Source: Parietichytrium sp. I65-24A
Lineage: Eukaryota; Sar; Bigyra; Thraustochytrida; Thraustochytriidae
NCBI GenBank assembly: GCA_012862575.1
Contig: BLSF01000066.1
Location: 162,815 to 226,814 of the forward strand
Direction: 5' to 3'
DNA length: 64,000 nucleotides
Made by a program: the position numbers and the translations under genes. Shown piece after piece: positions 1 through 64,000 of the stretch. Below the pieces are notes generated by a model. The model ran no database searches. It worked only from the letters and a program-made list of their open reading frames with translations, and was not told where the DNA came from. Position 1 is the stretch's first letter. Each line of letters starts with the position of its first letter.

Positions 1-147
1 TGTCGGTCTGTCAAAAGTCACGGCCATATATAAAGTCGGGGACAAGGAGTTGCTTTTCCACAAAAAGCCAATAATCAACATGTGCAAACGTTTGGTAGGG
101 AGATGACAGCAGGTGCACAACGGCTGCGCTGAATACGCTGCGAACTT

Positions 148-1170
148 TTACTTTGCTTCCGCAGTTGCCATTGTCTCAGGGAAGTTGAACTGAGCACGAT
201 CGCCGTGCAATCTCAGTGCAGCTTGATCGTAGCACCTGGCTGCTTCAACCTCAGACTTGAAGCGACCAAGGTACATCACCTTTGGACCGACGCGGATGCG
301 AGCCTGGAATCTGCCGTCCTTGGAGCACCTGCTTACGCCGCGAAACTTGGAGGAGCTCACACGGCTTCGGCGAGCTGCAGCGGACTTCTTCTCCTCGGCA
401 GCTTTGGTGGCTGCGACGGCGGCAGCCAAGACACCACTAGCAAGAGAGCCGCTCTTGACTGGAACTGCAGGACCCTTCGTGGAAGTCTTCGGGTTCTTTG
501 GATCGATCTTAGGTGCATTTGGTCTGGCCTGGTTGGATGGGGTGTGGCAAATGTTGCTCTTGAGTGCAGGTGGCTTGCGGCCTCTTGTTAACTCAGGAGC
601 GGCCTTGCGCCTCTTGTTGTTCGCTGCAAGTCCGCCGGGACCTCCCATCATGGTAGCAGAACCAAAAGAGCTCGGCGAGTGGCCAATCATCGAGTCATGA
701 TCGCGCTTCATGCCGAATCCCATAGGCAAGCCAGACTGGTTGCCGCTGAGCCCAGCGAGGTCGTCCAAGGCAGAGGTGAAATTGGACGACATTGGGCCGT
801 GGTGCGAGTCCTCGTAGGACGAATGCATGAATGGCATTCCACCAAACATTTGCTGGTAAGGCATCAAGTTGGGCATGTAAAGAGAGTGTCTGGAATGCCC
901 CTCGATTGAGTTGAGCCATGGCTGTGCGCCGTGCACGCCCGACAGACCCATGGCGCTGTAGTGCCCAGCGCTGTCATGGTGGTCATCAAGGTGACCAAAG
1001 TCGAGGCCCGAGCCTTCGTGGCCGTGGCCCATATCGGCGCTGCCCTTGAGCCCCGAAAACGCAGTCGGGAAGGACATATCCCCGTCAATGAGACCGCTGT
1101 CCAGCCCGAGCGAGATCAACGAGCTCCTTCTCATCGAGTTGTCCAACGAAGTGCCGCTCATGCGCCTCAT
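148..1170 (-). CDS. AP2/ERF-domain transcription factor
   Basis: Predicted nuclear DNA-binding regulator of 340 aa. A single AP2 domain lies near the C-terminus (about residues 275-333). It opens with SKFRGVSR and carries the WLG-like YLGRF turn and the EAARCYDQAA helix, which are the parts of the AP2 fold that form the three-stranded sheet and the packing helix. The rest is low-complexity: Gly/Ser/His/Met-rich at the N-terminus, then a basic KRRKAAPELTRGRKPP stretch that looks like a nuclear localisation signal, then an Ala/Lys-rich linker. The open frame continues upstream to 1269 without an ATG; the first ATG is at 1170 with a second at 1161, so 1170 is chosen. AP2 proteins occur in plants, apicomplexans and stramenopiles; target genes cannot be told from sequence. 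Confidence 0.88.
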   Translation of the reverse strand: MRRMSGTSLDNSMRRSSLISLGLDSGLIDGDMSFPTAFSGLKGSADMGHGHEGSGLDFGHLDDHHDSAGHYSAMGLSGVHGAQPWLNSIEGHSRHSLYMPNLMPYQQMFGGMPFMHSSYEDSHHGPMSSNFTSALDDLAGLSGNQSGLPMGFGMKRDHDSMIGHSPSSFGSATMMGGPGGLAANNKRRKAAPELTRGRKPPALKSNICHTPSNQARPNAPKIDPKNPKTSTKGPAVPVKSGSLASGVLAAAVAATKAAEEKKSAAARRSRVSSSKFRGVSRCSKDGRFQARIRVGPKVMYLGRFKSEVEAARCYDQAALRLHGDRAQFNFPETMATAEAK

Positions 1171-4100
1171 CTTGCTCTGCTTCACTCGCGTTGCGTTGCG
1201 ATACGAATGTCCACTTCGAATTCGCACACCGTGGTCTGATCCCAACCACTTGAGCTCGCAAAGTCGCAATCAATCAATTGACCTCTCGTACAAGTCAAAG
1301 TCGAATCCTCCTCTATCTCTTAGCTCTTACTCAAATAACACACTCCGTGCACGCTCACCATTGGGATCTGCCTGCCACCAAATCCAACTCGACTCCTGCC
1401 CGCACACTCGCCTACCACCCGCCACCCTTTTCTCTAGCACCCTTCGCCACCGGCGCCCACCGTGTGCAAGCCGTCCCCTCCTAAGGTTTGAACTAGCACA
1501 CCATTACACACCCGCACCCCACTCCCACGGCGAAGCTAGTGGAAAGGTTATGGTTTGGATTAGCTGCGGTGTGGGAATAGGCCTACCGTACCAGCGCACA
1601 CCAGGGGAAGGAGTATTGGGGCTTACTTTATTCGGTATGTAGTGGAAGGAGAAGGGTGGCTGGGCGTCTTCTCTCTTCTTCTGTGACAAATTTCCCCCCT
1701 ACGTAGAGTTCGTATATACACCTGTAGGAGCCATCTGAGAGGGAAAAAGATGGCGCTATCTGAACAGTAGGAAATAACTAGCGGCTGGAAGAGTGAGGCG
1801 TGGCGTTCCTGCTTCCAATGTCTCCCTCTCCCCCTCTGCGATCTGCAATCGATCCCGCTAGCACCAATAGCGGAACACGCTATGCAACCCTTGATATCCT
1901 ACCAGAGCAATGACCGTGATTAGGCGCAGATTTATGCTCTTCTTCTTTTTCTTCTTCTTTTTCTTTTTCTTAGAAGGAGTGACGACTCACGACTTAAAAA
2001 CTGCTTTCCTCCCAGCAGATAGCCACACTCACGACACTCACAATCAGTTTTTAGAATTCAAAAGATTTCAGTTCAGAACTCGGAACAGAAACAAAGGAAT
2101 TGAAAGGATTTGTGCATCTGAGAACCACGAAAGAAAGGGGGAATGTAGGCAGCAAAGGCAGCAAAGGCAGGAGGGCAGGGGCGTTAAAAAGCAGCCCCTC
2201 ACACGAAGGAGGTAGTAGGGCAGGCAGGCCAAGGCATGCCAAGGCAAGAAGAGAGAGAGAGAGAGAGGTAGAGAGAAAGGGAGAGAGTGGGAGGGAAAGT
2301 GAGAGAGAAAGGTTGTAAATTTCACATTTCACACACACAACCAATCGTTCTTCTTGCTACCGTTCGACACTTGCGAGGGTGCACGCGGAAGGAGGAAGGA
2401 GGACTATACTAGGGAGTGATTACAGTGTGGTAGCGAAGGGGTGGGTACGGAGTACACAAATGACAAATTTTAGTTACTCGCTGTCTTAGACCTCGCTGTA
2501 GAACCTCAGAGCTTGGGTTTAGTCACCTTACGTGATTGCAAGCAATCATGAATCCGACTGTCTAGGATGCCAATGATTAAGGAGGTTTGCTGGAACGGTC
2601 AATTCCTCACAGCTGGCAAAGAGGGAATTCTCGGGTTCCTATTTTAAACCTTAATTGCCTGGTAGTCCAGACATGGATCGCCTGAACTACTGTACTCTCT
2701 ATTCTTCTACGTAGCACTCCTTTGGCCAGTCCTCGAAACGTCACTTCCATGAGGTTCTAGTGTTTCCACTGTGCATGAGGTAAAGGGGCGAACGAGGGAG
2801 GATCTTTTGCACGTGCCAAATACTATTGTAAACTCTAATATCTATTAAGCTCGTTCGAATCGTGGCGCGTGTGCAGTCCGTGGCGAAGGACTCTTATTAC
2901 TCAACTATACAAAAACATAGCTGATCGGTCAGGTAACCTATATAGCGAAAACACATGTGAACACTGAGTTTTGGTTGGCTGAGCGATGGTAAATTATACT
3001 GTGGCGTAAGACTACTGGTCCTTCGTACTGTGGCCATCTAGCTAGCTCTAGAAGTGTCTTGCGGTACTGGTACGGGGAAACTGGTCCTCTTTAGTAGTTT
3101 TGACTACCTCGTGCTGAGACTTGTGTAATCTGTCGTCCAAACTCTTACCTCCCACCCCACTAAGCTTTTCACTGCTTAACATACCACTCATATCCACTCA
3201 TGTTCTGATCAGCAGCAAAACAGAACTGATTACTTGCTCAAGATTTGATGTTCATTGTCTGTGTAATGAGAATATGTGCAAATGAACAGAGAAGAAATGA
3301 CAGGAGCGCAGGAGAGTAGAGGAGAGAGAGAGAGAGAGAGAGAGAATATTTGTCGATCAACAGCCTGAGAGAGAAAGAAGGGGGAAAATGACATACCCAA
3401 TCTAATCAAGCCGAGAACTCTCCCGGTCGGCTGGGTACGACGACAGTGAAAGGAGCCGAAAAACACTCGAAATCAGAAGGCGAAATAGTTTGAACAGATA
3501 GATGTACTTTCTTCTGTAACCCAACTGATGGGCTGACTGATGACTGATCATAGATCATGTTCATGGATGTGTGTAAAAAAAACAAACTAAACCTCATCAC
3601 ATCATGATAGATAGGTCATAGGTCATGATTTGGCCCATTGCGTGCTGACAGTAATTTTCTATGATGATTTTATTTATCGTCGTGCACAACGCAACCATGC
3701 ACAACCACAACGAAGAAGACAGCTCTTGGCTTAGCCTTCTTTTTAAAACCATGGCGTGAAACTAGGTGACTGCTGTGAGAAACGAGATGCTCGCAAAACT
3801 ATTATGAACGTTTCTGATCAAGTGCTACACAAAGTCAGTTCGCTGCGAAAACGACGGCTCAAAAACGCACACGACATCAACGCAACCAAAAGTAGTAGTG
3901 TCGCGCAAAGGAGCGAAGTGAGATGAAGTGAGGTTGTGGTTTCTCCCGATTGCCTCAAATCAAAGGTCTGTTCTAATTTGTGAAGGCGGGTCCACTTTTC
4001 TCCGCGGAAAATGACGAGCGTTCCAACGTTAGTCCCGGGGAAACCCGAGCTTGCTACGGACTGAGAGTCCTGGGAGACGTGGCATTGCTCGAGGATGTAC

Positions 4101-4315
4101 CAAAACGACAGGTAGAATAGCTTGTGAGACGAGTAAAAAGGAATTTACTAAACTGTTATATAGGCTCGAATTCTTGTACGAGGAGGAGCACCATGCGAGA
4201 ACCCGGTGAACTCTGCCCAATAAACAAAGCAAAACAACACATAAGATAACATAACACGACGATTACACACTAAAGAGCTCGGGCCGAGCAGTTGACAAAC
4301 GGAAAAAGAGCTGCA
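1171..4315. other. Intergenic, no gene recognised
   Basis: About 3.1 kb between the 5' end of the AP2 gene and the 3' end of the DHHC gene. It holds a T/C-rich tract (about 1938-1971), GA-rich patches around 2245-2310 and a (GA)n run at 3321-3345. Short open frames lack ATG starts, family motifs or sensible composition. Nothing codes convincingly on either strand. Confidence 0.6.
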
Positions 4316-5153
4316 TTATACGCTGGTGGCACTAAAGGTGGAGTGGTTCTCTGCCTCAACTCCTTCAGCCTCAACATCATCTTCTCCTTGCGCCTCTTCT
4401 TTTGCAGGCTTGTCGCGTTTCAGCTTGTTCCTTCGCCTGGTGTGAGCGTCGAGCATGAAGCCGTAGGTGGTCTGCCCTTTGTATATCAGCTGCGTGTGGA
4501 ACATCCAAAGAGAAAAGTAGCTCGTCAAAATAATTCCGGAGAGGATGAAATTGATGCCCCCAACGATGAAAAACGCGTATCCGTAGCGCTCCTCAATATC
4601 TTTGCGGATGGCGCTTTGCGCAAAGAAGAAAACGCCGATGGAAACCTGGTAAAGTGCGTAGAGCCATCCGAGCAAACTTAGCCCGTAAAACTGCAAGTAA
4701 GTCCGTCTCCCGATGCATGTGTTGAGCCAAACGCAGTGGTGGTCGAGCCCCGGAACCATCTTTTTGCACTGCGAGCAGTACCGGGCAGACTCCTGCGCCT
4801 TCTTCATGCGTGCAAGGATAAAGCCGCCCGGCTTCGCGGGGTCTGCTCCCTGGCAATAAACCCAGAGTCCAAGCGTGACCACAACCAGAGGAACGTACGG
4901 CCCGAACGTCCACCACACCTTTTTTTTTAAATAAGAATCCCGACCCAGAACGTCTGTCAGATGGCCATCTTCAACAACGGTTGCCAAAGCAGATCGCATG
5001 CATCACCAACACCAACCAAATAAAACTCACCTCTGAAAGGACAACCAGCGCAACAAACACCGCTACCGACAACACCTGCCCAGCCCAGGCAGCCACTGTC
5101 ACAGTCTCCACAGGAGCTTCGAAGCCATTTCTGCGCACGCCATCAGACTCCAT
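4316..5153 (-). CDS. DHHC-type protein S-palmitoyltransferase
   Basis: Transfers palmitate from acyl-CoA to cysteines of target proteins at an endomembrane. Rebuilt from two exons (5153..5031 and 4918..4316), 241 aa. The catalytic block reads RYCSQCKKM, then DHHCVWLNTCIG, in the middle of the protein. There are four hydrophobic segments: one in exon 1, one right after the junction (WTFGPYVPLVVVTLGLW) followed by a DP motif, and two after DHHC. That is the standard 4-TM topology with a cytosolic DHHC loop. The exon-1 frame opens at ATG 5153. Oddity: the cysteine-rich domain is short, lacking the usual central His-Cys-x2-Cys zinc-ligand stretch between the first CxxC and DHHC. An alternative model starting at 4999 would lose TM1. 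The family call is firm; the exon join is inferred. Confidence 0.85.
4919..5030 (-). other. Predicted intron in the DHHC gene
   Basis: 112-nt intron in phase 0. The donor GTGAGT directly follows the exon-1 hydrophobic segment. The acceptor is the AG at the end of an A-rich run just before the second transmembrane segment. Unspliced, exon 1 would run into a stop at 4971. The A-rich acceptor context is poor, so the exact 3' site is uncertain. Confidence 0.55.
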
Positions 5154-6002
5154 CTCCAACTACTCCGGTGCACTCTTCGCAACAGGCCTTGTCCGCTCGT
5201 CCCTTTCCTCACCCTGCTTTCAAAGTTCCACCGCAGTCAAACGTCCTGCTGACCGCAAAGCCAAAAAGCGAAAGTCAAGTCAAGCCAAGCCAAACTAGCT
5301 CTAGCTAGAGTCTCCCAAGGTGTCTTTGCGCTGCCCCGCGTGCGCGTGTATTGACGCACCGCCGCACTGACACCGTTTCCTCCTTCGCCAGGACTCCGAG
5401 CATGCTCTGGTGCCGCGGACACCAGGCATACGCGACAGGTGGCGTTTGGGCGGTACGAGTCCTACTCCACTGCATATGCTCGTGGCTAAGACAGCCGTGT
5501 TATATAAAGGTATGATGTGTGAACAAAGAGTTGTTGTGCTATCAGTCTCAATCAATCAATCATAATCAATCAATCAAAGTAGGTAGATAAAGAGTTGGAG
5601 GTGTGTGTGCTAACAGTAAGTCATGTACACAATAAGCCAGTTAGATAACCAACCCCTCGCGTTCGACGAGAGGATAAACTAGACGTATTGCCGAGGTCGC
5701 GCGAGACGAGAATGACGAGAATGACGATGGCGCCGGAAGTTGTAAAGGGATTCGAGGGGGTTCGGCCACTTCGTGGACCGTACTTGTACTTGTACGGATA
5801 ATTCGATGGCGGCGATGGTGCTTTGCGATTGGTCGGTCTCGGTCGGCCTCGGTCGGCCTCGCGCTTACTGTTGATTAAAATAAAAATCCCCTTTCGCGTC
5901 CAACACGAGTGAATTTAATAGATCGGTCGCGGACCTTCGCGAAAAATTGCCGCGGAGCATCAACCTGCTGCCAGATATTATTACCAGGGAGTCGCGCAAA
6001 CA
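5154..6002. other. Intergenic, no gene recognised
   Basis: Separates the 5' end of the DHHC gene from the 3' end of the methyltransferase gene. It contains short TCAATCAA repeats (about 5546-5577) and tandem GGTCGGCCTC repeats (about 5830-5862). No protein family signal was seen on either strand. Confidence 0.5.
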
Positions 6003-6608
6003 TCAGGCCTTTTCGGAAGCGAAGAAAAAGTACCCCATGCCATGGTCGATGTCTTTCAGCGACGGTTCCGACAAACCCTCCACTGACAGATACTTTTTGC
6101 GGAAATGAGGCTGCTGGAATGTGATTTGGACGAAGACGCCTCCAGGCTTGAGGACTCGGCGCACGGACTCCATCATGTTGCGCGTGGACTGGATCGTCTC
6201 GGCGTTGGGGTTCCAAGGATCCCCTTCATCGGTGACAAGGGCGTCCATCGCGGCCTTATCAATAATAACGTCAAACGTCTCATCCGGAAAGGTCATCGCA
6301 GTCATGTCCATCTCCTCCCAGTGAAGCTGCTCGACCTGGGCGTACTTGTCTCTCATGTTCCGAATTACCGTGCTGCTAAAGTCGATGCTATGCACATCCA
6401 CGCCAAAGTGCGCGGCAATCTCCTGCGAAAACGGCGAGTTGCCGCATCCCACCACGAGAACCTTGCCAGCGGCAGCAATCTTCTCCCTGAACGGCTCCAG
6501 CAGCTCCTGCACGGCGCTGAATGGCACCAGCCACTCGTACTCTGCCTCTTCGTCGAAGCGCTTCTCCCAGTACTCGCGCGTTTTGTACTCGCGATTGTCC
6601 TTCGCCAT
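6003..6608 (-). CDS. EEF1AKMT4/METTL13-like class I methyltransferase
   Basis: 201-aa SAM-dependent methyltransferase. It starts at ATG 6608 with the family-typical N-terminus (REYWEKRFDEE...YEWLVPF). Motif I is VLVVGCGNSPFSQE, the SAM-binding loop with the GCGNS signature of the EEF1AKMT4/METTL13/EFM group. Motif II is HSIDFSSTVI, and the post-motif FDVIIDKAAMDAL is characteristic of the same group, followed by RVLKPGGVFVQITF. Characterised relatives methylate lysines of elongation factor 1A, so the same role in the cytosol is inferred, not shown. The length matches the single-domain human EEF1AKMT4 form rather than the two-domain METTL13. No intron is needed. Confidence 0.88.
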   Translation of the reverse strand: MAKDNREYKTREYWEKRFDEEAEYEWLVPFSAVQELLEPFREKIAAAGKVLVVGCGNSPFSQEIAAHFGVDVHSIDFSSTVIRNMRDKYAQVEQLHWEEMDMTAMTFPDETFDVIIDKAAMDALVTDEGDPWNPNAETIQSTRNMMESVRRVLKPGGVFVQITFQQPHFRKKYLSVEGLSEPSLKDIDHGMGYFFFASEKA

Positions 6609-6655
6609 CGCGCCACGTCCGTCCCCACACCTAACTCTCCGCGTACACTAATACC

Positions 6656-6720
6656 TCCTCTCTCTCTCTCTCTCTCTTTATTTCTTTCTTTCTTTCTCTC
6701 TCTCTCTCTCTTTTTCTCTC

Positions 6721-6751
<31 letters not shown>

Positions 6752-6837
6752 TTCTTTCCTTCTCTCTTTCTCTCTTTATCTCTCTTTATCTCTCTCTTTC
6801 TCTCTTTCTCTCTCTCTGTCTCTCTCTGTCTCTGTCT
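6656..6837. repeat. CT-rich microsatellite tract
   Basis: About 180 bp of almost pure pyrimidine on the plus strand, (CT)n interspersed with CTTT. It lies just upstream of the methyltransferase ATG (6608, minus strand), where it would be a GA-rich 5' leader or promoter element. Open frames through it encode only Leu/Ser or Arg/Glu/Lys runs and are not genes. Confidence 0.85.
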
Positions 6838-7469
6838 CGAGTCCAGCCGTCCTCTCGTGTCTCGTGTCTCTCTGCCATCTGTGCCACTCTGCACATCTAC
6901 TACGGTTTACAACTACGGTTTAGCCAAACTACGGTTTAGAAGAACCACACTTGCTGTTTAAAATAGGCGCTAGAGGTGTAACTACGGCTTATTGACTGTA
7001 ACACTAATTAGTTCAAAAAGGTAGTTTCGTGCACTACCGTATGAGTTAGAGATTGGTTCATGACGATTCGTATTGTATCTGCTATAAACTGGATTGAGAC
7101 TCGAGCAGGTTAACTAGAGAAGGAACCTATCATATAGCCTAAGGAGATGATGACGCCATGCTTACGTCGTCGCGCTGTAGGCGGCGAGTAAGAACTGCGC
7201 GCACGTCCCCGCCCCACTTGTTACCGTACACGCGCGGGAGAAGGAAGGGGCAGCCGCTGTTTCGGTTGACGTGCAGGTTCCGCGGAAGGTTCCGGGACCG
7301 TTTCCGAGGACCTCCCTTCTCACAACAAAAGGCCAACCAGCCCCACAGCCCCACAGCCCCACCCACTCTGGGGTCCTCGCACCCCACAGTGGCCTGTGCG
7401 CGCACCCCCGCCCCACTCACATCAACAAACACAACAAACCCACAACTCACAAGGCACAAAGACGCGTCG
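6838..7469. other. Intergenic and 5' region of the GCN2-like gene
   Basis: Divergent promoter region between the methyltransferase and GCN2 genes. The GCN2 frame is open back to an ATG at 7158. The 104 residues this would add are Arg/Pro/Thr-rich and unlike any RWD N-terminus, so they are treated as 5' untranslated sequence. A repeated CCCCACAGC/CCCCAC motif sits at about 7335-7385. Confidence 0.5.
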
Positions 7470-10400
7470 ATGGCGGAGGAGGAGGAAGAGGACCGCATCG
7501 CCGAGGAGATCGAGGTGCTGTCGTCCATCTTCGGCGCGGACCTGAAACGGCTGGGTTTAGTGTGGGGGCTGCCCAAAATCTCCCTCACAATCACCCCACA
7601 CGTGAGCCAGGGCGGGGACCCAGTAGAGGCGGAGCTAGAAGTCACCTACGTGGCAGGGTACCCGGGGAAGGCGCCCACGGTGAAAGTGGTCCGCGGCACT
7701 GGGATCTCAGAGGACAATCTGCGCAAATTGCAGCAAGAGCTGCAGCAAGAGGGCGGTAAGATGGCGGGAACGAACGCGGAACCGTTCGTTTTCGACCTGT
7801 CGCGGATCGCGCAGGACTTTATCGTGCGGCACAGAGTGGTGACCAAGTCGTTCTACGAGGAGTTTCAGGAAGAGGAGACGAACAAAGCGCGAATGGCGCA
7901 GGCGCAGAAACGCAGAATCAAACAGGAAGAGCTCGAACGCAACGCGCTGCTGCACGCGCGGGTCAACCGCGCGCTGGAAACAGTCCCCAGCGCGTCAGCT
8001 GCCAGACCGCAAGTGTGGGACCTGAATTTCCTGTCAAAGACATCTCAGGGCGATGATAGCGCATTGGGCGACGCGGAGCCTGACCTGGACAGGCTGCTGG
8101 AGCAGAGCGCACAGGCGAAGAGCCGGTATGAGGCAGATTTTGAGGAAATCAAGTTGCTGGGTTTCGGCGGGTTCGGCAAGGTGGTCAAGGCGCGCAACAG
8201 ACTGGACGGTAGGTTGTATGCCGTCAAGAGGATCAAGCTTGAGCGGCAGGACGCCAACTCGAACAGGAAGATCTTGCGCGAAGTCACCAGCCTGGCGAAG
8301 ATGTTTCATCAAAACATCGTGAGGTATTATCAGGCGTGGATAGAGGACGACGAAGGCGGTGACAGCGACAGCGAGGACAGCGAAAGCGGAGATGACTGGG
8401 GCAGCAGCGAGTCCAGGGACTTGTCCACGTCCTCCACCGTCTCGTTTGGCATTCGGCCCAAGATGAAGCCCTCCAGGGTGGCCAGCCCAACCACGCTGGA
8501 CGCCGCGGCCAGAGGATTGTATCAGAACGACGACTTTGTCGGGTTCGGAGACTGGAGCGAGGACGAGGACGACGAGAGCAGCCAAGTTGGCGACGGTCTC
8601 GACGCCTCGCAATTGTCCGGCCGGAACACGAAGAAGAGCCTGGCCAGAGACCGCCTCTTGTACATCCAAATGGAATATTGCCCCGGCCAAACACTCCGCG
8701 AGGTCATCGACAAGAGAGTGCTTGTGCAAAACCCGGACCTCGTATGGAGGCTCTTCCGGCAAATCGTGGAAGCGCTGTGGTACATTCATGACACCTGCCA
8801 TTTTATCCACCGCGATCTCAAGCCGGCGAATGTGTTCTTGGACGAGAACGGCAATGTTAAGCTCGGAGACTTTGGCCTTGCCATTACGGTGGAGAAGAGC
8901 GAAGCCACAGCAGAATCAGGGGCCGCAGCGGTCGCAAATGCCACAGGAACCGGGGCTGCTCCGTCTCCAGGACAAGGCAAGAAGAAAAAGGGCAAAAATA
9001 AGAAGAAGGGCGGAGCTACTACTGTCGTTACTACTACTACTACTACTACTGCTACAACTCACCCAAAGTCTTCCCCCTCGGCAGATGTGGTGGAGCCAGA
9101 TTCCGACTGCGCCAAGAACATGCCTCGAGGCAGCATCGAAAATACGAGTGGAGTTGGCACGACGCTATACCGTGCCCCCGAAGTGACCAAGGGGAAATAC
9201 AACGAAAAGTGCGACATGTGGAGTATTGGAGTCATGCTGTACGAGATGCTGGTGCCGCCTTTTGGGACTGGCATGGAGCGCATCAAGAGCTTGACGCAAT
9301 TGCGCGAAACGGGCAAGGTGGATCCCGCTGCGGGCATCAAGAAGGAGCATCGCGAACTAGTCGAGATGCTGCTGCAAAAGAAACCCAAGAACAGGCCGAG
9401 CGCGTTGTTTATTCTCGAGTCTGGTCGCCTTCCACAAAAGATTGAAATGGAACAAAAGTATTTTGACGAGGTCATGCGGGTGGTCAAAGGGTCTGACCGC
9501 TCCTTACCGTTGTACACTAGACTTATGGAAACCTTGTTCACCCAGGCCACGCGCGACGAAGTGTTTTACACTTACGACGCGGATATTTTAAAGTATACCA
9601 ACAGCGCTGTGGCGCACTCCCAAGAGATGAGCTTGGAAGCGAGACAGCAGCTGCGCCACCATGAGCTTTTGCACGCCACGCAAAAAATCGTCTACCGCGA
9701 AATGGAGAAGCAGTTTGAGCTTTTTGGGGCTAGCCCATTTTACGCGCCTCTGCTCACGCCGAAAACGGAGGTGGAGACTGATCGACAAAATCAATACTGC
9801 CAGCTGATGGACCCTCAAGGCACCATTGTGTTGCTGCCTATGAACTTGACTAGGCCGTTCGCCCGTTGGATTGCTCTTCGACAATTATCCTGGATGAAGC
9901 GATACGACTGCTCTCGAGTTTATGTCGCGGCCGAGACCGGGAACAACCTCCTGGGAGGGCAACCGCGGTCAAAGCTGCAAAGCACGCTGGACGTTGTCGT
10001 CCCGCTGTCGCTCTTAGCGGACCCGGCGATTTCGCGCGAATGGCACGTTGATTGCATGCGGTGCAGCGTTCAGGCATTGACGAGGTGCTCGAGCGACTAT
10101 CTGACGGACAATATTATTGTGTACGTTCAAGACTCCAAACTTCAGGATGCGCTGCTTTCTCATTTGGGGCTGGAACCTCGCTCCCGATGCACGCACCTGC
10201 TGGCATTTCTTGACGCTCTTTTCTCGAACGAAAAGCTGTCTTGGTCACAGGTGCGGAAAGCAATGTTGGAGAGAGTCACCCAGAAGCAAGCGGACTCTCT
10301 CAAGAGCCTGTTCGCGGCCAGACATGACGAAAAGGACTTTGGGCTGCGAGCTTTTTTGGAAAAAACTGGCCCCGAAGCCTCCAAAAGCTCCGACATTCGC

Positions 10401-11210
10401 ACAAGGGAAGCGCTCCTGCGGAGCTTGATGAACGACAAAAACGGGCTTCGGTGCGTCTTCCGCCCATGGCTGACTCCAATACCGGATATGAACTCGGGGC
10501 TGTACTATGCTATTGCAATTCGGCGGTCAAACGCAAAATCAAAGCCCAGTCCGCACACACCGCCCTCTCCGTCAGCGCAGGGCCACCAATACACGCGAAA
10601 GAAGCGGAACAACAGTGCCAACGGAGGCGGCTCGCAACATAAAAGCGGCTCCAACTGTGCGCAAGAGACTGCATCTAATGGCTCTTCTCGAACTGTGCTG
10701 CAAGAACCCACTGTGTGTGCTCTCTTTCAGAACACGCAGGTGTTTGTCGCTGCAACAGGCGGGCGGTACGATTCGCTGATTCGGCAGTATCAGCTGACTT
10801 CGGTTCCCCGAGCCCAGGTCGCGGCGTTGGGGACCCGCTTTCATGTGGAAAGGATCGCCATGCAACTATTGGATCCTTCCAAGGAAGTTTCGCCGTACAC
10901 TGTGATGGTTCTTGTCGGCGCTCCGTCGGATGAGGAGCCCACGCAGCTGACTGACTGTGCTCAGATTGCAGACCTGCTGAGAGCACACGGGATCTCGGCC
11001 GACTGGATGCACCCTTTTCCAACCAACCATGCCGCTGCGCCAATGTCAGACACGTTTCTAAACTACGCAAGAGAGAACCGCATTCCGTTTTTCGTGTGTA
11101 AGCGGAGGGGTCAGCTTTACCGCGTCAGGACCGTGGCGAATGCGGCGATACACAAAGATTTTGGCAAGTTTGATCAGCTTGTGAGTTTCATAAAGTCCAA
11201 AGTCTTGTAA
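7470..11210 (+). CDS. GCN2: GCN2-type eIF2alpha kinase (RWD + kinase + HisRS-like)
   Basis: Amino-acid-starvation sensor kinase that phosphorylates eIF2alpha; 1,246 aa from ATG 7470. Domains: RWD (about 8-115, IAEEIEVLSSIFG), where GCN1 binds in known GCN2; a charged helix; a Ser/Thr kinase (about 223-650) with Gly-loop GFGGFGKV, Lys in YAVKRIK, HRDLKPANVFL, DFGLA and YRAPEV; and a histidyl-tRNA-synthetase-like region with an anticodon-binding-like end (about 700-1246). Two inserts interrupt the kinase: an acidic Asp/Glu/Ser stretch after IVRYYQAWIED, as in other eIF2alpha kinases, and a Lys-rich plus Thr-run insert between DFG and the APE region. The pseudokinase domain of yeast and animal GCN2 is absent, which explains the shorter length (about 1,250 against about 1,650 aa). 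No intron is seen. Confidence 0.92.
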   Translation: MAEEEEEDRIAEEIEVLSSIFGADLKRLGLVWGLPKISLTITPHVSQGGDPVEAELEVTYVAGYPGKAPTVKVVRGTGISEDNLRKLQQELQQEGGKMAGTNAEPFVFDLSRIAQDFIVRHRVVTKSFYEEFQEEETNKARMAQAQKRRIKQEELERNALLHARVNRALETVPSASAARPQVWDLNFLSKTSQGDDSALGDAEPDLDRLLEQSAQAKSRYEADFEEIKLLGFGGFGKVVKARNRLDGRLYAVKRIKLERQDANSNRKILREVTSLAKMFHQNIVRYYQAWIEDDEGGDSDSEDSESGDDWGSSESRDLSTSSTVSFGIRPKMKPSRVASPTTLDAAARGLYQNDDFVGFGDWSEDEDDESSQVGDGLDASQLSGRNTKKSLARDRLLYIQMEYCPGQTLREVIDKRVLVQNPDLVWRLFRQIVEALWYIHDTCHFIHRDLKPANVFLDENGNVKLGDFGLAITVEKSEATAESGAAAVANATGTGAAPSPGQGKKKKGKNKKKGGATTVVTTTTTTTATTHPKSSPSADVVEPDSDCAKNMPRGSIENTSGVGTTLYRAPEVTKGKYNEKCDMWSIGVMLYEMLVPPFGTGMERIKSLTQLRETGKVDPAAGIKKEHRELVEMLLQKKPKNRPSALFILESGRLPQKIEMEQKYFDEVMRVVKGSDRSLPLYTRLMETLFTQATRDEVFYTYDADILKYTNSAVAHSQEMSLEARQQLRHHELLHATQKIVYREMEKQFELFGASPFYAPLLTPKTEVETDRQNQYCQLMDPQGTIVLLPMNLTRPFARWIALRQLSWMKRYDCSRVYVAAETGNNLLGGQPRSKLQSTLDVVVPLSLLADPAISREWHVDCMRCSVQALTRCSSDYLTDNIIVYVQDSKLQDALLSHLGLEPRSRCTHLLAFLDALFSNEKLSWSQVRKAMLERVTQKQADSLKSLFAARHDEKDFGLRAFLEKTGPEASKSSDIRTREALLRSLMNDKNGLRCVFRPWLTPIPDMNSGLYYAIAIRRSNAKSKPSPHTPPSPSAQGHQYTRKKRNNSANGGGSQHKSGSNCAQETASNGSSRTVLQEPTVCALFQNTQVFVAATGGRYDSLIRQYQLTSVPRAQVAALGTRFHVERIAMQLLDPSKEVSPYTVMVLVGAPSDEEPTQLTDCAQIADLLRAHGISADWMHPFPTNHAAAPMSDTFLNYARENRIPFFVCKRRGQLYRVRTVANAAIHKDFGKFDQLVSFIKSKVL

Positions 11211-11583
11211 GATTATGGGGAAACGGACTTTTTTCTTTCCCCAAGCTTTGAGTTGTGATTTTTGGACACAGGTTCTCAGTCACGATCTCCGGATTCGTGC
11301 AAATAAGTAATTGTCCGGGGCGTACGGAATAGGCTTCTTCTTCTTCCTCCACCACCTCCTCCTCCTCCTTTTTTGAAGTAACAAAGGAATCTCAACTTGG
11401 TCATATGGAGAATGTTGGGGTTTAAAACGAGAACATTTTGCAGATTTGTAATTTTATTATTAAAGTCACACAGAGGGGTAGAAAAACATGGTACTGTATC
11501 GCGTTTTTTTGGCAGACACATCAGTTTTTTAAAAAGGTTCAAAGCCCCCGATCTTTGGTTGGTCACAAGGTTCTTCTTTCTCT
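11211..11583. other. Convergent 3' intergenic region
   Basis: About 370 bp between the stops of the convergent GCN2-like and membrane-protein genes. It contains a CTTCTTC/CCTCCTC run (about 11335-11371) and T/A-rich stretches suited to polyadenylation of both transcripts. No gene is visible. Confidence 0.5.
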
Positions 11584-12552
11584 CTATTCTTCATCAGCCT
11601 TGACCTTGACCTCCGCATCCTCGGCCATTGGCGCGAGTGAGTCTGACTTGACCACTTCAGCTTCGACGGCCTGGCCTTCTCTGCGGCGGCGAAGCACAAC
11701 GATTGCAACGAGAGCGGCAATCCCGGCAACAGCCCCGACAGCAACTGCAATTCCAGCTGCAGCGCCTCCACTGAGACCTTCAGAGTCCAAGCTATTGTCA
11801 ACGGAGCTGGCACTCTCTTCGGCCTCCTTGAGGGCCTCAGCGGCGGAGGTCATGTTCGTGAGCCCATCGCTCGAGCCGTTCTCGTCTCCGACCAGAGCCA
11901 GTTTGCACAAGCTCGAGACATCCGTCCAGGTTTCGTTCAAGCATGACTTGACAGCGTTGAGAGCCTTGGCAACCTTGGAACCGCCTGGCAAGCTCACCTT
12001 TCCGTGGAGGTTTCTTGCCTCGCTGAATAGCTGACGGAGCGCGCGCTTGTGGCCGTGAACTCCTTGGTGCTGTCTTCGCTTCTTGCTAACGCACTTTGCA
12101 ACGGTTGAGTTGTTCGCTTCGCAGTCACAGAGGCATTCGTATGACTCCACCTTGGTTGAAGCGAAGCACGAGTTGCACTCCCGGAGCACGATCTCGGGGC
12201 AGGTCTCTTCCTCTGGGCCAACGTCGCAGAGGGTGCGAATATCGCCGGCGCAAAAGAACTGGGCACTCTCCAAGTAGCGGATTGCGCGAGGCACCTTGGT
12301 GGAGTTGCTGCTTTCTTCTTCATCTTCCGAGTATGTTACGAACTCCTCCGGGGTGTCCATCTCAATCGAGGTCACCAGCGCATCGTCTTCGACCTCTGGG
12401 TCGTCTTCAGCGCGGCAAAACGTGAACGGCTTGACCTTGAAGATGCCTTTCATCCACCTCTTCATTTCGCCTTGGGACACCTTCTCATCATCGTCATCCT
12501 TTCCGCCAATGACGGCAACCACGAGGCACGCAGTCAAGAGTGAGAACCTCAT
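11584..12552 (-). CDS. Signal-peptide, single-TM surface protein, unknown family
   Basis: 322 aa; not recognised as a named family. A clear signal peptide (MRFSLLTACLVVAVIGG) decides the start at ATG 12552, since the frame upstream has no other ATG. The ectodomain is acidic (KDDDDEK, EDEEESS) and has a Cys-rich middle (about 115-190, including ECNSCF and ECLCDCEANNS) that suggests disulfides. There are a few N-x-S/T sites (NST, NET, NMT). Near the C-terminus a Gly/Ala/Val-rich transmembrane helix (GIAVAVGAVAGIAALVAIVV, about 265-288) is followed by RRRR and an acidic cytosolic tail. Predicted type I plasma-membrane or cell-surface protein. A (CTTG)n run lies directly upstream of the ATG (12565-12584) in the presumed leader. 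Confidence 0.75.
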   Translation of the reverse strand: MRFSLLTACLVVAVIGGKDDDDEKVSQGEMKRWMKGIFKVKPFTFCRAEDDPEVEDDALVTSIEMDTPEEFVTYSEDEEESSNSTKVPRAIRYLESAQFFCAGDIRTLCDVGPEEETCPEIVLRECNSCFASTKVESYECLCDCEANNSTVAKCVSKKRRQHQGVHGHKRALRQLFSEARNLHGKVSLPGGSKVAKALNAVKSCLNETWTDVSSLCKLALVGDENGSSDGLTNMTSAAEALKEAEESASSVDNSLDSEGLSGGAAAGIAVAVGAVAGIAALVAIVVLRRRREGQAVEAEVVKSDSLAPMAEDAEVKVKADEE

Positions 12553-13486
12553 TTTTCTTTCTTTCTTGCTTGCTTGCTTGCTTGCCTTCCTTCTTCCCTT
12601 ACTTTTGGACAGGTTGATCGCTTTCCGCTGCTCTTGCTCTTCTTGTTCTTGTCGCTTCACGTTTCGTGTCTGTTGCTGCTGAGAATCTCACGTCCGCAAT
12701 CTTGGGTAAGAATCCCATTCTCGCAATGCGAGACTGTAGAGACTGTGGACACCGTAGACACTGTAGAGTCTCGGTGCCGAAAGCAAAGTAAGCCACTGGC
12801 AGCCCCCACGTGTAACGCTGCTACTGCTGATACTGCTGCTGGGTTTGGAGTAGGTTCGAGTTCAAGTTTGGGCCCGGCATATAGTATATACACCGACGAA
12901 TTTGGTTTCACCCTTCCACTTTCCGCCGCACTCTTTCACACGGTACGCACCCAACCCATTCAACCATCCGACCGGTATCCGCAACTCCAGCTGCAAACCC
13001 AGATCAAAGTTACAACCTTAAAACAAACCAAAAATGAAAAAGATTCCCCAACTTTGACCAAGACCCATCTCCCAAACTCTCTTTCCAAGTTCACTCTTTC
13101 GCCAAGTTCATGCGCTGCTATCATACGGTAATCACTAACAACTCTTAGGGCGTGTGCATTGAGGGTGTGCGACTCCGATACTATAGTACTCCCTATCAGG
13201 GCCTTCCTTGCCTAGGTCTAGGTATGGTAATAGACTAAGGTATGGCTATGTATGGATGCGTTGGATAAGTAGAAACTACTGTTAACTAGATGGAATTGGT
13301 GGAAGTTTCTGCTGAGTGCTTTGTTCAATGAATGGACTTTAGCAGTGAGATTGGTAAGATGTGAAACTGGGATTGTCGAGGAAACGGGGCTCTTTCGAGA
13401 GTGAGAGAGAGTGAAAAAGAGAGTGAACGTGCGCAAAAATTAAAAGCAATTTCTCACAAGCAACAAGCGATGCATCGATTGTTGAT

Positions 13487-13518
13487 TTTGTTTATTTGTT
13501 TATTTGTTTATTTGTTTG
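13487..13518. repeat. (TTTGTTTA)n microsatellite
   Basis: Four tandem copies of TTTGTTTA with a partial unit, in intergenic DNA. No associated gene. Confidence 0.85.
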
Positions 13519-15093
13519 TAAGTTTGGTTGGTTCATCATGGTTCATCGGTTCATCGGTTTTGTGCGCTTTTGGAAGACAGAATGGAGCCATCCTGAGCCA
13601 TCCTGGAATAAGTTACATATGCAAATTGCGAAGCCTGCGACAAACTTTGAGTTGGAGACACACGCAGTAAGGGTGAGAGCGGCCAATTGAATTGACAGTC
13701 AATTATACAAGAGCAAGATGTGCAGGGATTGTGCGGGGGAAGGGGAAAGTGGGAATGGGGTGAACGGGGGAGGGGGGAAGGACAGAGACGGCGGCGGCTT
13801 CCAAAGAAGGCCAATTCTCTCGCTCGCGCTTTCGCAGATCTGTGCGACTTTTGAGAGAATTGGTTCACGGTCAATCCAAACATTAACGTGTCGATTGACG
13901 CTCTCATTTTCCTTTTGCGCCAGACTTTTTCGCAAAACTCACAGAGACTTGGCAATTTGCCTTGGCAATTTTGCTATGAAATAGATTCTTCACAGCACAC
14001 CACGCTCCCAGTGACGCACGCTGAGTGCCGCTAAGGCTGCCAATTGCGGGGGGGATAGCCGTGGGAGACGCTAGGGCGATGCTATCCAGGTCAGTGGGGA
14101 GCCCCCGAGATTGCGAGTCAGATACTTGGCGTGCGCTCAAGTTCCTGTTAACTCCGGATGATCCCATCATCCGCTGCAAGAAAACGGACTGGACCAGAAC
14201 AGCAAAAGTTGGCAATTTTGGAAACGATGGAAGCTCGCCGCACGGTGTGCTGCTTGTATAAAGATATAAAGAAAAATTAAAAAGAAGAATTAAGAAAAGC
14301 TGGCCCGTCTCTAAAATGTGCCCAAGGACAGGCCACCAGCCAGATGCCCGCCCATCCAGCCACTACCACATGGTGTCGGTGCCGACTCGAGCTAACAAAT
14401 TGGGTGCGGTCCCAAACTTGCTCCGTAGAGAAACCCCAACTTGTCGAGAATCTGCAGTGTACGTTTGTTTTGACCTGTGCGAGGCTTCCGATGGATCTTT
14501 TTAGACTCCTTGGCGAGCGCTCACGATAGACACGTAAGGTGGGTGCTCCGGAGCTGGAGACGCGGCTGAGTCTGAGAACTCCTCTCTGGGGCGCATCTCG
14601 AGTGGGACTTACACAAAGGACCCGAGACACCCTGTCAGTGCGTCTGTGACCAGTGCACCCACCACTTGGATCCGGCTCACTGGCTGTGACACTTCTCGTC
14701 GCCAATCCGTCGCCAACTTGCCAATTGGTACTCCTCTTCCGGAAGATTTCGAAACGGTCAGTTGCTTCTGGAAGCGGCGCTCGCTTGACTATTCTGTATG
14801 TGAGAGCCCAGAGGGGTCCGCAAAGTCGACTCGCTGATGATTGGCTTTGCTGCGTAGGTTGTGAATTGCAGCGGGATCCCTGCGGGACGCTGGGGTCGCT
14901 GCTCTCCTTTGGCTGCCTATTCTCCGGATCGCAGGATCCAACGAGCCATGGCGCTGTTCCAAAAAACAAAAGCGAGTCTTCCTCGCGTGCCTGCCCTGCT
15001 TGGAACCGGAGCTCTTCGAAGGAGTGAACGAGTATCCACGTGCAAGTATCTGAAGCCAGCAACACGGAGTCTAAGCCTCTGAATATCGAGCCA

Positions 15094-15438
15094 CTCGTCC
15101 ATCTCTTGGCAGCGCAGCATTTGCCCTGCGAAGAGAAGTGGAATATGAGTTGCTATGGACTCGGTCTTAATTTGGCTGCAGCGCTTTTGCGCCCAATTGA
15201 TGAAGCCAAGAAAGCTCGTCCATCTCTTGGCAGTGAAGAGAAGTGGAACATGAGTTGCTATGGACCCGGTCTTAGTTTGGCTGCAGCGCGTTTGCGACCA
15301 ATTAATGAAGCCAAGAAAGCTCGTCCATCTCGCGCAGCGCAGGATTTGCCCTGTGAAGAGAAGCGGAACATGAGTTGCTATGGACACAGTATTAGTTTGG
15401 CTGCAGCGCTTTTGCGACCAATAGATGAGCCAAGGAAA
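15094..15438. repeat. Three-copy ~105-121 bp tandem repeat
   Basis: Units at 15094-15214, 15215-15319 and 15320-15438. Each begins CTCGTCCATCTC and contains GAAGAGAAG(T/C)GGAA(T/C)ATGAG, TTGCTATGGAC and TTTGGCTGCAGCGC. Unit 2 lacks the roughly 16-bp GCGCAGxATTTGCCCTG segment found in units 1 and 3. The units differ by scattered substitutions. All frames are open for a while, but neither the composition nor a start codon supports a protein, so it is annotated as a minisatellite. Confidence 0.9.
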
Positions 15439-15860
15439 ATGCCTTGGATGGGGGGGCAAATTTCGGCCGAGTCAGAATCGCGATCGAGATTTCCTTGCCG
15501 AAAAGGGTGGCAGAAATCTCCTTCCGACACTCGCCCTTCAGCCTCTGCCATACTCGCACCAAGAGTCTCCTGAAGTGTCCAACCTTGAGAGCGTCGGAAC
15601 GCATTTGGCAGTCATCGGGTACCAGAAGCATCAGAGATATCAGAGTATGAAAACAATGAAAACAGCGCAAACAGATGGATACAGTACTTGAATTGTTCGA
15701 CTATGAGTGAGCTATACTGTACGTCCTTTTGATCTGCGCTTTGCATTCCAAGAGAAGTCTCGGACAGAGAATGAGAAAGAAAGCATTGTGGCCTCAGTCG
15801 CTTCAGTATTTTCAGTATTCGCAGAGTCCAGACGCTGCTGTCAGTACCGGGTACCTTTTA

Positions 15861-15986
15861 GTTCGGGTTCTCGTTCCGGTTCTGGATCTGGATCTGGTTC
15901 ACGTTCTGGTTCTGGTTCTGGTTCTGGATCTGGATCTGGTTCTCGTTCTGGTTCTCGTTCTCGTTCTGGTTCTGGTTCTCGTTCTG
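15861..15986. repeat. (GGTTCT)n-type hexamer microsatellite
   Basis: About 125 bp of degenerate hexamers (GGTTCT, CGTTCT, GGATCT). Read as protein it gives Gly-Ser/Arg-Ser dipeptides, but the surrounding frame has no ATG and no recognisable domain. A shorter stretch of the same hexamer recurs near 37060-37110. Confidence 0.85.
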
Positions 15987-16844
15987 ATTGGGGCGCCAGG
16001 CGTCAAACAAGTGCGCAATCACTGGCAATTCAACTTAATCTTTACATTGATGCTACGCCAACTTGAACAGCAAAGACAAAGATGTTTCTTTTACATTTTA
16101 AATTTTAAAATACAAAGGCCAAAGTGCTCTCGCCTTTGGTGGTCTTCTCTTTCTTCTTCTTCTTCCTGTTTGAGCCACACTCACCGGCACATACACTTTT
16201 GAATTTTGAATAGCGCCATATCTTCTTACGACAGCTCTATCTATATCCATAGAATGAGCATTAACAAACAAATACATATTACTGCTAACAACGCACGTCT
16301 CCGACTCTCAGGCCGCCATAGCAGCAGCCCTATCATTTTATAGAAGAACACTAAGATCCACTATCCGCACCTACGGACGAAGTTCATTTCGTATACACTG
16401 AACATCTCTAACCGAATCCTTACGCTTCGCTAACGAAGCTTATCTATCAGTTAGTGTGACGCTCTCCATCCTTCCCATCGACCAACTTGACCTAACTTTT
16501 TTCAAAACCAGCTAACAGTCCCTACCCAACCAGCTATCCACGCTCTACGCCCCTCCTTACACCGCGCCATAGCACCCACTAATACACGTGACTATGAAAG
16601 CTCTACCACCCCTTCCTACCGCGATGTTACCGTTTATCCTAAATATCTTCCAAGTGTATCTTGTTCTTTCCAACGCCAACGCAGCGCGGAACGTACGGAA
16701 GCGGACGGTGTAACGTACGTAAACGTTTGCAGCGAGTACCCCTCAGTAAGACTCTTATTAGTTATACTAAATAAGACGAAGAAGGAGTAGAAGAAGCATA
16801 AGGAGAAGCATAAGGAGAAGGAGAAGGAGAGGAAGGATAAGGAG

Positions 16845-17789
16845 ATGTTGGACGGAAAGTTGGATAGCTCGGACGCTTCTGGCGGTCATAATAACAACAA
16901 CAACAACGACAACAACAATATGGCGACGGACTACAGCGCAGACGCGGAGCCGGTGTCGCAGTTCCACGTGCCGATCGCGGAGGACGAGCACGGTGGGCGT
17001 GGGGATCTGAATCAAGATGCTCGCGACCAGGAGATGGAGATGGAGGCTCGCGAGCAGGTGGAAACCGCGAAGAAGATGCTCTTCGCGAACGGCGGATGGC
17101 CGCTGCTCGTGTTCATCGCGTCCACTGTGCTCATGATCGCAGCCGCTTCTGCGTGCAGCCAGGCCAACTACTGCGCCGGAAAGAACGGCTATGCGGTAGC
17201 CGCCGGGGTGATCTCGATGGTGGTGTCATTCGGGTACCTGTGGCTCGAGAGACAGGACCATCTGGAGGCGAAGGCGAGATTGGGACTCACGGTGTTTCTG
17301 TTCATGTGGTGGGTGCTTGTGGCTGGAATCACCACCTTCTCTGCGCCATTTAGGACTCCCGGAAATGGCTACTTCGCGGCGTGGGGAGGGCTCTTCGGCG
17401 CATTGTACATGCTCACCAACGAGGTTGCTAAAGTGCGCGTGGCCATTGACAGATTTGCCAACATCGGCCGCCAGCTCGGAATTCTTCTCATCGGCTCGTT
17501 GGTGGTGCTCTTTGCTGGAGTTGCGTACTGCAACGGAGCCGGCTGCTCTGGGCTCGCCGGCTATGCAATCGCTGCAGGAACCATCTCGTTTGTGGCTGCG
17601 CTGCTCAGGCTTGGGCTGGACCAAAAGATGCCAGACAACGCCCACAAGTTCTTCAACTTGTTCCTCATCGTGTTCTGGATCGTGGGCTTTATCATCCTCA
17701 CTTTTGTGGGTCCTTTCACCACGGTCGGCAACGGGTACTTTGGCACATGGGCGTGCCTTATTTCTTCCATCCTGCTCTTCAACCACTAA
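16845..17789 (+). CDS. Internally duplicated multipass membrane protein, unknown
   Basis: 314 aa starting at ATG 16845; family not named. The first ~75 residues are soluble, with an Asn/Asp run (about 19-29) and acidic stretches. The rest is hydrophobic with about eight predicted TM segments arranged as two similar halves. In each half a TM helix is followed by a two-Cys loop (CSQANYCAGKNGYAVAAG, then CNGAGCSGLAGYAIAAG). Further on, each has an ITTF/ILTF helix leading into a loop ending GNGYFAAW or GNGYFGTW. The repeats imply duplication of a 4-TM unit. The paired cysteines and the GNGYFxxW loops would lie on the same side of the membrane. Transporter, receptor or MARVEL-like organiser are all possible; no catalytic motif is visible. 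Confidence 0.85.
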   Translation: MLDGKLDSSDASGGHNNNNNNDNNNMATDYSADAEPVSQFHVPIAEDEHGGRGDLNQDARDQEMEMEAREQVETAKKMLFANGGWPLLVFIASTVLMIAAASACSQANYCAGKNGYAVAAGVISMVVSFGYLWLERQDHLEAKARLGLTVFLFMWWVLVAGITTFSAPFRTPGNGYFAAWGGLFGALYMLTNEVAKVRVAIDRFANIGRQLGILLIGSLVVLFAGVAYCNGAGCSGLAGYAIAAGTISFVAALLRLGLDQKMPDNAHKFFNLFLIVFWIVGFIILTFVGPFTTVGNGYFGTWACLISSILLFNH

Positions 17790-18406
17790 GTCGAGGTCTT
17801 GAAGTCGCTTTCGAGCTCAGGTTGGCCTAGCGAGTAAGCAAAGTTGATTCGCGCTTCTGCGGTGATGGGGGACAGCTGCTGCATTTGTTCGCCTCCATTT
17901 TTATCTCCATCTCTTGGCGTGGCAATACGCGTCGGCGGAGAAAGGCTGGAAGTTTTGCGGACGGACTACAGGCAACTCGAGTTCCGCAGTGCTCGTTTTC
18001 TTCTATAATCATTACACAGGGCATGAGCTTCATATACCCTTATTCGTGAACACCAATCTTTCCTGCTCTCCCTTTTCATCTTTTTAAACTTCACCACTCT
18101 TTGTTTGCTCTGGGGCTTGATATTTTTTTGGGTCAAGACAAGATAAAAATATTTGCGCATTTTGGAAAGATGTGAGAATCAAAGGTTTCCATCATATCTT
18201 GTCGAGCGAATGGGAACAAAAGAAGAAAGAGAAAACCACATCCCAACCAATTAGAAAAAACTTGCTTGACGATGAATATCAGTGTTCTAGCTTCGAGTTG
18301 AGGAGCTGACACGGTCACAAGTGGCGCGCCCAAGGCCGGCCATTCTTCGGTGCTCCAAATGCACTTTTACCATCGATTCGGCGGTAAGCTTATGAAGTAG
18401 GACATA
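17790..18406. other. Convergent intergenic region, nothing recognised
   Basis: About 620 bp between the 3' ends of the duplicated membrane-protein gene (+) and the exchanger gene (-). A/T-rich 3'-end sequence; no repeat or coding signal stands out. Confidence 0.5.
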
Positions 18407-20053
18407 TCATTTAAAGGCTTCTGCTGTCACCAGGACAAGCAGAGTACCAACATACAACGTAGACAGCACAATGGCGTCCAAACTTGCAAGTGCAGGCTTT
18501 CGAAGTGCCTCCACATGGCTTTTGGTGTGAATGTGTCGCAGGCAGAGCGCAACAAACACTGCAACAAGCAAACAGAGTAAGACCCCCGTCAGCATGATTC
18601 CACTCATGCCACCATCCTCGGAAGAGATGCTGAGCACCATATCTTTGTGCTGCACCAGATTGAATAGCAAGAATGGGAAGCCAACCCCAAATAAAACATT
18701 TATGATTTGCGCGCCAATGGCGTTAGCGATTGAACTCGGGCCTTCTCCTTTCTTGGCTACGGAAACGCTCGAGAATAAATCTGGCACTTGTGCCCCAAGG
18801 GCTAGAATGGTTAACCCCGCAATATGGTGCGGGAGGCCGACCAGATCTGCAAATGCAGAAGTCAACAACAACACGACTTCACTGAAAAGAGACACATACA
18901 CTAGCGAGACGAGCATGGTCAAAGGCCACTCATTGCCAATCTCAATTTCGGGCCCGTCGTCTGATTCACCTTCGTCGTCTTCTCGTATCGGCGGGCAGAG
19001 TGGAGGAATGGTGTATCGGAACAACAACCGAAGTGGATGTGACGCGACCCCAAGCATCGCCGAAAAGTAGCTTTCTGCGTCCTCAAGCTCCTTTTGTGCC
19101 TCGTAAACCAACGGATCAGCAACGTCGTCCAGCCCACCAAGGGGCTGATCACCCAACGTCTTGTATCTGTGCAAACGCAAGGATGAGTCGACACCGTTTC
19201 CATTGTGCTGAAGGAGCTCTGTTCTTTCATTTTGTAGCTCTTCGTCGTCGTCTTCATCTGACCATGCGGGCAAGCCACCATCGTCCTGCTTCGTTGTGTG
19301 GCTATGCCTATGGCCATGGCTATGGCTATGGCTATGGCTATGGCCATTGCTGTGCGCGTGCAAGTGAGAGTGAGAAGGATGGTCCGCGCTAGCATTGCCA
19401 TGCTCCGCGTCTTCTATATCGTCACGCGGATCGTGGTAGAACTTTCCCAGAATTTTGAGCGCCACCAAGTACAGGAGAAAGACTACAAGCATGGCCACAT
19501 TTTCCACAACTCCAAATCTGCCCCTCGCTGCGAACGCCACAAACATCGCCACCGCAATTACGTAGAATCCAACGTCTCGCAGCAAAGGAACAATCTCAAG
19601 CTTTAACACCTGTCCCTTGGACACGAGCACACACGCTGCTGGAACCACCGTGTAGGCTATAATTCCTGAACCTAGCACAGCGCCAAGAGACATGTCAACA
19701 TTGCCGTGCGCAGTTGCCACGCAGTTGATCATGATCTCCGGTGCCGAAGATCCCAGGGCCAGAAAGGTCGCCGCGGCCACATCGTGCGGAATCTTGGCCC
19801 TCTCCACAAGCTTTTCCAGTGCCGGCGCCAAGTATTCGTCGCAGACCACCGCCAGAGCTACAAAGCTCGCTAAGATGCCGAGTCCATATGCAATCACCAG
19901 TGCCACGCTCTCAAGGCCTGAGCCAGAGTGCCCAATAGCCGGACTCTCAGCAACGCTCGCGTTCGCATTCACAGGCGAAGTCGAAGTCGACGCCACTATG
20001 ATCTCATCAGCTGCTGCTACGCCGCACAAGAGCACAAACACCAAGTGCTCCAT
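18407..20053 (-). CDS. NCKX-like cation/calcium exchanger (CaCA superfamily)
   Basis: 548-aa antiporter moving Ca2+ across a membrane in exchange for a monovalent cation. ATG 20053 gives a cleavable-looking signal (MEHLVFVLLCGVAAADE); the frame upstream has no ATG. Alpha-1 repeat: ALGSSAPEIMINCV, with the Ca2+-liganding Glu at about residue 105. Alpha-2 repeat: LTILALGAQVPDLFSSV, with the ligand Asp at about 425. About eleven hydrophobic segments flank a large cytosolic loop that contains a His-rich run (alternating His-Ser/Gly, about 225-255) and an acidic patch, probably a metal-sensing loop. At the alpha-2 position 27 residues after the ligand Asp, where NCKX2 has the Asp needed for K+ transport, this protein has Asn (GAQIINV). 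It may therefore be a K+-independent Na+/Ca2+ or H+/Ca2+ exchanger. Superfamily certain; ion specificity inferred. Confidence 0.92.
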   Translation of the reverse strand: MEHLVFVLLCGVAAADEIIVASTSTSPVNANASVAESPAIGHSGSGLESVALVIAYGLGILASFVALAVVCDEYLAPALEKLVERAKIPHDVAAATFLALGSSAPEIMINCVATAHGNVDMSLGAVLGSGIIAYTVVPAACVLVSKGQVLKLEIVPLLRDVGFYVIAVAMFVAFAARGRFGVVENVAMLVVFLLYLVALKILGKFYHDPRDDIEDAEHGNASADHPSHSHLHAHSNGHSHSHSHSHGHRHSHTTKQDDGGLPAWSDEDDDEELQNERTELLQHNGNGVDSSLRLHRYKTLGDQPLGGLDDVADPLVYEAQKELEDAESYFSAMLGVASHPLRLLFRYTIPPLCPPIREDDEGESDDGPEIEIGNEWPLTMLVSLVYVSLFSEVVLLLTSAFADLVGLPHHIAGLTILALGAQVPDLFSSVSVAKKGEGPSSIANAIGAQIINVLFGVGFPFLLFNLVQHKDMVLSISSEDGGMSGIMLTGVLLCLLVAVFVALCLRHIHTKSHVEALRKPALASLDAIVLSTLYVGTLLVLVTAEAFK

Positions 20054-21040
20054 TGTGTGCGCCGCTACTTTTGTCAAATTCTTCGCCCTCTACTTCTCCG
20101 TCCTCCTTTTAATGATAGATCAACAAGAAAGACCGAAAGCGGGGAGAACTAAAACAAGAGCAAAGACAATAGAAGATCCAAAACCCACTCCTGATATATT
20201 GATGTGTTGATATGTTGATGTGTGCCTTGCTGAAATAGGCCAGAGATCAACGGCCAATAAAAGCCAATAGAAACCAATGGAAACCAATAGAAAACCAAAG
20301 CAAGCCCCGGCACGGAGAGAGCGAGGCTCAAATGACTCGAATATCGATCCACGAGCGCTAGAATATACGGATTCCGAGAGGCCAGATGGATTATATTCGG
20401 ATGTTTCGTATGTTTCGTATGAGCCCGTCCCAGCCCAACCAAAACCTTTTGCACCAGACCGCCAGATCGCCAGATCGCCTTCTGATTCGCCCCACACCTG
20501 CGACCAAACCGCCCGCTACGCTAAACTTAGTCCACGCGCTAAGAGACCTTGTCGAGTACCTCTCTGCTCCCCCGCAGTACGCGCCGGGAGAGGGAAGGGG
20601 TGCGAGGACCCGCTGTTTGACGGACGCTAACCACTCTTAGCGGCTGGTAAGAAGAGACCAGGGGAACGCTTTTGTTTTAGAGGGGATGATGAAAATCCCG
20701 GTAAGGATTGGTATGGCGGAGAGTGACCGACAAGGTCAAACTTTTGCGTTCCCCAATGGGAAAGAACTGGTAACTGGGTACTACCACTTCGTTAATTAAA
20801 GGAGTAGTACTGAGTGAATTACTCAGTACCGGTAACACCGGTAACCAATGGTAACAACCACCACCTGCGAGCTAAAGTTCTCCACAATTGTTCGCTCCCA
20901 TTCGTCCCTGTTCCTCGCTCCCATTTTTCCAGGCGGGTCCTCGCGTACCGACTGCGAGTACACCGGCCGGTCCCCCGCAGCCCCCTCACCCTGTCCTACT
21001 GAAACTCCTAGAACCCCCTACGCGCCTGCGAGAGCCCGCC
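20054..21040. other. Divergent promoter region of exchanger and M13 peptidase genes
   Basis: About 990 bp between two divergent start codons. No gene is visible. There is a cluster of near-identical AGAAACCAATGGAAACCAATAG-like units at about 20262-20300, with CCAAT boxes on the plus strand, and a short palindromic ACCGGTAACACCGGTAACC at about 20827-20845. Either could be regulatory, but that is only inference. Confidence 0.4.
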
Positions 21041-24000
21041 ATGGGCGACTTTCTCCGCGTGGCGCAGGCGGATCCGGATGAGGATCTCTTCTCATCATTC
21101 CACTCAGAAGCAGCTGCTGCTCCGGCGAGCGAGGACACCAACGCGGCCGTATTCTCACGCATAGCGCCGACTACCAAGTTTGCTAGTGTACGCGGGAAGA
21201 ACAAGGGAGCTGTTCTTTCGGCCCAAGATGGTGATGAGGATGAGGATGATGGTGATGATGAGCAAGATGAAGATGAAGATGAGGACGGATTGTTCCTGGG
21301 CGAAGGGCATTTCGAACTGCGCAGCGGGGGACTGCCCTCTTCGTTTGCGCACCCGCACGGTGCTGGGTCGTACCGTCGTCCGCGCACGTTCCTGGAACGC
21401 TCGCTGTGCGCGATGGTGGTGTTTCTGGTGATGGTTTTGGTTTCGGTTTCCTTGTCGTTTTCCTTTTCGGGTTCGTATTCCTCCAAGCCGGCGGCAGCGG
21501 CTTCGGGTTCCAGTCCGGGTTCCAGTCCCGGTTCTCGCGGGCAGAGCCCGGTCCCCACGGTGGAGTGCGAGACGACCGGATGCGTCCATGTAGCGGGAGA
21601 GTACCTGGACGCGCTAGGAGCGGAGCCATGTGAGGACTTTTATGCGTTTGTATGCGACGGTTGGGCTCGGCGACATGAGATCGAAGCATCGGAAATGGCC
21701 AGATCCGTGTTCAGCGTTGTTACGGACGCGAATTTGGCCACGCTCAGGACATTGGTGGAGGAACCCGAGGAGAATGGCGCGTCTGCGAGGAATGTGGGTT
21801 CTGCAGAGGAGGACCTGGGTGACAAGCCTCGTGCGTTCTACCAGTCATGCATGGATGTCCACGAAATTGAGGCGGCTGGCAATCAGGCTCTCTTCGAACT
21901 CGCAAAGGATGTGGGACTTGCAGATTGGAACGTGCCGGGGGCGGTACTTCACAAGTATCACTTGCGGAGAAAGCTCCTTGAAGACGGCGCGAATGGGCAT
22001 CGCGAAGGTAGAAGAGTTGCCAACGATACGGCCGACTCGCAGCTGACCAGTGGGGAAAACTTCAGGTCTTCTGAGGATTCAAGCTACAAACGAATTCAGA
22101 ACATTACGGAAACACCAACCCCTGCGCCCAGCAAGCTCCCGACCCACGCACCGACTACTGCTGCGCCCAGCAAATTCCCGACCCACGCACCGACTACTGC
22201 GGCACCCAGCCGGAGCCCAACGCAACACCCCACAACGGAATCGCCCTGGGCAGATGATGATCATGTGAAGAGAATGAACATTCTGGGCAACCTGCAACGT
22301 TTAGATATTGCCTCGATGTTGGACATCGGGGTGGGGGCCGACCACCACGATTCCTCCCGGCTTATCATGTTTGTTGAGCAGGCGCAGCTCTCTTTGGGGT
22401 CTCTGGAAAACTACCTCATGCCCGAGGACGACTTTTTTAGAAAAAGTAAAACCGAAGCCATGAGAACATACATGTCTAACCTTTTAGGGATGTGGGTACC
22501 CGATAGTGAGACTGAGCAAAATGATCTGCTGCATAGAGCAGAGAAAATGCTGCTTTTTGAGAGAAGCATGGCCGAGATCATGCTGCACCCGGCAGACCGA
22601 AGGGATCCAGTAAAAACGTACAACCCTGTAGAGTTGAAGAAGATTGACAACAAGGTCATGCCAATGAAGAAGTTCTTCCAAAGCTTTTGCGAAGAGATCT
22701 TGACGGCAAAGGAGCGAAGCCAGCTTCTCAAGACAGTGGTGGTGGAGTCCGTGGACTACCTGCCGAAGCTTGCCAACGTCATCTCCCTGCAGTCAAAGTC
22801 CACTGTGCACGACTACCTTCTCTTTGGTCTCACAAACAGTTTTGTTGTACATCTCGGAGAGCAGGAGCGCAGTTTCGTCACCGACCTAGACAAGAGCATG
22901 TTCGGGTTGGAGAGCGAAAAGCCTCGCTGGATGCTCTGCATGTATCGGACTCAGTTTTACACGGGCATGCTTTTGGGCAGAATGTTTGTTGACGCCAAGT
23001 TCTCGGGCTCCAGTAAGGCAGCGGCTGAGGACACGCTCAAAATGATTCAAGATACTTTTAAGTCCACCTTAAAGGAAATTACGTGGATGGACAACAAGAC
23101 CAAGAAGGCTGCAATGGCCAAGATTGCAAAGCTCGGACAAAAGCTGGGCTACCCCGACTTTATCATGGACGATGAAAAATTGAGCGAATTGTATGCCTCT
23201 TATACGGTAGATAACCTCCACTACTTTGCAAATGTAGTGAGCGGGCGCAGGTATATATCTAGGACCGCCCTGGAAAAATTGCGGAGACCAGTCGATCGCT
23301 CAGAGTGGCACATGGACACCTTTGATGTGAACGCGTATTACAGTCCTTCCAAAAACGAAATGGTTTTCCCGGCGGGAGTTCTTCAAAGGCCTTTCTTTGG
23401 CTCGGATTTGCCCGGCGCGATCAACTTTGGGGCGATCGGAATGGTCATGGGCCACGAGCTGGTAAGTCTCTCTTTTTGCGTCCTTGTTCGCCTTTCATTT
23501 GACGTTGTGTAGTTTGGCTGGGAGGGAGATGTGCCGCTAACGGAAATGTGTCATGGTTCTTCTTCACTCTTTCCCTCCTCATCCCGCTGCGTAGACTCAC
23601 GGTTTCGACGACAACGGAGCACAGTATGACGCTGAAGGCAATCTTAAGTCATGGTGGGAACCCGAGACATTGCGTACTTTTAAAGAAAAGCGCGAGTGCC
23701 TTGTTGAGCAATACTCGAAATTTAAAGTCGGCGATCAATTTGTAAACGGCCAATTGACTCTTGGAGAGAATATTGCAGATAACGGTGGAGTGAAGACGGC
23801 ATTCAAGGCGTACAAACGCTGGGTAGCCTCTCAACCTCTTTCAGAGCAAGACGTCCGCCTACCAGGTTTGCCCAACCTCTCAAGCGATCAGCTGTTTTTT
23901 GTCGCTTTTGCTTTTCTTTGGTGTGGTCAGACGCGCGAAAGCGTAGAGGAGGAATCTGTAAGAACGGACCCGTAAGTTTCAGCTCTCAGGTAAAGGGCAG

Positions 24001-24188
24001 AGTTTCGCGTTGTTTCAGTGTCTGACAAGAAGAGATGAATCTCACACGCTGTTATTTAAAAACGTAGCCACTCGCCTCGAAGATGGCGAGTGATTGGCTC
24101 CCTTCAAAACTCTGAGGATTTTGCGCAAGCATTTCAATGCCCTGTCGGCTCTTTTATGAACCCAGAAACAAAGTGTTCTGTTTGGTAG
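21041..24188 (+). CDS. M13 (neprilysin/ECE-type) zinc metallopeptidase
   Basis: Type II membrane endopeptidase, 972 aa in three exons (21041..23461, 23595..23971, 24068..24188). ATG 21041 has a strong context (GCCATGG). The N-terminus is cytosolic and very acidic; the TM anchor is at about 120-145. The ectodomain begins with M13-N motifs ([13 protein letters not shown]). The catalytic HExxH is split by intron 1: exon 1 ends GHEL and exon 2 begins THGFDD, giving HELTH. The third zinc ligand is in ENIADNGG. Exon 3 supplies the family C-terminus, HSP...WRVIGSLQN...[11 protein letters not shown] ending CSVW; a terminal Cys-x-Trp is diagnostic of M13. An unusual Thr/Pro/Ser-rich, mucin-like repeat ([10 protein letters not shown] units, about 355-405) is inserted in the helical N-terminal lobe. 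Likely cleaves extracellular or lumenal peptides. Confidence 0.95.
23462..23594 (+). other. M13 peptidase intron 1
   Basis: 133-nt phase-0 intron, donor GTAAGT, acceptor GCGTAG preceded by a pyrimidine-rich tract. It divides the zinc-binding HExxH motif between Leu and Thr. Joining the exons restores [11 protein letters not shown]. Confidence 0.92.
23972..24067 (+). other. M13 peptidase intron 2
   Basis: 96-nt phase-2 intron, donor GTAAGT right after RTDP, acceptor CGTAG. Joining gives RTDPHSP followed by the conserved M13 C-terminus. Without it the frame stops at 23975 and lacks the essential end of the fold. Confidence 0.9.
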
Positions 24189-24516
24189 ACCCGGCCTTGA
24201 CGAAGTGTCCGACACATCGCCCAAGTGCCAAAGACACGTATATATATAAGCAACTGGTTTGATGTGGGGCATACACCGCTGTAATGTATATTGGTGTCGG
24301 TGTGAAATGAAGATTAGTACAATTGTCAACTAGGCTAGCAGCTCCATCCAAAGCTTGCAATGTGACAGCCCTGCCCTGCTCCTGAACCAAAAGTTTACCT
24401 ACTTTCACAACTCAAAATGAACGTGTTTCTTTCTTCATGTTATTCAGACTTCGAAATTCGTCTTCAACGGACAACCTTGGGCGTAACCGTTGGTGGAAAG
24501 AAATAGAGCGCGGGTG
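24189..24516. other. Convergent 3' intergenic region
   Basis: About 330 bp between the 3' ends of the M13 peptidase (+) and aldehyde dehydrogenase (-) genes. It has a short TATATATA run near 24240. No gene is seen. Confidence 0.5.
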
Positions 24517-26088
24517 TTACAGTTTGCTTCTTCCGCCCCCTTTCAGCGTGGAACGTAAAATATACATGCCCAGAAGCCCGATAGCAACGTTCTTGCGGTC
24601 TGAAAGCAGACTAGAAACCTGAGAAAAATAATAATGGATTGCGGGGGAGAGTGCCGTGGTCATTACGGTTTGGTCAAACGCAGAGTATGGCGGGTAGCGC
24701 AAAGGCGCGTCGAGCATGTTTACTCTGCGCACCACAGCTTTCTTGTGAACAAAGCAGTCAAAACTGTGCTTTCCGTGGTAAGAACCCATTCCTGACGCAC
24801 CAACACCGCCAAATGGCAACTCCGGATTGGCAAGATGTACAACAACGTCATTGATGATTGCCCCACCCGATGAGGTGAGTCGCAGGACACGGTCTGCAAC
24901 TTCGCCATCAGTCGTGAAGCAGTACAATGCCAAAGGCTTCTCTCTTGACCGAATAAATGGAAGGACCTCCATATCCAGGTCACTGTAGCGGAATATTGGC
25001 ACGAGAGGGCCAAAGATCTCATCTGACATGAGCTGCGATTGAGCAAACGCATTCATGTCGTTTTTAAAGTCAAAGAGAGTTGGCTCCATGTACATGTCAT
25101 CGGCGTCATGCTTCCCCCCATGAACGATGTAGCTGCTGTCAACATCGATACACTTCTTGAGCCGCTCAAATGCGCTGTCGTTGATCAGACGGCCGAACCA
25201 CTCGGATCTCTGGGGATCTTTACCGTAAAACTCGAGCAGCGCGTGCTTGACTTCTTTGATGAAATCATCAGCTACCGCTTCGTGGACCATTAGGTAGTCT
25301 GGCCGCACACAAGTCTGCGATGAATTCATGAACGCCCCCCACGCATATCTGTGTGCGGCGACGTAAAGATCCGCGGTGCGGTCTATGATGCAGGGAGATT
25401 TGCCCCCAAGTTCAAGGACCACGGGCGTAAGATTCTCCGCAGCTGCTCGAGCAACCACTTTGCCCACGAATGGGCTGCCCGTGAAAAAGATCATGTCCGT
25501 CTTGACTTTGAGCAAAGCATTGGTCACATTGCGATTGCCTTCCACTGCAGCAATGCAGTCAGGGTCCATGTAATTATTGATCGCTCTACAAATCGCGTGC
25601 GACGTGCTCGCTGCGTACGAGCCAGGCTTCACAATCACGCAATTACCCGCCGCGATCGCACCCACCATTGGCTGAATGGAAAGGAGGATATTGTAGTTCC
25701 AGGCGCCAAGGATGAGACAAACGCCAAGGGGGTCCTTTTGTATATAGCTCCGAGCAGGCGCGTTAAGCAGCCCAGTGCCCACAGCCTCATCCGCGGTCCA
25801 CTCCTCTAGATGTTTGAGCGCGTCGTAGATCTCCTGGTGAATCAAGGCAATCTCTTGCATAAAGACCTGAAAACGATCTTTGCGCAAGTCCTCGAACACT
25901 GCCTGTGCCAGGTCATCCCTACACTCCACCAGCATGCGATCCAGTGCACGTAGCTGCGCAGATCTCCAAGCCAGCGACCTAGTCTTGTCGCTGTTGAACG
26001 AATCTCGAAGCTTGTGGACCAGTAGCCCAATGTCCTCAGGATCCATGGAGGCCTCTAGGCTCCCTGCATGCTCATTTGGCTTCGGCAT
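24517..26088 (-). CDS. Fatty aldehyde dehydrogenase (ALDH3-like), membrane-anchored
   Basis: Oxidises medium/long-chain aldehydes to fatty acids with NAD(P)+. 523 aa from ATG 26088; the frame is open further upstream but has no ATG. The NAD-binding Rossmann part holds FTGSPFVGK (about 205), the general-base Glu is in VVLELGGKSP (about 228), and the catalytic Cys is at about 260 in SSQTCVRPDY. The class-3 GxG-type ending PELPFGGVGASGMGSYHGK is followed by FDCFVHKKAV, typical of ALDH3. A C-terminal extension with a hydrophobic segment (NVAIGLLGMYIL) and a basic end (RSTLKGGGRSKL) resembles the tail anchor of microsomal ALDH3A2, so an ER or peroxisomal membrane location is likely. It neighbours other lipid/redox genes on the same strand, but no operon is implied. 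Confidence 0.93.
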   Translation of the reverse strand: MPKPNEHAGSLEASMDPEDIGLLVHKLRDSFNSDKTRSLAWRSAQLRALDRMLVECRDDLAQAVFEDLRKDRFQVFMQEIALIHQEIYDALKHLEEWTADEAVGTGLLNAPARSYIQKDPLGVCLILGAWNYNILLSIQPMVGAIAAGNCVIVKPGSYAASTSHAICRAINNYMDPDCIAAVEGNRNVTNALLKVKTDMIFFTGSPFVGKVVARAAAENLTPVVLELGGKSPCIIDRTADLYVAAHRYAWGAFMNSSQTCVRPDYLMVHEAVADDFIKEVKHALLEFYGKDPQRSEWFGRLINDSAFERLKKCIDVDSSYIVHGGKHDADDMYMEPTLFDFKNDMNAFAQSQLMSDEIFGPLVPIFRYSDLDMEVLPFIRSREKPLALYCFTTDGEVADRVLRLTSSGGAIINDVVVHLANPELPFGGVGASGMGSYHGKHSFDCFVHKKAVVRRVNMLDAPLRYPPYSAFDQTVMTTALSPAIHYYFSQVSSLLSDRKNVAIGLLGMYILRSTLKGGGRSKL

Positions 26089-26905
26089 CTTTCCAGTCGT
26101 CAGTTCCGAGGATCTGCAGAGAGCAGCACCACACGACAAACGAGTATTCCAGCTTTCGGCCGAGGCGGCTCGTGCTCTCCAAACCGGATTCGTGCCCTCG
26201 CTCACGGTCGCGCCCTTGGGTAACTCGTCGCAGCACCTGCAACAACAATAACCGCGATGCTCGAAGCCGCTATGCTCCCAGCGAACTTGAAGGTCAACTT
26301 GACGAAATGCGAAGCCTCTTGCAGGTCTGTGCCCTCTGTCAGTTCTGTCATTGCCAGGACACGAGTTGCAGACTTATGCAGACTTTGTCCGATGTGCTTG
26401 CAATGCCCACATCTCACGTACCGATCTCGCCGTTCGAGGAGGTAGGTGATCATTTGCTCGCCTTCTTCTACCCAGCACTCAGGCAAGAAGGTAGAAGTAT
26501 CATGATAGGACGGAGGCAATCATCCTTTCTCTTTGAGGTGATTGCGTCTAGGCTAGGCTAGAGCGCGCTGACAGAGAGTAGTTGCACAGTAGGCAAGGCT
26601 TATCATGCCTTTTGCATTCCCAATCCTCGATCCGAGGCAATGTTTGTTTTTAGTTAAAAGGATGTAGTCTTGTTTCTTTTGAGATTTGGATTATGATTGA
26701 TTGCATCGTTGATTGTCAAGACCGAGATCCCGGGCGAAGACATTTGAGAGTGCCTGGTAGTGCGTCCATCTGCGAGCTGCGGAGTTTGGAGAGCTTCGAG
26801 GTAATACAGCGTTGAAGCACCCTAGGTCGGGGGACACGGTGAACGAGAGAGGGAAAGTGAGACGTCTTTTTGAGTCAATAACGAATAGAATCCATGTGGG
26901 TCGAC
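26089..26905. other. Intergenic, nothing recognised
   Basis: About 820 bp between the 5' end of the aldehyde dehydrogenase gene and the 3' end of the nitronate monooxygenase gene. Short open frames lack ATG starts and family motifs. Confidence 0.5.
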
Positions 26906-28074
26906 TCATAGGCGCGAGAGAGACTTGACTCTTGCGGCGTTTTCTTCCAATACTTGACAAGCTTCTGCCATCATCGCCTCGATAATGTCTTTAGCCGGCT
27001 CGACCTTCTTGATGCCTCCAATGCCTGCCATCGCATCGTTAGTTAGTCGCACTGTCATTAATCAACTCTTTTCTACTCATATATATAGCAGAGAGGTCCA
27101 AAACGAGAATAGCACTTACACTGCCCGGCATACTGCGGGTATGTCCCTGCGAGGTCAAAATGCTCGCCCTTCTCCCTGGCGGCATGTACATCGGTTTTGT
27201 ACACGATCTTGCCCTTGCTCTCAAGCTCTTTGATTCGATCGCGCTTGTTGGTCTCGTAGTCCATATTGTACCCATTCTTCACGCAACGCACTGGTCTACC
27301 CGTGTAAATTGTGGTCCTCAACGTGTCGGAACAGTCGCTCTTGATCACCAGCTCCTGGTGCAGAGCGGAGGCGCCGCTCTCCTTTGCAACGATGAAGCGC
27401 GTACCAACCCACACCCCTTGAGCCCCGAGAGAAAGAGCCATGGCGAGGCCGCGTCCGTCGTAAATCCCGCCTGCAGCGAGGACGACCACTGGCGTTCCTT
27501 TGATCGTTTTGTGGCCTTTGCACTTGTCCACGACTTGGGGGACAAGCACACTCGTTGCAATCTCTCCGGTGTGGCCACCAGCTTCGTGTCCTTGGGCAAT
27601 GATGATGTCAGCACCCACTTTGAGGGCCTTCTCCGCATGCTTGGGGTGACCAACCATGTTGGCCACCAGGATCCCGGCTCCATGCAGACGGTCCACGATG
27701 TGCTTTGGTGGGACGCCGACTGCGGAAACGAAGAGGGAAGCGCCTTCCCGGATGATGATGTCCACCAACTCATCAAGCTGCCCACGGGTGTAGTCCTTGT
27801 TCGTCTTCCTGGCCGATCCGCCAACCTGCGGCAGGAGCAAGTCCACGCCAAAGACGCCTCCGGGGTTCATCTTCTCCTTCAGTTCGCGAACGTCTCGCTC
27901 CAGCTGCTGCGGGGTCTTCATCACGCCGCCAATCACTCCGCACCCGCCGCAATTCGAAACAGCTGCTGCCAGTTCGCTGTTGGAAATCTTGGCCATCCCC
28001 GCCAGCATAATGGGATACCTGATTCCCAAGAGCTGCGTCAGCTCGGTCTCAACCGTGCGAGATGTGTGAGACAT
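26906..28074 (-). CDS. Nitronate monooxygenase (2-nitropropane dioxygenase family)
   Basis: FMN-dependent flavoprotein that oxidises alkyl nitronates, a detoxification role. 357 aa from two exons (28074..27120 and 27024..26906). ATG 28074 (MSHTSRTVETELTQLLG) is the first Met in the frame. The TIM-barrel core shows LGIRYPIMLAGMAKISN, NCGGCGVIGG and the FMN/active-site motif GHEAGGHTGEIATSVLVP, then PVVVLAAGGIYDGRGLAMAL and GAQGVWVGTRFI. The C-terminal part YPQYAGQ joins exon 2 (IGGIKKVEPAKDII...), restoring the family ending in which YAGQ precedes a Gly-rich turn and a helix. Substrate range is unknown. A perfect 47-bp tandem duplication lies 135 bp upstream of the start. Confidence 0.92.
27025..27119 (-). 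other. Nitronate monooxygenase intron
   Basis: 95-nt phase-1 intron with donor GTAAGT and acceptor GGCAG. Splicing replaces a spurious CKCYSRFGPLCYIYE ending with a helix-forming C-terminus that matches the family. There is no strong polypyrimidine tract. Confidence 0.85.
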
Positions 28075-28732
28075 GTCTATATCTATGTCTGCGTCTGCTC
28101 CTTCTCCCCTGCTGCGCTTGCTTCGATAACGTAACGCGTGGTGTTGGCCCACTGCCGTCTGTGTCTCTTTCTCGGCACCTCTTGGGTCGACTCGAAAGCT
28201 GCCAAGTACTAACAGTGTAAAGTCTCTTCGCTCGGAAGATGCCCGCTACCTCGTGCTAACAGTGTAAAGTCTCTTCGCTCGGAAGATGCCCGCTACCTCG
28301 TGCTACCTGCCACCTTGTGCTGTCACACGCTGTCAGACCGTCCTTTGGCTCGGCCTCTCCTAAACAAGCCGGTAGGCTCACTTATCTCCTGTGCACAGGT
28401 TGATGCAAGCAAGCATAGTAGGCATAGTGTGAGGCAGGAAAAGATTGCTTTTGGGCTATAGAGATGGGATCATCCCTCTGAATGGAAGCGCTCAAGCTCC
28501 TTAGAAAAGCAGGCGCGAGAGCGCTTCGTGCATGGATCAACGGGATGCAGAAACGATCGTAGCGCCAGAGCTAGTTGAACAAACAGAGGTGCCCTGTGCT
28601 CGCGATCAAGAGCTTCAAACTTGTGTCATTGTTTAGACTTTGCTAATAATATGAGGGCGGAGCCAACGAGTTTCTCAGTGGAATTTAAGCAAGATGAAAA
28701 GACATGAAGGTGGAGGAACTCTGGTAGTTGTT
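28075..28732. other. Intergenic region upstream of nitronate monooxygenase
   Basis: About 660 bp. Apart from the 47-bp direct duplication listed separately, no gene or other repeat is seen. It includes the 3' flank of the acyltransferase gene. Confidence 0.5.
28209..28302. repeat. Perfect 2 x 47 bp tandem duplication
   Basis: Unit 1 is 28209-28255 and unit 2 is 28256-28302. Both begin CTAACAGTGTAAAGTCTCTT and end CTACCTCGTG, with no mismatch. It lies in the presumed promoter/5' leader of the nitronate monooxygenase gene, so it could double a regulatory site or be a recent replication slip. Confidence 0.95.
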
Positions 28733-30396
28733 TCACTCAACGTAATCCATGGTGCAGTAGTCGGAAAGGCGCAACAACTCATTCCAATCCTTTTTGCGAC
28801 GGCGTAAAGGATTAAAGTTCGTCCACCAGCGCGGCTGCTCGATGTTCTCATCAGCTTTGGCGTGGTCATAGATATTGTCCCCACACTCTTCCAGGATCCT
28901 CGACGCAGAAGATTTAGGGAACAGGCACGCCCCTTCAAGAACGAGCTTCTTGGCGGCCTTGCGCAGCTTGAGCAAAGTCTCCAATCGATCCTGAGGAATC
29001 GTCATGAGACGGTATATTCCACAAATAGAGCGAGCTGACGCGACAGCCTCTTCAAAAAGGCGCATAGTGAGCCACAGGTAAGCTAAAAGCAGTGGCGCAT
29101 AAACGTTTGCGACGATCACGAATAAGATAATAAAGAAGAAGCTGACAAGCATCTTGTTTTCGGCAATGGAGTCCACCCAGCCAATGCCGCGAGAAAGCAG
29201 CTCCCTCTCTTTGCGCTTGATGTAAAGCCACACCGGGCTCCAGATTAAAAGGCCGGGGGCAGCGATACAAAAGAGAATGCAGCACACGACGATGCGATAC
29301 GCGATAATGCGGAGACACTTTTCTCTCGAGGGGCGCTCATCATTGCTCGCCATGATTCTCCGAATGCGCTCGTCTTTGATCTGTACAGCGTCAAGTCCGA
29401 TTTGATACTGTTCCAGTGCATCGTATATCTGCCCAATGGTAATTTCTTGTTCAGCAGCTAGCCCTCGGTCCGAGCTGGAAGAGACTACGACAGTGTCCTT
29501 GTCAAGCTTCAATACCTCCACCCACCCCCTCAAAAAGTACATGTACGTTGAGAGGCTCATGTAAGTTCCTAATGGCCGCTGAATACGAGTGGCAGTGATG
29601 GCGTACTTTATGATTTTCCAATCGGGAGCGTTCACCATATTTTCCTTAAACTCCGCCTCCAGAAGCTTGAGCAGCGCGTTTGCAGACTCCTTCCTTGTGG
29701 CGTATCCGTTCTTGCCATTCTCCAACCAATCTTTGCTCACTACAATAGGAGGCCTTCATGCGCACAACACACGAAACACACCCGATTAGCGCTGTGCAGC
29801 CAACTATTTCCATCTTCAATTGACACTTACCTAAAACGAAGGAGAACGTCAGAACGAAACTTTTCTCTGTGAGTCCATGCCATCACGGCTGGTAAGAGCT
29901 TGACGGTGAAGTCATCGCGGCCAGCGGCGACCGCCCTTGAGACCGATTCCAAGGCGATATGCGCCACCCCGGACTTGAACTCGAATGAGTGCGACCGAAA
30001 CGAGCTCACTCCTTCGGGGGAGAAACCCACACAGTCGCCGCGATCCAGCAAGGCGCTGTAAACAGCCCTGAACATGTCCAGGTTGAACTCTGCGGCCTTG
30101 TCCCCATGCTCACGTTTCCGAAACACCGGTACCGCCCCTGACATCCGGATCATGTGAGAGACTACTGGAATCTCCCACAACGTATTCTTCGCGCAGAACC
30201 GAATCACCCGCGGCGTGTGGCTGATCAGCGCAATCGAGTCCGTCAACGAGTTGCCATGATTGAAGCAAAGTATCGTCGCGGAACCTGCCGGAGGCACATT
30301 TGATAGCCCACGCACGTCGAACGACGAGTAAAACACCCCGCTCGCGGTCCTGAACGCCAGCCAAAGCACATCGTACAACGGCGAATCCGACGGCAT
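28733..30396 (-). CDS. Glycerol-3-phosphate/DHAP acyltransferase, GPT2/SCT1-like
   Basis: Membrane acyltransferase making lysophosphatidate or acyl-DHAP, the first step of glycerolipid synthesis. 528 aa from two exons (30396..29831 and 29753..28733). The PlsC domain near the N-terminus has motif I NHGNSLTD (the HxxxxD catalytic pair), block II around PVFRKRE and block III FSPEGVSS. The large C-terminal part has two or three strongly hydrophobic helices (LICIAAP-type and LVSFFFIILFVIVANVYAPL) and the charged helices typical of yeast Gpt2/Sct1 rather than bacterial PlsB. The junction reads LLRFRPPIVVS, matching the family's acyl-binding strand. Probably ER membrane. With the adjacent aldehyde dehydrogenase it gives this stretch a lipid-metabolism flavour. 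Confidence 0.9.
29754..29830 (-). other. Acyltransferase intron
   Basis: 77-nt phase-2 intron, donor GTAAGT, acceptor ATGAAG. A competing acceptor (TTGTAG) 13 nt downstream would break the reading frame, so the upstream AG is preferred. Confidence 0.8.
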
Positions 30397-31576
30397 CTCT
30401 CCAAATCTACCCCTGCTGGGCTCTCTCTCGGCAAATCACCAACAGCTGCTCGCTTCTCTTACTTTTCCCCGCAGCTCCTCCTCCTCTTCAACGAGATCGA
30501 GGGTGAGAGTGAAAGTTGTAGTGAGAGCTATAGCCGCTCTCTGCCGAGAGCACTAGCTTGCAAGAGTGCGCCGCCCTTCTGTACCTCCTGTGCACCGCAA
30601 ATTTGTGAATCGCCTTCGTTGTATGTGTACTGTACACTACCTTTCACAATCAAATGTTCATCTGAGAGAGACAGAGAGAGAGAGATGAAAGATGATAAGT
30701 ATGTGTCCAGATACACTTTCCCCATGAGTGCTGGCTGGGTCCGGATTCTAGGGTCCCTATTATATAATCTATATGAGGAATAGCGGACTGCTAGCAAGTT
30801 GGAAAAGGCGGTTGCACCCAAAGTGTGAGGCACTTATACTTTACAGTATATGACTGTTATATGGATTTGCAAAGACAGTCTAAATTCTAAGATGACGGTG
30901 CTATAGTAATTAGTAATCACCGTACTATGAGGACAGCATACGTGCACTATCCTTATCCGTCTTATCCGTGAGAGAGACCTACCTGACCTACCGCCACAAG
31001 AGAGCAAAAGTCGCGTCACTTGGACGGTATTGTTACGCGACACTGCGGCCGCGCTCCGCGAAGCGCTCTGTTTTGACTGTTTGGCGATGTGGCAACTGTC
31101 AGGAGGAGGAGGAAGGAGCGGATGGGGGAAAAAGTTAATTTTTGTTAAGAACAGAACGGTCGTACTCGCTGTACATCGCTGTACATCGCTGTACATCGCT
31201 GTACATCGCGTTCATTAGAGGACGTATATATGTTTGAATGTAGAGAAAAAGGTAAGTGTAAGTCGGTGCCAACCTGTGTGCGAGATCAAGGCAGGGCTTT
31301 TGCAGTTGGGCGTGAAAAGCTGCTGGGTCGCGAGACTTGGTACAGATATTGGACTTTGGTATTTTTGCGACTTACCTATACTTGAATCCCACGTCAAAGC
31401 CCGCCCAATAGAACGTGCGATGTGATTGTCAACTGACAGAGTGTGAATTTTGAATAACTTATTAGTCGATTGTGGTTGGCGTGGAGCCTGAGTCGATCTG
31501 TCGATCGATCAGCGTATTTGTAAAAGGTCTTGTGCGACTGAAAGGGCCGAAAAGCTGTCCAGGCGGCTTGCTGCGT
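30397..31576. other. Divergent intergenic region, no gene recognised
   Basis: About 1.2 kb between the divergent acyltransferase and kinesin genes. It contains a short (GA)n run near 30668-30684 and a 10-bp tandem repeat (listed). The kinesin frame is open from 31472 but without an ATG until 31577. Confidence 0.5.
31171..31210. repeat. GTACATCGCT x 4
   Basis: Four tandem 10-bp units, the last with one mismatch, upstream of the kinesin gene. Confidence 0.9.
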
Positions 31577-34500
31577 ATGCCGAACAGCCCTTCTGCCCGG
31601 CGGGCGGGGCTGCTGGGAGGGTTGCGGGCTCGAGGTGCGGGGAAATTTCTCGAAGCGCACATTGGAGAGGAAGACGGGCCACGAACAAAGTTTGACGGGG
31701 AGGGCGTTTCCAGCGAAGAAGAGCACAAGAAGGTGTCCAAGCTGGGTCACACCAAATCTTTGACGCTCGATTCTACGTCAGATGCGTCAAACGTGAAGGC
31801 TGCGTCGAAAGCGGCTTTGGCGTTGCTCAAGGCTCGGCGAGGCCGTCGAAGCCACAATGGTGGGACATCTCTCGATGGATCGGTCAACAGCAGTGACGGC
31901 GAAGATGTTGAAACGGAAAGCATACGATCCGTGCAAATGCAAAGCAGCGTTGCAAGCTTGACACTGGAGGAGGAGCGTAAAGACGATGTGATTCTCAGCA
32001 GGACTGTTGCGGGAAACCGTGTACTAGTTTCGGCCAGAGTGCGTCCGCTGCTGCCAGGGGAGGCAGGCTCGCACTCTGACAAACGCGCGGCTATGCGCGC
32101 GGACTACTCACAACGGTCGGTCTCAGTTTGGCTTCCGCCGTCGTCTCGAGGGGGCTCACAGACGCCGGAAAAGGCCAAGAAGAAGGAGTTTATGTTTGAT
32201 CACGTCTTTGATCCAAGCTGCACGCAAGAAAATGTATACAGGACAATCGGCATTCCTTTAGTCGATGCAGTCTTAAGAGGCGTAAATGGGTGTTTGTTAG
32301 CGTATGGGCAGACCGGCGCCGGCAAGACGTATACAACGTTTGGGCCGACACACACGTTTCCCCGAACGCGTGACTCATCAAGTAGATCTAGGGAGCCTCT
32401 TCATGACGTAAGCGACACTGACGATGACGAAATGCTCGGCCTCATCCCGCGGGTGGTATGTAGCCTTTTCGAAAGTCTCGAAAACAGAGTTGAGGAGAGT
32501 CGCGAAGCGTTTCTGAAAGCTAGGCTAGAAGCAGCTTCGAACCTTGAATCTGCGGAGCCCGCGTCGATGGTGTCGCGGTATTCTTATGCTCTATACGTAA
32601 CATACTATCAGATTTACCTTGACTCGCACATACAGGATTTGCTCAATCCGGGGAATAGCAATTTGCAGATCCGAACTGTGGAGAGATCAAAAGATTTCGC
32701 AGGCACATCTCACCAAGTGGAAGGTTTGTCGTCACACAGGGTGACATCGCTGGCAGACGTCTTGGAGCTATTGGAACGCGGAGGTAAGAACAAGGTCGTC
32801 TCTCAAACCTCAATGAATGCAGCGTCTTCCCGCTCCCACTCGATTTTCACTGTTCAACTTGTGCAATACACTTCTAGTGTAGATCCGCTTCGCAATACTT
32901 CGCCACGTATCGGCGAAGCTGGGGGCTCGAACACATTTACCATCCGGTCAAAGCTGACCTGCGTGGACTTGGCAGGGTCCGAGCGGGCGAGCAAGACACA
33001 CCCTCAGGGCTTGCAACTGGAGGAAGCAAAGTCCATTAATCGTTCCCTGTCTGCACTAGGAAATGTCATCGCAGCGCTCAGTTTGAATCAGCAAAATAGC
33101 GCTGCTGCTGCGGCCTCTGAAGCGGAAAATTTTAATTCTCGAAGTTCGTATGGAGGTGGATCCGAGAATGCTGAATCCAGCGGATTTGTCCCGTGGAGGG
33201 ACTCTAAACTAACGCGAATTTTGCAGGACAGTCTCTCCGGCAATGCGCAAGTCTCTCTGGTTATAAACGTCGGTCCAGGCGCTGAAAATGTGAAAGAGAG
33301 CATAAATTCGCTCCTTTTTGGACGGCGCTCTATGCAAGTCTCCTTGGAACCGACCATCAACCTGCAAGTTGACTACCAAGTACTTTGCAAGGAGCTGCAA
33401 ATCACTCTGGACCACACAGATCACAAATATCGCAAAATCGTGGCTAGGTTGGAGGCTCAGCTTTCCAGGCAGCGGCAGGAGATGCAGTCGGAGCGCACCA
33501 AGCCTTTGCGGGAATTGGAGAAGCGGATATCGGAGCTCGAAACTGCGCTCAGGGAGGAACGCGAGAGGTACGCTGACATCTCCGAAACACACTCTCTCCT
33601 GGAGGAGTCACTACTCGAACACATTGAGGGCAATGCAGAGCTTTCGAGCAAGGTTGCAGAAATGTCTGAAAAGCTGACGTCAGCGCGTGAGAACGAGCAG
33701 CGACGTACTGAAGAGCTCTTGATCGCTCGAGACACGATTCGCAAACAAGCTCTGGAAATCGAAGGTCATCAGCAACGCTCTGACGAGATCAGACTTGAGC
33801 GCGACGGATTGAGGACACAGCTCCGCCAGGCATTGAAAGAGTCCTCTGCTCTCAGTCGTTCTATGGAGCAGATGCAAATGCAGCTAGAGGAACCAACTTG
33901 CTCTCGCGCGTCTTGCCGGGCGCAGTTAGAAACGTTGGAGGCTAAGATTAGGGATTTGGAAATACAGCTTGAGGGCCGACTAGAGTCTATCGAGCTTGAG
34001 GCAGCTAAGGAGCTTGAGCTCGCTACAACTGCCCATCACACGAAAGCTCAAGGTAAACTGCGAGCCGCCAAAAAGCAGATTCAAGAGCTCTCTGCCAAAG
34101 AGACGGCCTTAGAAGCGAGTTTGGTGGAGTTGAAAGATAAGAAACAGCGTCTGGAAGCGAATCTTACGAAAGAAAGACAGTCTGTGGCCGCAGCCAGTAC
34201 AGAGCTAGAGAAGCTCCGTGCAGCTACAACGCTTCAGAATGAGCAAAATGCCAAGCTAACCCTCGAAGTTTCAGACTTGCAGGAGCGTGAGAAGAGCTTG
34301 CTGGTCGAAAAAAGCGGTCTGGAGAAGCAAAGCGAAGAACTCAAGCAAGGAAACGACGCCTTGCTACAAGCTTTCCAAGACATGCGCCAGCGGCTTGAAG
34401 ATGCAGAGCTGAAATTGGAAGATATGACCATACTACAAGCCGAGCAACAAGAGATTTACGAAGCTCTGCTAGGTGCTGACCCTACCGGATCAATTTCCCC

Positions 34501-34771
34501 TCTGCACGCCTCGGGGACCAGGGATGCACTCCAGCGCCCATCATCGCCATCATACAGTGTGACATCACCTAACGTATTGGAAATTGATACTGCCGCAGTA
34601 CGGAGCGCTGGAGCATCGCTGGCGTTCCTTTCTCCGTCGTCTCGATCTGCTGTGACTGATGGCGGTTCCCGCGAGGAGCAAGAGGCACTGTCCTCCCCGC
34701 GCTTGCAAATGGCGTTAACGCGCTCGAAACTTGCACTGGCAAGAGCGATGAATGCCATCAATGATGTTTAG
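31577..34771 (+). CDS. Kinesin motor protein, KIN-UC/ARK-like motor with coiled coil
   Basis: Microtubule motor, 1,064 aa, first ATG 31577. A Ser/Arg-rich N-terminus (about 150 aa) precedes the motor domain (about 155-600). P-loop GQTGAGKTYTTFG (about 244), switch I NAASSRSHSIF (about 414), switch II VDLAGSERASKT (about 463), and NRSLSALGNVI and VPWRDSKLTRIL are all intact, so it should hydrolyse ATP and move. The N-terminal motor suggests plus-end direction. Two Ser/Asn-rich loops enlarge the motor. The neck (FGRRSMQVSLEP...) and the following DYQVLCKELQ helix resemble armadillo-repeat kinesins of plants and protists. A long coiled coil (about 620-970) follows, but no armadillo repeats; it ends in a Ser-rich tail. 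No intron is seen. Confidence 0.93.
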   Translation: MPNSPSARRAGLLGGLRARGAGKFLEAHIGEEDGPRTKFDGEGVSSEEEHKKVSKLGHTKSLTLDSTSDASNVKAASKAALALLKARRGRRSHNGGTSLDGSVNSSDGEDVETESIRSVQMQSSVASLTLEEERKDDVILSRTVAGNRVLVSARVRPLLPGEAGSHSDKRAAMRADYSQRSVSVWLPPSSRGGSQTPEKAKKKEFMFDHVFDPSCTQENVYRTIGIPLVDAVLRGVNGCLLAYGQTGAGKTYTTFGPTHTFPRTRDSSSRSREPLHDVSDTDDDEMLGLIPRVVCSLFESLENRVEESREAFLKARLEAASNLESAEPASMVSRYSYALYVTYYQIYLDSHIQDLLNPGNSNLQIRTVERSKDFAGTSHQVEGLSSHRVTSLADVLELLERGGKNKVVSQTSMNAASSRSHSIFTVQLVQYTSSVDPLRNTSPRIGEAGGSNTFTIRSKLTCVDLAGSERASKTHPQGLQLEEAKSINRSLSALGNVIAALSLNQQNSAAAAASEAENFNSRSSYGGGSENAESSGFVPWRDSKLTRILQDSLSGNAQVSLVINVGPGAENVKESINSLLFGRRSMQVSLEPTINLQVDYQVLCKELQITLDHTDHKYRKIVARLEAQLSRQRQEMQSERTKPLRELEKRISELETALREERERYADISETHSLLEESLLEHIEGNAELSSKVAEMSEKLTSARENEQRRTEELLIARDTIRKQALEIEGHQQRSDEIRLERDGLRTQLRQALKESSALSRSMEQMQMQLEEPTCSRASCRAQLETLEAKIRDLEIQLEGRLESIELEAAKELELATTAHHTKAQGKLRAAKKQIQELSAKETALEASLVELKDKKQRLEANLTKERQSVAAASTELEKLRAATTLQNEQNAKLTLEVSDLQEREKSLLVEKSGLEKQSEELKQGNDALLQAFQDMRQRLEDAELKLEDMTILQAEQQEIYEALLGADPTGSISPLHASGTRDALQRPSSPSYSVTSPNVLEIDTAAVRSAGASLAFLSPSSRSAVTDGGSREEQEALSSPRLQMALTRSKLALARAMNAINDV

Positions 34772-34958
34772 CGATTTTCGACTTGTTTGGGCTTCTGGCT
34801 AGAGATTGGGTGTCGCCCCACACTGAAGCATAAATCTTTATTTTACCAGTACACAGATAAATCTCGCACTTTGCAGCGAGAGCTTGCCCGGATGGTCGGG
34901 AACTGAGACGAATTAGAAAAGAAACCAGAATTTGTTGTCTATCCTTTTTTAATTAATT

Positions 34959-36074
34959 CTAAACTTTCACCTTACCTGAAATCAAGAGGCCTGGCTTTTT
35001 GGTGGCGAGAAATCTCTCGAGCTCTTGCCAAATTTTATACACTTCAATACCGTCTTGATGTCTTGACTGTTTCTTCAAAGGAAAAGTAACCACATTCCAA
35101 TTCTTAATGTGAGGCGGGAGTTTGGAATCGTCAAAGTAGACGTGCAGCCCGCGGCAATTATCAAAAATTGTTGCAGTATCTTTCCACCGCCAGTCTCGAA
35201 ACTGCCACTCTGGACCGTGGGTGAAGACTGCCGCCAGGCGGTCCCAGTGCTCGTTCTGGAATTTGCGAACAGAGTCCACCACTTTAAACCGTATTGTACC
35301 ATATTCGCCCACCTGCTTCTCCACAATGAAGGATTGCTCCTTGGTTGGATTCTTCTTCTTCATCTCCTCCGGGTGAACATAGATTCCGTTCTCCAGAAAT
35401 TGCTTGGCGTTGAACATGTTTATGATTGCCGTGGCAGCCATCGGGACCACGATAATCGGGATGCCCTTCGGTACATGCACGGCAGCAGCGCCTTGAGAGC
35501 GGCTCTTGGCCCTGTCGCCGGCCTTGCTTTTGCGGCAATCGCGCTCGATCGCCAAGGCTTCTGTAAACCTTTGCGCGCTTTGAAGCACCGAGTCTCGATC
35601 CCTTTGTGAGCCCTCCCTTTTTTTGATTTTGCGCAGCAACAGTTCTTCCGGCGACAAAGTCTTCTCCCCCTTCTTTCTTTTCCTTCCACTTGTATCATCC
35701 TGGGCATCTTTGGTCTTGCTTGCTCGTTCCGTGGTGGCTGGTCGTTCATGCGCGATGTGCTTCGTCCAGTCAACCTCCCCGCGGAGATACTTGAGAATTT
35801 CAGGGCGGTCCAAATGCGCCACGCGCTGGAGGTTCTTGCTCTGGGCAGACCGAATGTATTCTCCAATGTTCATGCTCTCTGTCTCAACGCAGTGCACCAG
35901 CGACTCAAGCGTGAGAAGGCTATTTGCAGACTTGACTGGCGTTACCGTTGTTTTGGGAAATTTACGCCCGCCAAGCGAGTAGTTTCCGTCGCCATCCTCC
36001 CCGATCTGCTGCCCGCTGGACGCTGCATCGCGCAGCGCCTGCAACGCTTCCATATTCGATTCCTCGCCGGACAT
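34959..36074 (-). CDS. CDC73: Cdc73/parafibromin, Paf1 complex subunit
   Basis: Nuclear subunit of the Paf1 transcription-elongation complex that travels with RNA polymerase II. 371 aa from ATG 36074. The N-terminal half is charged, with a basic KRKKGEKTLSPEELLLRKIKKRE segment split by short linkers. The C-terminal half (about 200-365) is the Cdc73 Ras-like domain: IPIIVVPMAATAIINMFN, FLENGIYVHP, YGTIRFKVVDS, then DRLAAVFTHGPEWQFRDW and a closing helix VYKIWQELERFLA. Shorter than human parafibromin (531 aa) and close to the yeast size; the long N-terminal segment is reduced. It converges with the kinesin gene, with 187 bp between the stops. Confidence 0.95.
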   Translation of the reverse strand: MSGEESNMEALQALRDAASSGQQIGEDGDGNYSLGGRKFPKTTVTPVKSANSLLTLESLVHCVETESMNIGEYIRSAQSKNLQRVAHLDRPEILKYLRGEVDWTKHIAHERPATTERASKTKDAQDDTSGRKRKKGEKTLSPEELLLRKIKKREGSQRDRDSVLQSAQRFTEALAIERDCRKSKAGDRAKSRSQGAAAVHVPKGIPIIVVPMAATAIINMFNAKQFLENGIYVHPEEMKKKNPTKEQSFIVEKQVGEYGTIRFKVVDSVRKFQNEHWDRLAAVFTHGPEWQFRDWRWKDTATIFDNCRGLHVYFDDSKLPPHIKNWNVVTFPLKKQSRHQDGIEVYKIWQELERFLATKKPGLLISGKVKV

Positions 36075-37888
36075 CCTCTTGTTCGGCTACCGACCCAAAT
36101 TAGCGACCAACGGAGACTCTAAAAAAAAAGAATTCCAACCATCGAAAGCCAGTGTCAGCGTCCGTGTCAGCGCCATCGCCATCGTCATCGCCATCGCCAT
36201 CGCCATCGCCGTATCGCATGAATCAGTCATTCCGTCAAACAAGGAAATATGTTAATAAAGACAACCTCATCTTCAAAACCCAAACGACCAACCACATTTT
36301 ATTTTAACGCCCAAGCCAAATTCGTCTGCCTTCCTCGCACTATCGCACAGATTCCCTCACGTCCTTTCGCTCTCACCAATTCAAAAACTTACCTCTAAGC
36401 TATCTCGCAACGCTCCTCTCCTCACGTTTTTTTTCTTTTCTTTTCTTTTCTTCTCTCAATCCTGTCACCTCTCTCTCCTTCTCCTCCTTCTCCTCCCTCT
36501 CAATCTATTCTCTCTCTTTCCCTCTTCCTCCTCTTCGCACTTGTGGAAAACGTACGCGTCTTAAGCACTCTTAATCTAAAGCGTAGGTGAGAGCGAGTGT
36601 GCTCTGTGAGGACCACCGTCGCAGTGCGCGCCGTTTCTTCCCACAGTGAGGTGCTATTGGATACGCGTAGCAACCCGTATGATAGGAGTGGTAGCTGGCG
36701 GTTACACTCCAGTAGGCTGTAGGGAGTTCTGGAAGAATGTTCTCTTTTGTTCTTTGCTAGCGCTTACGATGCTGACGAAAGCAAGGAAATCGTTCCGCGA
36801 AAAACCGTTGAAGAAGGCTAAGTAAAGGCTAGGAAGGCTACCCGTTAATGCCAATGCACGGTGAAAAGTTTTCGATCCACAGATACAACAGATGGGCGAA
36901 AGAATGATTTACTGAGGACAATGTCGTGTTCGCATTCCGCGCACTGCATCGTCGCCACCATCCCCTTCACCTCATTCATCGTCTCCATCGTCTCCATCGT
37001 CTCCATCGTCTCCATCGTCTCCATCGTCTCCATCGTCTCAAGTGAGAGTTGGGTTCTGGTAGGTCCGTTCTGGTAGTTCTGGTTCTGCTTCGGGTTCTGC
37101 TGGTTCTGGGCTCACTGTCCAAGTACTAGTACCGGTACCGTACTGAGTACTCCTATCTGTGCTTCAGGTTCTTACTCTAGAGCTAGTGGCTCTATTTATC
37201 ACATAGCACACATAGGCTAGGTAGCAGTACCCCCTTTGTCACAGAGTACATATGTGCGCCTTGTAATGGCCGTGATGGGCGAAACCCTAGCAGTCATCAC
37301 TCAACTTGAAGTGGCAAGCCCACAGTGCAACTTCCAAACAGTCCAAACAGTCCAAACAGTCAAAAGCAACGTCCAAATAGTCCAACAAGTCCAAGAAGCG
37401 CTCCACATCACTGCTTGCTCGCTTCGTTCGAGAACGCGAGGCCAGACGGCGCCGCGAGTCTCTCCACCCTGCGATTCGAGTGACTGAGCGGCGAGCTGAC
37501 TGAAAGGACTTTCTCTGTTCGATTTCGGAAGTCTGAGTTGTGAGTTCTTGAGTTCTTGAGTTCTGAAAAACCCAAATTGTGGGATTTTGACTGGGTCTCC
37601 CTCGGATCCGACTGGTAGGTGTTGACGGCGACTGCGGGCACCGAGAGAAGTGGGAGCGAGGGAGGAGGACTGGAAGAGTGCGTATGCAGCAGTGCTTCGT
37701 AGCCGCCCGGTGGCGGAGGAGGTGAATTGGGTCTGAAGAGCAGCAAAGCTTTCACCGGCAGGCAGTCTCGAAAGGTGAACGACCGAATTGGGAGAGAGTA
37801 GCGGAGTAGAGAGGAGGGCCACCATTGCTTACTCGGCTGATACATCTTGTACGAGTACAGAGCGAGATTGGGGATTGGGAGTCGGGAG
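36075..37888. other. Intergenic region with simple repeats
   Basis: About 1.8 kb between the divergent Cdc73 and NACHT-ankyrin genes. It holds GCCATC repeats (about 36170-36210), TTTTC and TCTCC pyrimidine tracts (about 36428-36530), a 9-bp tandem repeat (listed), GGTTCT-type hexamers (about 37060-37110) and CAAACAGTC repeats (about 37336-37365). Open frames through these are repeat-derived. The NACHT gene frame is open to 37847 but its first ATG is 37889. Confidence 0.5.
36981..37034. repeat. GTCTCCATC x 6
   Basis: Six perfect 9-bp tandem units. On the minus strand they spell Met-Glu-Thr repeats in a 62-codon frame that is not considered a gene. Confidence 0.92.
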
Positions 37889-40800
37889 ATGGGCGACCGA
37901 GGCTACGAAAGTCCCGTCGAGTCTCAGGCGGAGGAGAGGGGATTCTCAACTTTGGCAAGCTTTGAAAATGTCAAGGCCGCAGTGGACGTGGAGCGAAGAC
38001 CGGTTCTCGTTCAGCTGATCCGATTTGTAGACCAAGACGATAAATTTGCAGCGAACAACAGTCTAGAAACGAAAGGGCAAGTCTCAGGCAGTGATGCCTA
38101 CTTTGACGAGCAGCCGCAAGTGAGCAGCGAGGAATGCTTAGTACTCGCGCAGGAAATTGACAGTGACTTGAATGTGACGGATTTGATGCTGTGGCGGCTG
38201 CCTCTGGACTGCAAGCTCGAATGCATCAATGACGAGCTCGTCGCAAGTCGCGCGGAGTGGCAAGAGGTGGTACGTCAGGGCCTTCTCCAAAAGCTGCCAT
38301 TTCTTGAAAATCACAGTGCAATCGAAGAGTGGCGCCGAGATATTTGGATTGAGCAGACATTCACTCGGAACTCAGACTTTCTCCTTTTCCGGGCCGAACT
38401 TCCAGAGAAAGTCTTTGAATTTTTTTTCCACGAAAACGTAAACTTTATAAATCACGACGGTGGCCTGCAGTGTTGGATGTGGCTTCCAGCGTATCTCGAT
38501 CAGGAGAGCCTTGCAGAAGAACATGTAGTGGGAGAATTATCACTCGATCAAGAGGTTGTTGCAGATGAGCATGTAGTGAGAGTCCATCCCGATGTCCGCA
38601 ATGCCTTCCTGATCAAGGAGACCGCGGACAAAGGAGCTTGGAAAACTGCTCTTCAGGAAGCCTTGGAAACTGTTTGGGGTTTTTCCAGGAGGGTGGCGGC
38701 AGAGCTACTAGAAGATATGAAGCCTGGGGATTGCTGCTCCAATAACAGCTTGCTTTCTCTGCTTCGACTTATCGCGAGGAAGGTAGTAGTAAGCGATTTA
38801 GAGAGCCTTCATGATGACATCCTGTGTGCGATCCTGCTTCAATTCGTCCCCAGTCGGGAGCGGCAGTGGCCACCGAATAGAAAAATCAGAGTTCGTGCAG
38901 CAATACCTAGGGGAGAGAGCGATTGCCTGTATCTCACCTGTGCTGCGCTTGATACGTTCGAGCGCATGCAAGTAGTTGGCCCGCAAAAGTTTTCTTTAGC
39001 TGGCCGCGAAAAGAGTCTCCGTACGTTTTTACTCAAGCTCAATTCATTGAGAGAAGCTTTTGGTTCTATTTGCTCAGAGAACTCTCGCACAATAGTCCAA
39101 GGAGGATTTGCCGCCGCCGAGATTGATTTCAAGTATCGCTCAAGCTCCAGCTTACTCGCAGCTAAAACTTCCAAGTCGCCCGAGCTGTCGAGTTGGGATC
39201 ACCACATGAAGCTCGATACTCTTGAAGCAGTATTGGATTCCTCAGCAACTAGTCCCATCTCGAGCTCGGTTGAAGAGCTCGTTGACCACCTGTTCTCTAT
39301 GCATCGTTTCAAGGATGAAAAGCCATTGAGCTGTGCGCTTCTTGGTGCTGAAGGTTACGACTTGAAAAAGTGCTGCCTTGCGATGGGAGAATTTTGGGGA
39401 GAGGAAGCTTCATCGATGGTAGTAAGAATAACAGGAAAGGGCCTGAGGGTTGCGGATTACTTTGAGGAATTGGCACAGACCTTGTATGACGATGACGATG
39501 GCAATCAGAGCAAATTGGTCATCCCATGCACTCCAGCGTACGGCAATTTGGAGGCACGACATGTTGTCGTAAATTTGCACGGGACCGGAGTGTGGATACA
39601 CGAGCCTCCGGAGCAAGTACTGATTCGGCCGCTCCTGAACGACCACGCAAGCTTAGAAACGAGTATTGTACGAAAATATATTGGGCCACTGGGTGATCGT
39701 GCTCATGCGGACGATGCAGAGAAAGAGAGCTGCGAGAGGGACTTATTTAAGCTCCTGAGGGAACTAGCCTATGGAGACATGTCAGCTCCACGAGACCTGC
39801 CAGACCTAGGAGTGAGTAGAAGAGACCCAATCCTAGAGACGGCTTGGCGCACGATCCAGGCCATCCGGGCCAGTGCAGGCAGCCTTTGTTCAAATCTGAA
39901 AGAGTCGTCTATTTTGCATGGTGGTCTGCTTTTCCATTACGTGAATTTCCTTTGCTCTCCTCCTGCAAAGGCAGTCGGAAATCGGGGTGTCCGTAAGGTT
40001 GCGCTTATGGCGGCACTATTCCAAAGCGTTGCCATGACACACTGTTTGAAGGGGTCAGGGTTCTTGGAAAGGGCTCGCCGGTGTCAAGATATTGTGGATG
40101 TAGACTCTGAGAGGAAAATAATCGCTATGCTAGAGGCTGAGCGAATCCGCGACATGGAGCGTAAAAAGGCAATATTCGCTATTGGCTCAGAGTTGAAGCA
40201 CTTTCAGGACATTGCCAATCAGAAGATTCGATCTGTTCAAGTACATACAATCGACATTCCTGCGGTGTCTTCTGGAATGGATCAAGATCCTGAAGATTCA
40301 ACGGAGAATGAATGGCAAAGCAAAGCGGCTGAATTCGACCGAAGGAACGTTTTTATCCTGATGCTTGCTATCCAAGACGAGCTTAGAAAGCTAAGGGAAC
40401 ATACACCTGCTGCAGGGGTGTATGCGGACGCAGAAAGGTTGGATGAAATGCTCGAAACGCGCATTGAACTGGAAGAAATTCTGCCAAAGTTACCCTTGCT
40501 TCAAGTTAATCAGGCGTCAGAAACAGCCAATAACCCTCGCCGCCTCATTTCGAGCCTTGTGAAGCTGGAACAATTTGAAGAGAAACAAACAAATCTACGC
40601 GAGCTGTCTAGTGATGTGCTCTTTTGTATGATGCTGAGACAGCGTTCGAGAGTCGAGGACGACCCATTTCGCGAAAAACATGCCAGCCGAATTCAGAAAA
40701 TGATGATTTCGAGCTTGTATCGGAGTAGTGCTACCCAAGGCTTTTGTGTGGGAGAGCGTACACTGATAAAGTTGCGAGGCATGTTTCCCAAGTCTATCGA

Positions 40801-43558
40801 CCCCGTAACTTCACGGAGGGTGGTTATTGTTGGGGAGGCGGGCTCCGGCAAGACGATATGGCTTAAAAAGCTTTCGATGGCAGTGCTTGAGGATGCATAC
40901 CGCTCGGAGAGTGAGGACTGGCTGATTCCCTTGTTTATAGAAGCGGATACGTTTGCCGGAATTGCGGTGCAGAACCAAGGGCAGGCGAGGGATGCGCTCT
41001 CGGCGTATTTTGAAACGCAGCTTGGAGCTCATTCCCGAAGACGCGAGTTCTTCCAACATGCATTGGATACCGGTCGTGCTGTGATTGTGCTAGATGGGCT
41101 TGATGAAGTACCCGTTGCTGAAACGCAAAACGGGCATGGTGGGAAAGGTGCAGATGGGGGTGCTCTACAAGAGTGCCTTCGTTGGCTTGCCGCGTACTTA
41201 AAAAGTCGCTTTGAGCTACGAGTGATTATATCCATGCAGGCAAGCACATTGGACTCTCATAGAGAGTGGCTTACGGCAAATCAATTTCGCACTTGCGAAA
41301 TGCCGCCATTGAATGAAGCTCAAGTCATGGAACTTGTCAGTGTAGCAATCGGAGGCTCCGCAACTGCATTCAGCCGGAAAAGTGGGGTGTTCGCAAGTCA
41401 AACGACTTCTTCGAGAACGGCGCAAGATATGGAATTTCTCACGAAGAGGATTCAGCAAACTATTGACAGCCTGTTTGTCCCGAAATTTTCAAAGGCAACG
41501 AGGAATCCCTTCCTTCTGACTCTTCTCTCTCACTATTATTGGAGAGTTCCAGACACAATTAACGTTGTTCCCACAGACTTCGCCTGCAGTAGGATTCCGT
41601 GGTTGAATAGAGCATTGAGTCTGCACGCAATCCAAGTAAGCCAATACCGCATCCTAGAGCAGCTGATGAACTTTATTCAATATCGTCAATTAAAGGAAGG
41701 AAGGGAGGCGAGAGACAAGGCTCTCCAAGAGTCCAGGGGCGAGGAAAGGAGTGCTCATCAAAAGACATCATCTACAGGTTCGAAAGCTGTAGATGTATTG
41801 GACACGATTTGCAGAATCGCTCTGACCATGTGTCGCATAAAATCTCGTGGGCTATCCAACTTGGAACAACGTTCATTTAACGCCAGGAATTATTCCGATG
41901 AGGACTCGGTTTTAATCAGTGAAGATGCTTGGAACAAGATCGAAAAGGGGGTTGCAAAGAAGTCCATTAGTGTTCTTAAATTGGAGTTGGGTGGCGTGGA
42001 GGAGGACGACAAAAAGGAGAGACCGTGTCGACTAAAGTTTACACATTTCATGTTGCAGGCGCACTACGCCGCAATGAAAGTCATTGAGACACTTCAGACG
42101 CTTTCTTCTCAGTTCGATCGCTGGCGCCTGGAAAGGTATATCGTATCCGTTTTTGGGGGGTCTCTGCTCTGTGACCCTTGGTGGCACCCGGTGTTCTTCA
42201 ACATCTGTGACGGGTTGTATGGAGACCCTCTTCTTGACGTTGTATTTCAGGTCCTCTTTGCGCCAACCGAGAGCGCTGTCGGAAGTTCTACGAGAGAAGC
42301 TTTCGGAAGCATATGGGTCGGAGCGGGATCTGCTGGGAGCACCTCATGTGCACAGCAAGTTGCGCGGCACTGGGGAGGAATTCTAAAATACTTTGGTATT
42401 CACAGAGAAAATTTTAGCGGCGATCTGAGAGACAAATCTGGAAACACTTGCCTCATGCTCGCTTGCAGGAATGGCCATGTTGCGTTTGTCACAATGTATT
42501 TAGAGTTTTTTGTGCACATTGGGAGTGGCCATGATGCACGGCTCGAGAAAAATCACTGTGGTCACACCCCGGCTCAAATTTGTCAAATTTTCCGCGCACC
42601 ACAATGTCTTCGCCCTCTAATGCGCACCATCGGTGACGGAGCGATGCTTGCGGAGTCGCAAAGTAGACTTCCGGAGATTATTGCTGCAGCAAAGGCTGAC
42701 AACATGCGGAAGGTGAAGGCCATCCTGGACCAGGATCCAGAATCTGTTTACCATCAGTCCAACACGAGGATGACTGCGATTATGTGGGCCGCAGCTCTTG
42801 ATAATGTTGGCATCGTGAAGCTTTTGGCACAACGAGATTACAGAAAGGCAACTACATCGAACAGTACAGAAGAGCCTTTCAACTGCCTCTCATTTGCCGT
42901 CGAGAATGACTCCGTCTCTTGCGTCAAATGGCTCATCGAGATGGAAGGTATGAATGTGAACTCGAGTACGCGAAATCTGTCATCTGGCGGAGACTCCCTT
43001 GCGACCACTGCCATCGCTTTTGGTTTCCAGCACACGTTTCAAATACTTTTTGAGAATGGTTGCGATTTTTCGTTTGCGTTTCTAACTGCACTTCGTCAGC
43101 ACAATCTTGAAGTCGTGGACCAGATCATTCGTTGCGGGAGTGTAAACCCGAATTTGAGGCTAGAAGACGAGCCATTGGTAGCCTATGCGGCAAGATACGG
43201 GCACCATGGAACTATTCGCGTCCTGTGCGAACGCGGGGCAGACCCGAATGTATCTTTCGAGTCCCAGTTCGGCACATCCCCTCTGCTGGTTGCTGCAGCA
43301 TGCGGGAACCTCAGATGCGTACAGGAACTCGTGCGATTTGGCGCGGACCCCCATGCCAGAATGCAAGGAAACAGCGGGATGAGCGGGTATTCCGCTTTGG
43401 ATTTGGCGTATCGATTTATAGAAAGCCCGCATAAACTCGCTCAGATGGAGGAGTTGCTTTTCGCGCTAGATGTCAAGCCGAACGTACAGTTGGTCAATTC
43501 AAGACGGCCACGCTCCCCTGTGAACAGGTTTTCCGGGCCAGGGGTCCAGCCACTCTAG
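37889..43558 (+). CDS. NLR-like STAND protein: degenerate APH-like region, NACHT, ankyrin
   Basis: 1,889-aa intronless gene, first ATG 37889. NACHT NTPase: Walker A GEAGSGKT (982-989), Walker B VIVLDGLDEVP (Asp at about 1068) with the NACHT-type extra acidic residues, then a helical region ending FTHFMLQAHYAAMKV (about 1384), the counterpart of the FxHxxxQEFLAA motif that closes STAND modules. Ankyrin repeats follow (about 1511-1850), for example GNTCLMLACRNGHVAFV, YAARYGHHGTIRVL and GADPNV. The first 980 aa match no obvious effector domain. They contain two similar blocks (about 300-415 and 508-690) whose spacing and motifs (SSILHGGLLFHYVNF, RTIVQGGFAAAEIDF) look like APH-type kinase folds that have lost the catalytic Lys and Asp. 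Likely an intracellular oligomerising sensor. Similar in layout to the protein encoded at 52425-61196. Confidence 0.9.
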   Translation: MGDRGYESPVESQAEERGFSTLASFENVKAAVDVERRPVLVQLIRFVDQDDKFAANNSLETKGQVSGSDAYFDEQPQVSSEECLVLAQEIDSDLNVTDLMLWRLPLDCKLECINDELVASRAEWQEVVRQGLLQKLPFLENHSAIEEWRRDIWIEQTFTRNSDFLLFRAELPEKVFEFFFHENVNFINHDGGLQCWMWLPAYLDQESLAEEHVVGELSLDQEVVADEHVVRVHPDVRNAFLIKETADKGAWKTALQEALETVWGFSRRVAAELLEDMKPGDCCSNNSLLSLLRLIARKVVVSDLESLHDDILCAILLQFVPSRERQWPPNRKIRVRAAIPRGESDCLYLTCAALDTFERMQVVGPQKFSLAGREKSLRTFLLKLNSLREAFGSICSENSRTIVQGGFAAAEIDFKYRSSSSLLAAKTSKSPELSSWDHHMKLDTLEAVLDSSATSPISSSVEELVDHLFSMHRFKDEKPLSCALLGAEGYDLKKCCLAMGEFWGEEASSMVVRITGKGLRVADYFEELAQTLYDDDDGNQSKLVIPCTPAYGNLEARHVVVNLHGTGVWIHEPPEQVLIRPLLNDHASLETSIVRKYIGPLGDRAHADDAEKESCERDLFKLLRELAYGDMSAPRDLPDLGVSRRDPILETAWRTIQAIRASAGSLCSNLKESSILHGGLLFHYVNFLCSPPAKAVGNRGVRKVALMAALFQSVAMTHCLKGSGFLERARRCQDIVDVDSERKIIAMLEAERIRDMERKKAIFAIGSELKHFQDIANQKIRSVQVHTIDIPAVSSGMDQDPEDSTENEWQSKAAEFDRRNVFILMLAIQDELRKLREHTPAAGVYADAERLDEMLETRIELEEILPKLPLLQVNQASETANNPRRLISSLVKLEQFEEKQTNLRELSSDVLFCMMLRQRSRVEDDPFREKHASRIQKMMISSLYRSSATQGFCVGERTLIKLRGMFPKSIDPVTSRRVVIVGEAGSGKTIWLKKLSMAVLEDAYRSESEDWLIPLFIEADTFAGIAVQNQGQARDALSAYFETQLGAHSRRREFFQHALDTGRAVIVLDGLDEVPVAETQNGHGGKGADGGALQECLRWLAAYLKSRFELRVIISMQASTLDSHREWLTANQFRTCEMPPLNEAQVMELVSVAIGGSATAFSRKSGVFASQTTSSRTAQDMEFLTKRIQQTIDSLFVPKFSKATRNPFLLTLLSHYYWRVPDTINVVPTDFACSRIPWLNRALSLHAIQVSQYRILEQLMNFIQYRQLKEGREARDKALQESRGEERSAHQKTSSTGSKAVDVLDTICRIALTMCRIKSRGLSNLEQRSFNARNYSDEDSVLISEDAWNKIEKGVAKKSISVLKLELGGVEEDDKKERPCRLKFTHFMLQAHYAAMKVIETLQTLSSQFDRWRLERYIVSVFGGSLLCDPWWHPVFFNICDGLYGDPLLDVVFQVLFAPTESAVGSSTREAFGSIWVGAGSAGSTSCAQQVARHWGGILKYFGIHRENFSGDLRDKSGNTCLMLACRNGHVAFVTMYLEFFVHIGSGHDARLEKNHCGHTPAQICQIFRAPQCLRPLMRTIGDGAMLAESQSRLPEIIAAAKADNMRKVKAILDQDPESVYHQSNTRMTAIMWAAALDNVGIVKLLAQRDYRKATTSNSTEEPFNCLSFAVENDSVSCVKWLIEMEGMNVNSSTRNLSSGGDSLATTAIAFGFQHTFQILFENGCDFSFAFLTALRQHNLEVVDQIIRCGSVNPNLRLEDEPLVAYAARYGHHGTIRVLCERGADPNVSFESQFGTSPLLVAAACGNLRCVQELVRFGADPHARMQGNSGMSGYSALDLAYRFIESPHKLAQMEELLFALDVKPNVQLVNSRRPRSPVNRFSGPGVQPL

Positions 43559-43895
43559 TCTGGTGTACACTGAATTGAGAGTGGGTTATGCGTGTGCAAT
43601 TTACCGATTTTGCAGTGGACCTGGACACGTCTACCTTTAAAATGAAGATTTCCATGCCAAACACTTTGAAACAAGTTCTTTCTTGAAAGCAGATCAATCA
43701 ATAGAGAACGGTAACAATTGTTATAATTTAAGTGAACAGGGAACGCCCAAATTTGAAATTGTACGGATAGGAAGCAAAAAGGCCAAGAGCTTGGGGTCCA
43801 TAAGCCGAAGTATATCCGATTATTGCGTGGGAACAGTCGTGGTACGCATGAAATGCAAAAGTCTAAGAGCCTGTCTTTGAGAAAGCCTTTGCTCA
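43559..43895. other. Convergent 3' intergenic region
   Basis: About 340 bp between the stops of the NACHT-ankyrin gene (+) and the protein kinase gene (-). Nothing recognised. Confidence 0.5.
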
Positions 43896-44957
43896 CTATG
43901 AGAAAGGGGGGTGCAGCCCTTCGAGAATTTCCGCGAGTTTTAGACTGGAGTTTGTGAAATACGGCTCGGCAAAAATTTGGTTAAACCCCCCTGCGTAGCC
44001 AAGACGGTTCTGTTGGACAGGGTTGAGGAGTTTCAGGAGGATTAGTTCCAGCTCATACGTCTCGCAGGGGTCCTGAAGAAGGCGTTGTTGCACCGGAACT
44101 GTGCAGACATCCCTGGCGATATCCTCTGGGGAGTCGGCCTCCCACGGAAGATATCCCATGTGCAGCTCGAACATGATGACTCCGAACGACCACCAGTCTA
44201 CTTCTTCTCCGTAGCTCTCGCGCTTGAGCTTTTCAGGCGATGCGTAGTAGGCTGTGCCCGCCCACATGGGACAATCTGGAGATGGGTTGTCCATGAAAAG
44301 ACTGTCGTCCTCCAAATCAACTGCGCACCCAAAGTCCAAGAGCCGTATGTGCCCATCACTGCGCACCCCAATGTTTTCAGGCTTTATATCGCCGTGAACA
44401 ATTCGCAAACGCTCATGCAGATACTGTAACGCGGAGCCAAGCTCACCCAAGCACATCCGACACTCACTGTAGCTGATAGCTTGCTCCTCCATCAAGGTGA
44501 ATAAGTCGCCTCGGTCGCAGAGTTCTACACATAGGGCCGAAAAGTTTTCTTGAAGGTGGTAGAAAAGCATTTCGATCACAAATGGGAAGCCAGAAGCTCT
44601 TTTTAAGAACTTGGTTTCTCTCTCAGCGCATTTTTGATCGTACTTGGAGGTCGAAACCTTGAGCACGACGGCTCTCCGCGAGCCACCGAGGTGGGAAGTG
44701 CTCCCTACAAACACTGTCGAGAAACCTCCGAAAGACAGCTGCCTCGCATTCGTCAAAAATGACTTTGCAATTTCAACATGCGCCTCACCCATGCTCGAAG
44801 CCGAAGGTTCGAGCCCTTGAAGAGCCCTCGCAAATTCAACCAATGTCTGATATGGAACTGCCGCGGCCAAAGCTGCTCCGGTGGAAGTTTGCCCCATTGA
44901 ATGTATACGACATCGTATTGCTGGTACGATACGCAGAAGTTCTACACCTACGACCAT
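43896..44957 (-). CDS. Small Ser/Thr protein kinase, non-RD
   Basis: 353-aa kinase that is almost all catalytic domain. Gly-loop LSFGGFSTVFVG, Lys in VVLKVSTSK (about 100), catalytic loop IVHGDIKPENIG (about 187), DFGCAVD (about 207), activation-segment end AGTAYYASPEKL, and DWWSFGVIMFELHMGYLPW. The DWWSFGV/GYLPW pattern is AGC-like. All catalytic residues are present, but the Arg before the catalytic Asp is Gly (HGD), making it a non-RD kinase. Start: ATG 44957 has the better context (GCA before, G after). The next Met (44897) would give MGQTSTGA, a good N-myristoylation signal, so a membrane-bound shorter form is possible. It lies between two giant NLR-like genes; a functional link is only inferred. 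Confidence 0.9.
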   Translation of the reverse strand: MVVGVELLRIVPAIRCRIHSMGQTSTGAALAAAVPYQTLVEFARALQGLEPSASSMGEAHVEIAKSFLTNARQLSFGGFSTVFVGSTSHLGGSRRAVVLKVSTSKYDQKCAERETKFLKRASGFPFVIEMLFYHLQENFSALCVELCDRGDLFTLMEEQAISYSECRMCLGELGSALQYLHERLRIVHGDIKPENIGVRSDGHIRLLDFGCAVDLEDDSLFMDNPSPDCPMWAGTAYYASPEKLKRESYGEEVDWWSFGVIMFELHMGYLPWEADSPEDIARDVCTVPVQQRLLQDPCETYELELILLKLLNPVQQNRLGYAGGFNQIFAEPYFTNSSLKLAEILEGLHPPFS

Positions 44958-46324
44958 TGCAGCAACGGCGCTATTTCATTTGACCCAGCCTCCTCGAGCA
45001 GTCCAAGGTTTCCTGGGGCCCTAGGTTCTTCTCGTGCATCGTAACTCGTGGAAATGGTATGCGTAGACTTCTCCAATAGAGGTATTTAGAATTTGTTTTC
45101 CGGAGGTATCTGAGGCAAGTGTATACTAATGAATGCGTGCCGCCCAGTGCACGGTATTCTCGTGGAGGTATCAATTTACTAAATTAGCCCCCCCCGCCCC
45201 CCGTCTTTAAAGAAAGAAATGTTCAGTTTTCTTCGTGTTCCTTCCACTTTCAGCAGCGTAATGCTAGAGAAAGAAGCAGATCACGCATATCAAATTACAC
45301 AGGTGTTTTTCACAGTCTGACAAAGGAAAGCTAGATTGCTTTCTTTGCTTTCCACAATCTTGATTGAAAGCATGCCATAGGCATGGACTCTTACAGGCAG
45401 ATTTACAGTTTTGCAAAAAAAAGCTATTTGTTAAAGGTTTGCTCTCCTTGCTTCCCGCAAACTAGTCCAGCCGAAGCAAACTTCTTTTGCAAGTGTCATG
45501 AGATCGGGCTGCTACCAACTGAAACATCTGGAGAGGGTTGTCGGTCTACGCTCTTGATTCGAATTCGTGCAGCCGGGTAATTCTTGTGGTCTTCATTTGT
45601 TTGCGGCCCTTGCATCCAGGAAGCAACATGCTTTAATAAAATATATTTGACAACAAGAGACGAGATTGGAAATAAACAACGTGGATTCTTGGGTCTGTGA
45701 GCTGTCCAGTTTCACGAGATCTCCGCTCCACCGGAGATGCTACACTTTTCTGCGTACTGAAGTCAGCGGAGAATGAGTAGTAAAGTATCGGCCAAAGCAA
45801 AAGGCCAAAGCAAAAGCTTTGCAACTTGCAGCAGCAAAGGCGATGACTTCACCACCTGCTGGTTTCAGTCCCTCTCGCATTTCTCTAGAATGAACGGATA
45901 GAACTCCCTTAAGCTTCTTGGAGCCAATCTCCATGCTCTCGAAAAATGGAGAAAAATTTGCGCCAGGCAATCATCGAAAACAAAGAACATGATACTGGTA
46001 CTGACAGTGAGTACGGATACAGGGCACCAACACTCAATTCGATAGCGGGAAGCCCAGTGACTAGCTAGGGATAGACATGCACCCTTCTACTGTACCGTGC
46101 CGTCGTTGGGGGACTATTACCGATATCGTGCTCTTACGGAGCACCTATGCAGAAGAATAGGCCTCGATGTATACTTTGAAACCGCAAACTGGATGCCTGC
46201 TGCCCAAATCCATGTTTTCTGAAAGGGACATTCAGAGGACGTTAATGGGTGCCCTAGATCCCACACCACCATCAGGTCTGGGGACGTAAGCATTGAGAGA
46301 GGCGCAAGTATTGTTACGACCACG
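44958..46324. other. Intergenic, no gene recognised
   Basis: About 1.4 kb upstream of the kinase gene and before the duplicated block. It includes a C-run at 45187-45201. No coding signal on either strand. Confidence 0.5.
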
Positions 46325-46354
46325 AGGCTTGGGAAAGACCTGCCCCACAAGGTA

Positions 46355-46867
46355 TTACCAGATATACCAGAACAGCATTGCAAGTGAGCAGCGCTGTTTT
46401 CTTACGTCTTCTATTTTCTTGTTTTTCAGCTTTTTACTTTTCAAGAATTGTGGGAGTTTCTCCTGGCCTTGCTTGTCTGCTCGAGCTAGTATGGTACACA
46501 GCTTCCCGTACCGATCGAAGCCTGCCTTGATTACATGTGGGGCAGAGAGAACCTTGAGAGGGAGGGAACATTTGGCTTTGGAGGAGTCAACTTTTCTTTC
46601 TTTCTTGCGATTCTGATGACCTGCGGGGCTGGGAACCTTGAAAGGGAGTGAAGATTTGGCACAAGAGGAGGCAGCTTTTCTTTTCTTGCTTGGGAACAAG
46701 CCGAGTGCGCCTGCCGTCTTCCTTAGTTGCCATGTCGTTGTGAGCCCCGGGAACAGGAGAAGGGAAAGACGTTGTTGGCTTCTTGCTGTTGGCGTCGTCT
46801 TGGCATGTCTTGAATGTCTTGGCCCTGACCTCCAGCTACTAGGCGAGCTAGTGCTGCGAGGCCTCAC
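46355..46867 (-). other. Open frame of unknown status in the duplicated block
   Basis: 170-codon frame without an ATG near its start, repeated at 48438-48950. It encodes a Lys/Ser-rich basic product with an internal repeat (KRKAASSCAKSSLPFK, then KERKVDSSKAKCSLPLK). The two copies differ by at least one Val/Ala change and silent changes. It could be an exon of a nuclear protein, but no splice partners were established. Confidence 0.3.
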
Positions 46868-47310
46868 TTTACTGCGCAGGATTGGAGGTGCTTAGACTTG
46901 CTGAGAGTTGGCAGAAAGAAAAAATGAAATCTCCGAATTTTCCTGTGAAACCAGAAGAATGCGCTCCTTGCAAGTGTTGGATCAAGCTTTTGAACAGCTC
47001 TATCACGACAGGTTTGGGAGCTTGTCACTCCTCGTCGTCTCAAGTTGTGTTTATATTTTGATCAGCTTCCACACTTCAAGTTGCAAAGCAATTTTCACCT
47101 CCTCCTGCTTTGATGAGACAAGGAAAGGATCAGAGAAACTAAGAAAGCTGTATGTAATCAATTGTATTCAAAGGTGTTTACAAGAGAAGCGTGAGACAGC
47201 TTCTGCTGAGAAATTTCGTGGAGGTGTACGAGAGAGCCTGCGATTGTGGAAACAAACCGAATAAATTAGCTTCATCGCTACGAGCCGTAGCAGGCAACAC
47301 TCCCACCCCA

Positions 47311-47776
47311 TTACAAAAGCTCAGGATTCCACTCCTCAGGCTGCATTCGAAAATAGTGCTCCACAGTCTTTGTTCTGCAAGAGACAGCCATCACATCAAT
47401 AGGGCCGGTAGTTGCCAAGTGGAGTGCTCCCCGGCTGTCACAGAAAAGAAAAAGTTTTCGAAACCCCAGATTGCACGCTCTTTTGCGAGCCGTCTCGATG
47501 CGCATCTGGGCTGAGGGTGCCCGGTCCACTCAGAATAAGTGCTAAAAGACCTTAAAAGCAAGCTCACACTTTTGGGAGGCTGTTTGTTGCCATCAGCCTC
47601 GCTCGCCTTGCCATTCCCATCCCGGGGTTTGATGCAGCTTGTTGTGGCATGGCCAGGAACTGGCTGCTCTGCGAGTGTGCGAGGCCATCGTCCGTTGACA
47701 CCACATGCAAAGGGGACTCTGGCCGCTCCCTCACCAACGCCTTGCCAGCCGCGGACATCATTCTTCTGCCCCCCAT
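47311..47776 (-). pseudogene. Possible gene or retroelement fragment, two short frames
   Basis: Two minus-strand frames (47776..47564, starting ATG; and 47529..47311), repeated at 50054..49842 and 49807..49589. The second encodes LFLFCDSRGALHLAT followed by SCRTKTVEHYFRM. In order and spacing this recalls the RNase H part of Ty1/copia polymerases (CDN/S..A..LA, then RTKHI.. YHF). A GTGTGAG donor and CCCAG acceptor could join the frames in phase 0, but a stronger-looking donor two bases on does not fit. Treat as a decayed copia-like remnant or an unrecognised small gene; evidence is weak. Confidence 0.3.
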
Positions 47777-48406
47777 GGTAGTTCCCGACCTCGAGTGAGT
47801 CGGATGTCTATGATATACCTATCGACGCAGCGCCTCTAATTGACTTGTGCGAAGTAATCACCAAGTGCTGCTTGCGTGTGCCTTTCGGTGTTTGACGATT
47901 GACGTTTGGGAACTGCAGCACTGGAGCAACTACGTTCGGTTCTCCTGTCTCCCACTGTGGCCAAGCTTGCTGTTGAGGTAAAGTAACACAACTTGTAAGC
48001 TGGGCTATGCTGCGGCCAAGGCCAGTCTCCCGATCCTCCCAGCGCAAGATACTTGGGTTACTTATGGTTACTTCTTCAAGTTGAATAAAAGCAACCACGT
48101 TGACCCTTGCGCTCTATGCGTCTAATAAAATAACTAAAATAACAAGATTTAGAGCACAAGCAGCGTCTTGAAATGTCTTGAAGCGTAGAGCGACTCTCAA
48201 GTCACACAGTGCGCAGATGTCTGCAGCATTTGAGAGACTCGCCAGGCGCGCTCGGGCACACACACACGCACGCACTCCAGGAAGCTCTGATTCGCAGCGG
48301 TAGAAGTGGCAGAGAAAAACAATAAGTTTACTGTTCGCTCGTGGTTTACTTTCCCGTCTTCCATTTCATTTCAATGAGCGATTGATTGAGGTTGAACATG
48401 GTTGAA

Positions 48407-48407
48407 N
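48407..48407. other. Single N, scaffold join
   Basis: One undetermined base exactly between the two copies of the 2.1-2.3 kb duplication. The pattern fits an assembler placing a minimal gap between overlapping but unmerged contigs. Confidence 0.9.
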
Positions 48408-50693
48408 AGGCTTGGGAAAGACCTGCCCCACAAGGTATTACCAGATATACCAGAACAGCATTGCAAGTGAGCAGCGCTGTTTTCTTACGTCTTCTATTTT
48501 CTTGTTTTTCAGCTTTTTACTTTTCAAGAATTGTGGGAGTTTCTCCTGGCCTTGCTTGTCTGCTCGAGCTAGTATGGTACACAGCTTCCCGTACCGATCG
48601 AAGCCTGCCTTGATTACATGTGGGGCAGAGAGAACCTTGAGAGGGAGGGAACATTTGGCTTTGGAGGAGTCGACTTTTCTTTCTTTCTTGCGATTCTGAT
48701 GACCTGCGGGGCTGGGAGCCTTGAAAGGAAGTGAAGATTTGGCACAAGAGGAGGCAGCTTTTCTTTTCTTGCTTGGGAACAAGCCGAGTGCGCCTGCCGT
48801 CTTCCTTAGTTGCCATGTCGTTGTGAGCCCCGGGAACAGGAGAAGGGAAAGACGTTGTTGGCTTCTTGCTGTTGGCGTCGTCTTGGCATGTCTTGAATGT
48901 CTTGGCCCTGACCTCCAGCTACTAGGCGAGCTAGTGCTGCGAGGCCTCACTTTACTGCGCAGGATTGGACGTGCTTAGACTTGCTGAGAGTTGGCAGAAA
49001 GAAAAAATGAAATCTCCGAATTTCCTGTGAAACCAGAAGAATGCGCTCCTTGCAAGTGTTGGATCAAGCTTTTGAACAGCTCTATCACAACAGGTTTGGG
49101 AGCTTGTCACTCCTCGTCGTCTCAAGTTTTGTATATATTTTGATCAGCTTCCACACTTCAAGTTGCAAAGCAATTTTCACCTCCTCCTGCTTTGATTTCT
49201 TGCTGTATCAAGAGGGGGCCTGTACACCTACATTTCACTGCCTTCTCTCTCGTCTTCTGGCATCAAGAGGAAATGCCGAGTGACGGCTACCACGCTCTTG
49301 CACTCGCCTGCATTGCGAAGACATGGTTGCGTGACTTTCACTTCCAGTGCGGATGGGATCGGAGGAGGTTGACAACAGGAAAAAGTTCCAAAGAGCCAAG
49401 GAAAGGATCAGAGAAACTAAGAAAGCTGTATGTAATCAATTGTATTCAAAGGTGTTTACAAGAGAAGCGTGAGACAGCTTCTGCTGAGAAATTTCGTGGA
49501 GGTGTACGAGAGAGCCTGCGATTGTGGAAACAAACCGAATAAATTAGCTTCATCGCTACGAGCCGTAGCAGGCAACACTCCCACCCCATTACAAAAGCTC
49601 AGGATTCCACTCCTCAGGCTGCATTCGAAAATAGTGCTCCACAGTCTTTGTTCTGCAAGAGACAGCCATCACATCAATAGGGCCGGTAGTTGCCAAGTGG
49701 AGTGCTCCCCGGCTGTCACAGAAAAGAAAAAGTTTTCGAAACCCCAGATTGCACGCTCTTTTGCGAGCCGTCTCGATGCGCATCTGGGCTGAGGGTGCCC
49801 GGTCCACTCAGAATAAGTGCTAAAAGACCTTAAAAGCAAGCTCACACTTTTGGGAGACTGTTTGTTGCCATCAGCCTCGCTCGCCTTGCCATTCCCATCC
49901 CGGGGTTTGATGCAGCTTGTTGTGGCATGGCCAGGAACTGGCTGCTCTGCGAGTGTGCGAGGCCATCGTCCGTTGACACCACATGCAAAGGGGACTCTGG
50001 CCGCTCCCTCACCAACGCCTTGCCAGCCGCGGACATCATTCTTCTGCCCCCCATGGTAGTTCCCGACCTCGAGTGAGTCGGATGTCTATGATATACCTAT
50101 CGACGCAGCGCCTCTAATTGACTTGTGCGAAGTAATCACCAAGTGCTGCTTGCGTGTGCCTTTCGGTGTTTGACGATTGACGTTTGGGAACTGCAGCACT
50201 GGAGCAACTACGTTCGGTTCTCCTGTCTCCCACTGTGGCCAAGCTTGCTGTTGAGGTAAAGTAACACAACTTGTAAGCTGGGCTATGCTGCGGCCAAGGC
50301 CAGTCTCCCGATCCTCCCAGCGCAAGATACTTGGGTTACTTATGGTTACTTCTTCAAGTTGAATAAAAGCAACCACGTTGACCCTTGCGCTCTATGCGTC
50401 TAATAAAATAACTAAAATAACAAGATTTAGAGCACAAGCAGCGTCTTGAAATGTCTTGAAGCGTAGAGCGACTGTCAAGTCACACAGTGTGCAGATGTCT
50501 GCAGCATTTGAGAGACTCGCCAGGCGCGCTCGGGCACACACACACGCACGCACTCCAGGAAGCTCTGATTCGCAGCGGTAGAAGTGGCAGAGAAAAACAA
50601 TAAGTTTACTGTTCGTACAGGGCGCTCGTGGTTTACTTTCCCGTCTTCCATTTCATTTCAATGAGCAATTGATTGAGGTTGAACATGGTTGAA
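48408..50693. repeat. Large direct duplication, copy 2 (2,286 bp)
   Basis: Second copy of the block at 46325-48406, followed by unique sequence. It carries an extra 196 bp (about 49197-49392) and an extra 9 bp near 50617. Divergence from copy 1 outside the indels is well under 1 percent by eye. Confidence 0.95.
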
Positions 50694-52424
50694 CTGATTG
50701 GCTGTAAATTATTATTCTGAGAATTCTGAGAACAAGTCAATCAATCAAAACAATCAAATCGATCAAGAGATTGCGCGTAACACTTGTTGTGCGTAAACTA
50801 TCCGCACATTTCACAATTCGAGACTCTCTCTACTACCTGAGTCGATAGCTAGCTATTAACCCTTCTTCCGCTCTTTCCTAGGAAGTTTACGGTAGATGGG
50901 TGCTAAAGGCGCTTCCTTGACACTGTGAATCGCCGACCCTCACCGTGGTAGATATAGCGTAAACGGTAGACACGCGCTAGTAAGCCCTCGTTTCTCCGCA
51001 TTCGAGGGGCACTATCGCAGGCGTAGTGATTCCTAGCGGTGACAAGGGGCGAAAGTGTTGGCTTTCCTGGCACTGTTTGAATTTATTCCATTGTAATGAA
51101 AAGCCTATTGCGGCGATAGCGCTTCCGTAGCTCCGTCCATCGAGAGTNTTCGAGGGGCACTATCGCAGGCGTAGTGATTCCTAGCGGTGACAAGGGGCGA
51201 AAGTGTTGGCTTTCCTGGCACTGTTTGAATTTATTCCATTGTAATGAAAAGCCTATTGCGGCGATAGCGCTTCCGTAGCTCCGTCCATCGAGAGTCCTGG
51301 AGCGGAGATGGGTGAGAAATAGATCGTGCTTGGTGATTGGGAAAGTTCTTCCAAACTCTCCAACCCTGAATTCTGCTCAAATTTCATCACTATTTCTATG
51401 TGTATTTTATTTAAAAATGTTTGTTTATAAGTAACTTAGAAAAGGCTGTCCTTTCCATTCTTCAGCATCTTTTTTTGATTCATTTTAGTTTTAAAAACTC
51501 ATACAAAATGTGAGCACAAGTTATTCTTTCATTCTTTCATCACTCCAAAACCACTCGTCCTGGTAGTAGTAAGAAAGCTATTGAACGCTAATCGACAGTG
51601 CGTTTGTCTCGGCAGCTGTTACGCCTTTTTGGAAAGAAGTGCTTTCCATGTCCTGGGCGCATTGCTAAACAAAAGACTATTCGCCCATAGCATACATGAC
51701 ATGAATGGTGGAACCGTACTGGTACGTGTACTAGCACTCGAACAAGCAATGCTTGACTGAGTCTCAGAGCATTTCCACGTTTTCCTTCTCCCAGGAGATA
51801 GCGACACCGGCTATGAGGCCACTAGTACCTGGAACCATTTTGTGCCCCCTCACATCGTTTTTGCAAAACTTGACAAGAACTCTCTTCGCGTCAATCTATA
51901 AATCTAATTAGGGGCGGAAGCTAGCACGGGGTCCACAGCGGAGATGCAGGGATATAGCATTGGCTAGGACTAAGGATACACATCAATGTTTTCAGCGGCG
52001 CAAAGCAATACTTGCGTAACAAAAGATGCAGGGACTACCACCGAGCGGAGGCTCCGAGAGTGGGAAGAAGGAAAGAATTCGAATGTTAGGTAGTGTGCGG
52101 GTAGAGCAACGGTAACAGTAAATCTCTCTACAAACCTTAATTCATTGCAAAAACACTCCCTTTGGTGAGGGAAACCTCTTTTCAATTTGAACACGCGTAT
52201 TGTATTTGCTCTAAATCACCTTTGGCTGACCTGACCCAATTTTTAAAAAGCTCTTGCTCTCTAATGCTCTCTGATAAAATATCTGAATATTATTCTGAAC
52301 TCTGAACTGTGTGAAATCCTTTTGAATGGTGAATTTGACAGTGAGCTCTTCCGAGTTTATTTATATTTGGAGCAAAATTTCTCTTGTTCACTTTCAATTC
52401 TTTCTTTTCTTTTGCAAATATTTC
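50694..52424. other. Intergenic, no gene recognised
   Basis: About 1.7 kb downstream of the giant minus-strand gene. Apart from the 147-bp duplication, it is A/T-rich DNA with no coding signal. Confidence 0.5.
51001..51295. repeat. 147-bp perfect direct duplication around an N (51148)
   Basis: 51001-51147 and 51149-51295 are identical, each beginning TTCGAGGGGCACTATCGC and ending CCATCGAGAGT, separated by one N. As with the larger block, it looks like an unmerged contig overlap and probably represents one genomic copy. Confidence 0.95.
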
Positions 52425-55400
52425 TCATTGCAGGTCGCTGTCGGCGCCACTGAGATCCTTGTTTTCTTTGGCAAGCTCAGACTGCGGCTCGTTCCCGTCG
52501 TGCTCGCCGGTCGCAGGCAGGTCCTTGTGTTCTGGTTCCTCGTTTTGAAACTCGCCGCTCTCTAGTTGGGAAGTTTCTTGAGCAGCTCGAGGCAGCGGTG
52601 TCCCGGTGTCTGACGACCCTTGCTCGGATTGAACATCGGTAGGTTTCTCCTCGTTCAAGATTTCCAATCCCCGGCGACTCGGGTCGCCAGTGGGAAGCTC
52701 CTCCCGGTCCCCGTGGTCGCACAGGTCGAGTAGCACAAGTTCGCACTCCAGATTACCGCTGTTGATGAAGCGATCCGAAAGGTACAACTCACTATCCCAG
52801 GGCTTCACAATTCCAGTCATTCTGCAGAGTAAGCTGCACAAGCCAGCCGAGTTCCGTTCGCACGCCACGTGTAGCGCATTCTGGCCTTTACCATTTAGGA
52901 GTTGCACAACAAGATTTTGCACACCGAGAATGCTCTCTATTTCCTCTTGCTTTTGTTGAACCATGTTAACAAATTCGATGGAGTGAGCGCGGACAGCTTC
53001 AAACCAGAGGGCAGAAAAGACTTCTCTTCCCGAGGGTACGGCCCGAAGCAAGGCGATGAGGGCATCCACTCCCTTGGTGGTTGTATCGAAACCAAAGCTC
53101 GTAAAGCCAGGTAAACAACCCAACGCTCCAAGAAATGCCTGCTGGCAGCGAAGATCGCCAAAGTCTTGCTCTGCGATCTCGGATCTGATGTACAGTTCGG
53201 CACTGCCTTCGTTTAGACTTGAGTTCCAAAGCCGTGCTATCCACGGAACGCAGTACTTTGGACGTAGACGGACGTCCCAGTCCAAAGGGGGACGGCTCGA
53301 GAGCTGTGCCTCACAAAGCTCAAAGGTTGTCTGCTTGTTAGCGAGCGAGATTGTACGAAAGGTCGCACAAAAGCTGTGAATCATTGCGCGAAAATCTTGC
53401 AGGCTGACTGTGACACCCTCGAGACGATTCGCGGCGCTCAGTAAAAACTGGAAAAACGGAGTTCCCTCGTCTTTCAAAGTGGTGTGTGCAAATTGGGCAC
53501 TCGTTGCCAAAATAAATTTTCGAAAGAATTCACCGCCAGACCTAAACCTCTCGACCGCGTACTCTAGCCTCGAATGTGCATCGAAGTTGACGCCAAAATG
53601 AATTGTGCTGGCTTCGCTCAGAGAATCGCAGATGAGCTCAAAGTAATCCGAGTCTTCAGACGTGAAGTGAGTGAGCTTTTTGTCAAGCATGGCTTTTGCG
53701 TGTGGCAAACACAATCCCTCCGCGATCCTAGTGAGGCGGCTTGAATAGAGCCTGAAGAAATTTTGTCGGATCGAAAGCAAGTATCGCAGAGACTCCTTGG
53801 CGTCTTGCTCAATTGCAAACTCTACACATGCGGGCACCAGAGAATAAAGCTTCTCCGCGTCTCCGTCGGAGATAGCTTTTGACACCAAGGCATCCACGAG
53901 ATGCAACTCGTTACAGGCTGAAGCATAGAGCAGTGCAGGAATAGTCTGAGTCACGGGTCCACTGAGGGCAGCGCAGGAGAACGCAGTAAGAACCCCGCCT
54001 CGAATCAACTGGGCTACTTTCTCAGCCCGGTCTTCGCGAATACTCCAAAATGATTCTTCAGTCTCCTCTGCCTTGAAGACATTGACGAGCGCCAAGTCGC
54101 TTTCTAGAGGATCGAGAAGTCGGTCAAACACTCGCTGATAGTCGTCTCGAGGAATTCGGGAGCGATAATAGTTTAAAATGCCGCGCATCTGAAAGTCGGG
54201 ATGAGCGAGTCCGTTGGCCCAGCTTGCGGCTAGTAAACAGATATCCTGTACCTTACATCTCGAAACTCTTTCCCGTATCATTTCAAAAAGGTTTTGCAAA
54301 TGGCCCTCGCCGAGCTGTCGCCCCGAAAAACCATTTCTGCCCGCCACCATGTGCAAGAAAGGTTGGCAGGCCCATCTGACCGCATCAAGCATCAGCTCCT
54401 TGAGTGCATGAACTGGTAGGGAAAAGATGACTGTAGCAATAACATCGCTCTGCTCTCGATGAGACGTCGCCAACTCACACAGGGTAAGGAAGACTCGTCG
54501 CACGAAGGCATCCTCAGCTGCGCTTTCGCCGAATACTTGGAGGAGAAATGTGTGTACGTTCAGGTCTCTTCTATGCCCCCCCGGACTAAATAAACAATGT
54601 TGCAAACAGTTCGCGACGAAGGCCGCAATTATAGGAGACTTTGCAAATACAAGCTCTTGATCAACATCTTTGGCGCGGTCGCTGCGCGTTCGGAACTCGA
54701 GCAGCTTACCAGGCCATGTGCTGCCTTGAAAGAGAGCATGCATAATGCTTAAAGAATCCTTCGAGAGATGCAGTACACCGATATCGTGGAAGATCTGTTC
54801 ACGAACGACGATCTCGTCTTTGCCTATCGCTTCCTGCAGGCGATCAAAAACTATTCTATACTTTTCGAAAATACCGCCACTTGACTCAAAAAGAGTTTGG
54901 CAAGCACTTTCGGCGATGTGAGTCCACGCCTTCAAGAAGCTAGCCCGGTCTTCACTCTGAGCAAGGAAGTTCCTAAAGCATGGCAGATTGTAGAATGCTT
55001 TGCTGATGCTTGCTCTCCAGGTAGAGCCATTCTTTGAAGAAAGGTGTGCTTTTTGCAAAGCGTCTTGTTTGAGACCGTAATTGCCGGCAGAGTAGTGTTG
55101 CACTAGCCAAGGGTCATAGGCTGGCCAATGAGCAATTCGAGAATCAAGAAGCATGCACATCTCCGGAAGCCTCAGCTCTCTTGCCACCGAGAGATGATAG
55201 TTCAGGTCGACACGGTGGATGTTTTCCGAAGAAAGAAGTATTTCGAGGCACACGTTGGCATTTTGCTCCACTGCAACTGCAAAAATAACTGCCCTCTCGC
55301 TCTCTTCAATTACACCCTGTGATTTGTCCAGCTCTGAAACTATTTTTGGATCGTCACGCGCGACAGCATACGCAAGCTTGGATAAACGCGGGCCAAACCT

Positions 55401-58400
55401 GGAGGTTGCCATTTCCTCGTTAAATGAGCTATCTTTTACGCCCTTGTATTCCCCTCTTTCCATAAGCTCAAAGTCAAAGGTTCCCGGGCACATAATTCTC
55501 CAAATGATCCGTTCGCATTCTTCATCTCCGCGCGCATACTTAACTAGCATTCCGGGAGCCATCGAACGCAAAAGAGTTCGAGCGTCCGGGCTCAACGCGG
55601 CTTGTGTACCCCAAAGCATACCGGAGAGAAGAATGCACAGATCTAAAAACCCAAGACTGCAAGCTATGTGCAGCCCGTCGTGGCCATCATCGTCTACAAA
55701 GTGCTCCACCAAATTGGAGCACTGGTATACTTGCTCGATCGTTCCTTGAAATTGTGCAGCAAAATTCAAGAATGGCACGCACCTAGTTCGTACTGCGTCA
55801 AGCCAAATCAATCGAAATACACCTTCGCTTACCTTGGCAAGTGGTTGCGTGGTAGTCTCGAAGAATAGCTGGGGCAAAAGCGACTTTGCATCGGTCGTAT
55901 TCTCAACGATCCACAAAAGCAACAATCGCCACTCCTGAGTCTCCAGTGTCTTCGTTCGAATATTGGTCTCCAAGAAAGTCTCGAGCTCCGCTTTGCCTTC
56001 CTGATCAAAGTACTCGGCAACCAGAAAATTCGCCACAGCTGGAAGATAGGGCAACGACACTGAAGAAGACTCGTTGTTTCTCAAGGCGTCGAAAACCACC
56101 TCCTTGATTTCTTTTCCCTCATCACACTCACCCCAATTCACTTGGCCAATTTTCGCGCTGTACATCCGCCATTCATTCGTTCGTAAAGACATGCAGATGA
56201 TCGCCCCCACAATCTCATGAAGGCTTACCATGTGCTTTGTGGGCTTGATATGGCGATTAAAGATGGGCAAGTTTGCGGCGCGGCACTGAATGGTTTCACA
56301 GTCCCGAGACTTGTACCACTCGGCAAGACCGGATATTTGAGTACTTGAAACTAGCTGTGCGAAATAAGGATGAGACACGACACCAGCAAAGCTCGCGTGA
56401 GTGAAGAGTTGGAGAATGTGTGGGCAAATCGTGGCACTGCTGCTCTCCAAGTTCCAGAGCGTTCGACTCGCATATTTTCTGTAGTTTGCGGCGAAAAACT
56501 GCAATGCCTCAAAAGAACCTTGCTCCACGGAAAACTGTATACAGACTGGAACGTATTTCTGGAGATACTCCTCTCTGTTCCTGAGGAACTGCATTAGTGC
56601 GTCAATTGCGAGCATGTTATTCAGCGCAGCGGCGAAAGGAAGGAGAGGAAGGCCAAACGAAGTAGTCTCGTAGACTGCCTCAGAGTTGGCGCTGAGAAGG
56701 TCTCGAAAATTCTTCAAATTTGACACACCTTCTTTAAGCAGTGAGAACAGTGGCGAGCTCTGCACCAACGAGCTCGCCTGTCTCTTCAAAATCAGATCGC
56801 TCAAAGCTGGCTCTAATAGACGCCGGCGAACCCATGAAACATATGGGTTCTGGTGCTCATGTACAGAAGAGTTCCCAAATACACCATGGGCCCCCGCCAA
56901 ATCCCGATTTAAATTAGCCTCTCCAAAATCCTCAGAATCACCAACGCGCACTGACCGCTGCTGGTGCTGCTGGTACTGCGATATTTCGTTGCGCTCTGTC
57001 ATCATAATCTCCTTACGTCCTGTTTGTTCGCCATTAAACTCGAAAAGTTCTTCTTTCACGATCTTCAACAGTCCGGCACAATTTTTTCCGCGAGTATCGT
57101 CATGGCAAAATTTCGCATTCTTTGCATCAGAGCTCCAAGGATAAAGCGTCAAATCTTCTCGCAAAGCTTTCTGAAGTTCACATGAAAAAGGGAGCTTGTT
57201 ATTGCCAGCCTCACAACCATCGCCAACAGCAGCAAAGTCGAAAAGGAAAATGAACATGTCAGCCCATCCATATTGTCTTGCAATCCGAAAGAGAGATTTC
57301 TGCCTCGTGCTACCACCATGGGCATCAAGAGCCGGAGCGTCCCGTGTGACGGAGAACAGATAATTGGAGCGAAGAGCAGAGCCAAGAGTAGTGTGTGGAA
57401 AAGACGCATCCGGCTTCAGCTGCAAAGCCTCTGTCAGTCGATTCAAAAACGGGATCCTGCGCCGTGCAATCGCCTCTTCCCACAGCTTTGCTATGGAAGA
57501 TTCGCTTAATACAAGTGAATCTCCAGCAAAGAGCCTCCAAAATATTGTTTTCAAAGCAGAAGAATTATACATTGCTTCACATACCCCGAAAAAAATATGC
57601 CGCGTCCCCATGGACTCAAGTCGAGAGTTTCCAAAGTACCTTTCGGCAAGAGCAAAAGTGTTGGTCCTTGAACGCTTCAGACTTTGGGCTATAAACTTGA
57701 CGATGAAGCCGTCTCGGATCAGGCTATATTTAAATGTGACCATAGCCGTTTGCAAGCCGTGTTGGACAGAAGTCTCTAATGAGAAGATGTCAGACGTGCC
57801 AGCTTTCGTGTCTTTGAACAGCGCGGCAAGTGCCTTCATGCAATCGAGCCCAAGCTGAGGCGAAAGCCGCCCTTCCCTCATCCGTGTAGACACAAGTTTA
57901 TAGAGGTCACGGAAAGGGAAACAAGGGGTGCTGTACTCCTGGGACATGTCTTCATGCATCTCCATGGCAAACTCCCCAATCATCGCGCAAAATTCCGCCC
58001 TGCACTGCTTTTGACCTTGTCCGAGACCCAGCCGCTCGATGAGTGTCTGGTCGATGTAATGTCCGACAAGTGCATACCTGCTCAAGTATTTGCTGCCTTC
58101 GGAAATGACAGGCTGAAAAACTGGAATTGCGCTCGACCTTGACTCGAGTAGCTGAGCTTCACGACTAAATGGGATTGGATGAGGAAGAGAGGTGTACATC
58201 TTGCACAGGTGTTCCACCTCCAGTATATCTGGGTCCAGCCTGTCCCGAGTCTCAATCCGTTTATTGCAATTTGGTTCAAGATCGACGCACTGAAACCCTT
58301 GCAATGCCAATTCCTCTTCGAAAGGTGAGTTGCGCTGCTTCTCTAAAGACTGTACGTACGAAGGGAAACGACTCCGAGCCGTAATTACCATGCGTTGGTT

Positions 58401-61196
58401 TGGCAAAGCTTCCAAGACACTTAAGACCCAGCGTTGTATTTGGCTGAAGGCGAGCTGTGAAGAGTCAACGATTAGGACTAGTCTTCCCGTGATGAATCCC
58501 CGCCTTAAGAATCTGGCCATCTCAGCGTCTTCGTCTGCCCCGATCGCAGAAATGATTGATGAGGACGAAACTGTTCCACTGCTTCCATAGCTTTTCAAAA
58601 CCTGCGCAGCGTTAAGAACCAGAGGGAACAGACTCCAAATTGTTTGGTTTCGCGACCTGTCGCTCTTCGTTCGCAGTAGGAGCTTCAACGCCAGAGAACG
58701 CATGGCAGTAGTTTTTCCTCCGCCGTTTTGGCCAAAAAGCACGAAGCGACGTGCAGAGCTAGTCTGTGGAGTTTTCCAATCAGTTTTCATGGCCCGGAGA
58801 CAAGCCTCCACGGCTGGCATTGGGGAGATATAGGTTCCCAAAGATAGATCGTGAATTGCGAATTCTACGTCATCAAACGGCCAGAATTCTTTCTGGCCAG
58901 ACCGTTCTTGACTCCGCGTTAGATCAACTATAAATCGATCTATGCGGATTCTGAGTTGTTCATCAGAGGCTGCTTGGCGCCACTCTTTCAGCGCATCCAG
59001 AAAATACTCGACATCGAGGAAGCGCATCCCTGCTGTAGAGCCGCCAACTTTGTTGCTGTTCAGACGAATATGCCGACCATTTAGCTTTTCATGGAGATTC
59101 AGGAGAAAGCTTCCCCACATCGACTTGGGATCTTTGTTGAAATGTTCTGACTCAGTGTCTTCCAGCGCTACCAGTTGTAACCGAAAGAGTTCTTGCTCAG
59201 TAAACTTGGACGACAGATGAGAAGCGGCGCCAGACAAATACTTTTGCTCGCCCCTAACTAATCGCTCCAAGGACAATTTATTTTGCGCAGCCGAGTTTGG
59301 AAGTGTTGCAAAGGGTAACAAAAGTTTAATCGTCTGCTTGGCGTGTAGAAGCGCTGCCCGCATGGCCATCTCCCTCCGGATATCCGTGAGTTCAACGAAA
59401 TCAAGCGCATTGATTGCGAAGAAGAGTCTCCCAACGTGCAAGTTAAGTGGAGTCTGATCAAGCTCGCAGTAATCCGGAAGATAGTATCTCATCGCCTGTG
59501 TGAGCTTCCAGACCCGTTCCAGTATTGCCGTTGATTCTCCCGAGCTAGAGTTGGTGGGCAGCAACGTGGTCAGAGGAGGCAGCGCAACCGGGTCGTGCTC
59601 TGCAAGGGCTCGAAGGAAGTGAAGAAATTCAGATCTGTGCACACAGTCATCCCTAGCGACACGAGCCTCGGGGTCAGTCAGGAAGGACTCGGTCTCGCTA
59701 AGAGGGGTATATTCCAGCAAAATGGTGGACTCAAGCTTTGCAATATCTCTCAAAGCCGGACCCGGGCCCGAGAAGGCGAAGTCGATTATCCAGACAAGGT
59801 TGGTGGCGTCCAGAAGGATGTTCTCCCCGTTCAGATCCCCGTGTATCATGGACGAAATACAAGTTGCGGGACTGTCGAGAGCACGAGCAAGAACTTGGTT
59901 CTGGAAGAATTCAAAGAATTCATAGGCAGATGTCTTGTCGAGACCCAATGTTTCTTTCACAATCTGCTCAGAGATAGCACCGTGAACCAGGCACCTCTTT
60001 ACCAGACTTGGCCGGCCCTCGTGCTCTTTACTTTCCATTTCTTCTTTGCTTGGGGTGCTCTGTTTCAAAATCTTTAACTCCTCCAGTGTGAGAGGATCGC
60101 AATCTCCTATTCTCTTCTTGATTTCAGACTTGAGATAGTAGCTTCCGTGGTCCACGTCCAGTTTCTCTCCCTGGCGATCGGGTTTCCTTGCAAGCGATAT
60201 AATGTGCCCATTTCCGAGCTTAGTATTGGACATTGCTCTCCGGAAAATAGTTCCAAAAACCTCGTGAAGTACCTCATGACAGCCTTTCAGACCACTATCA
60301 TGACACCGGTCACTCGTACAAGAGAGCTCTTTATCCAAGATTTGTCGAAAGGTCCTGAGTTTGCTTGAGTGTTCATCAGAGTCTCCTACACCACCGCACA
60401 GCTCAATTCTAAGAGCTTTAGTTTCATCCTTCTCTTCCTCGCACGGTGCCCTCATTTTCTGAGGAAGAATGATTTGAGGGGCGTTTTCTCCCAAGAATGG
60501 CGCAATCTTTGACATCCTCCTGTGTTCGTCCCTGATTTTGTCCCAGCTGTCGGTCTTGACTACGCATGGCTGGTCAATGTTGTCATCAAATGAATTATTT
60601 GTACAGCGAAACACAGCAGCTCCGCTCTTGCCCCCGTGAAGCGTGCTCGCCTGCACTCTTGCAGCATTAGGGAATCGCTCAGCAATGGCAATAGGCAACT
60701 TGGAATCCTGTGGCGCAGAATCCGGCTCCTTGGACGACAGTGCCACCAAGAACCGTGGCCAATTCTGGAGGATGATTTTCCTGTCCTCGTCTGTAATCTT
60801 GCTCTGATCGTATATCTGAGCGGAAGGTTCAGTCCCAAATAGTTTCGCCAGGTGACCATCCGGGTCCTCGTATCCCCATCGCCACAATTTCTCCTTGAAT
60901 TCGCCAAAAGTTAAAGAAGTCTCCATCACCCCGAAGAGCGGGTGTTTGATGTAATCATCTGGAATGATCTTGTTCTTCTCCTCCTCCTCGCGCTCCTGCG
61001 ATTGAAGCTGTGGTGACGCGGCACTGAGGACGCTGCTAAAGTAATTTCCCTGGTGCAGGACGGATTTCTTTTCGGACTTGACCTTGCTCGTTGAGCTACT
61101 AGTGAGATATCGGGCTGTCCTAGCTGGCGAGCTCGATTGCGGGCCACTCTCTCCTGGTCGTCTCAGTTGACGGTCTCCTGGCGCTGACGAATACAT
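52425..61196 (-). CDS. Giant APH-like kinase/STAND NTPase/repeat protein
   Basis: 2,923-aa single-exon gene from ATG 61196. After a Ser-rich leader and a helical segment (about 93-157) comes an APH/choline-kinase-like domain (about 165-530): Gly-rich HGGKSGAAVF (about 187), Lys in CVVKTDS (about 213), catalytic MIHGDLNGENILLD (Asp about 451, Asn about 456) and metal-binding VWIIDFAFSGPG (Asp about 470). All expected catalytic residues are present. A helical linker leads to a NACHT-like P-loop: Walker A FGQNGGGKTTAMRS (about 821), Walker B LVLIVDSSQL (about 909; the extra acidic residues are missing) and sensor RMVITARSR. About 1,700 C-terminal residues are repeats: WxxAVxxxxxPFLN blocks at about 1245, 1805, 2268 and 2732, ankyrin-like LHIAC/LHVAC helices, and C/F-x-FxxEQ blocks at about 1555, 1977 and 2462. 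The tail is Glu/Ser/Pro-rich. Probable phosphotransferase-linked sensor or conflict protein. Confidence 0.88.
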   Translation of the reverse strand: MYSSAPGDRQLRRPGESGPQSSSPARTARYLTSSSTSKVKSEKKSVLHQGNYFSSVLSAASPQLQSQEREEEEKNKIIPDDYIKHPLFGVMETSLTFGEFKEKLWRWGYEDPDGHLAKLFGTEPSAQIYDQSKITDEDRKIILQNWPRFLVALSSKEPDSAPQDSKLPIAIAERFPNAARVQASTLHGGKSGAAVFRCTNNSFDDNIDQPCVVKTDSWDKIRDEHRRMSKIAPFLGENAPQIILPQKMRAPCEEEKDETKALRIELCGGVGDSDEHSSKLRTFRQILDKELSCTSDRCHDSGLKGCHEVLHEVFGTIFRRAMSNTKLGNGHIISLARKPDRQGEKLDVDHGSYYLKSEIKKRIGDCDPLTLEELKILKQSTPSKEEMESKEHEGRPSLVKRCLVHGAISEQIVKETLGLDKTSAYEFFEFFQNQVLARALDSPATCISSMIHGDLNGENILLDATNLVWIIDFAFSGPGPALRDIAKLESTILLEYTPLSETESFLTDPEARVARDDCVHRSEFLHFLRALAEHDPVALPPLTTLLPTNSSSGESTAILERVWKLTQAMRYYLPDYCELDQTPLNLHVGRLFFAINALDFVELTDIRREMAMRAALLHAKQTIKLLLPFATLPNSAAQNKLSLERLVRGEQKYLSGAASHLSSKFTEQELFRLQLVALEDTESEHFNKDPKSMWGSFLLNLHEKLNGRHIRLNSNKVGGSTAGMRFLDVEYFLDALKEWRQAASDEQLRIRIDRFIVDLTRSQERSGQKEFWPFDDVEFAIHDLSLGTYISPMPAVEACLRAMKTDWKTPQTSSARRFVLFGQNGGGKTTAMRSLALKLLLRTKSDRSRNQTIWSLFPLVLNAAQVLKSYGSSGTVSSSSIISAIGADEDAEMARFLRRGFITGRLVLIVDSSQLAFSQIQRWVLSVLEALPNQRMVITARSRFPSYVQSLEKQRNSPFEEELALQGFQCVDLEPNCNKRIETRDRLDPDILEVEHLCKMYTSLPHPIPFSREAQLLESRSSAIPVFQPVISEGSKYLSRYALVGHYIDQTLIERLGLGQGQKQCRAEFCAMIGEFAMEMHEDMSQEYSTPCFPFRDLYKLVSTRMREGRLSPQLGLDCMKALAALFKDTKAGTSDIFSLETSVQHGLQTAMVTFKYSLIRDGFIVKFIAQSLKRSRTNTFALAERYFGNSRLESMGTRHIFFGVCEAMYNSSALKTIFWRLFAGDSLVLSESSIAKLWEEAIARRRIPFLNRLTEALQLKPDASFPHTTLGSALRSNYLFSVTRDAPALDAHGGSTRQKSLFRIARQYGWADMFIFLFDFAAVGDGCEAGNNKLPFSCELQKALREDLTLYPWSSDAKNAKFCHDDTRGKNCAGLLKIVKEELFEFNGEQTGRKEIMMTERNEISQYQQHQQRSVRVGDSEDFGEANLNRDLAGAHGVFGNSSVHEHQNPYVSWVRRRLLEPALSDLILKRQASSLVQSSPLFSLLKEGVSNLKNFRDLLSANSEAVYETTSFGLPLLPFAAALNNMLAIDALMQFLRNREEYLQKYVPVCIQFSVEQGSFEALQFFAANYRKYASRTLWNLESSSATICPHILQLFTHASFAGVVSHPYFAQLVSSTQISGLAEWYKSRDCETIQCRAANLPIFNRHIKPTKHMVSLHEIVGAIICMSLRTNEWRMYSAKIGQVNWGECDEGKEIKEVVFDALRNNESSSVSLPYLPAVANFLVAEYFDQEGKAELETFLETNIRTKTLETQEWRLLLLWIVENTTDAKSLLPQLFFETTTQPLAKVSEGVFRLIWLDAVRTRCVPFLNFAAQFQGTIEQVYQCSNLVEHFVDDDGHDGLHIACSLGFLDLCILLSGMLWGTQAALSPDARTLLRSMAPGMLVKYARGDEECERIIWRIMCPGTFDFELMERGEYKGVKDSSFNEEMATSRFGPRLSKLAYAVARDDPKIVSELDKSQGVIEESERAVIFAVAVEQNANVCLEILLSSENIHRVDLNYHLSVARELRLPEMCMLLDSRIAHWPAYDPWLVQHYSAGNYGLKQDALQKAHLSSKNGSTWRASISKAFYNLPCFRNFLAQSEDRASFLKAWTHIAESACQTLFESSGGIFEKYRIVFDRLQEAIGKDEIVVREQIFHDIGVLHLSKDSLSIMHALFQGSTWPGKLLEFRTRSDRAKDVDQELVFAKSPIIAAFVANCLQHCLFSPGGHRRDLNVHTFLLQVFGESAAEDAFVRRVFLTLCELATSHREQSDVIATVIFSLPVHALKELMLDAVRWACQPFLHMVAGRNGFSGRQLGEGHLQNLFEMIRERVSRCKVQDICLLAASWANGLAHPDFQMRGILNYYRSRIPRDDYQRVFDRLLDPLESDLALVNVFKAEETEESFWSIREDRAEKVAQLIRGGVLTAFSCAALSGPVTQTIPALLYASACNELHLVDALVSKAISDGDAEKLYSLVPACVEFAIEQDAKESLRYLLSIRQNFFRLYSSRLTRIAEGLCLPHAKAMLDKKLTHFTSEDSDYFELICDSLSEASTIHFGVNFDAHSRLEYAVERFRSGGEFFRKFILATSAQFAHTTLKDEGTPFFQFLLSAANRLEGVTVSLQDFRAMIHSFCATFRTISLANKQTTFELCEAQLSSRPPLDWDVRLRPKYCVPWIARLWNSSLNEGSAELYIRSEIAEQDFGDLRCQQAFLGALGCLPGFTSFGFDTTTKGVDALIALLRAVPSGREVFSALWFEAVRAHSIEFVNMVQQKQEEIESILGVQNLVVQLLNGKGQNALHVACERNSAGLCSLLCRMTGIVKPWDSELYLSDRFINSGNLECELVLLDLCDHGDREELPTGDPSRRGLEILNEEKPTDVQSEQGSSDTGTPLPRAAQETSQLESGEFQNEEPEHKDLPATGEHDGNEPQSELAKENKDLSGADSDLQ

Positions 61197-64000
61197 CGCG
61201 GGCCACCTTTAGGTCAGACACACTCACCTCTCCGCTGAAATGCCCTCTGCCGCATCCGTGGCTCGGCTCTTCGCCCCGCGTTTGACGAGCAAAAGCAAAC
61301 GTGCCTTCTTTGCGTTGTCTGCTGGTACTGTGTGTCCTTCGCGAAAGGGCCCGCAAGGAGGTCCTCGAGTCCCGCTCTTGCTTTTCTTTGTGTTGATTGA
61401 GATTGATTTACTCCTCATGGCGACTAGTAGCTGTTGTAACTTAGCTACAAACAATACATATTATAGAACGGTAGGAGTACTCGAGTACCAGTGCCGTCTC
61501 TAGCCAGGTGTGTACACCTCGGAATCCGTTACCGGTCAGATATTCGAAATTATCAGTGTCTAAGTATTCGCGTATTATCGTATTGTGAAATATAGCAAGT
61601 TCGGTATACCCGGCCTACCCATGCCTACCCGGCCATACCTGGCCTTTGGCAGAGGGCCTGGCTGGTCCTAACAGCACCAGTAGAGGACCGATACGGATAA
61701 AAGTTGCCAAAACAACTTTCACAGTCACATCGTTCGATGGACAAACATCAATCTTGATCAAACAACACACTCTTTGAGCCTTGTGACCTGGTACTAAGAG
61801 CCAACTCGGACTGCCCAAGTTGTCCGAGTGAGATGACTTCTGAAATTAAATGGCACGAACGCCACCGTGTCCGGCTCTTGAAGTTGGGCTGCTTCTTCTT
61901 TTCACTCCTATAAAAACTTGCATGAAAGAGCGCCTCCACTCATTGACAGTACGCTCTTTCAGAATTCAGAATAATCAATCCAAAATCCAGAAATCAGAAT
62001 TGTGAATTTCGGAACAGAACGCAAGAATCGCGATACGCACGGTTCCCCACCAATTATATTTACACTTTTACACTCAAAAAAGCAACGTGCTGCCCGGATA
62101 GACGATGACATGCTTGCTTTTTTTTGACGAGTGCCAGCGAGAGCCTCGTAGAACGTTCAGTTACAGCCGTTTCAATTCTCCACAGCTGAGCTCTTCAAGT
62201 TTGCGTGGGTGGCACGCGCGCTGTGCGGTTCGCTTCGCCGAGCGCGCTGGACTTTGAATGAATTATTTGATTCTGCGAGCCTTCCTTCGCGTCTCCTCAA
62301 AAGCGGACGACTGCTTTAGTACAGAGTGACGCACCTGCTCCCTTCTTCTCTATTTCTCCTTCCTTCGCTGAACTGGCTATGAACATTCCTCACCTCTCTT
62401 TGGCACAAATTGCTACCACTGTGCTAACTGATCTCTTAGTAGTAGAATGGTTATACCTTGTTGGATCAAGATCAAGATCAGGGAGAATCCTGATTCAGGG
62501 GCATTCAGGGTGATCTTTTCTCGTTTAGCATCGCTTAGCCATGGTTAGTCCGCCGTTACTAGAGTGCTAAGAGCCCGAGCACTCGGGTTCCGGAGAAGAC
62601 GGTGAATTCTGATCAGAAAGAGAGAGAATGAGGGAGAAACAGAGCGAACTATCGTGCTGACCATCGTGTGTGCATAAGCTGAAGAGCTGTGTGCCTTTAG
62701 TACCGTGTACGGGAAATTTATTTCTAGCTAGCTGTCTATCTGGGCTTAAAGCCGAATCAATTCTTCCGAATTCCGCAACATGATCGGTTGGAAGAAAAAA
62801 CCTGTGATCGGTTGTTTCGTTCTCTCTTTCTCTCTTGACTTTTCGCATTCTCATCGTAGTCCGCATGATCGGAGGATCCGAATTCCAAATGAAACAAAAT
62901 TAACTTCAAAGAAACCATACTCACAGTAGCAAAACGGTTGGGAAAGCTGGAATGCCATCGTTGTGATAGCGATTCCATAAGACAGGCTCCTTGTGTGGCT
63001 ATTGCCTGGTGATGCAGTGTGCAGTGTGTAGTGTGTGTGTGACAGCCAATCACGAGGAAAAGATCGAGGCACGCGAGAGAAGAGAATTTATTTTCTTTCC
63101 TTTGATTGGTTGATTTTGAGAAATCAAGACTGACTGTGAATGAATTACTGAACTGCAAAAAGTGTTGAAACCTGCGGTAGCGCGACAACATACGTACAAC
63201 TCGCTATCACACTGTTAGCAAGCGATCTTCAGCGCGAAGGGTTAGAAAGTGTCAACCATTCACTCGGAATTTTTGATTAAACATTCGAGTAGAAACACTG
63301 GCTAGCACACCAACTGTGAGAAGATCTGAGAAGGCAAAAGATTCGAAGAGTTCGTCGTAAGATAAGCTCATTCTTCCATTCGTCCATGTGAAAGAGAAAA
63401 AAACAGAGTTTACAGTCAAGTGATTCACACCCATGGATACCAATGGAGCCAACTCACGGTCAAGAGTTTACACACTCTCTTTGCGAAGCAATTTCCTCCG
63501 CGTGTCCTGATGAGACTCTCTCTCAGGTAATTCGAGCGCAGTCTCAGTTCTGAATTCTGTATCCGAAAATGCGAAAATGAGACAGGGTTGAGAGAAGAAG
63601 GAGACAAGGGAGTCTTGACTTGACGGGAATCTCCCCCTCTCCCCTGCTTGTTCCTTTCAAAAGCTGGCGTTCTTTCTTTTCTTTTCTCTTCGATTAATTA
63701 ATTCGCGCTCGACCTTTCTCCAGCAGCTCTCTCCGCTCTCTTCGGTGGAATGTAACTGCGCTGGCGTCGCTTGTCAGATAACTTGCGTATCTCAGATGGC
63801 TTCAAGTTGGGCGGGCGCAGTCTTGCCGAAGGCGACTACTCGGTAAGGGAGGCCGCGACAAGTGCACGGGTGACTTATCGCTTGTTCCAGCATCGCGCTC
63901 ACGTTTTGATTGACTGACTGCCTGACTGTCTGAGTGAGCGCGCTTGAATCAGAGGAAAGCATATAGGGTGTATGGACAAGCTGTTGTTCTTCAGCTACTC
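61197..64000. other. Intergenic to window end, no gene recognised
   Basis: 2.8 kb upstream of the giant gene. Short frames at 62567-63191 (minus) and elsewhere lack convincing starts or domains. No tRNA, rRNA or repeat family was identified. The window may end in the promoter of a further gene. Confidence 0.5.

Follow-up and report, generated by a model that had tools for sequence, protein, structure and literature searches.

The locus and its setting

The window, that is, the whole 64,000-nucleotide stretch of Parietichytrium sp. I65-24A DNA analysed here, corresponds to positions 162815-226814 of contig C66 and ends at the contig end, in a genome assembly of 42.5 Mb and 172 contigs. It contains two very large STAND genes. 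Gene A (37889..43558, + strand) is predicted to encode 1889 aa, with a TCAD9-like pseudokinase followed by a NACHT domain and ankyrin repeats, and its model relies on an open frame and on co-linearity with a paralogue, C114b. Gene B (52425..61196, - strand), modelled from an open frame and a TCAD9 match, is predicted to encode 2923 aa comprising a TCAD9 kinase, a degenerate NACHT and a multiplied sensor module. Both frames are uninterrupted over their 1889 and 2923 codons, and that of gene A is stop-free from a TTG at 37847, with an ATG at 37889. The initial annotation described two very large STAND genes facing each other with a kinase gene between them, and the stop-free frames bear this out: A and B lie tail to tail, 8.9 kb apart, with one gene in the gap. 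Their third-position GC (0.51 in A, 0.53 in B) is somewhat lower than that of seven other genes in the window (0.55-0.68).

Besides the kinase gene, the gap holds about 7.4 kb without a reading frame longer than 178 aa between stops. Within it, the stretches 46325-48406 and 48408-50693 match each other at 99% identity, in two pieces, on the two sides of a single N (48407), and a DNA search of the genome reported no other location for these copies. Because they are near-identical around an N and were reported nowhere else in the genome, an unmerged contig overlap at 46325-50693 is likely. Near-identical copies also meet at a second single N (51148) in 51001-51305. Judged from the sequence, both sets of copies are probably haplotypes or contig overlaps that the assembly failed to merge, and about 2.1 kb of the spacing between A and B is probably duplication introduced by assembly. 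Both Ns lie in the gap and neither gene contains one. Elsewhere in the window, a 9-base tandem repeat occurs at 36943-37048, about 0.8 kb ahead of gene A, and a cluster of imperfect repeats lies near 15 kb (15094-15437). An Rfam scan over the window gave no match.

The intervening protein kinase gene (43896..44957, - strand; Pkinase E 1.8e-39) has S6 kinase alpha-3 and PKC iota as its nearest solved chains, and from these relatives we take it to be of AGC type. In nine stretches of up to 10 kb around the paralogues and upstream of the window, only TCAD9 catalytic loops aligned to it under an E of 1. The kinase was therefore rejected as a part of the system, being of an ordinary type with no relative beside the paralogues in those stretches, and its inclusion in the locus by the initial annotation is not upheld. 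Ten other frames of the window were scanned with Pfam; seven had matches, all ordinary-looking (kinesin, CDC73, aldehyde dehydrogenase and peptidase M13 among them), and three had none. Since the matched neighbours look ordinary, there is no sign of the conflict island that had been proposed. Similarly, no vWA or MoxR gene appeared among the 13 window frames scanned with Pfam, a scan that multi-exon genes could escape. For A and B, the matches from PADLOC were confined to ankyrin-type and P-loop ones, and those from NCBIfam to ankyrin and kinase-loop ones far under the curated cut-offs.

Domain architecture of the two proteins

Residues 501-800 of A (39389..40288, + strand) form a TCAD9-like region of APH fold without catalytic motifs. 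Pfam reported no TCAD9 match there; the region nevertheless scores 43 bits against the family kinase profile, compared with 0.1 for the best of 200 shuffles of the region, and 97% in hhalign. In the family and profile alignments, YGNLE (residues 551-555; 39539..39553, + strand) replaces the catalytic HGDLN, HEPP stands in place of IDFA, and no lysine lies in register, so that the APH-like part of A is, on its motifs, a predicted pseudokinase. An APH-like region ahead of the NACHT had been claimed for both proteins; its position stands in both, while the part in A is a putative pseudokinase that Pfam misses.

The NACHT NTPase of A with its winged-helix part (residues 961-1443; 40769..42217, + strand) is well kept (Pfam E 2.9e-10; 139.6 bits to the family NACHT profile), with a Walker A motif GEAGSGKT (40832-40855, + strand) and a Walker B motif VIVLDGLDE (41081-41107, + strand). 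Yet the TSR motif that follows Walker B in the family has lost its arginine in A (ISMQ in the alignment), and the domain is therefore not pristine. It is followed by the post-NACHT module and ankyrin repeats (residues 1380-1889; 42026..43555, + strand), recognized by Pfam Ank_2 (E 3.9e-28) and by the family alignment. When A was searched by sequence against the PDB, the best 60 of 345 matches all fell in this ankyrin part. The structure model of A has a mean pLDDT of 47.

The signature of an active APH-type kinase consists of an HGDxxxxN loop, an IDF motif and an N-lobe lysine. The TCAD9 kinase of B (residues 171-640; 59277..60686, - strand) has HGDLNGEN (59820-59843, - strand), WIIDFA (59775-59792, - strand) and a lysine in VVKTD, and thus appears to carry all motifs of an active enzyme. 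Pfam assigns it to TCAD9 (PF19974; E 2.6e-22) and APH (2e-6), and reports a NACHT match in B under the curated cut-off. The degenerate NACHT of B (residues 812-1209; 57570..58763, - strand), delimited by profile and alignment, keeps a Walker A motif GQNGGGKT (58710-58733, - strand); its Walker B stretch is LVLIVDSSQL (58452-58481, - strand) instead of one with DGLDE, and the NPLMLSLL block of the family alignment is also missing. Its match to the family NACHT profile is weak, at 21.7 bits in two pieces (812-951 and 1164-1209), with a best score of 4.6 among 200 shuffles. Searching the PDB by sequence with B gave no match at an E of 1. The structure model of B has a mean pLDDT of 62, and no NACHT chain is among the matches listed for it, which has no bearing either way.

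The tail of B was compared with a profile of the post-NACHT module (323 positions) built from seven family members including A but not B. It totals 85.1 bits, compared with 4.3 for the best of 200 tail shuffles, and the matched pieces recur along the protein in module order. Copy I (residues 1174-1568; 56493..57677, - strand) matches profile positions 29-118 and 224-309 with residues 1174-1256 and 1483-1568. Copy II (residues 1773-1990; 55227..55880, - strand) matches positions 76-312, and copy III (residues 2209-2475; 53772..54572, - strand) matches 30-80 and 253-311 with residues 2209-2260 and 2417-2475. Copy IV (residues 2724-2792; 52821..53027, - strand) is partial; it matches positions 94-167, alone weakly (2.7 bits), and is supported by its resemblance to copy II. 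Smith-Waterman comparison of the copies with one another, using no profile and 100 shuffles per pair, gave 104 against a best shuffle of 53 for copies I-III, 129 against 50 for II-IV and 81 against 62 for II-III. The I-II pair was borderline (56 against 55), and neither I-IV nor III-IV rose above its shuffles. BLAST of B against itself found no internal repeats. On the paralogues, the module profile gave 21.8 for C1 and 19.4 for C5, both ankyrin-bearing, against 90.4 for the B tail, and 138 for C74, a closer member. Taken together, the profile and copy-copy scores indicate that the tail of B repeats, in diverged form and about three and a half times, a post-NACHT module that occurs once in the paralogues. 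The ankyrin-type repeats that the initial annotation placed after the NTPase of both proteins are confirmed in A by Ank_2, and B has only weak ankyrin matches under the Pfam cut-offs in a tail of diverged family-module copies.

A divergent family in the genome and beyond

The direct BLASTP match between A and B is weak, with best E values of 2e-4, 0.001 and 0.026 in one direction and 0.008, 0.013 and 0.018 in the other, in the same order along the proteins. Their homology is nevertheless certain, because C114b bridges both: it matches A with 24.8% identity over 1424 aa (E 3e-84) and B with 34% over 473 aa (E 6e-66). The first two blocks that had been noticed as shared and in order occupy the same family-alignment columns, at FAHLTLQEHLAAE and WWHDVFLIFCE, and the third (VVFQVLFA in A, TIFWRLFA in B) lies where the same part of the module profile matches both genes. 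The initial annotation had named a lack of similarity outside the P-loop as one result that would speak against it; such similarity was detected through the C114b bridges, the family alignment and the profiles. By these comparisons, A and B belong to one family, built of TCAD9 (PF19974), then NACHT (PF05729), then a repeat module, of which they are adjacent and very diverged members, in agreement with the clustered, diverged pair first described.

The family has about eight members in this genome: A, B, two C114 copies, C5, C1, C19 and C74. One C114 copy is broken by an assembly gap. In the N-terminal part of one copy, 915 bases (L009:8803-9717, with L008) are 98.7% identical to the other and end exactly at an N, and the tandem copy may, from this pattern, be partly an assembly effect. 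The C74 member (L055:574-4377, - strand) has NACHT and ankyrins in an open frame that begins after the kinase position; no kinase was found in this frame and no TCAD9 match was reported on its contig.

Outside the genome, 17 proteins match residues 575-1200 of C114b at E <=1e-3, some over the NACHT part only, among 7993 word-filtered candidates. Names among these matches include Hondaea and Polarella, and a protein of Hondaea fermentalgiana (Thraustochytrida) shares 47% identity over 42% of the searched stretch (E 5.7e-89), a match from which the source of the DNA was judged a probable labyrinthulomycete. A word-filtered search with B gave three matches, one labelled Durusdinium, and one with A gave nothing at an E of 1e-3. 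The latter reflects the word filter rather than absent kin, since P0001 matches A in direct comparison (E 7e-61 to 9e-61). Neither of these two word-limited searches brought up an orthologue of A or B. Two scans of viral contigs, and phages queried with the first 1065 residues of B, yielded no relative. The C19 gene (L013/L014) is co-linear with P0003, a protein filed under the dinoflagellate Durusdinium trenchii, at 31% over 3166 aa, and the two are sisters (100/100); the likeness may come from a shared ancient gene or from thraustochytrid DNA in the Durusdinium trenchii assembly. The Hondaea family member P0006 is filed as ankyrin repeat domain-containing protein 17, and its predicted model has no Walker A that the pattern finds, perhaps owing to a missed exon.

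In a joint tree of 18 proteins (made without P0011, P0012, P0015-P0019, C74 and the bacterial proteins), A and B join a clade of C114b, P0001 and P0004-P0006 with modest support (91/83). Their end branches are long, 4.03 for A and 2.72 for B against 0.58-0.66 for the five-member core; C1 (3.13), P0014 (2.71) and C5 (2.66) are long as well. A tree of the kinase region, which omits A, groups B with C114b, P0001, P0004, P0005 and P0006 (99/95). A tree of the NACHT, which omits B, leaves A unplaced (52/19) and hence its sister undecided. P0010 and P0013 are out of both.

Other STAND genes were observed in the same genome. In two of them, L048 (C23:153177-156779) and L051 (C2:493051-496599), a CHAT protease domain is fused with a STAND/NACHT NTPase, and one of the two also has an SH2-like match; they are a possible caspase-like NLR branch in this protist. 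Further, L043 (C79) has DUF4062 together with NPHP3/NACHT and, weakly matched, a beta-propeller, and in L046 (C24) a winged helix of NWD1 type and WD40 repeats accompany the NACHT.

Opposite losses in the two neighbours

The kinase motifs (the lysine of VVK, HGDLNxxN and W.IDFA) are kept in B, C114b, C5, C1 and P0001-P0003 in the family alignment. In a pattern table of 29 rows, H[GN]DL[NH]xxN and W.IDFA occur in 18 of 18 TCAD9-region proteins other than A (B, C114b, C5, C1, C19 in two frames, P0001-P0010 and P0013-P0015) and not in A. The pattern is also present in two bacterial rows, one with IDFS. The C114a fragment, P0011, P0012 and P0016-P0019 have neither a TCAD9 label nor the kinase motif; P0012 matches the catalytic region of B over 52 aa without the HGD motif. 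In A, as in the remaining NACHT rows found by pattern, Walker B takes the form DGhD[ED], with two exceptions, B (DSSQL) and C1 (DGLSH), the latter having no known partner. P0015 and P0017 gave no Walker B match by pattern.

Kinase and NACHT profiles were built from ten family members, and each protein was scored with itself left out. A scored 41.9 bits for the kinase and 142.6 for the NACHT, and B 306.2 and 20.9. Among 18 proteins, the kinase-to-NACHT ratio is lowest in A (0.29) and highest in B (14.65), the next values being 0.68 and 3.79; the kinase score of P0004 is low owing to its missing N-terminus. With six own-genome genes scored, two neighbours would be both extremes by chance 1 time in 15, so the opposite positions of A and B are suggestive and not proof.

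Possible function and alternative explanations

Sensor repeats, a STAND switch and an effector together make up a three-part NLR architecture in the broad sense, which A and B display as far as their domains are predicted. On their architecture and kin, they are most likely NLR-like sensors with an APH-type kinase as output. By analogy, a ligand would be sensed at the C-terminal repeats, the proteins would assemble through an ATP-dependent change in the NACHT, and assembly would trans-activate the N-terminal kinase, which would phosphorylate a small molecule, a peptide or a protein. B would contribute the active kinase and an enlarged sensor with little NTPase activity, and A a better-kept NTPase and repeats with a dead kinase, acting as a partner, a scaffold or a brake. 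We infer these steps, from ligand through assembly and trans-activation to phosphorylated product, and likewise an immune or defence role and a physical partnership of A with B. The sequences themselves show homology, domain order, motif losses, module multiplication and adjacency.

The reciprocal losses suggest a division of switch and output between the two proteins, and that they are fast-diverged NLR-like receptors acting as a neighbouring pair is a reading for which we see the balance as about even; independent decay or non-immune signalling is nearly as likely. A stronger form, in which one ancestral kinase-NLR was split by reciprocal inactivation and only an A-B heteromer is a working switch with metabolite phosphorylation as output, seems unlikely. 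In it, B would be a kinase-active, NTPase-crippled sensor with a multiplied module and A its kinase-dead, NTPase-bearing partner. We know of no demonstration of metabolite phosphorylation as an NLR output.

That A and B diverged independently, became adjacent by local duplication or chance and lost their motifs through separate relaxation without acting jointly has a substantial, somewhat less than even, probability. The long branches of both genes fit this course and, being shared by C1, C5 and P0014, are not special to A and B, which counts against the paired reading. So do the altered Walker B of C1, a member with no known partner, and the lost TSR arginine in the NACHT of A. Loss of parts by single members is seen in C1 and in the apparently kinase-less C74, and the tail-to-tail arrangement around a foreign gene is equally in keeping with it. 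It accounts less well for A and B being the opposite extremes of 18 proteins, each retaining what the other has lost. The family could instead serve internal signalling or development, as a kinase scaffold with a nucleotide switch, responding to a host metabolite or protein state, and we regard this tentatively as a real possibility. The co-linearity of C19 with a Durusdinium-filed protein over more than 3000 aa (31%) and the housekeeping look of the Pfam-matched neighbours of A and B point that way. Against it stand the lack of an orthologue of either gene in the two word-limited searches, as with fast-changing genes, and a figure legend (PMC10910872) that describes TCAD9 as associated with vWA-MoxR-VMAP conflict systems.

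A further proposal, improbable in our view, makes A a pseudokinase regulator of the intact C114 paralogue or paralogues rather than of B. The C114 copies are the strongest kin of A in the genome, and in C114b the TCAD9-NACHT-ankyrin layout is complete and the motifs are intact; the copies lie, however, on another contig, with descent as the sole link. The apparent unmerged overlaps at the two single Ns might raise the suspicion that one of the two genes is an artefact of assembly or a pseudogene, which the two long uninterrupted frames, the conserved family columns and the absence of any N inside the genes make very improbable. For the paired reading, reciprocal active-site loss in such pairs would make it possible to test cleanly how NLR partners share out sensing, switching and output, and whether a metabolite kinase can act as an immune effector.

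Comparison with known systems

Work on NLR-type immunity covers animals, plants, fungi and bacteria; our search of the open-access literature found no paper on NLR or NACHT in thraustochytrids or labyrinthulomycetes. The animal NLRs NLRP3, NOD2 and NLRC4 carry a PYD or CARD and an LRR, whereas the family described here has an APH-type kinase in the first place and ankyrin repeats with a family module in the second. The fungal NACHT/NB-ARC-ankyrin NLRs resemble the present family in that they pair NACHT with ankyrin repeats. Their N-terminal effectors are varied and include PKinase; TCAD9/APH was not seen among those named (PMC4986451).

Plant NLR pairs resemble A and B in being two linked, diverged NLRs. 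In RGA4/RGA5 and RRS1/RPS4, as they are described in one review, one partner can do without its P-loop and one partner carries an additional sensing domain, and most such pairs stand head to head and share a promoter region (PMC9528088). In contrast, A and B lie tail to tail, with 8.9 kb and a gene between them, not head to head around a common promoter, and because of this orientation they are at most pair-like.

In prokaryotes, ten loci match the TCAD9 alignment; seven of the ten were scanned with Pfam, L022 and L024 being among those outside that scan. TCAD9 occurs in other settings in L017 and L018, lies under the cut-off in L025, and gives way to a plain APH in L023. In a Pseudomonadota MAG, one chain (L016:5269-7572) combines a weak isochorismatase-like stretch (E 0.007), TCAD9 (E 8e-48) and a DSP-type phosphatase. 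The ternary vWA-MoxR-VMAP systems are treated by Kaur et al. (2020) as biological conflict systems, in a few of which an active APH-type kinase might phosphorylate small molecules; the term TCAD is absent from the main text of that paper (PMC7159879). They share TCAD9 with the family of A and B according to the figure legend cited above, and differ from this locus in that no vWA or MoxR was recognised in the 13 window frames scanned. The order of parts is the same in Amycolatopsis (L019-L021), with TCAD9 first, then a P-loop and DG[VL]DE. TCAD9 is near-complete in L019 and L021 (E 4e-79 and 3e-83), which differ from the present family in having no ankyrin match at an E of 1e-3; L019 has AAA_16 and NACHT matches under the cut-offs, and L021 neither at an E of 1e-3. 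All three have HGDLNARN, IDFA, a P-loop and DG[VL]DE, so that, unlike A and B, they keep both the kinase and the NTPase motifs. A kinase-armed STAND family common to bacteria and protists would form a direct sequence link from predicted bacterial conflict systems to protist receptors.
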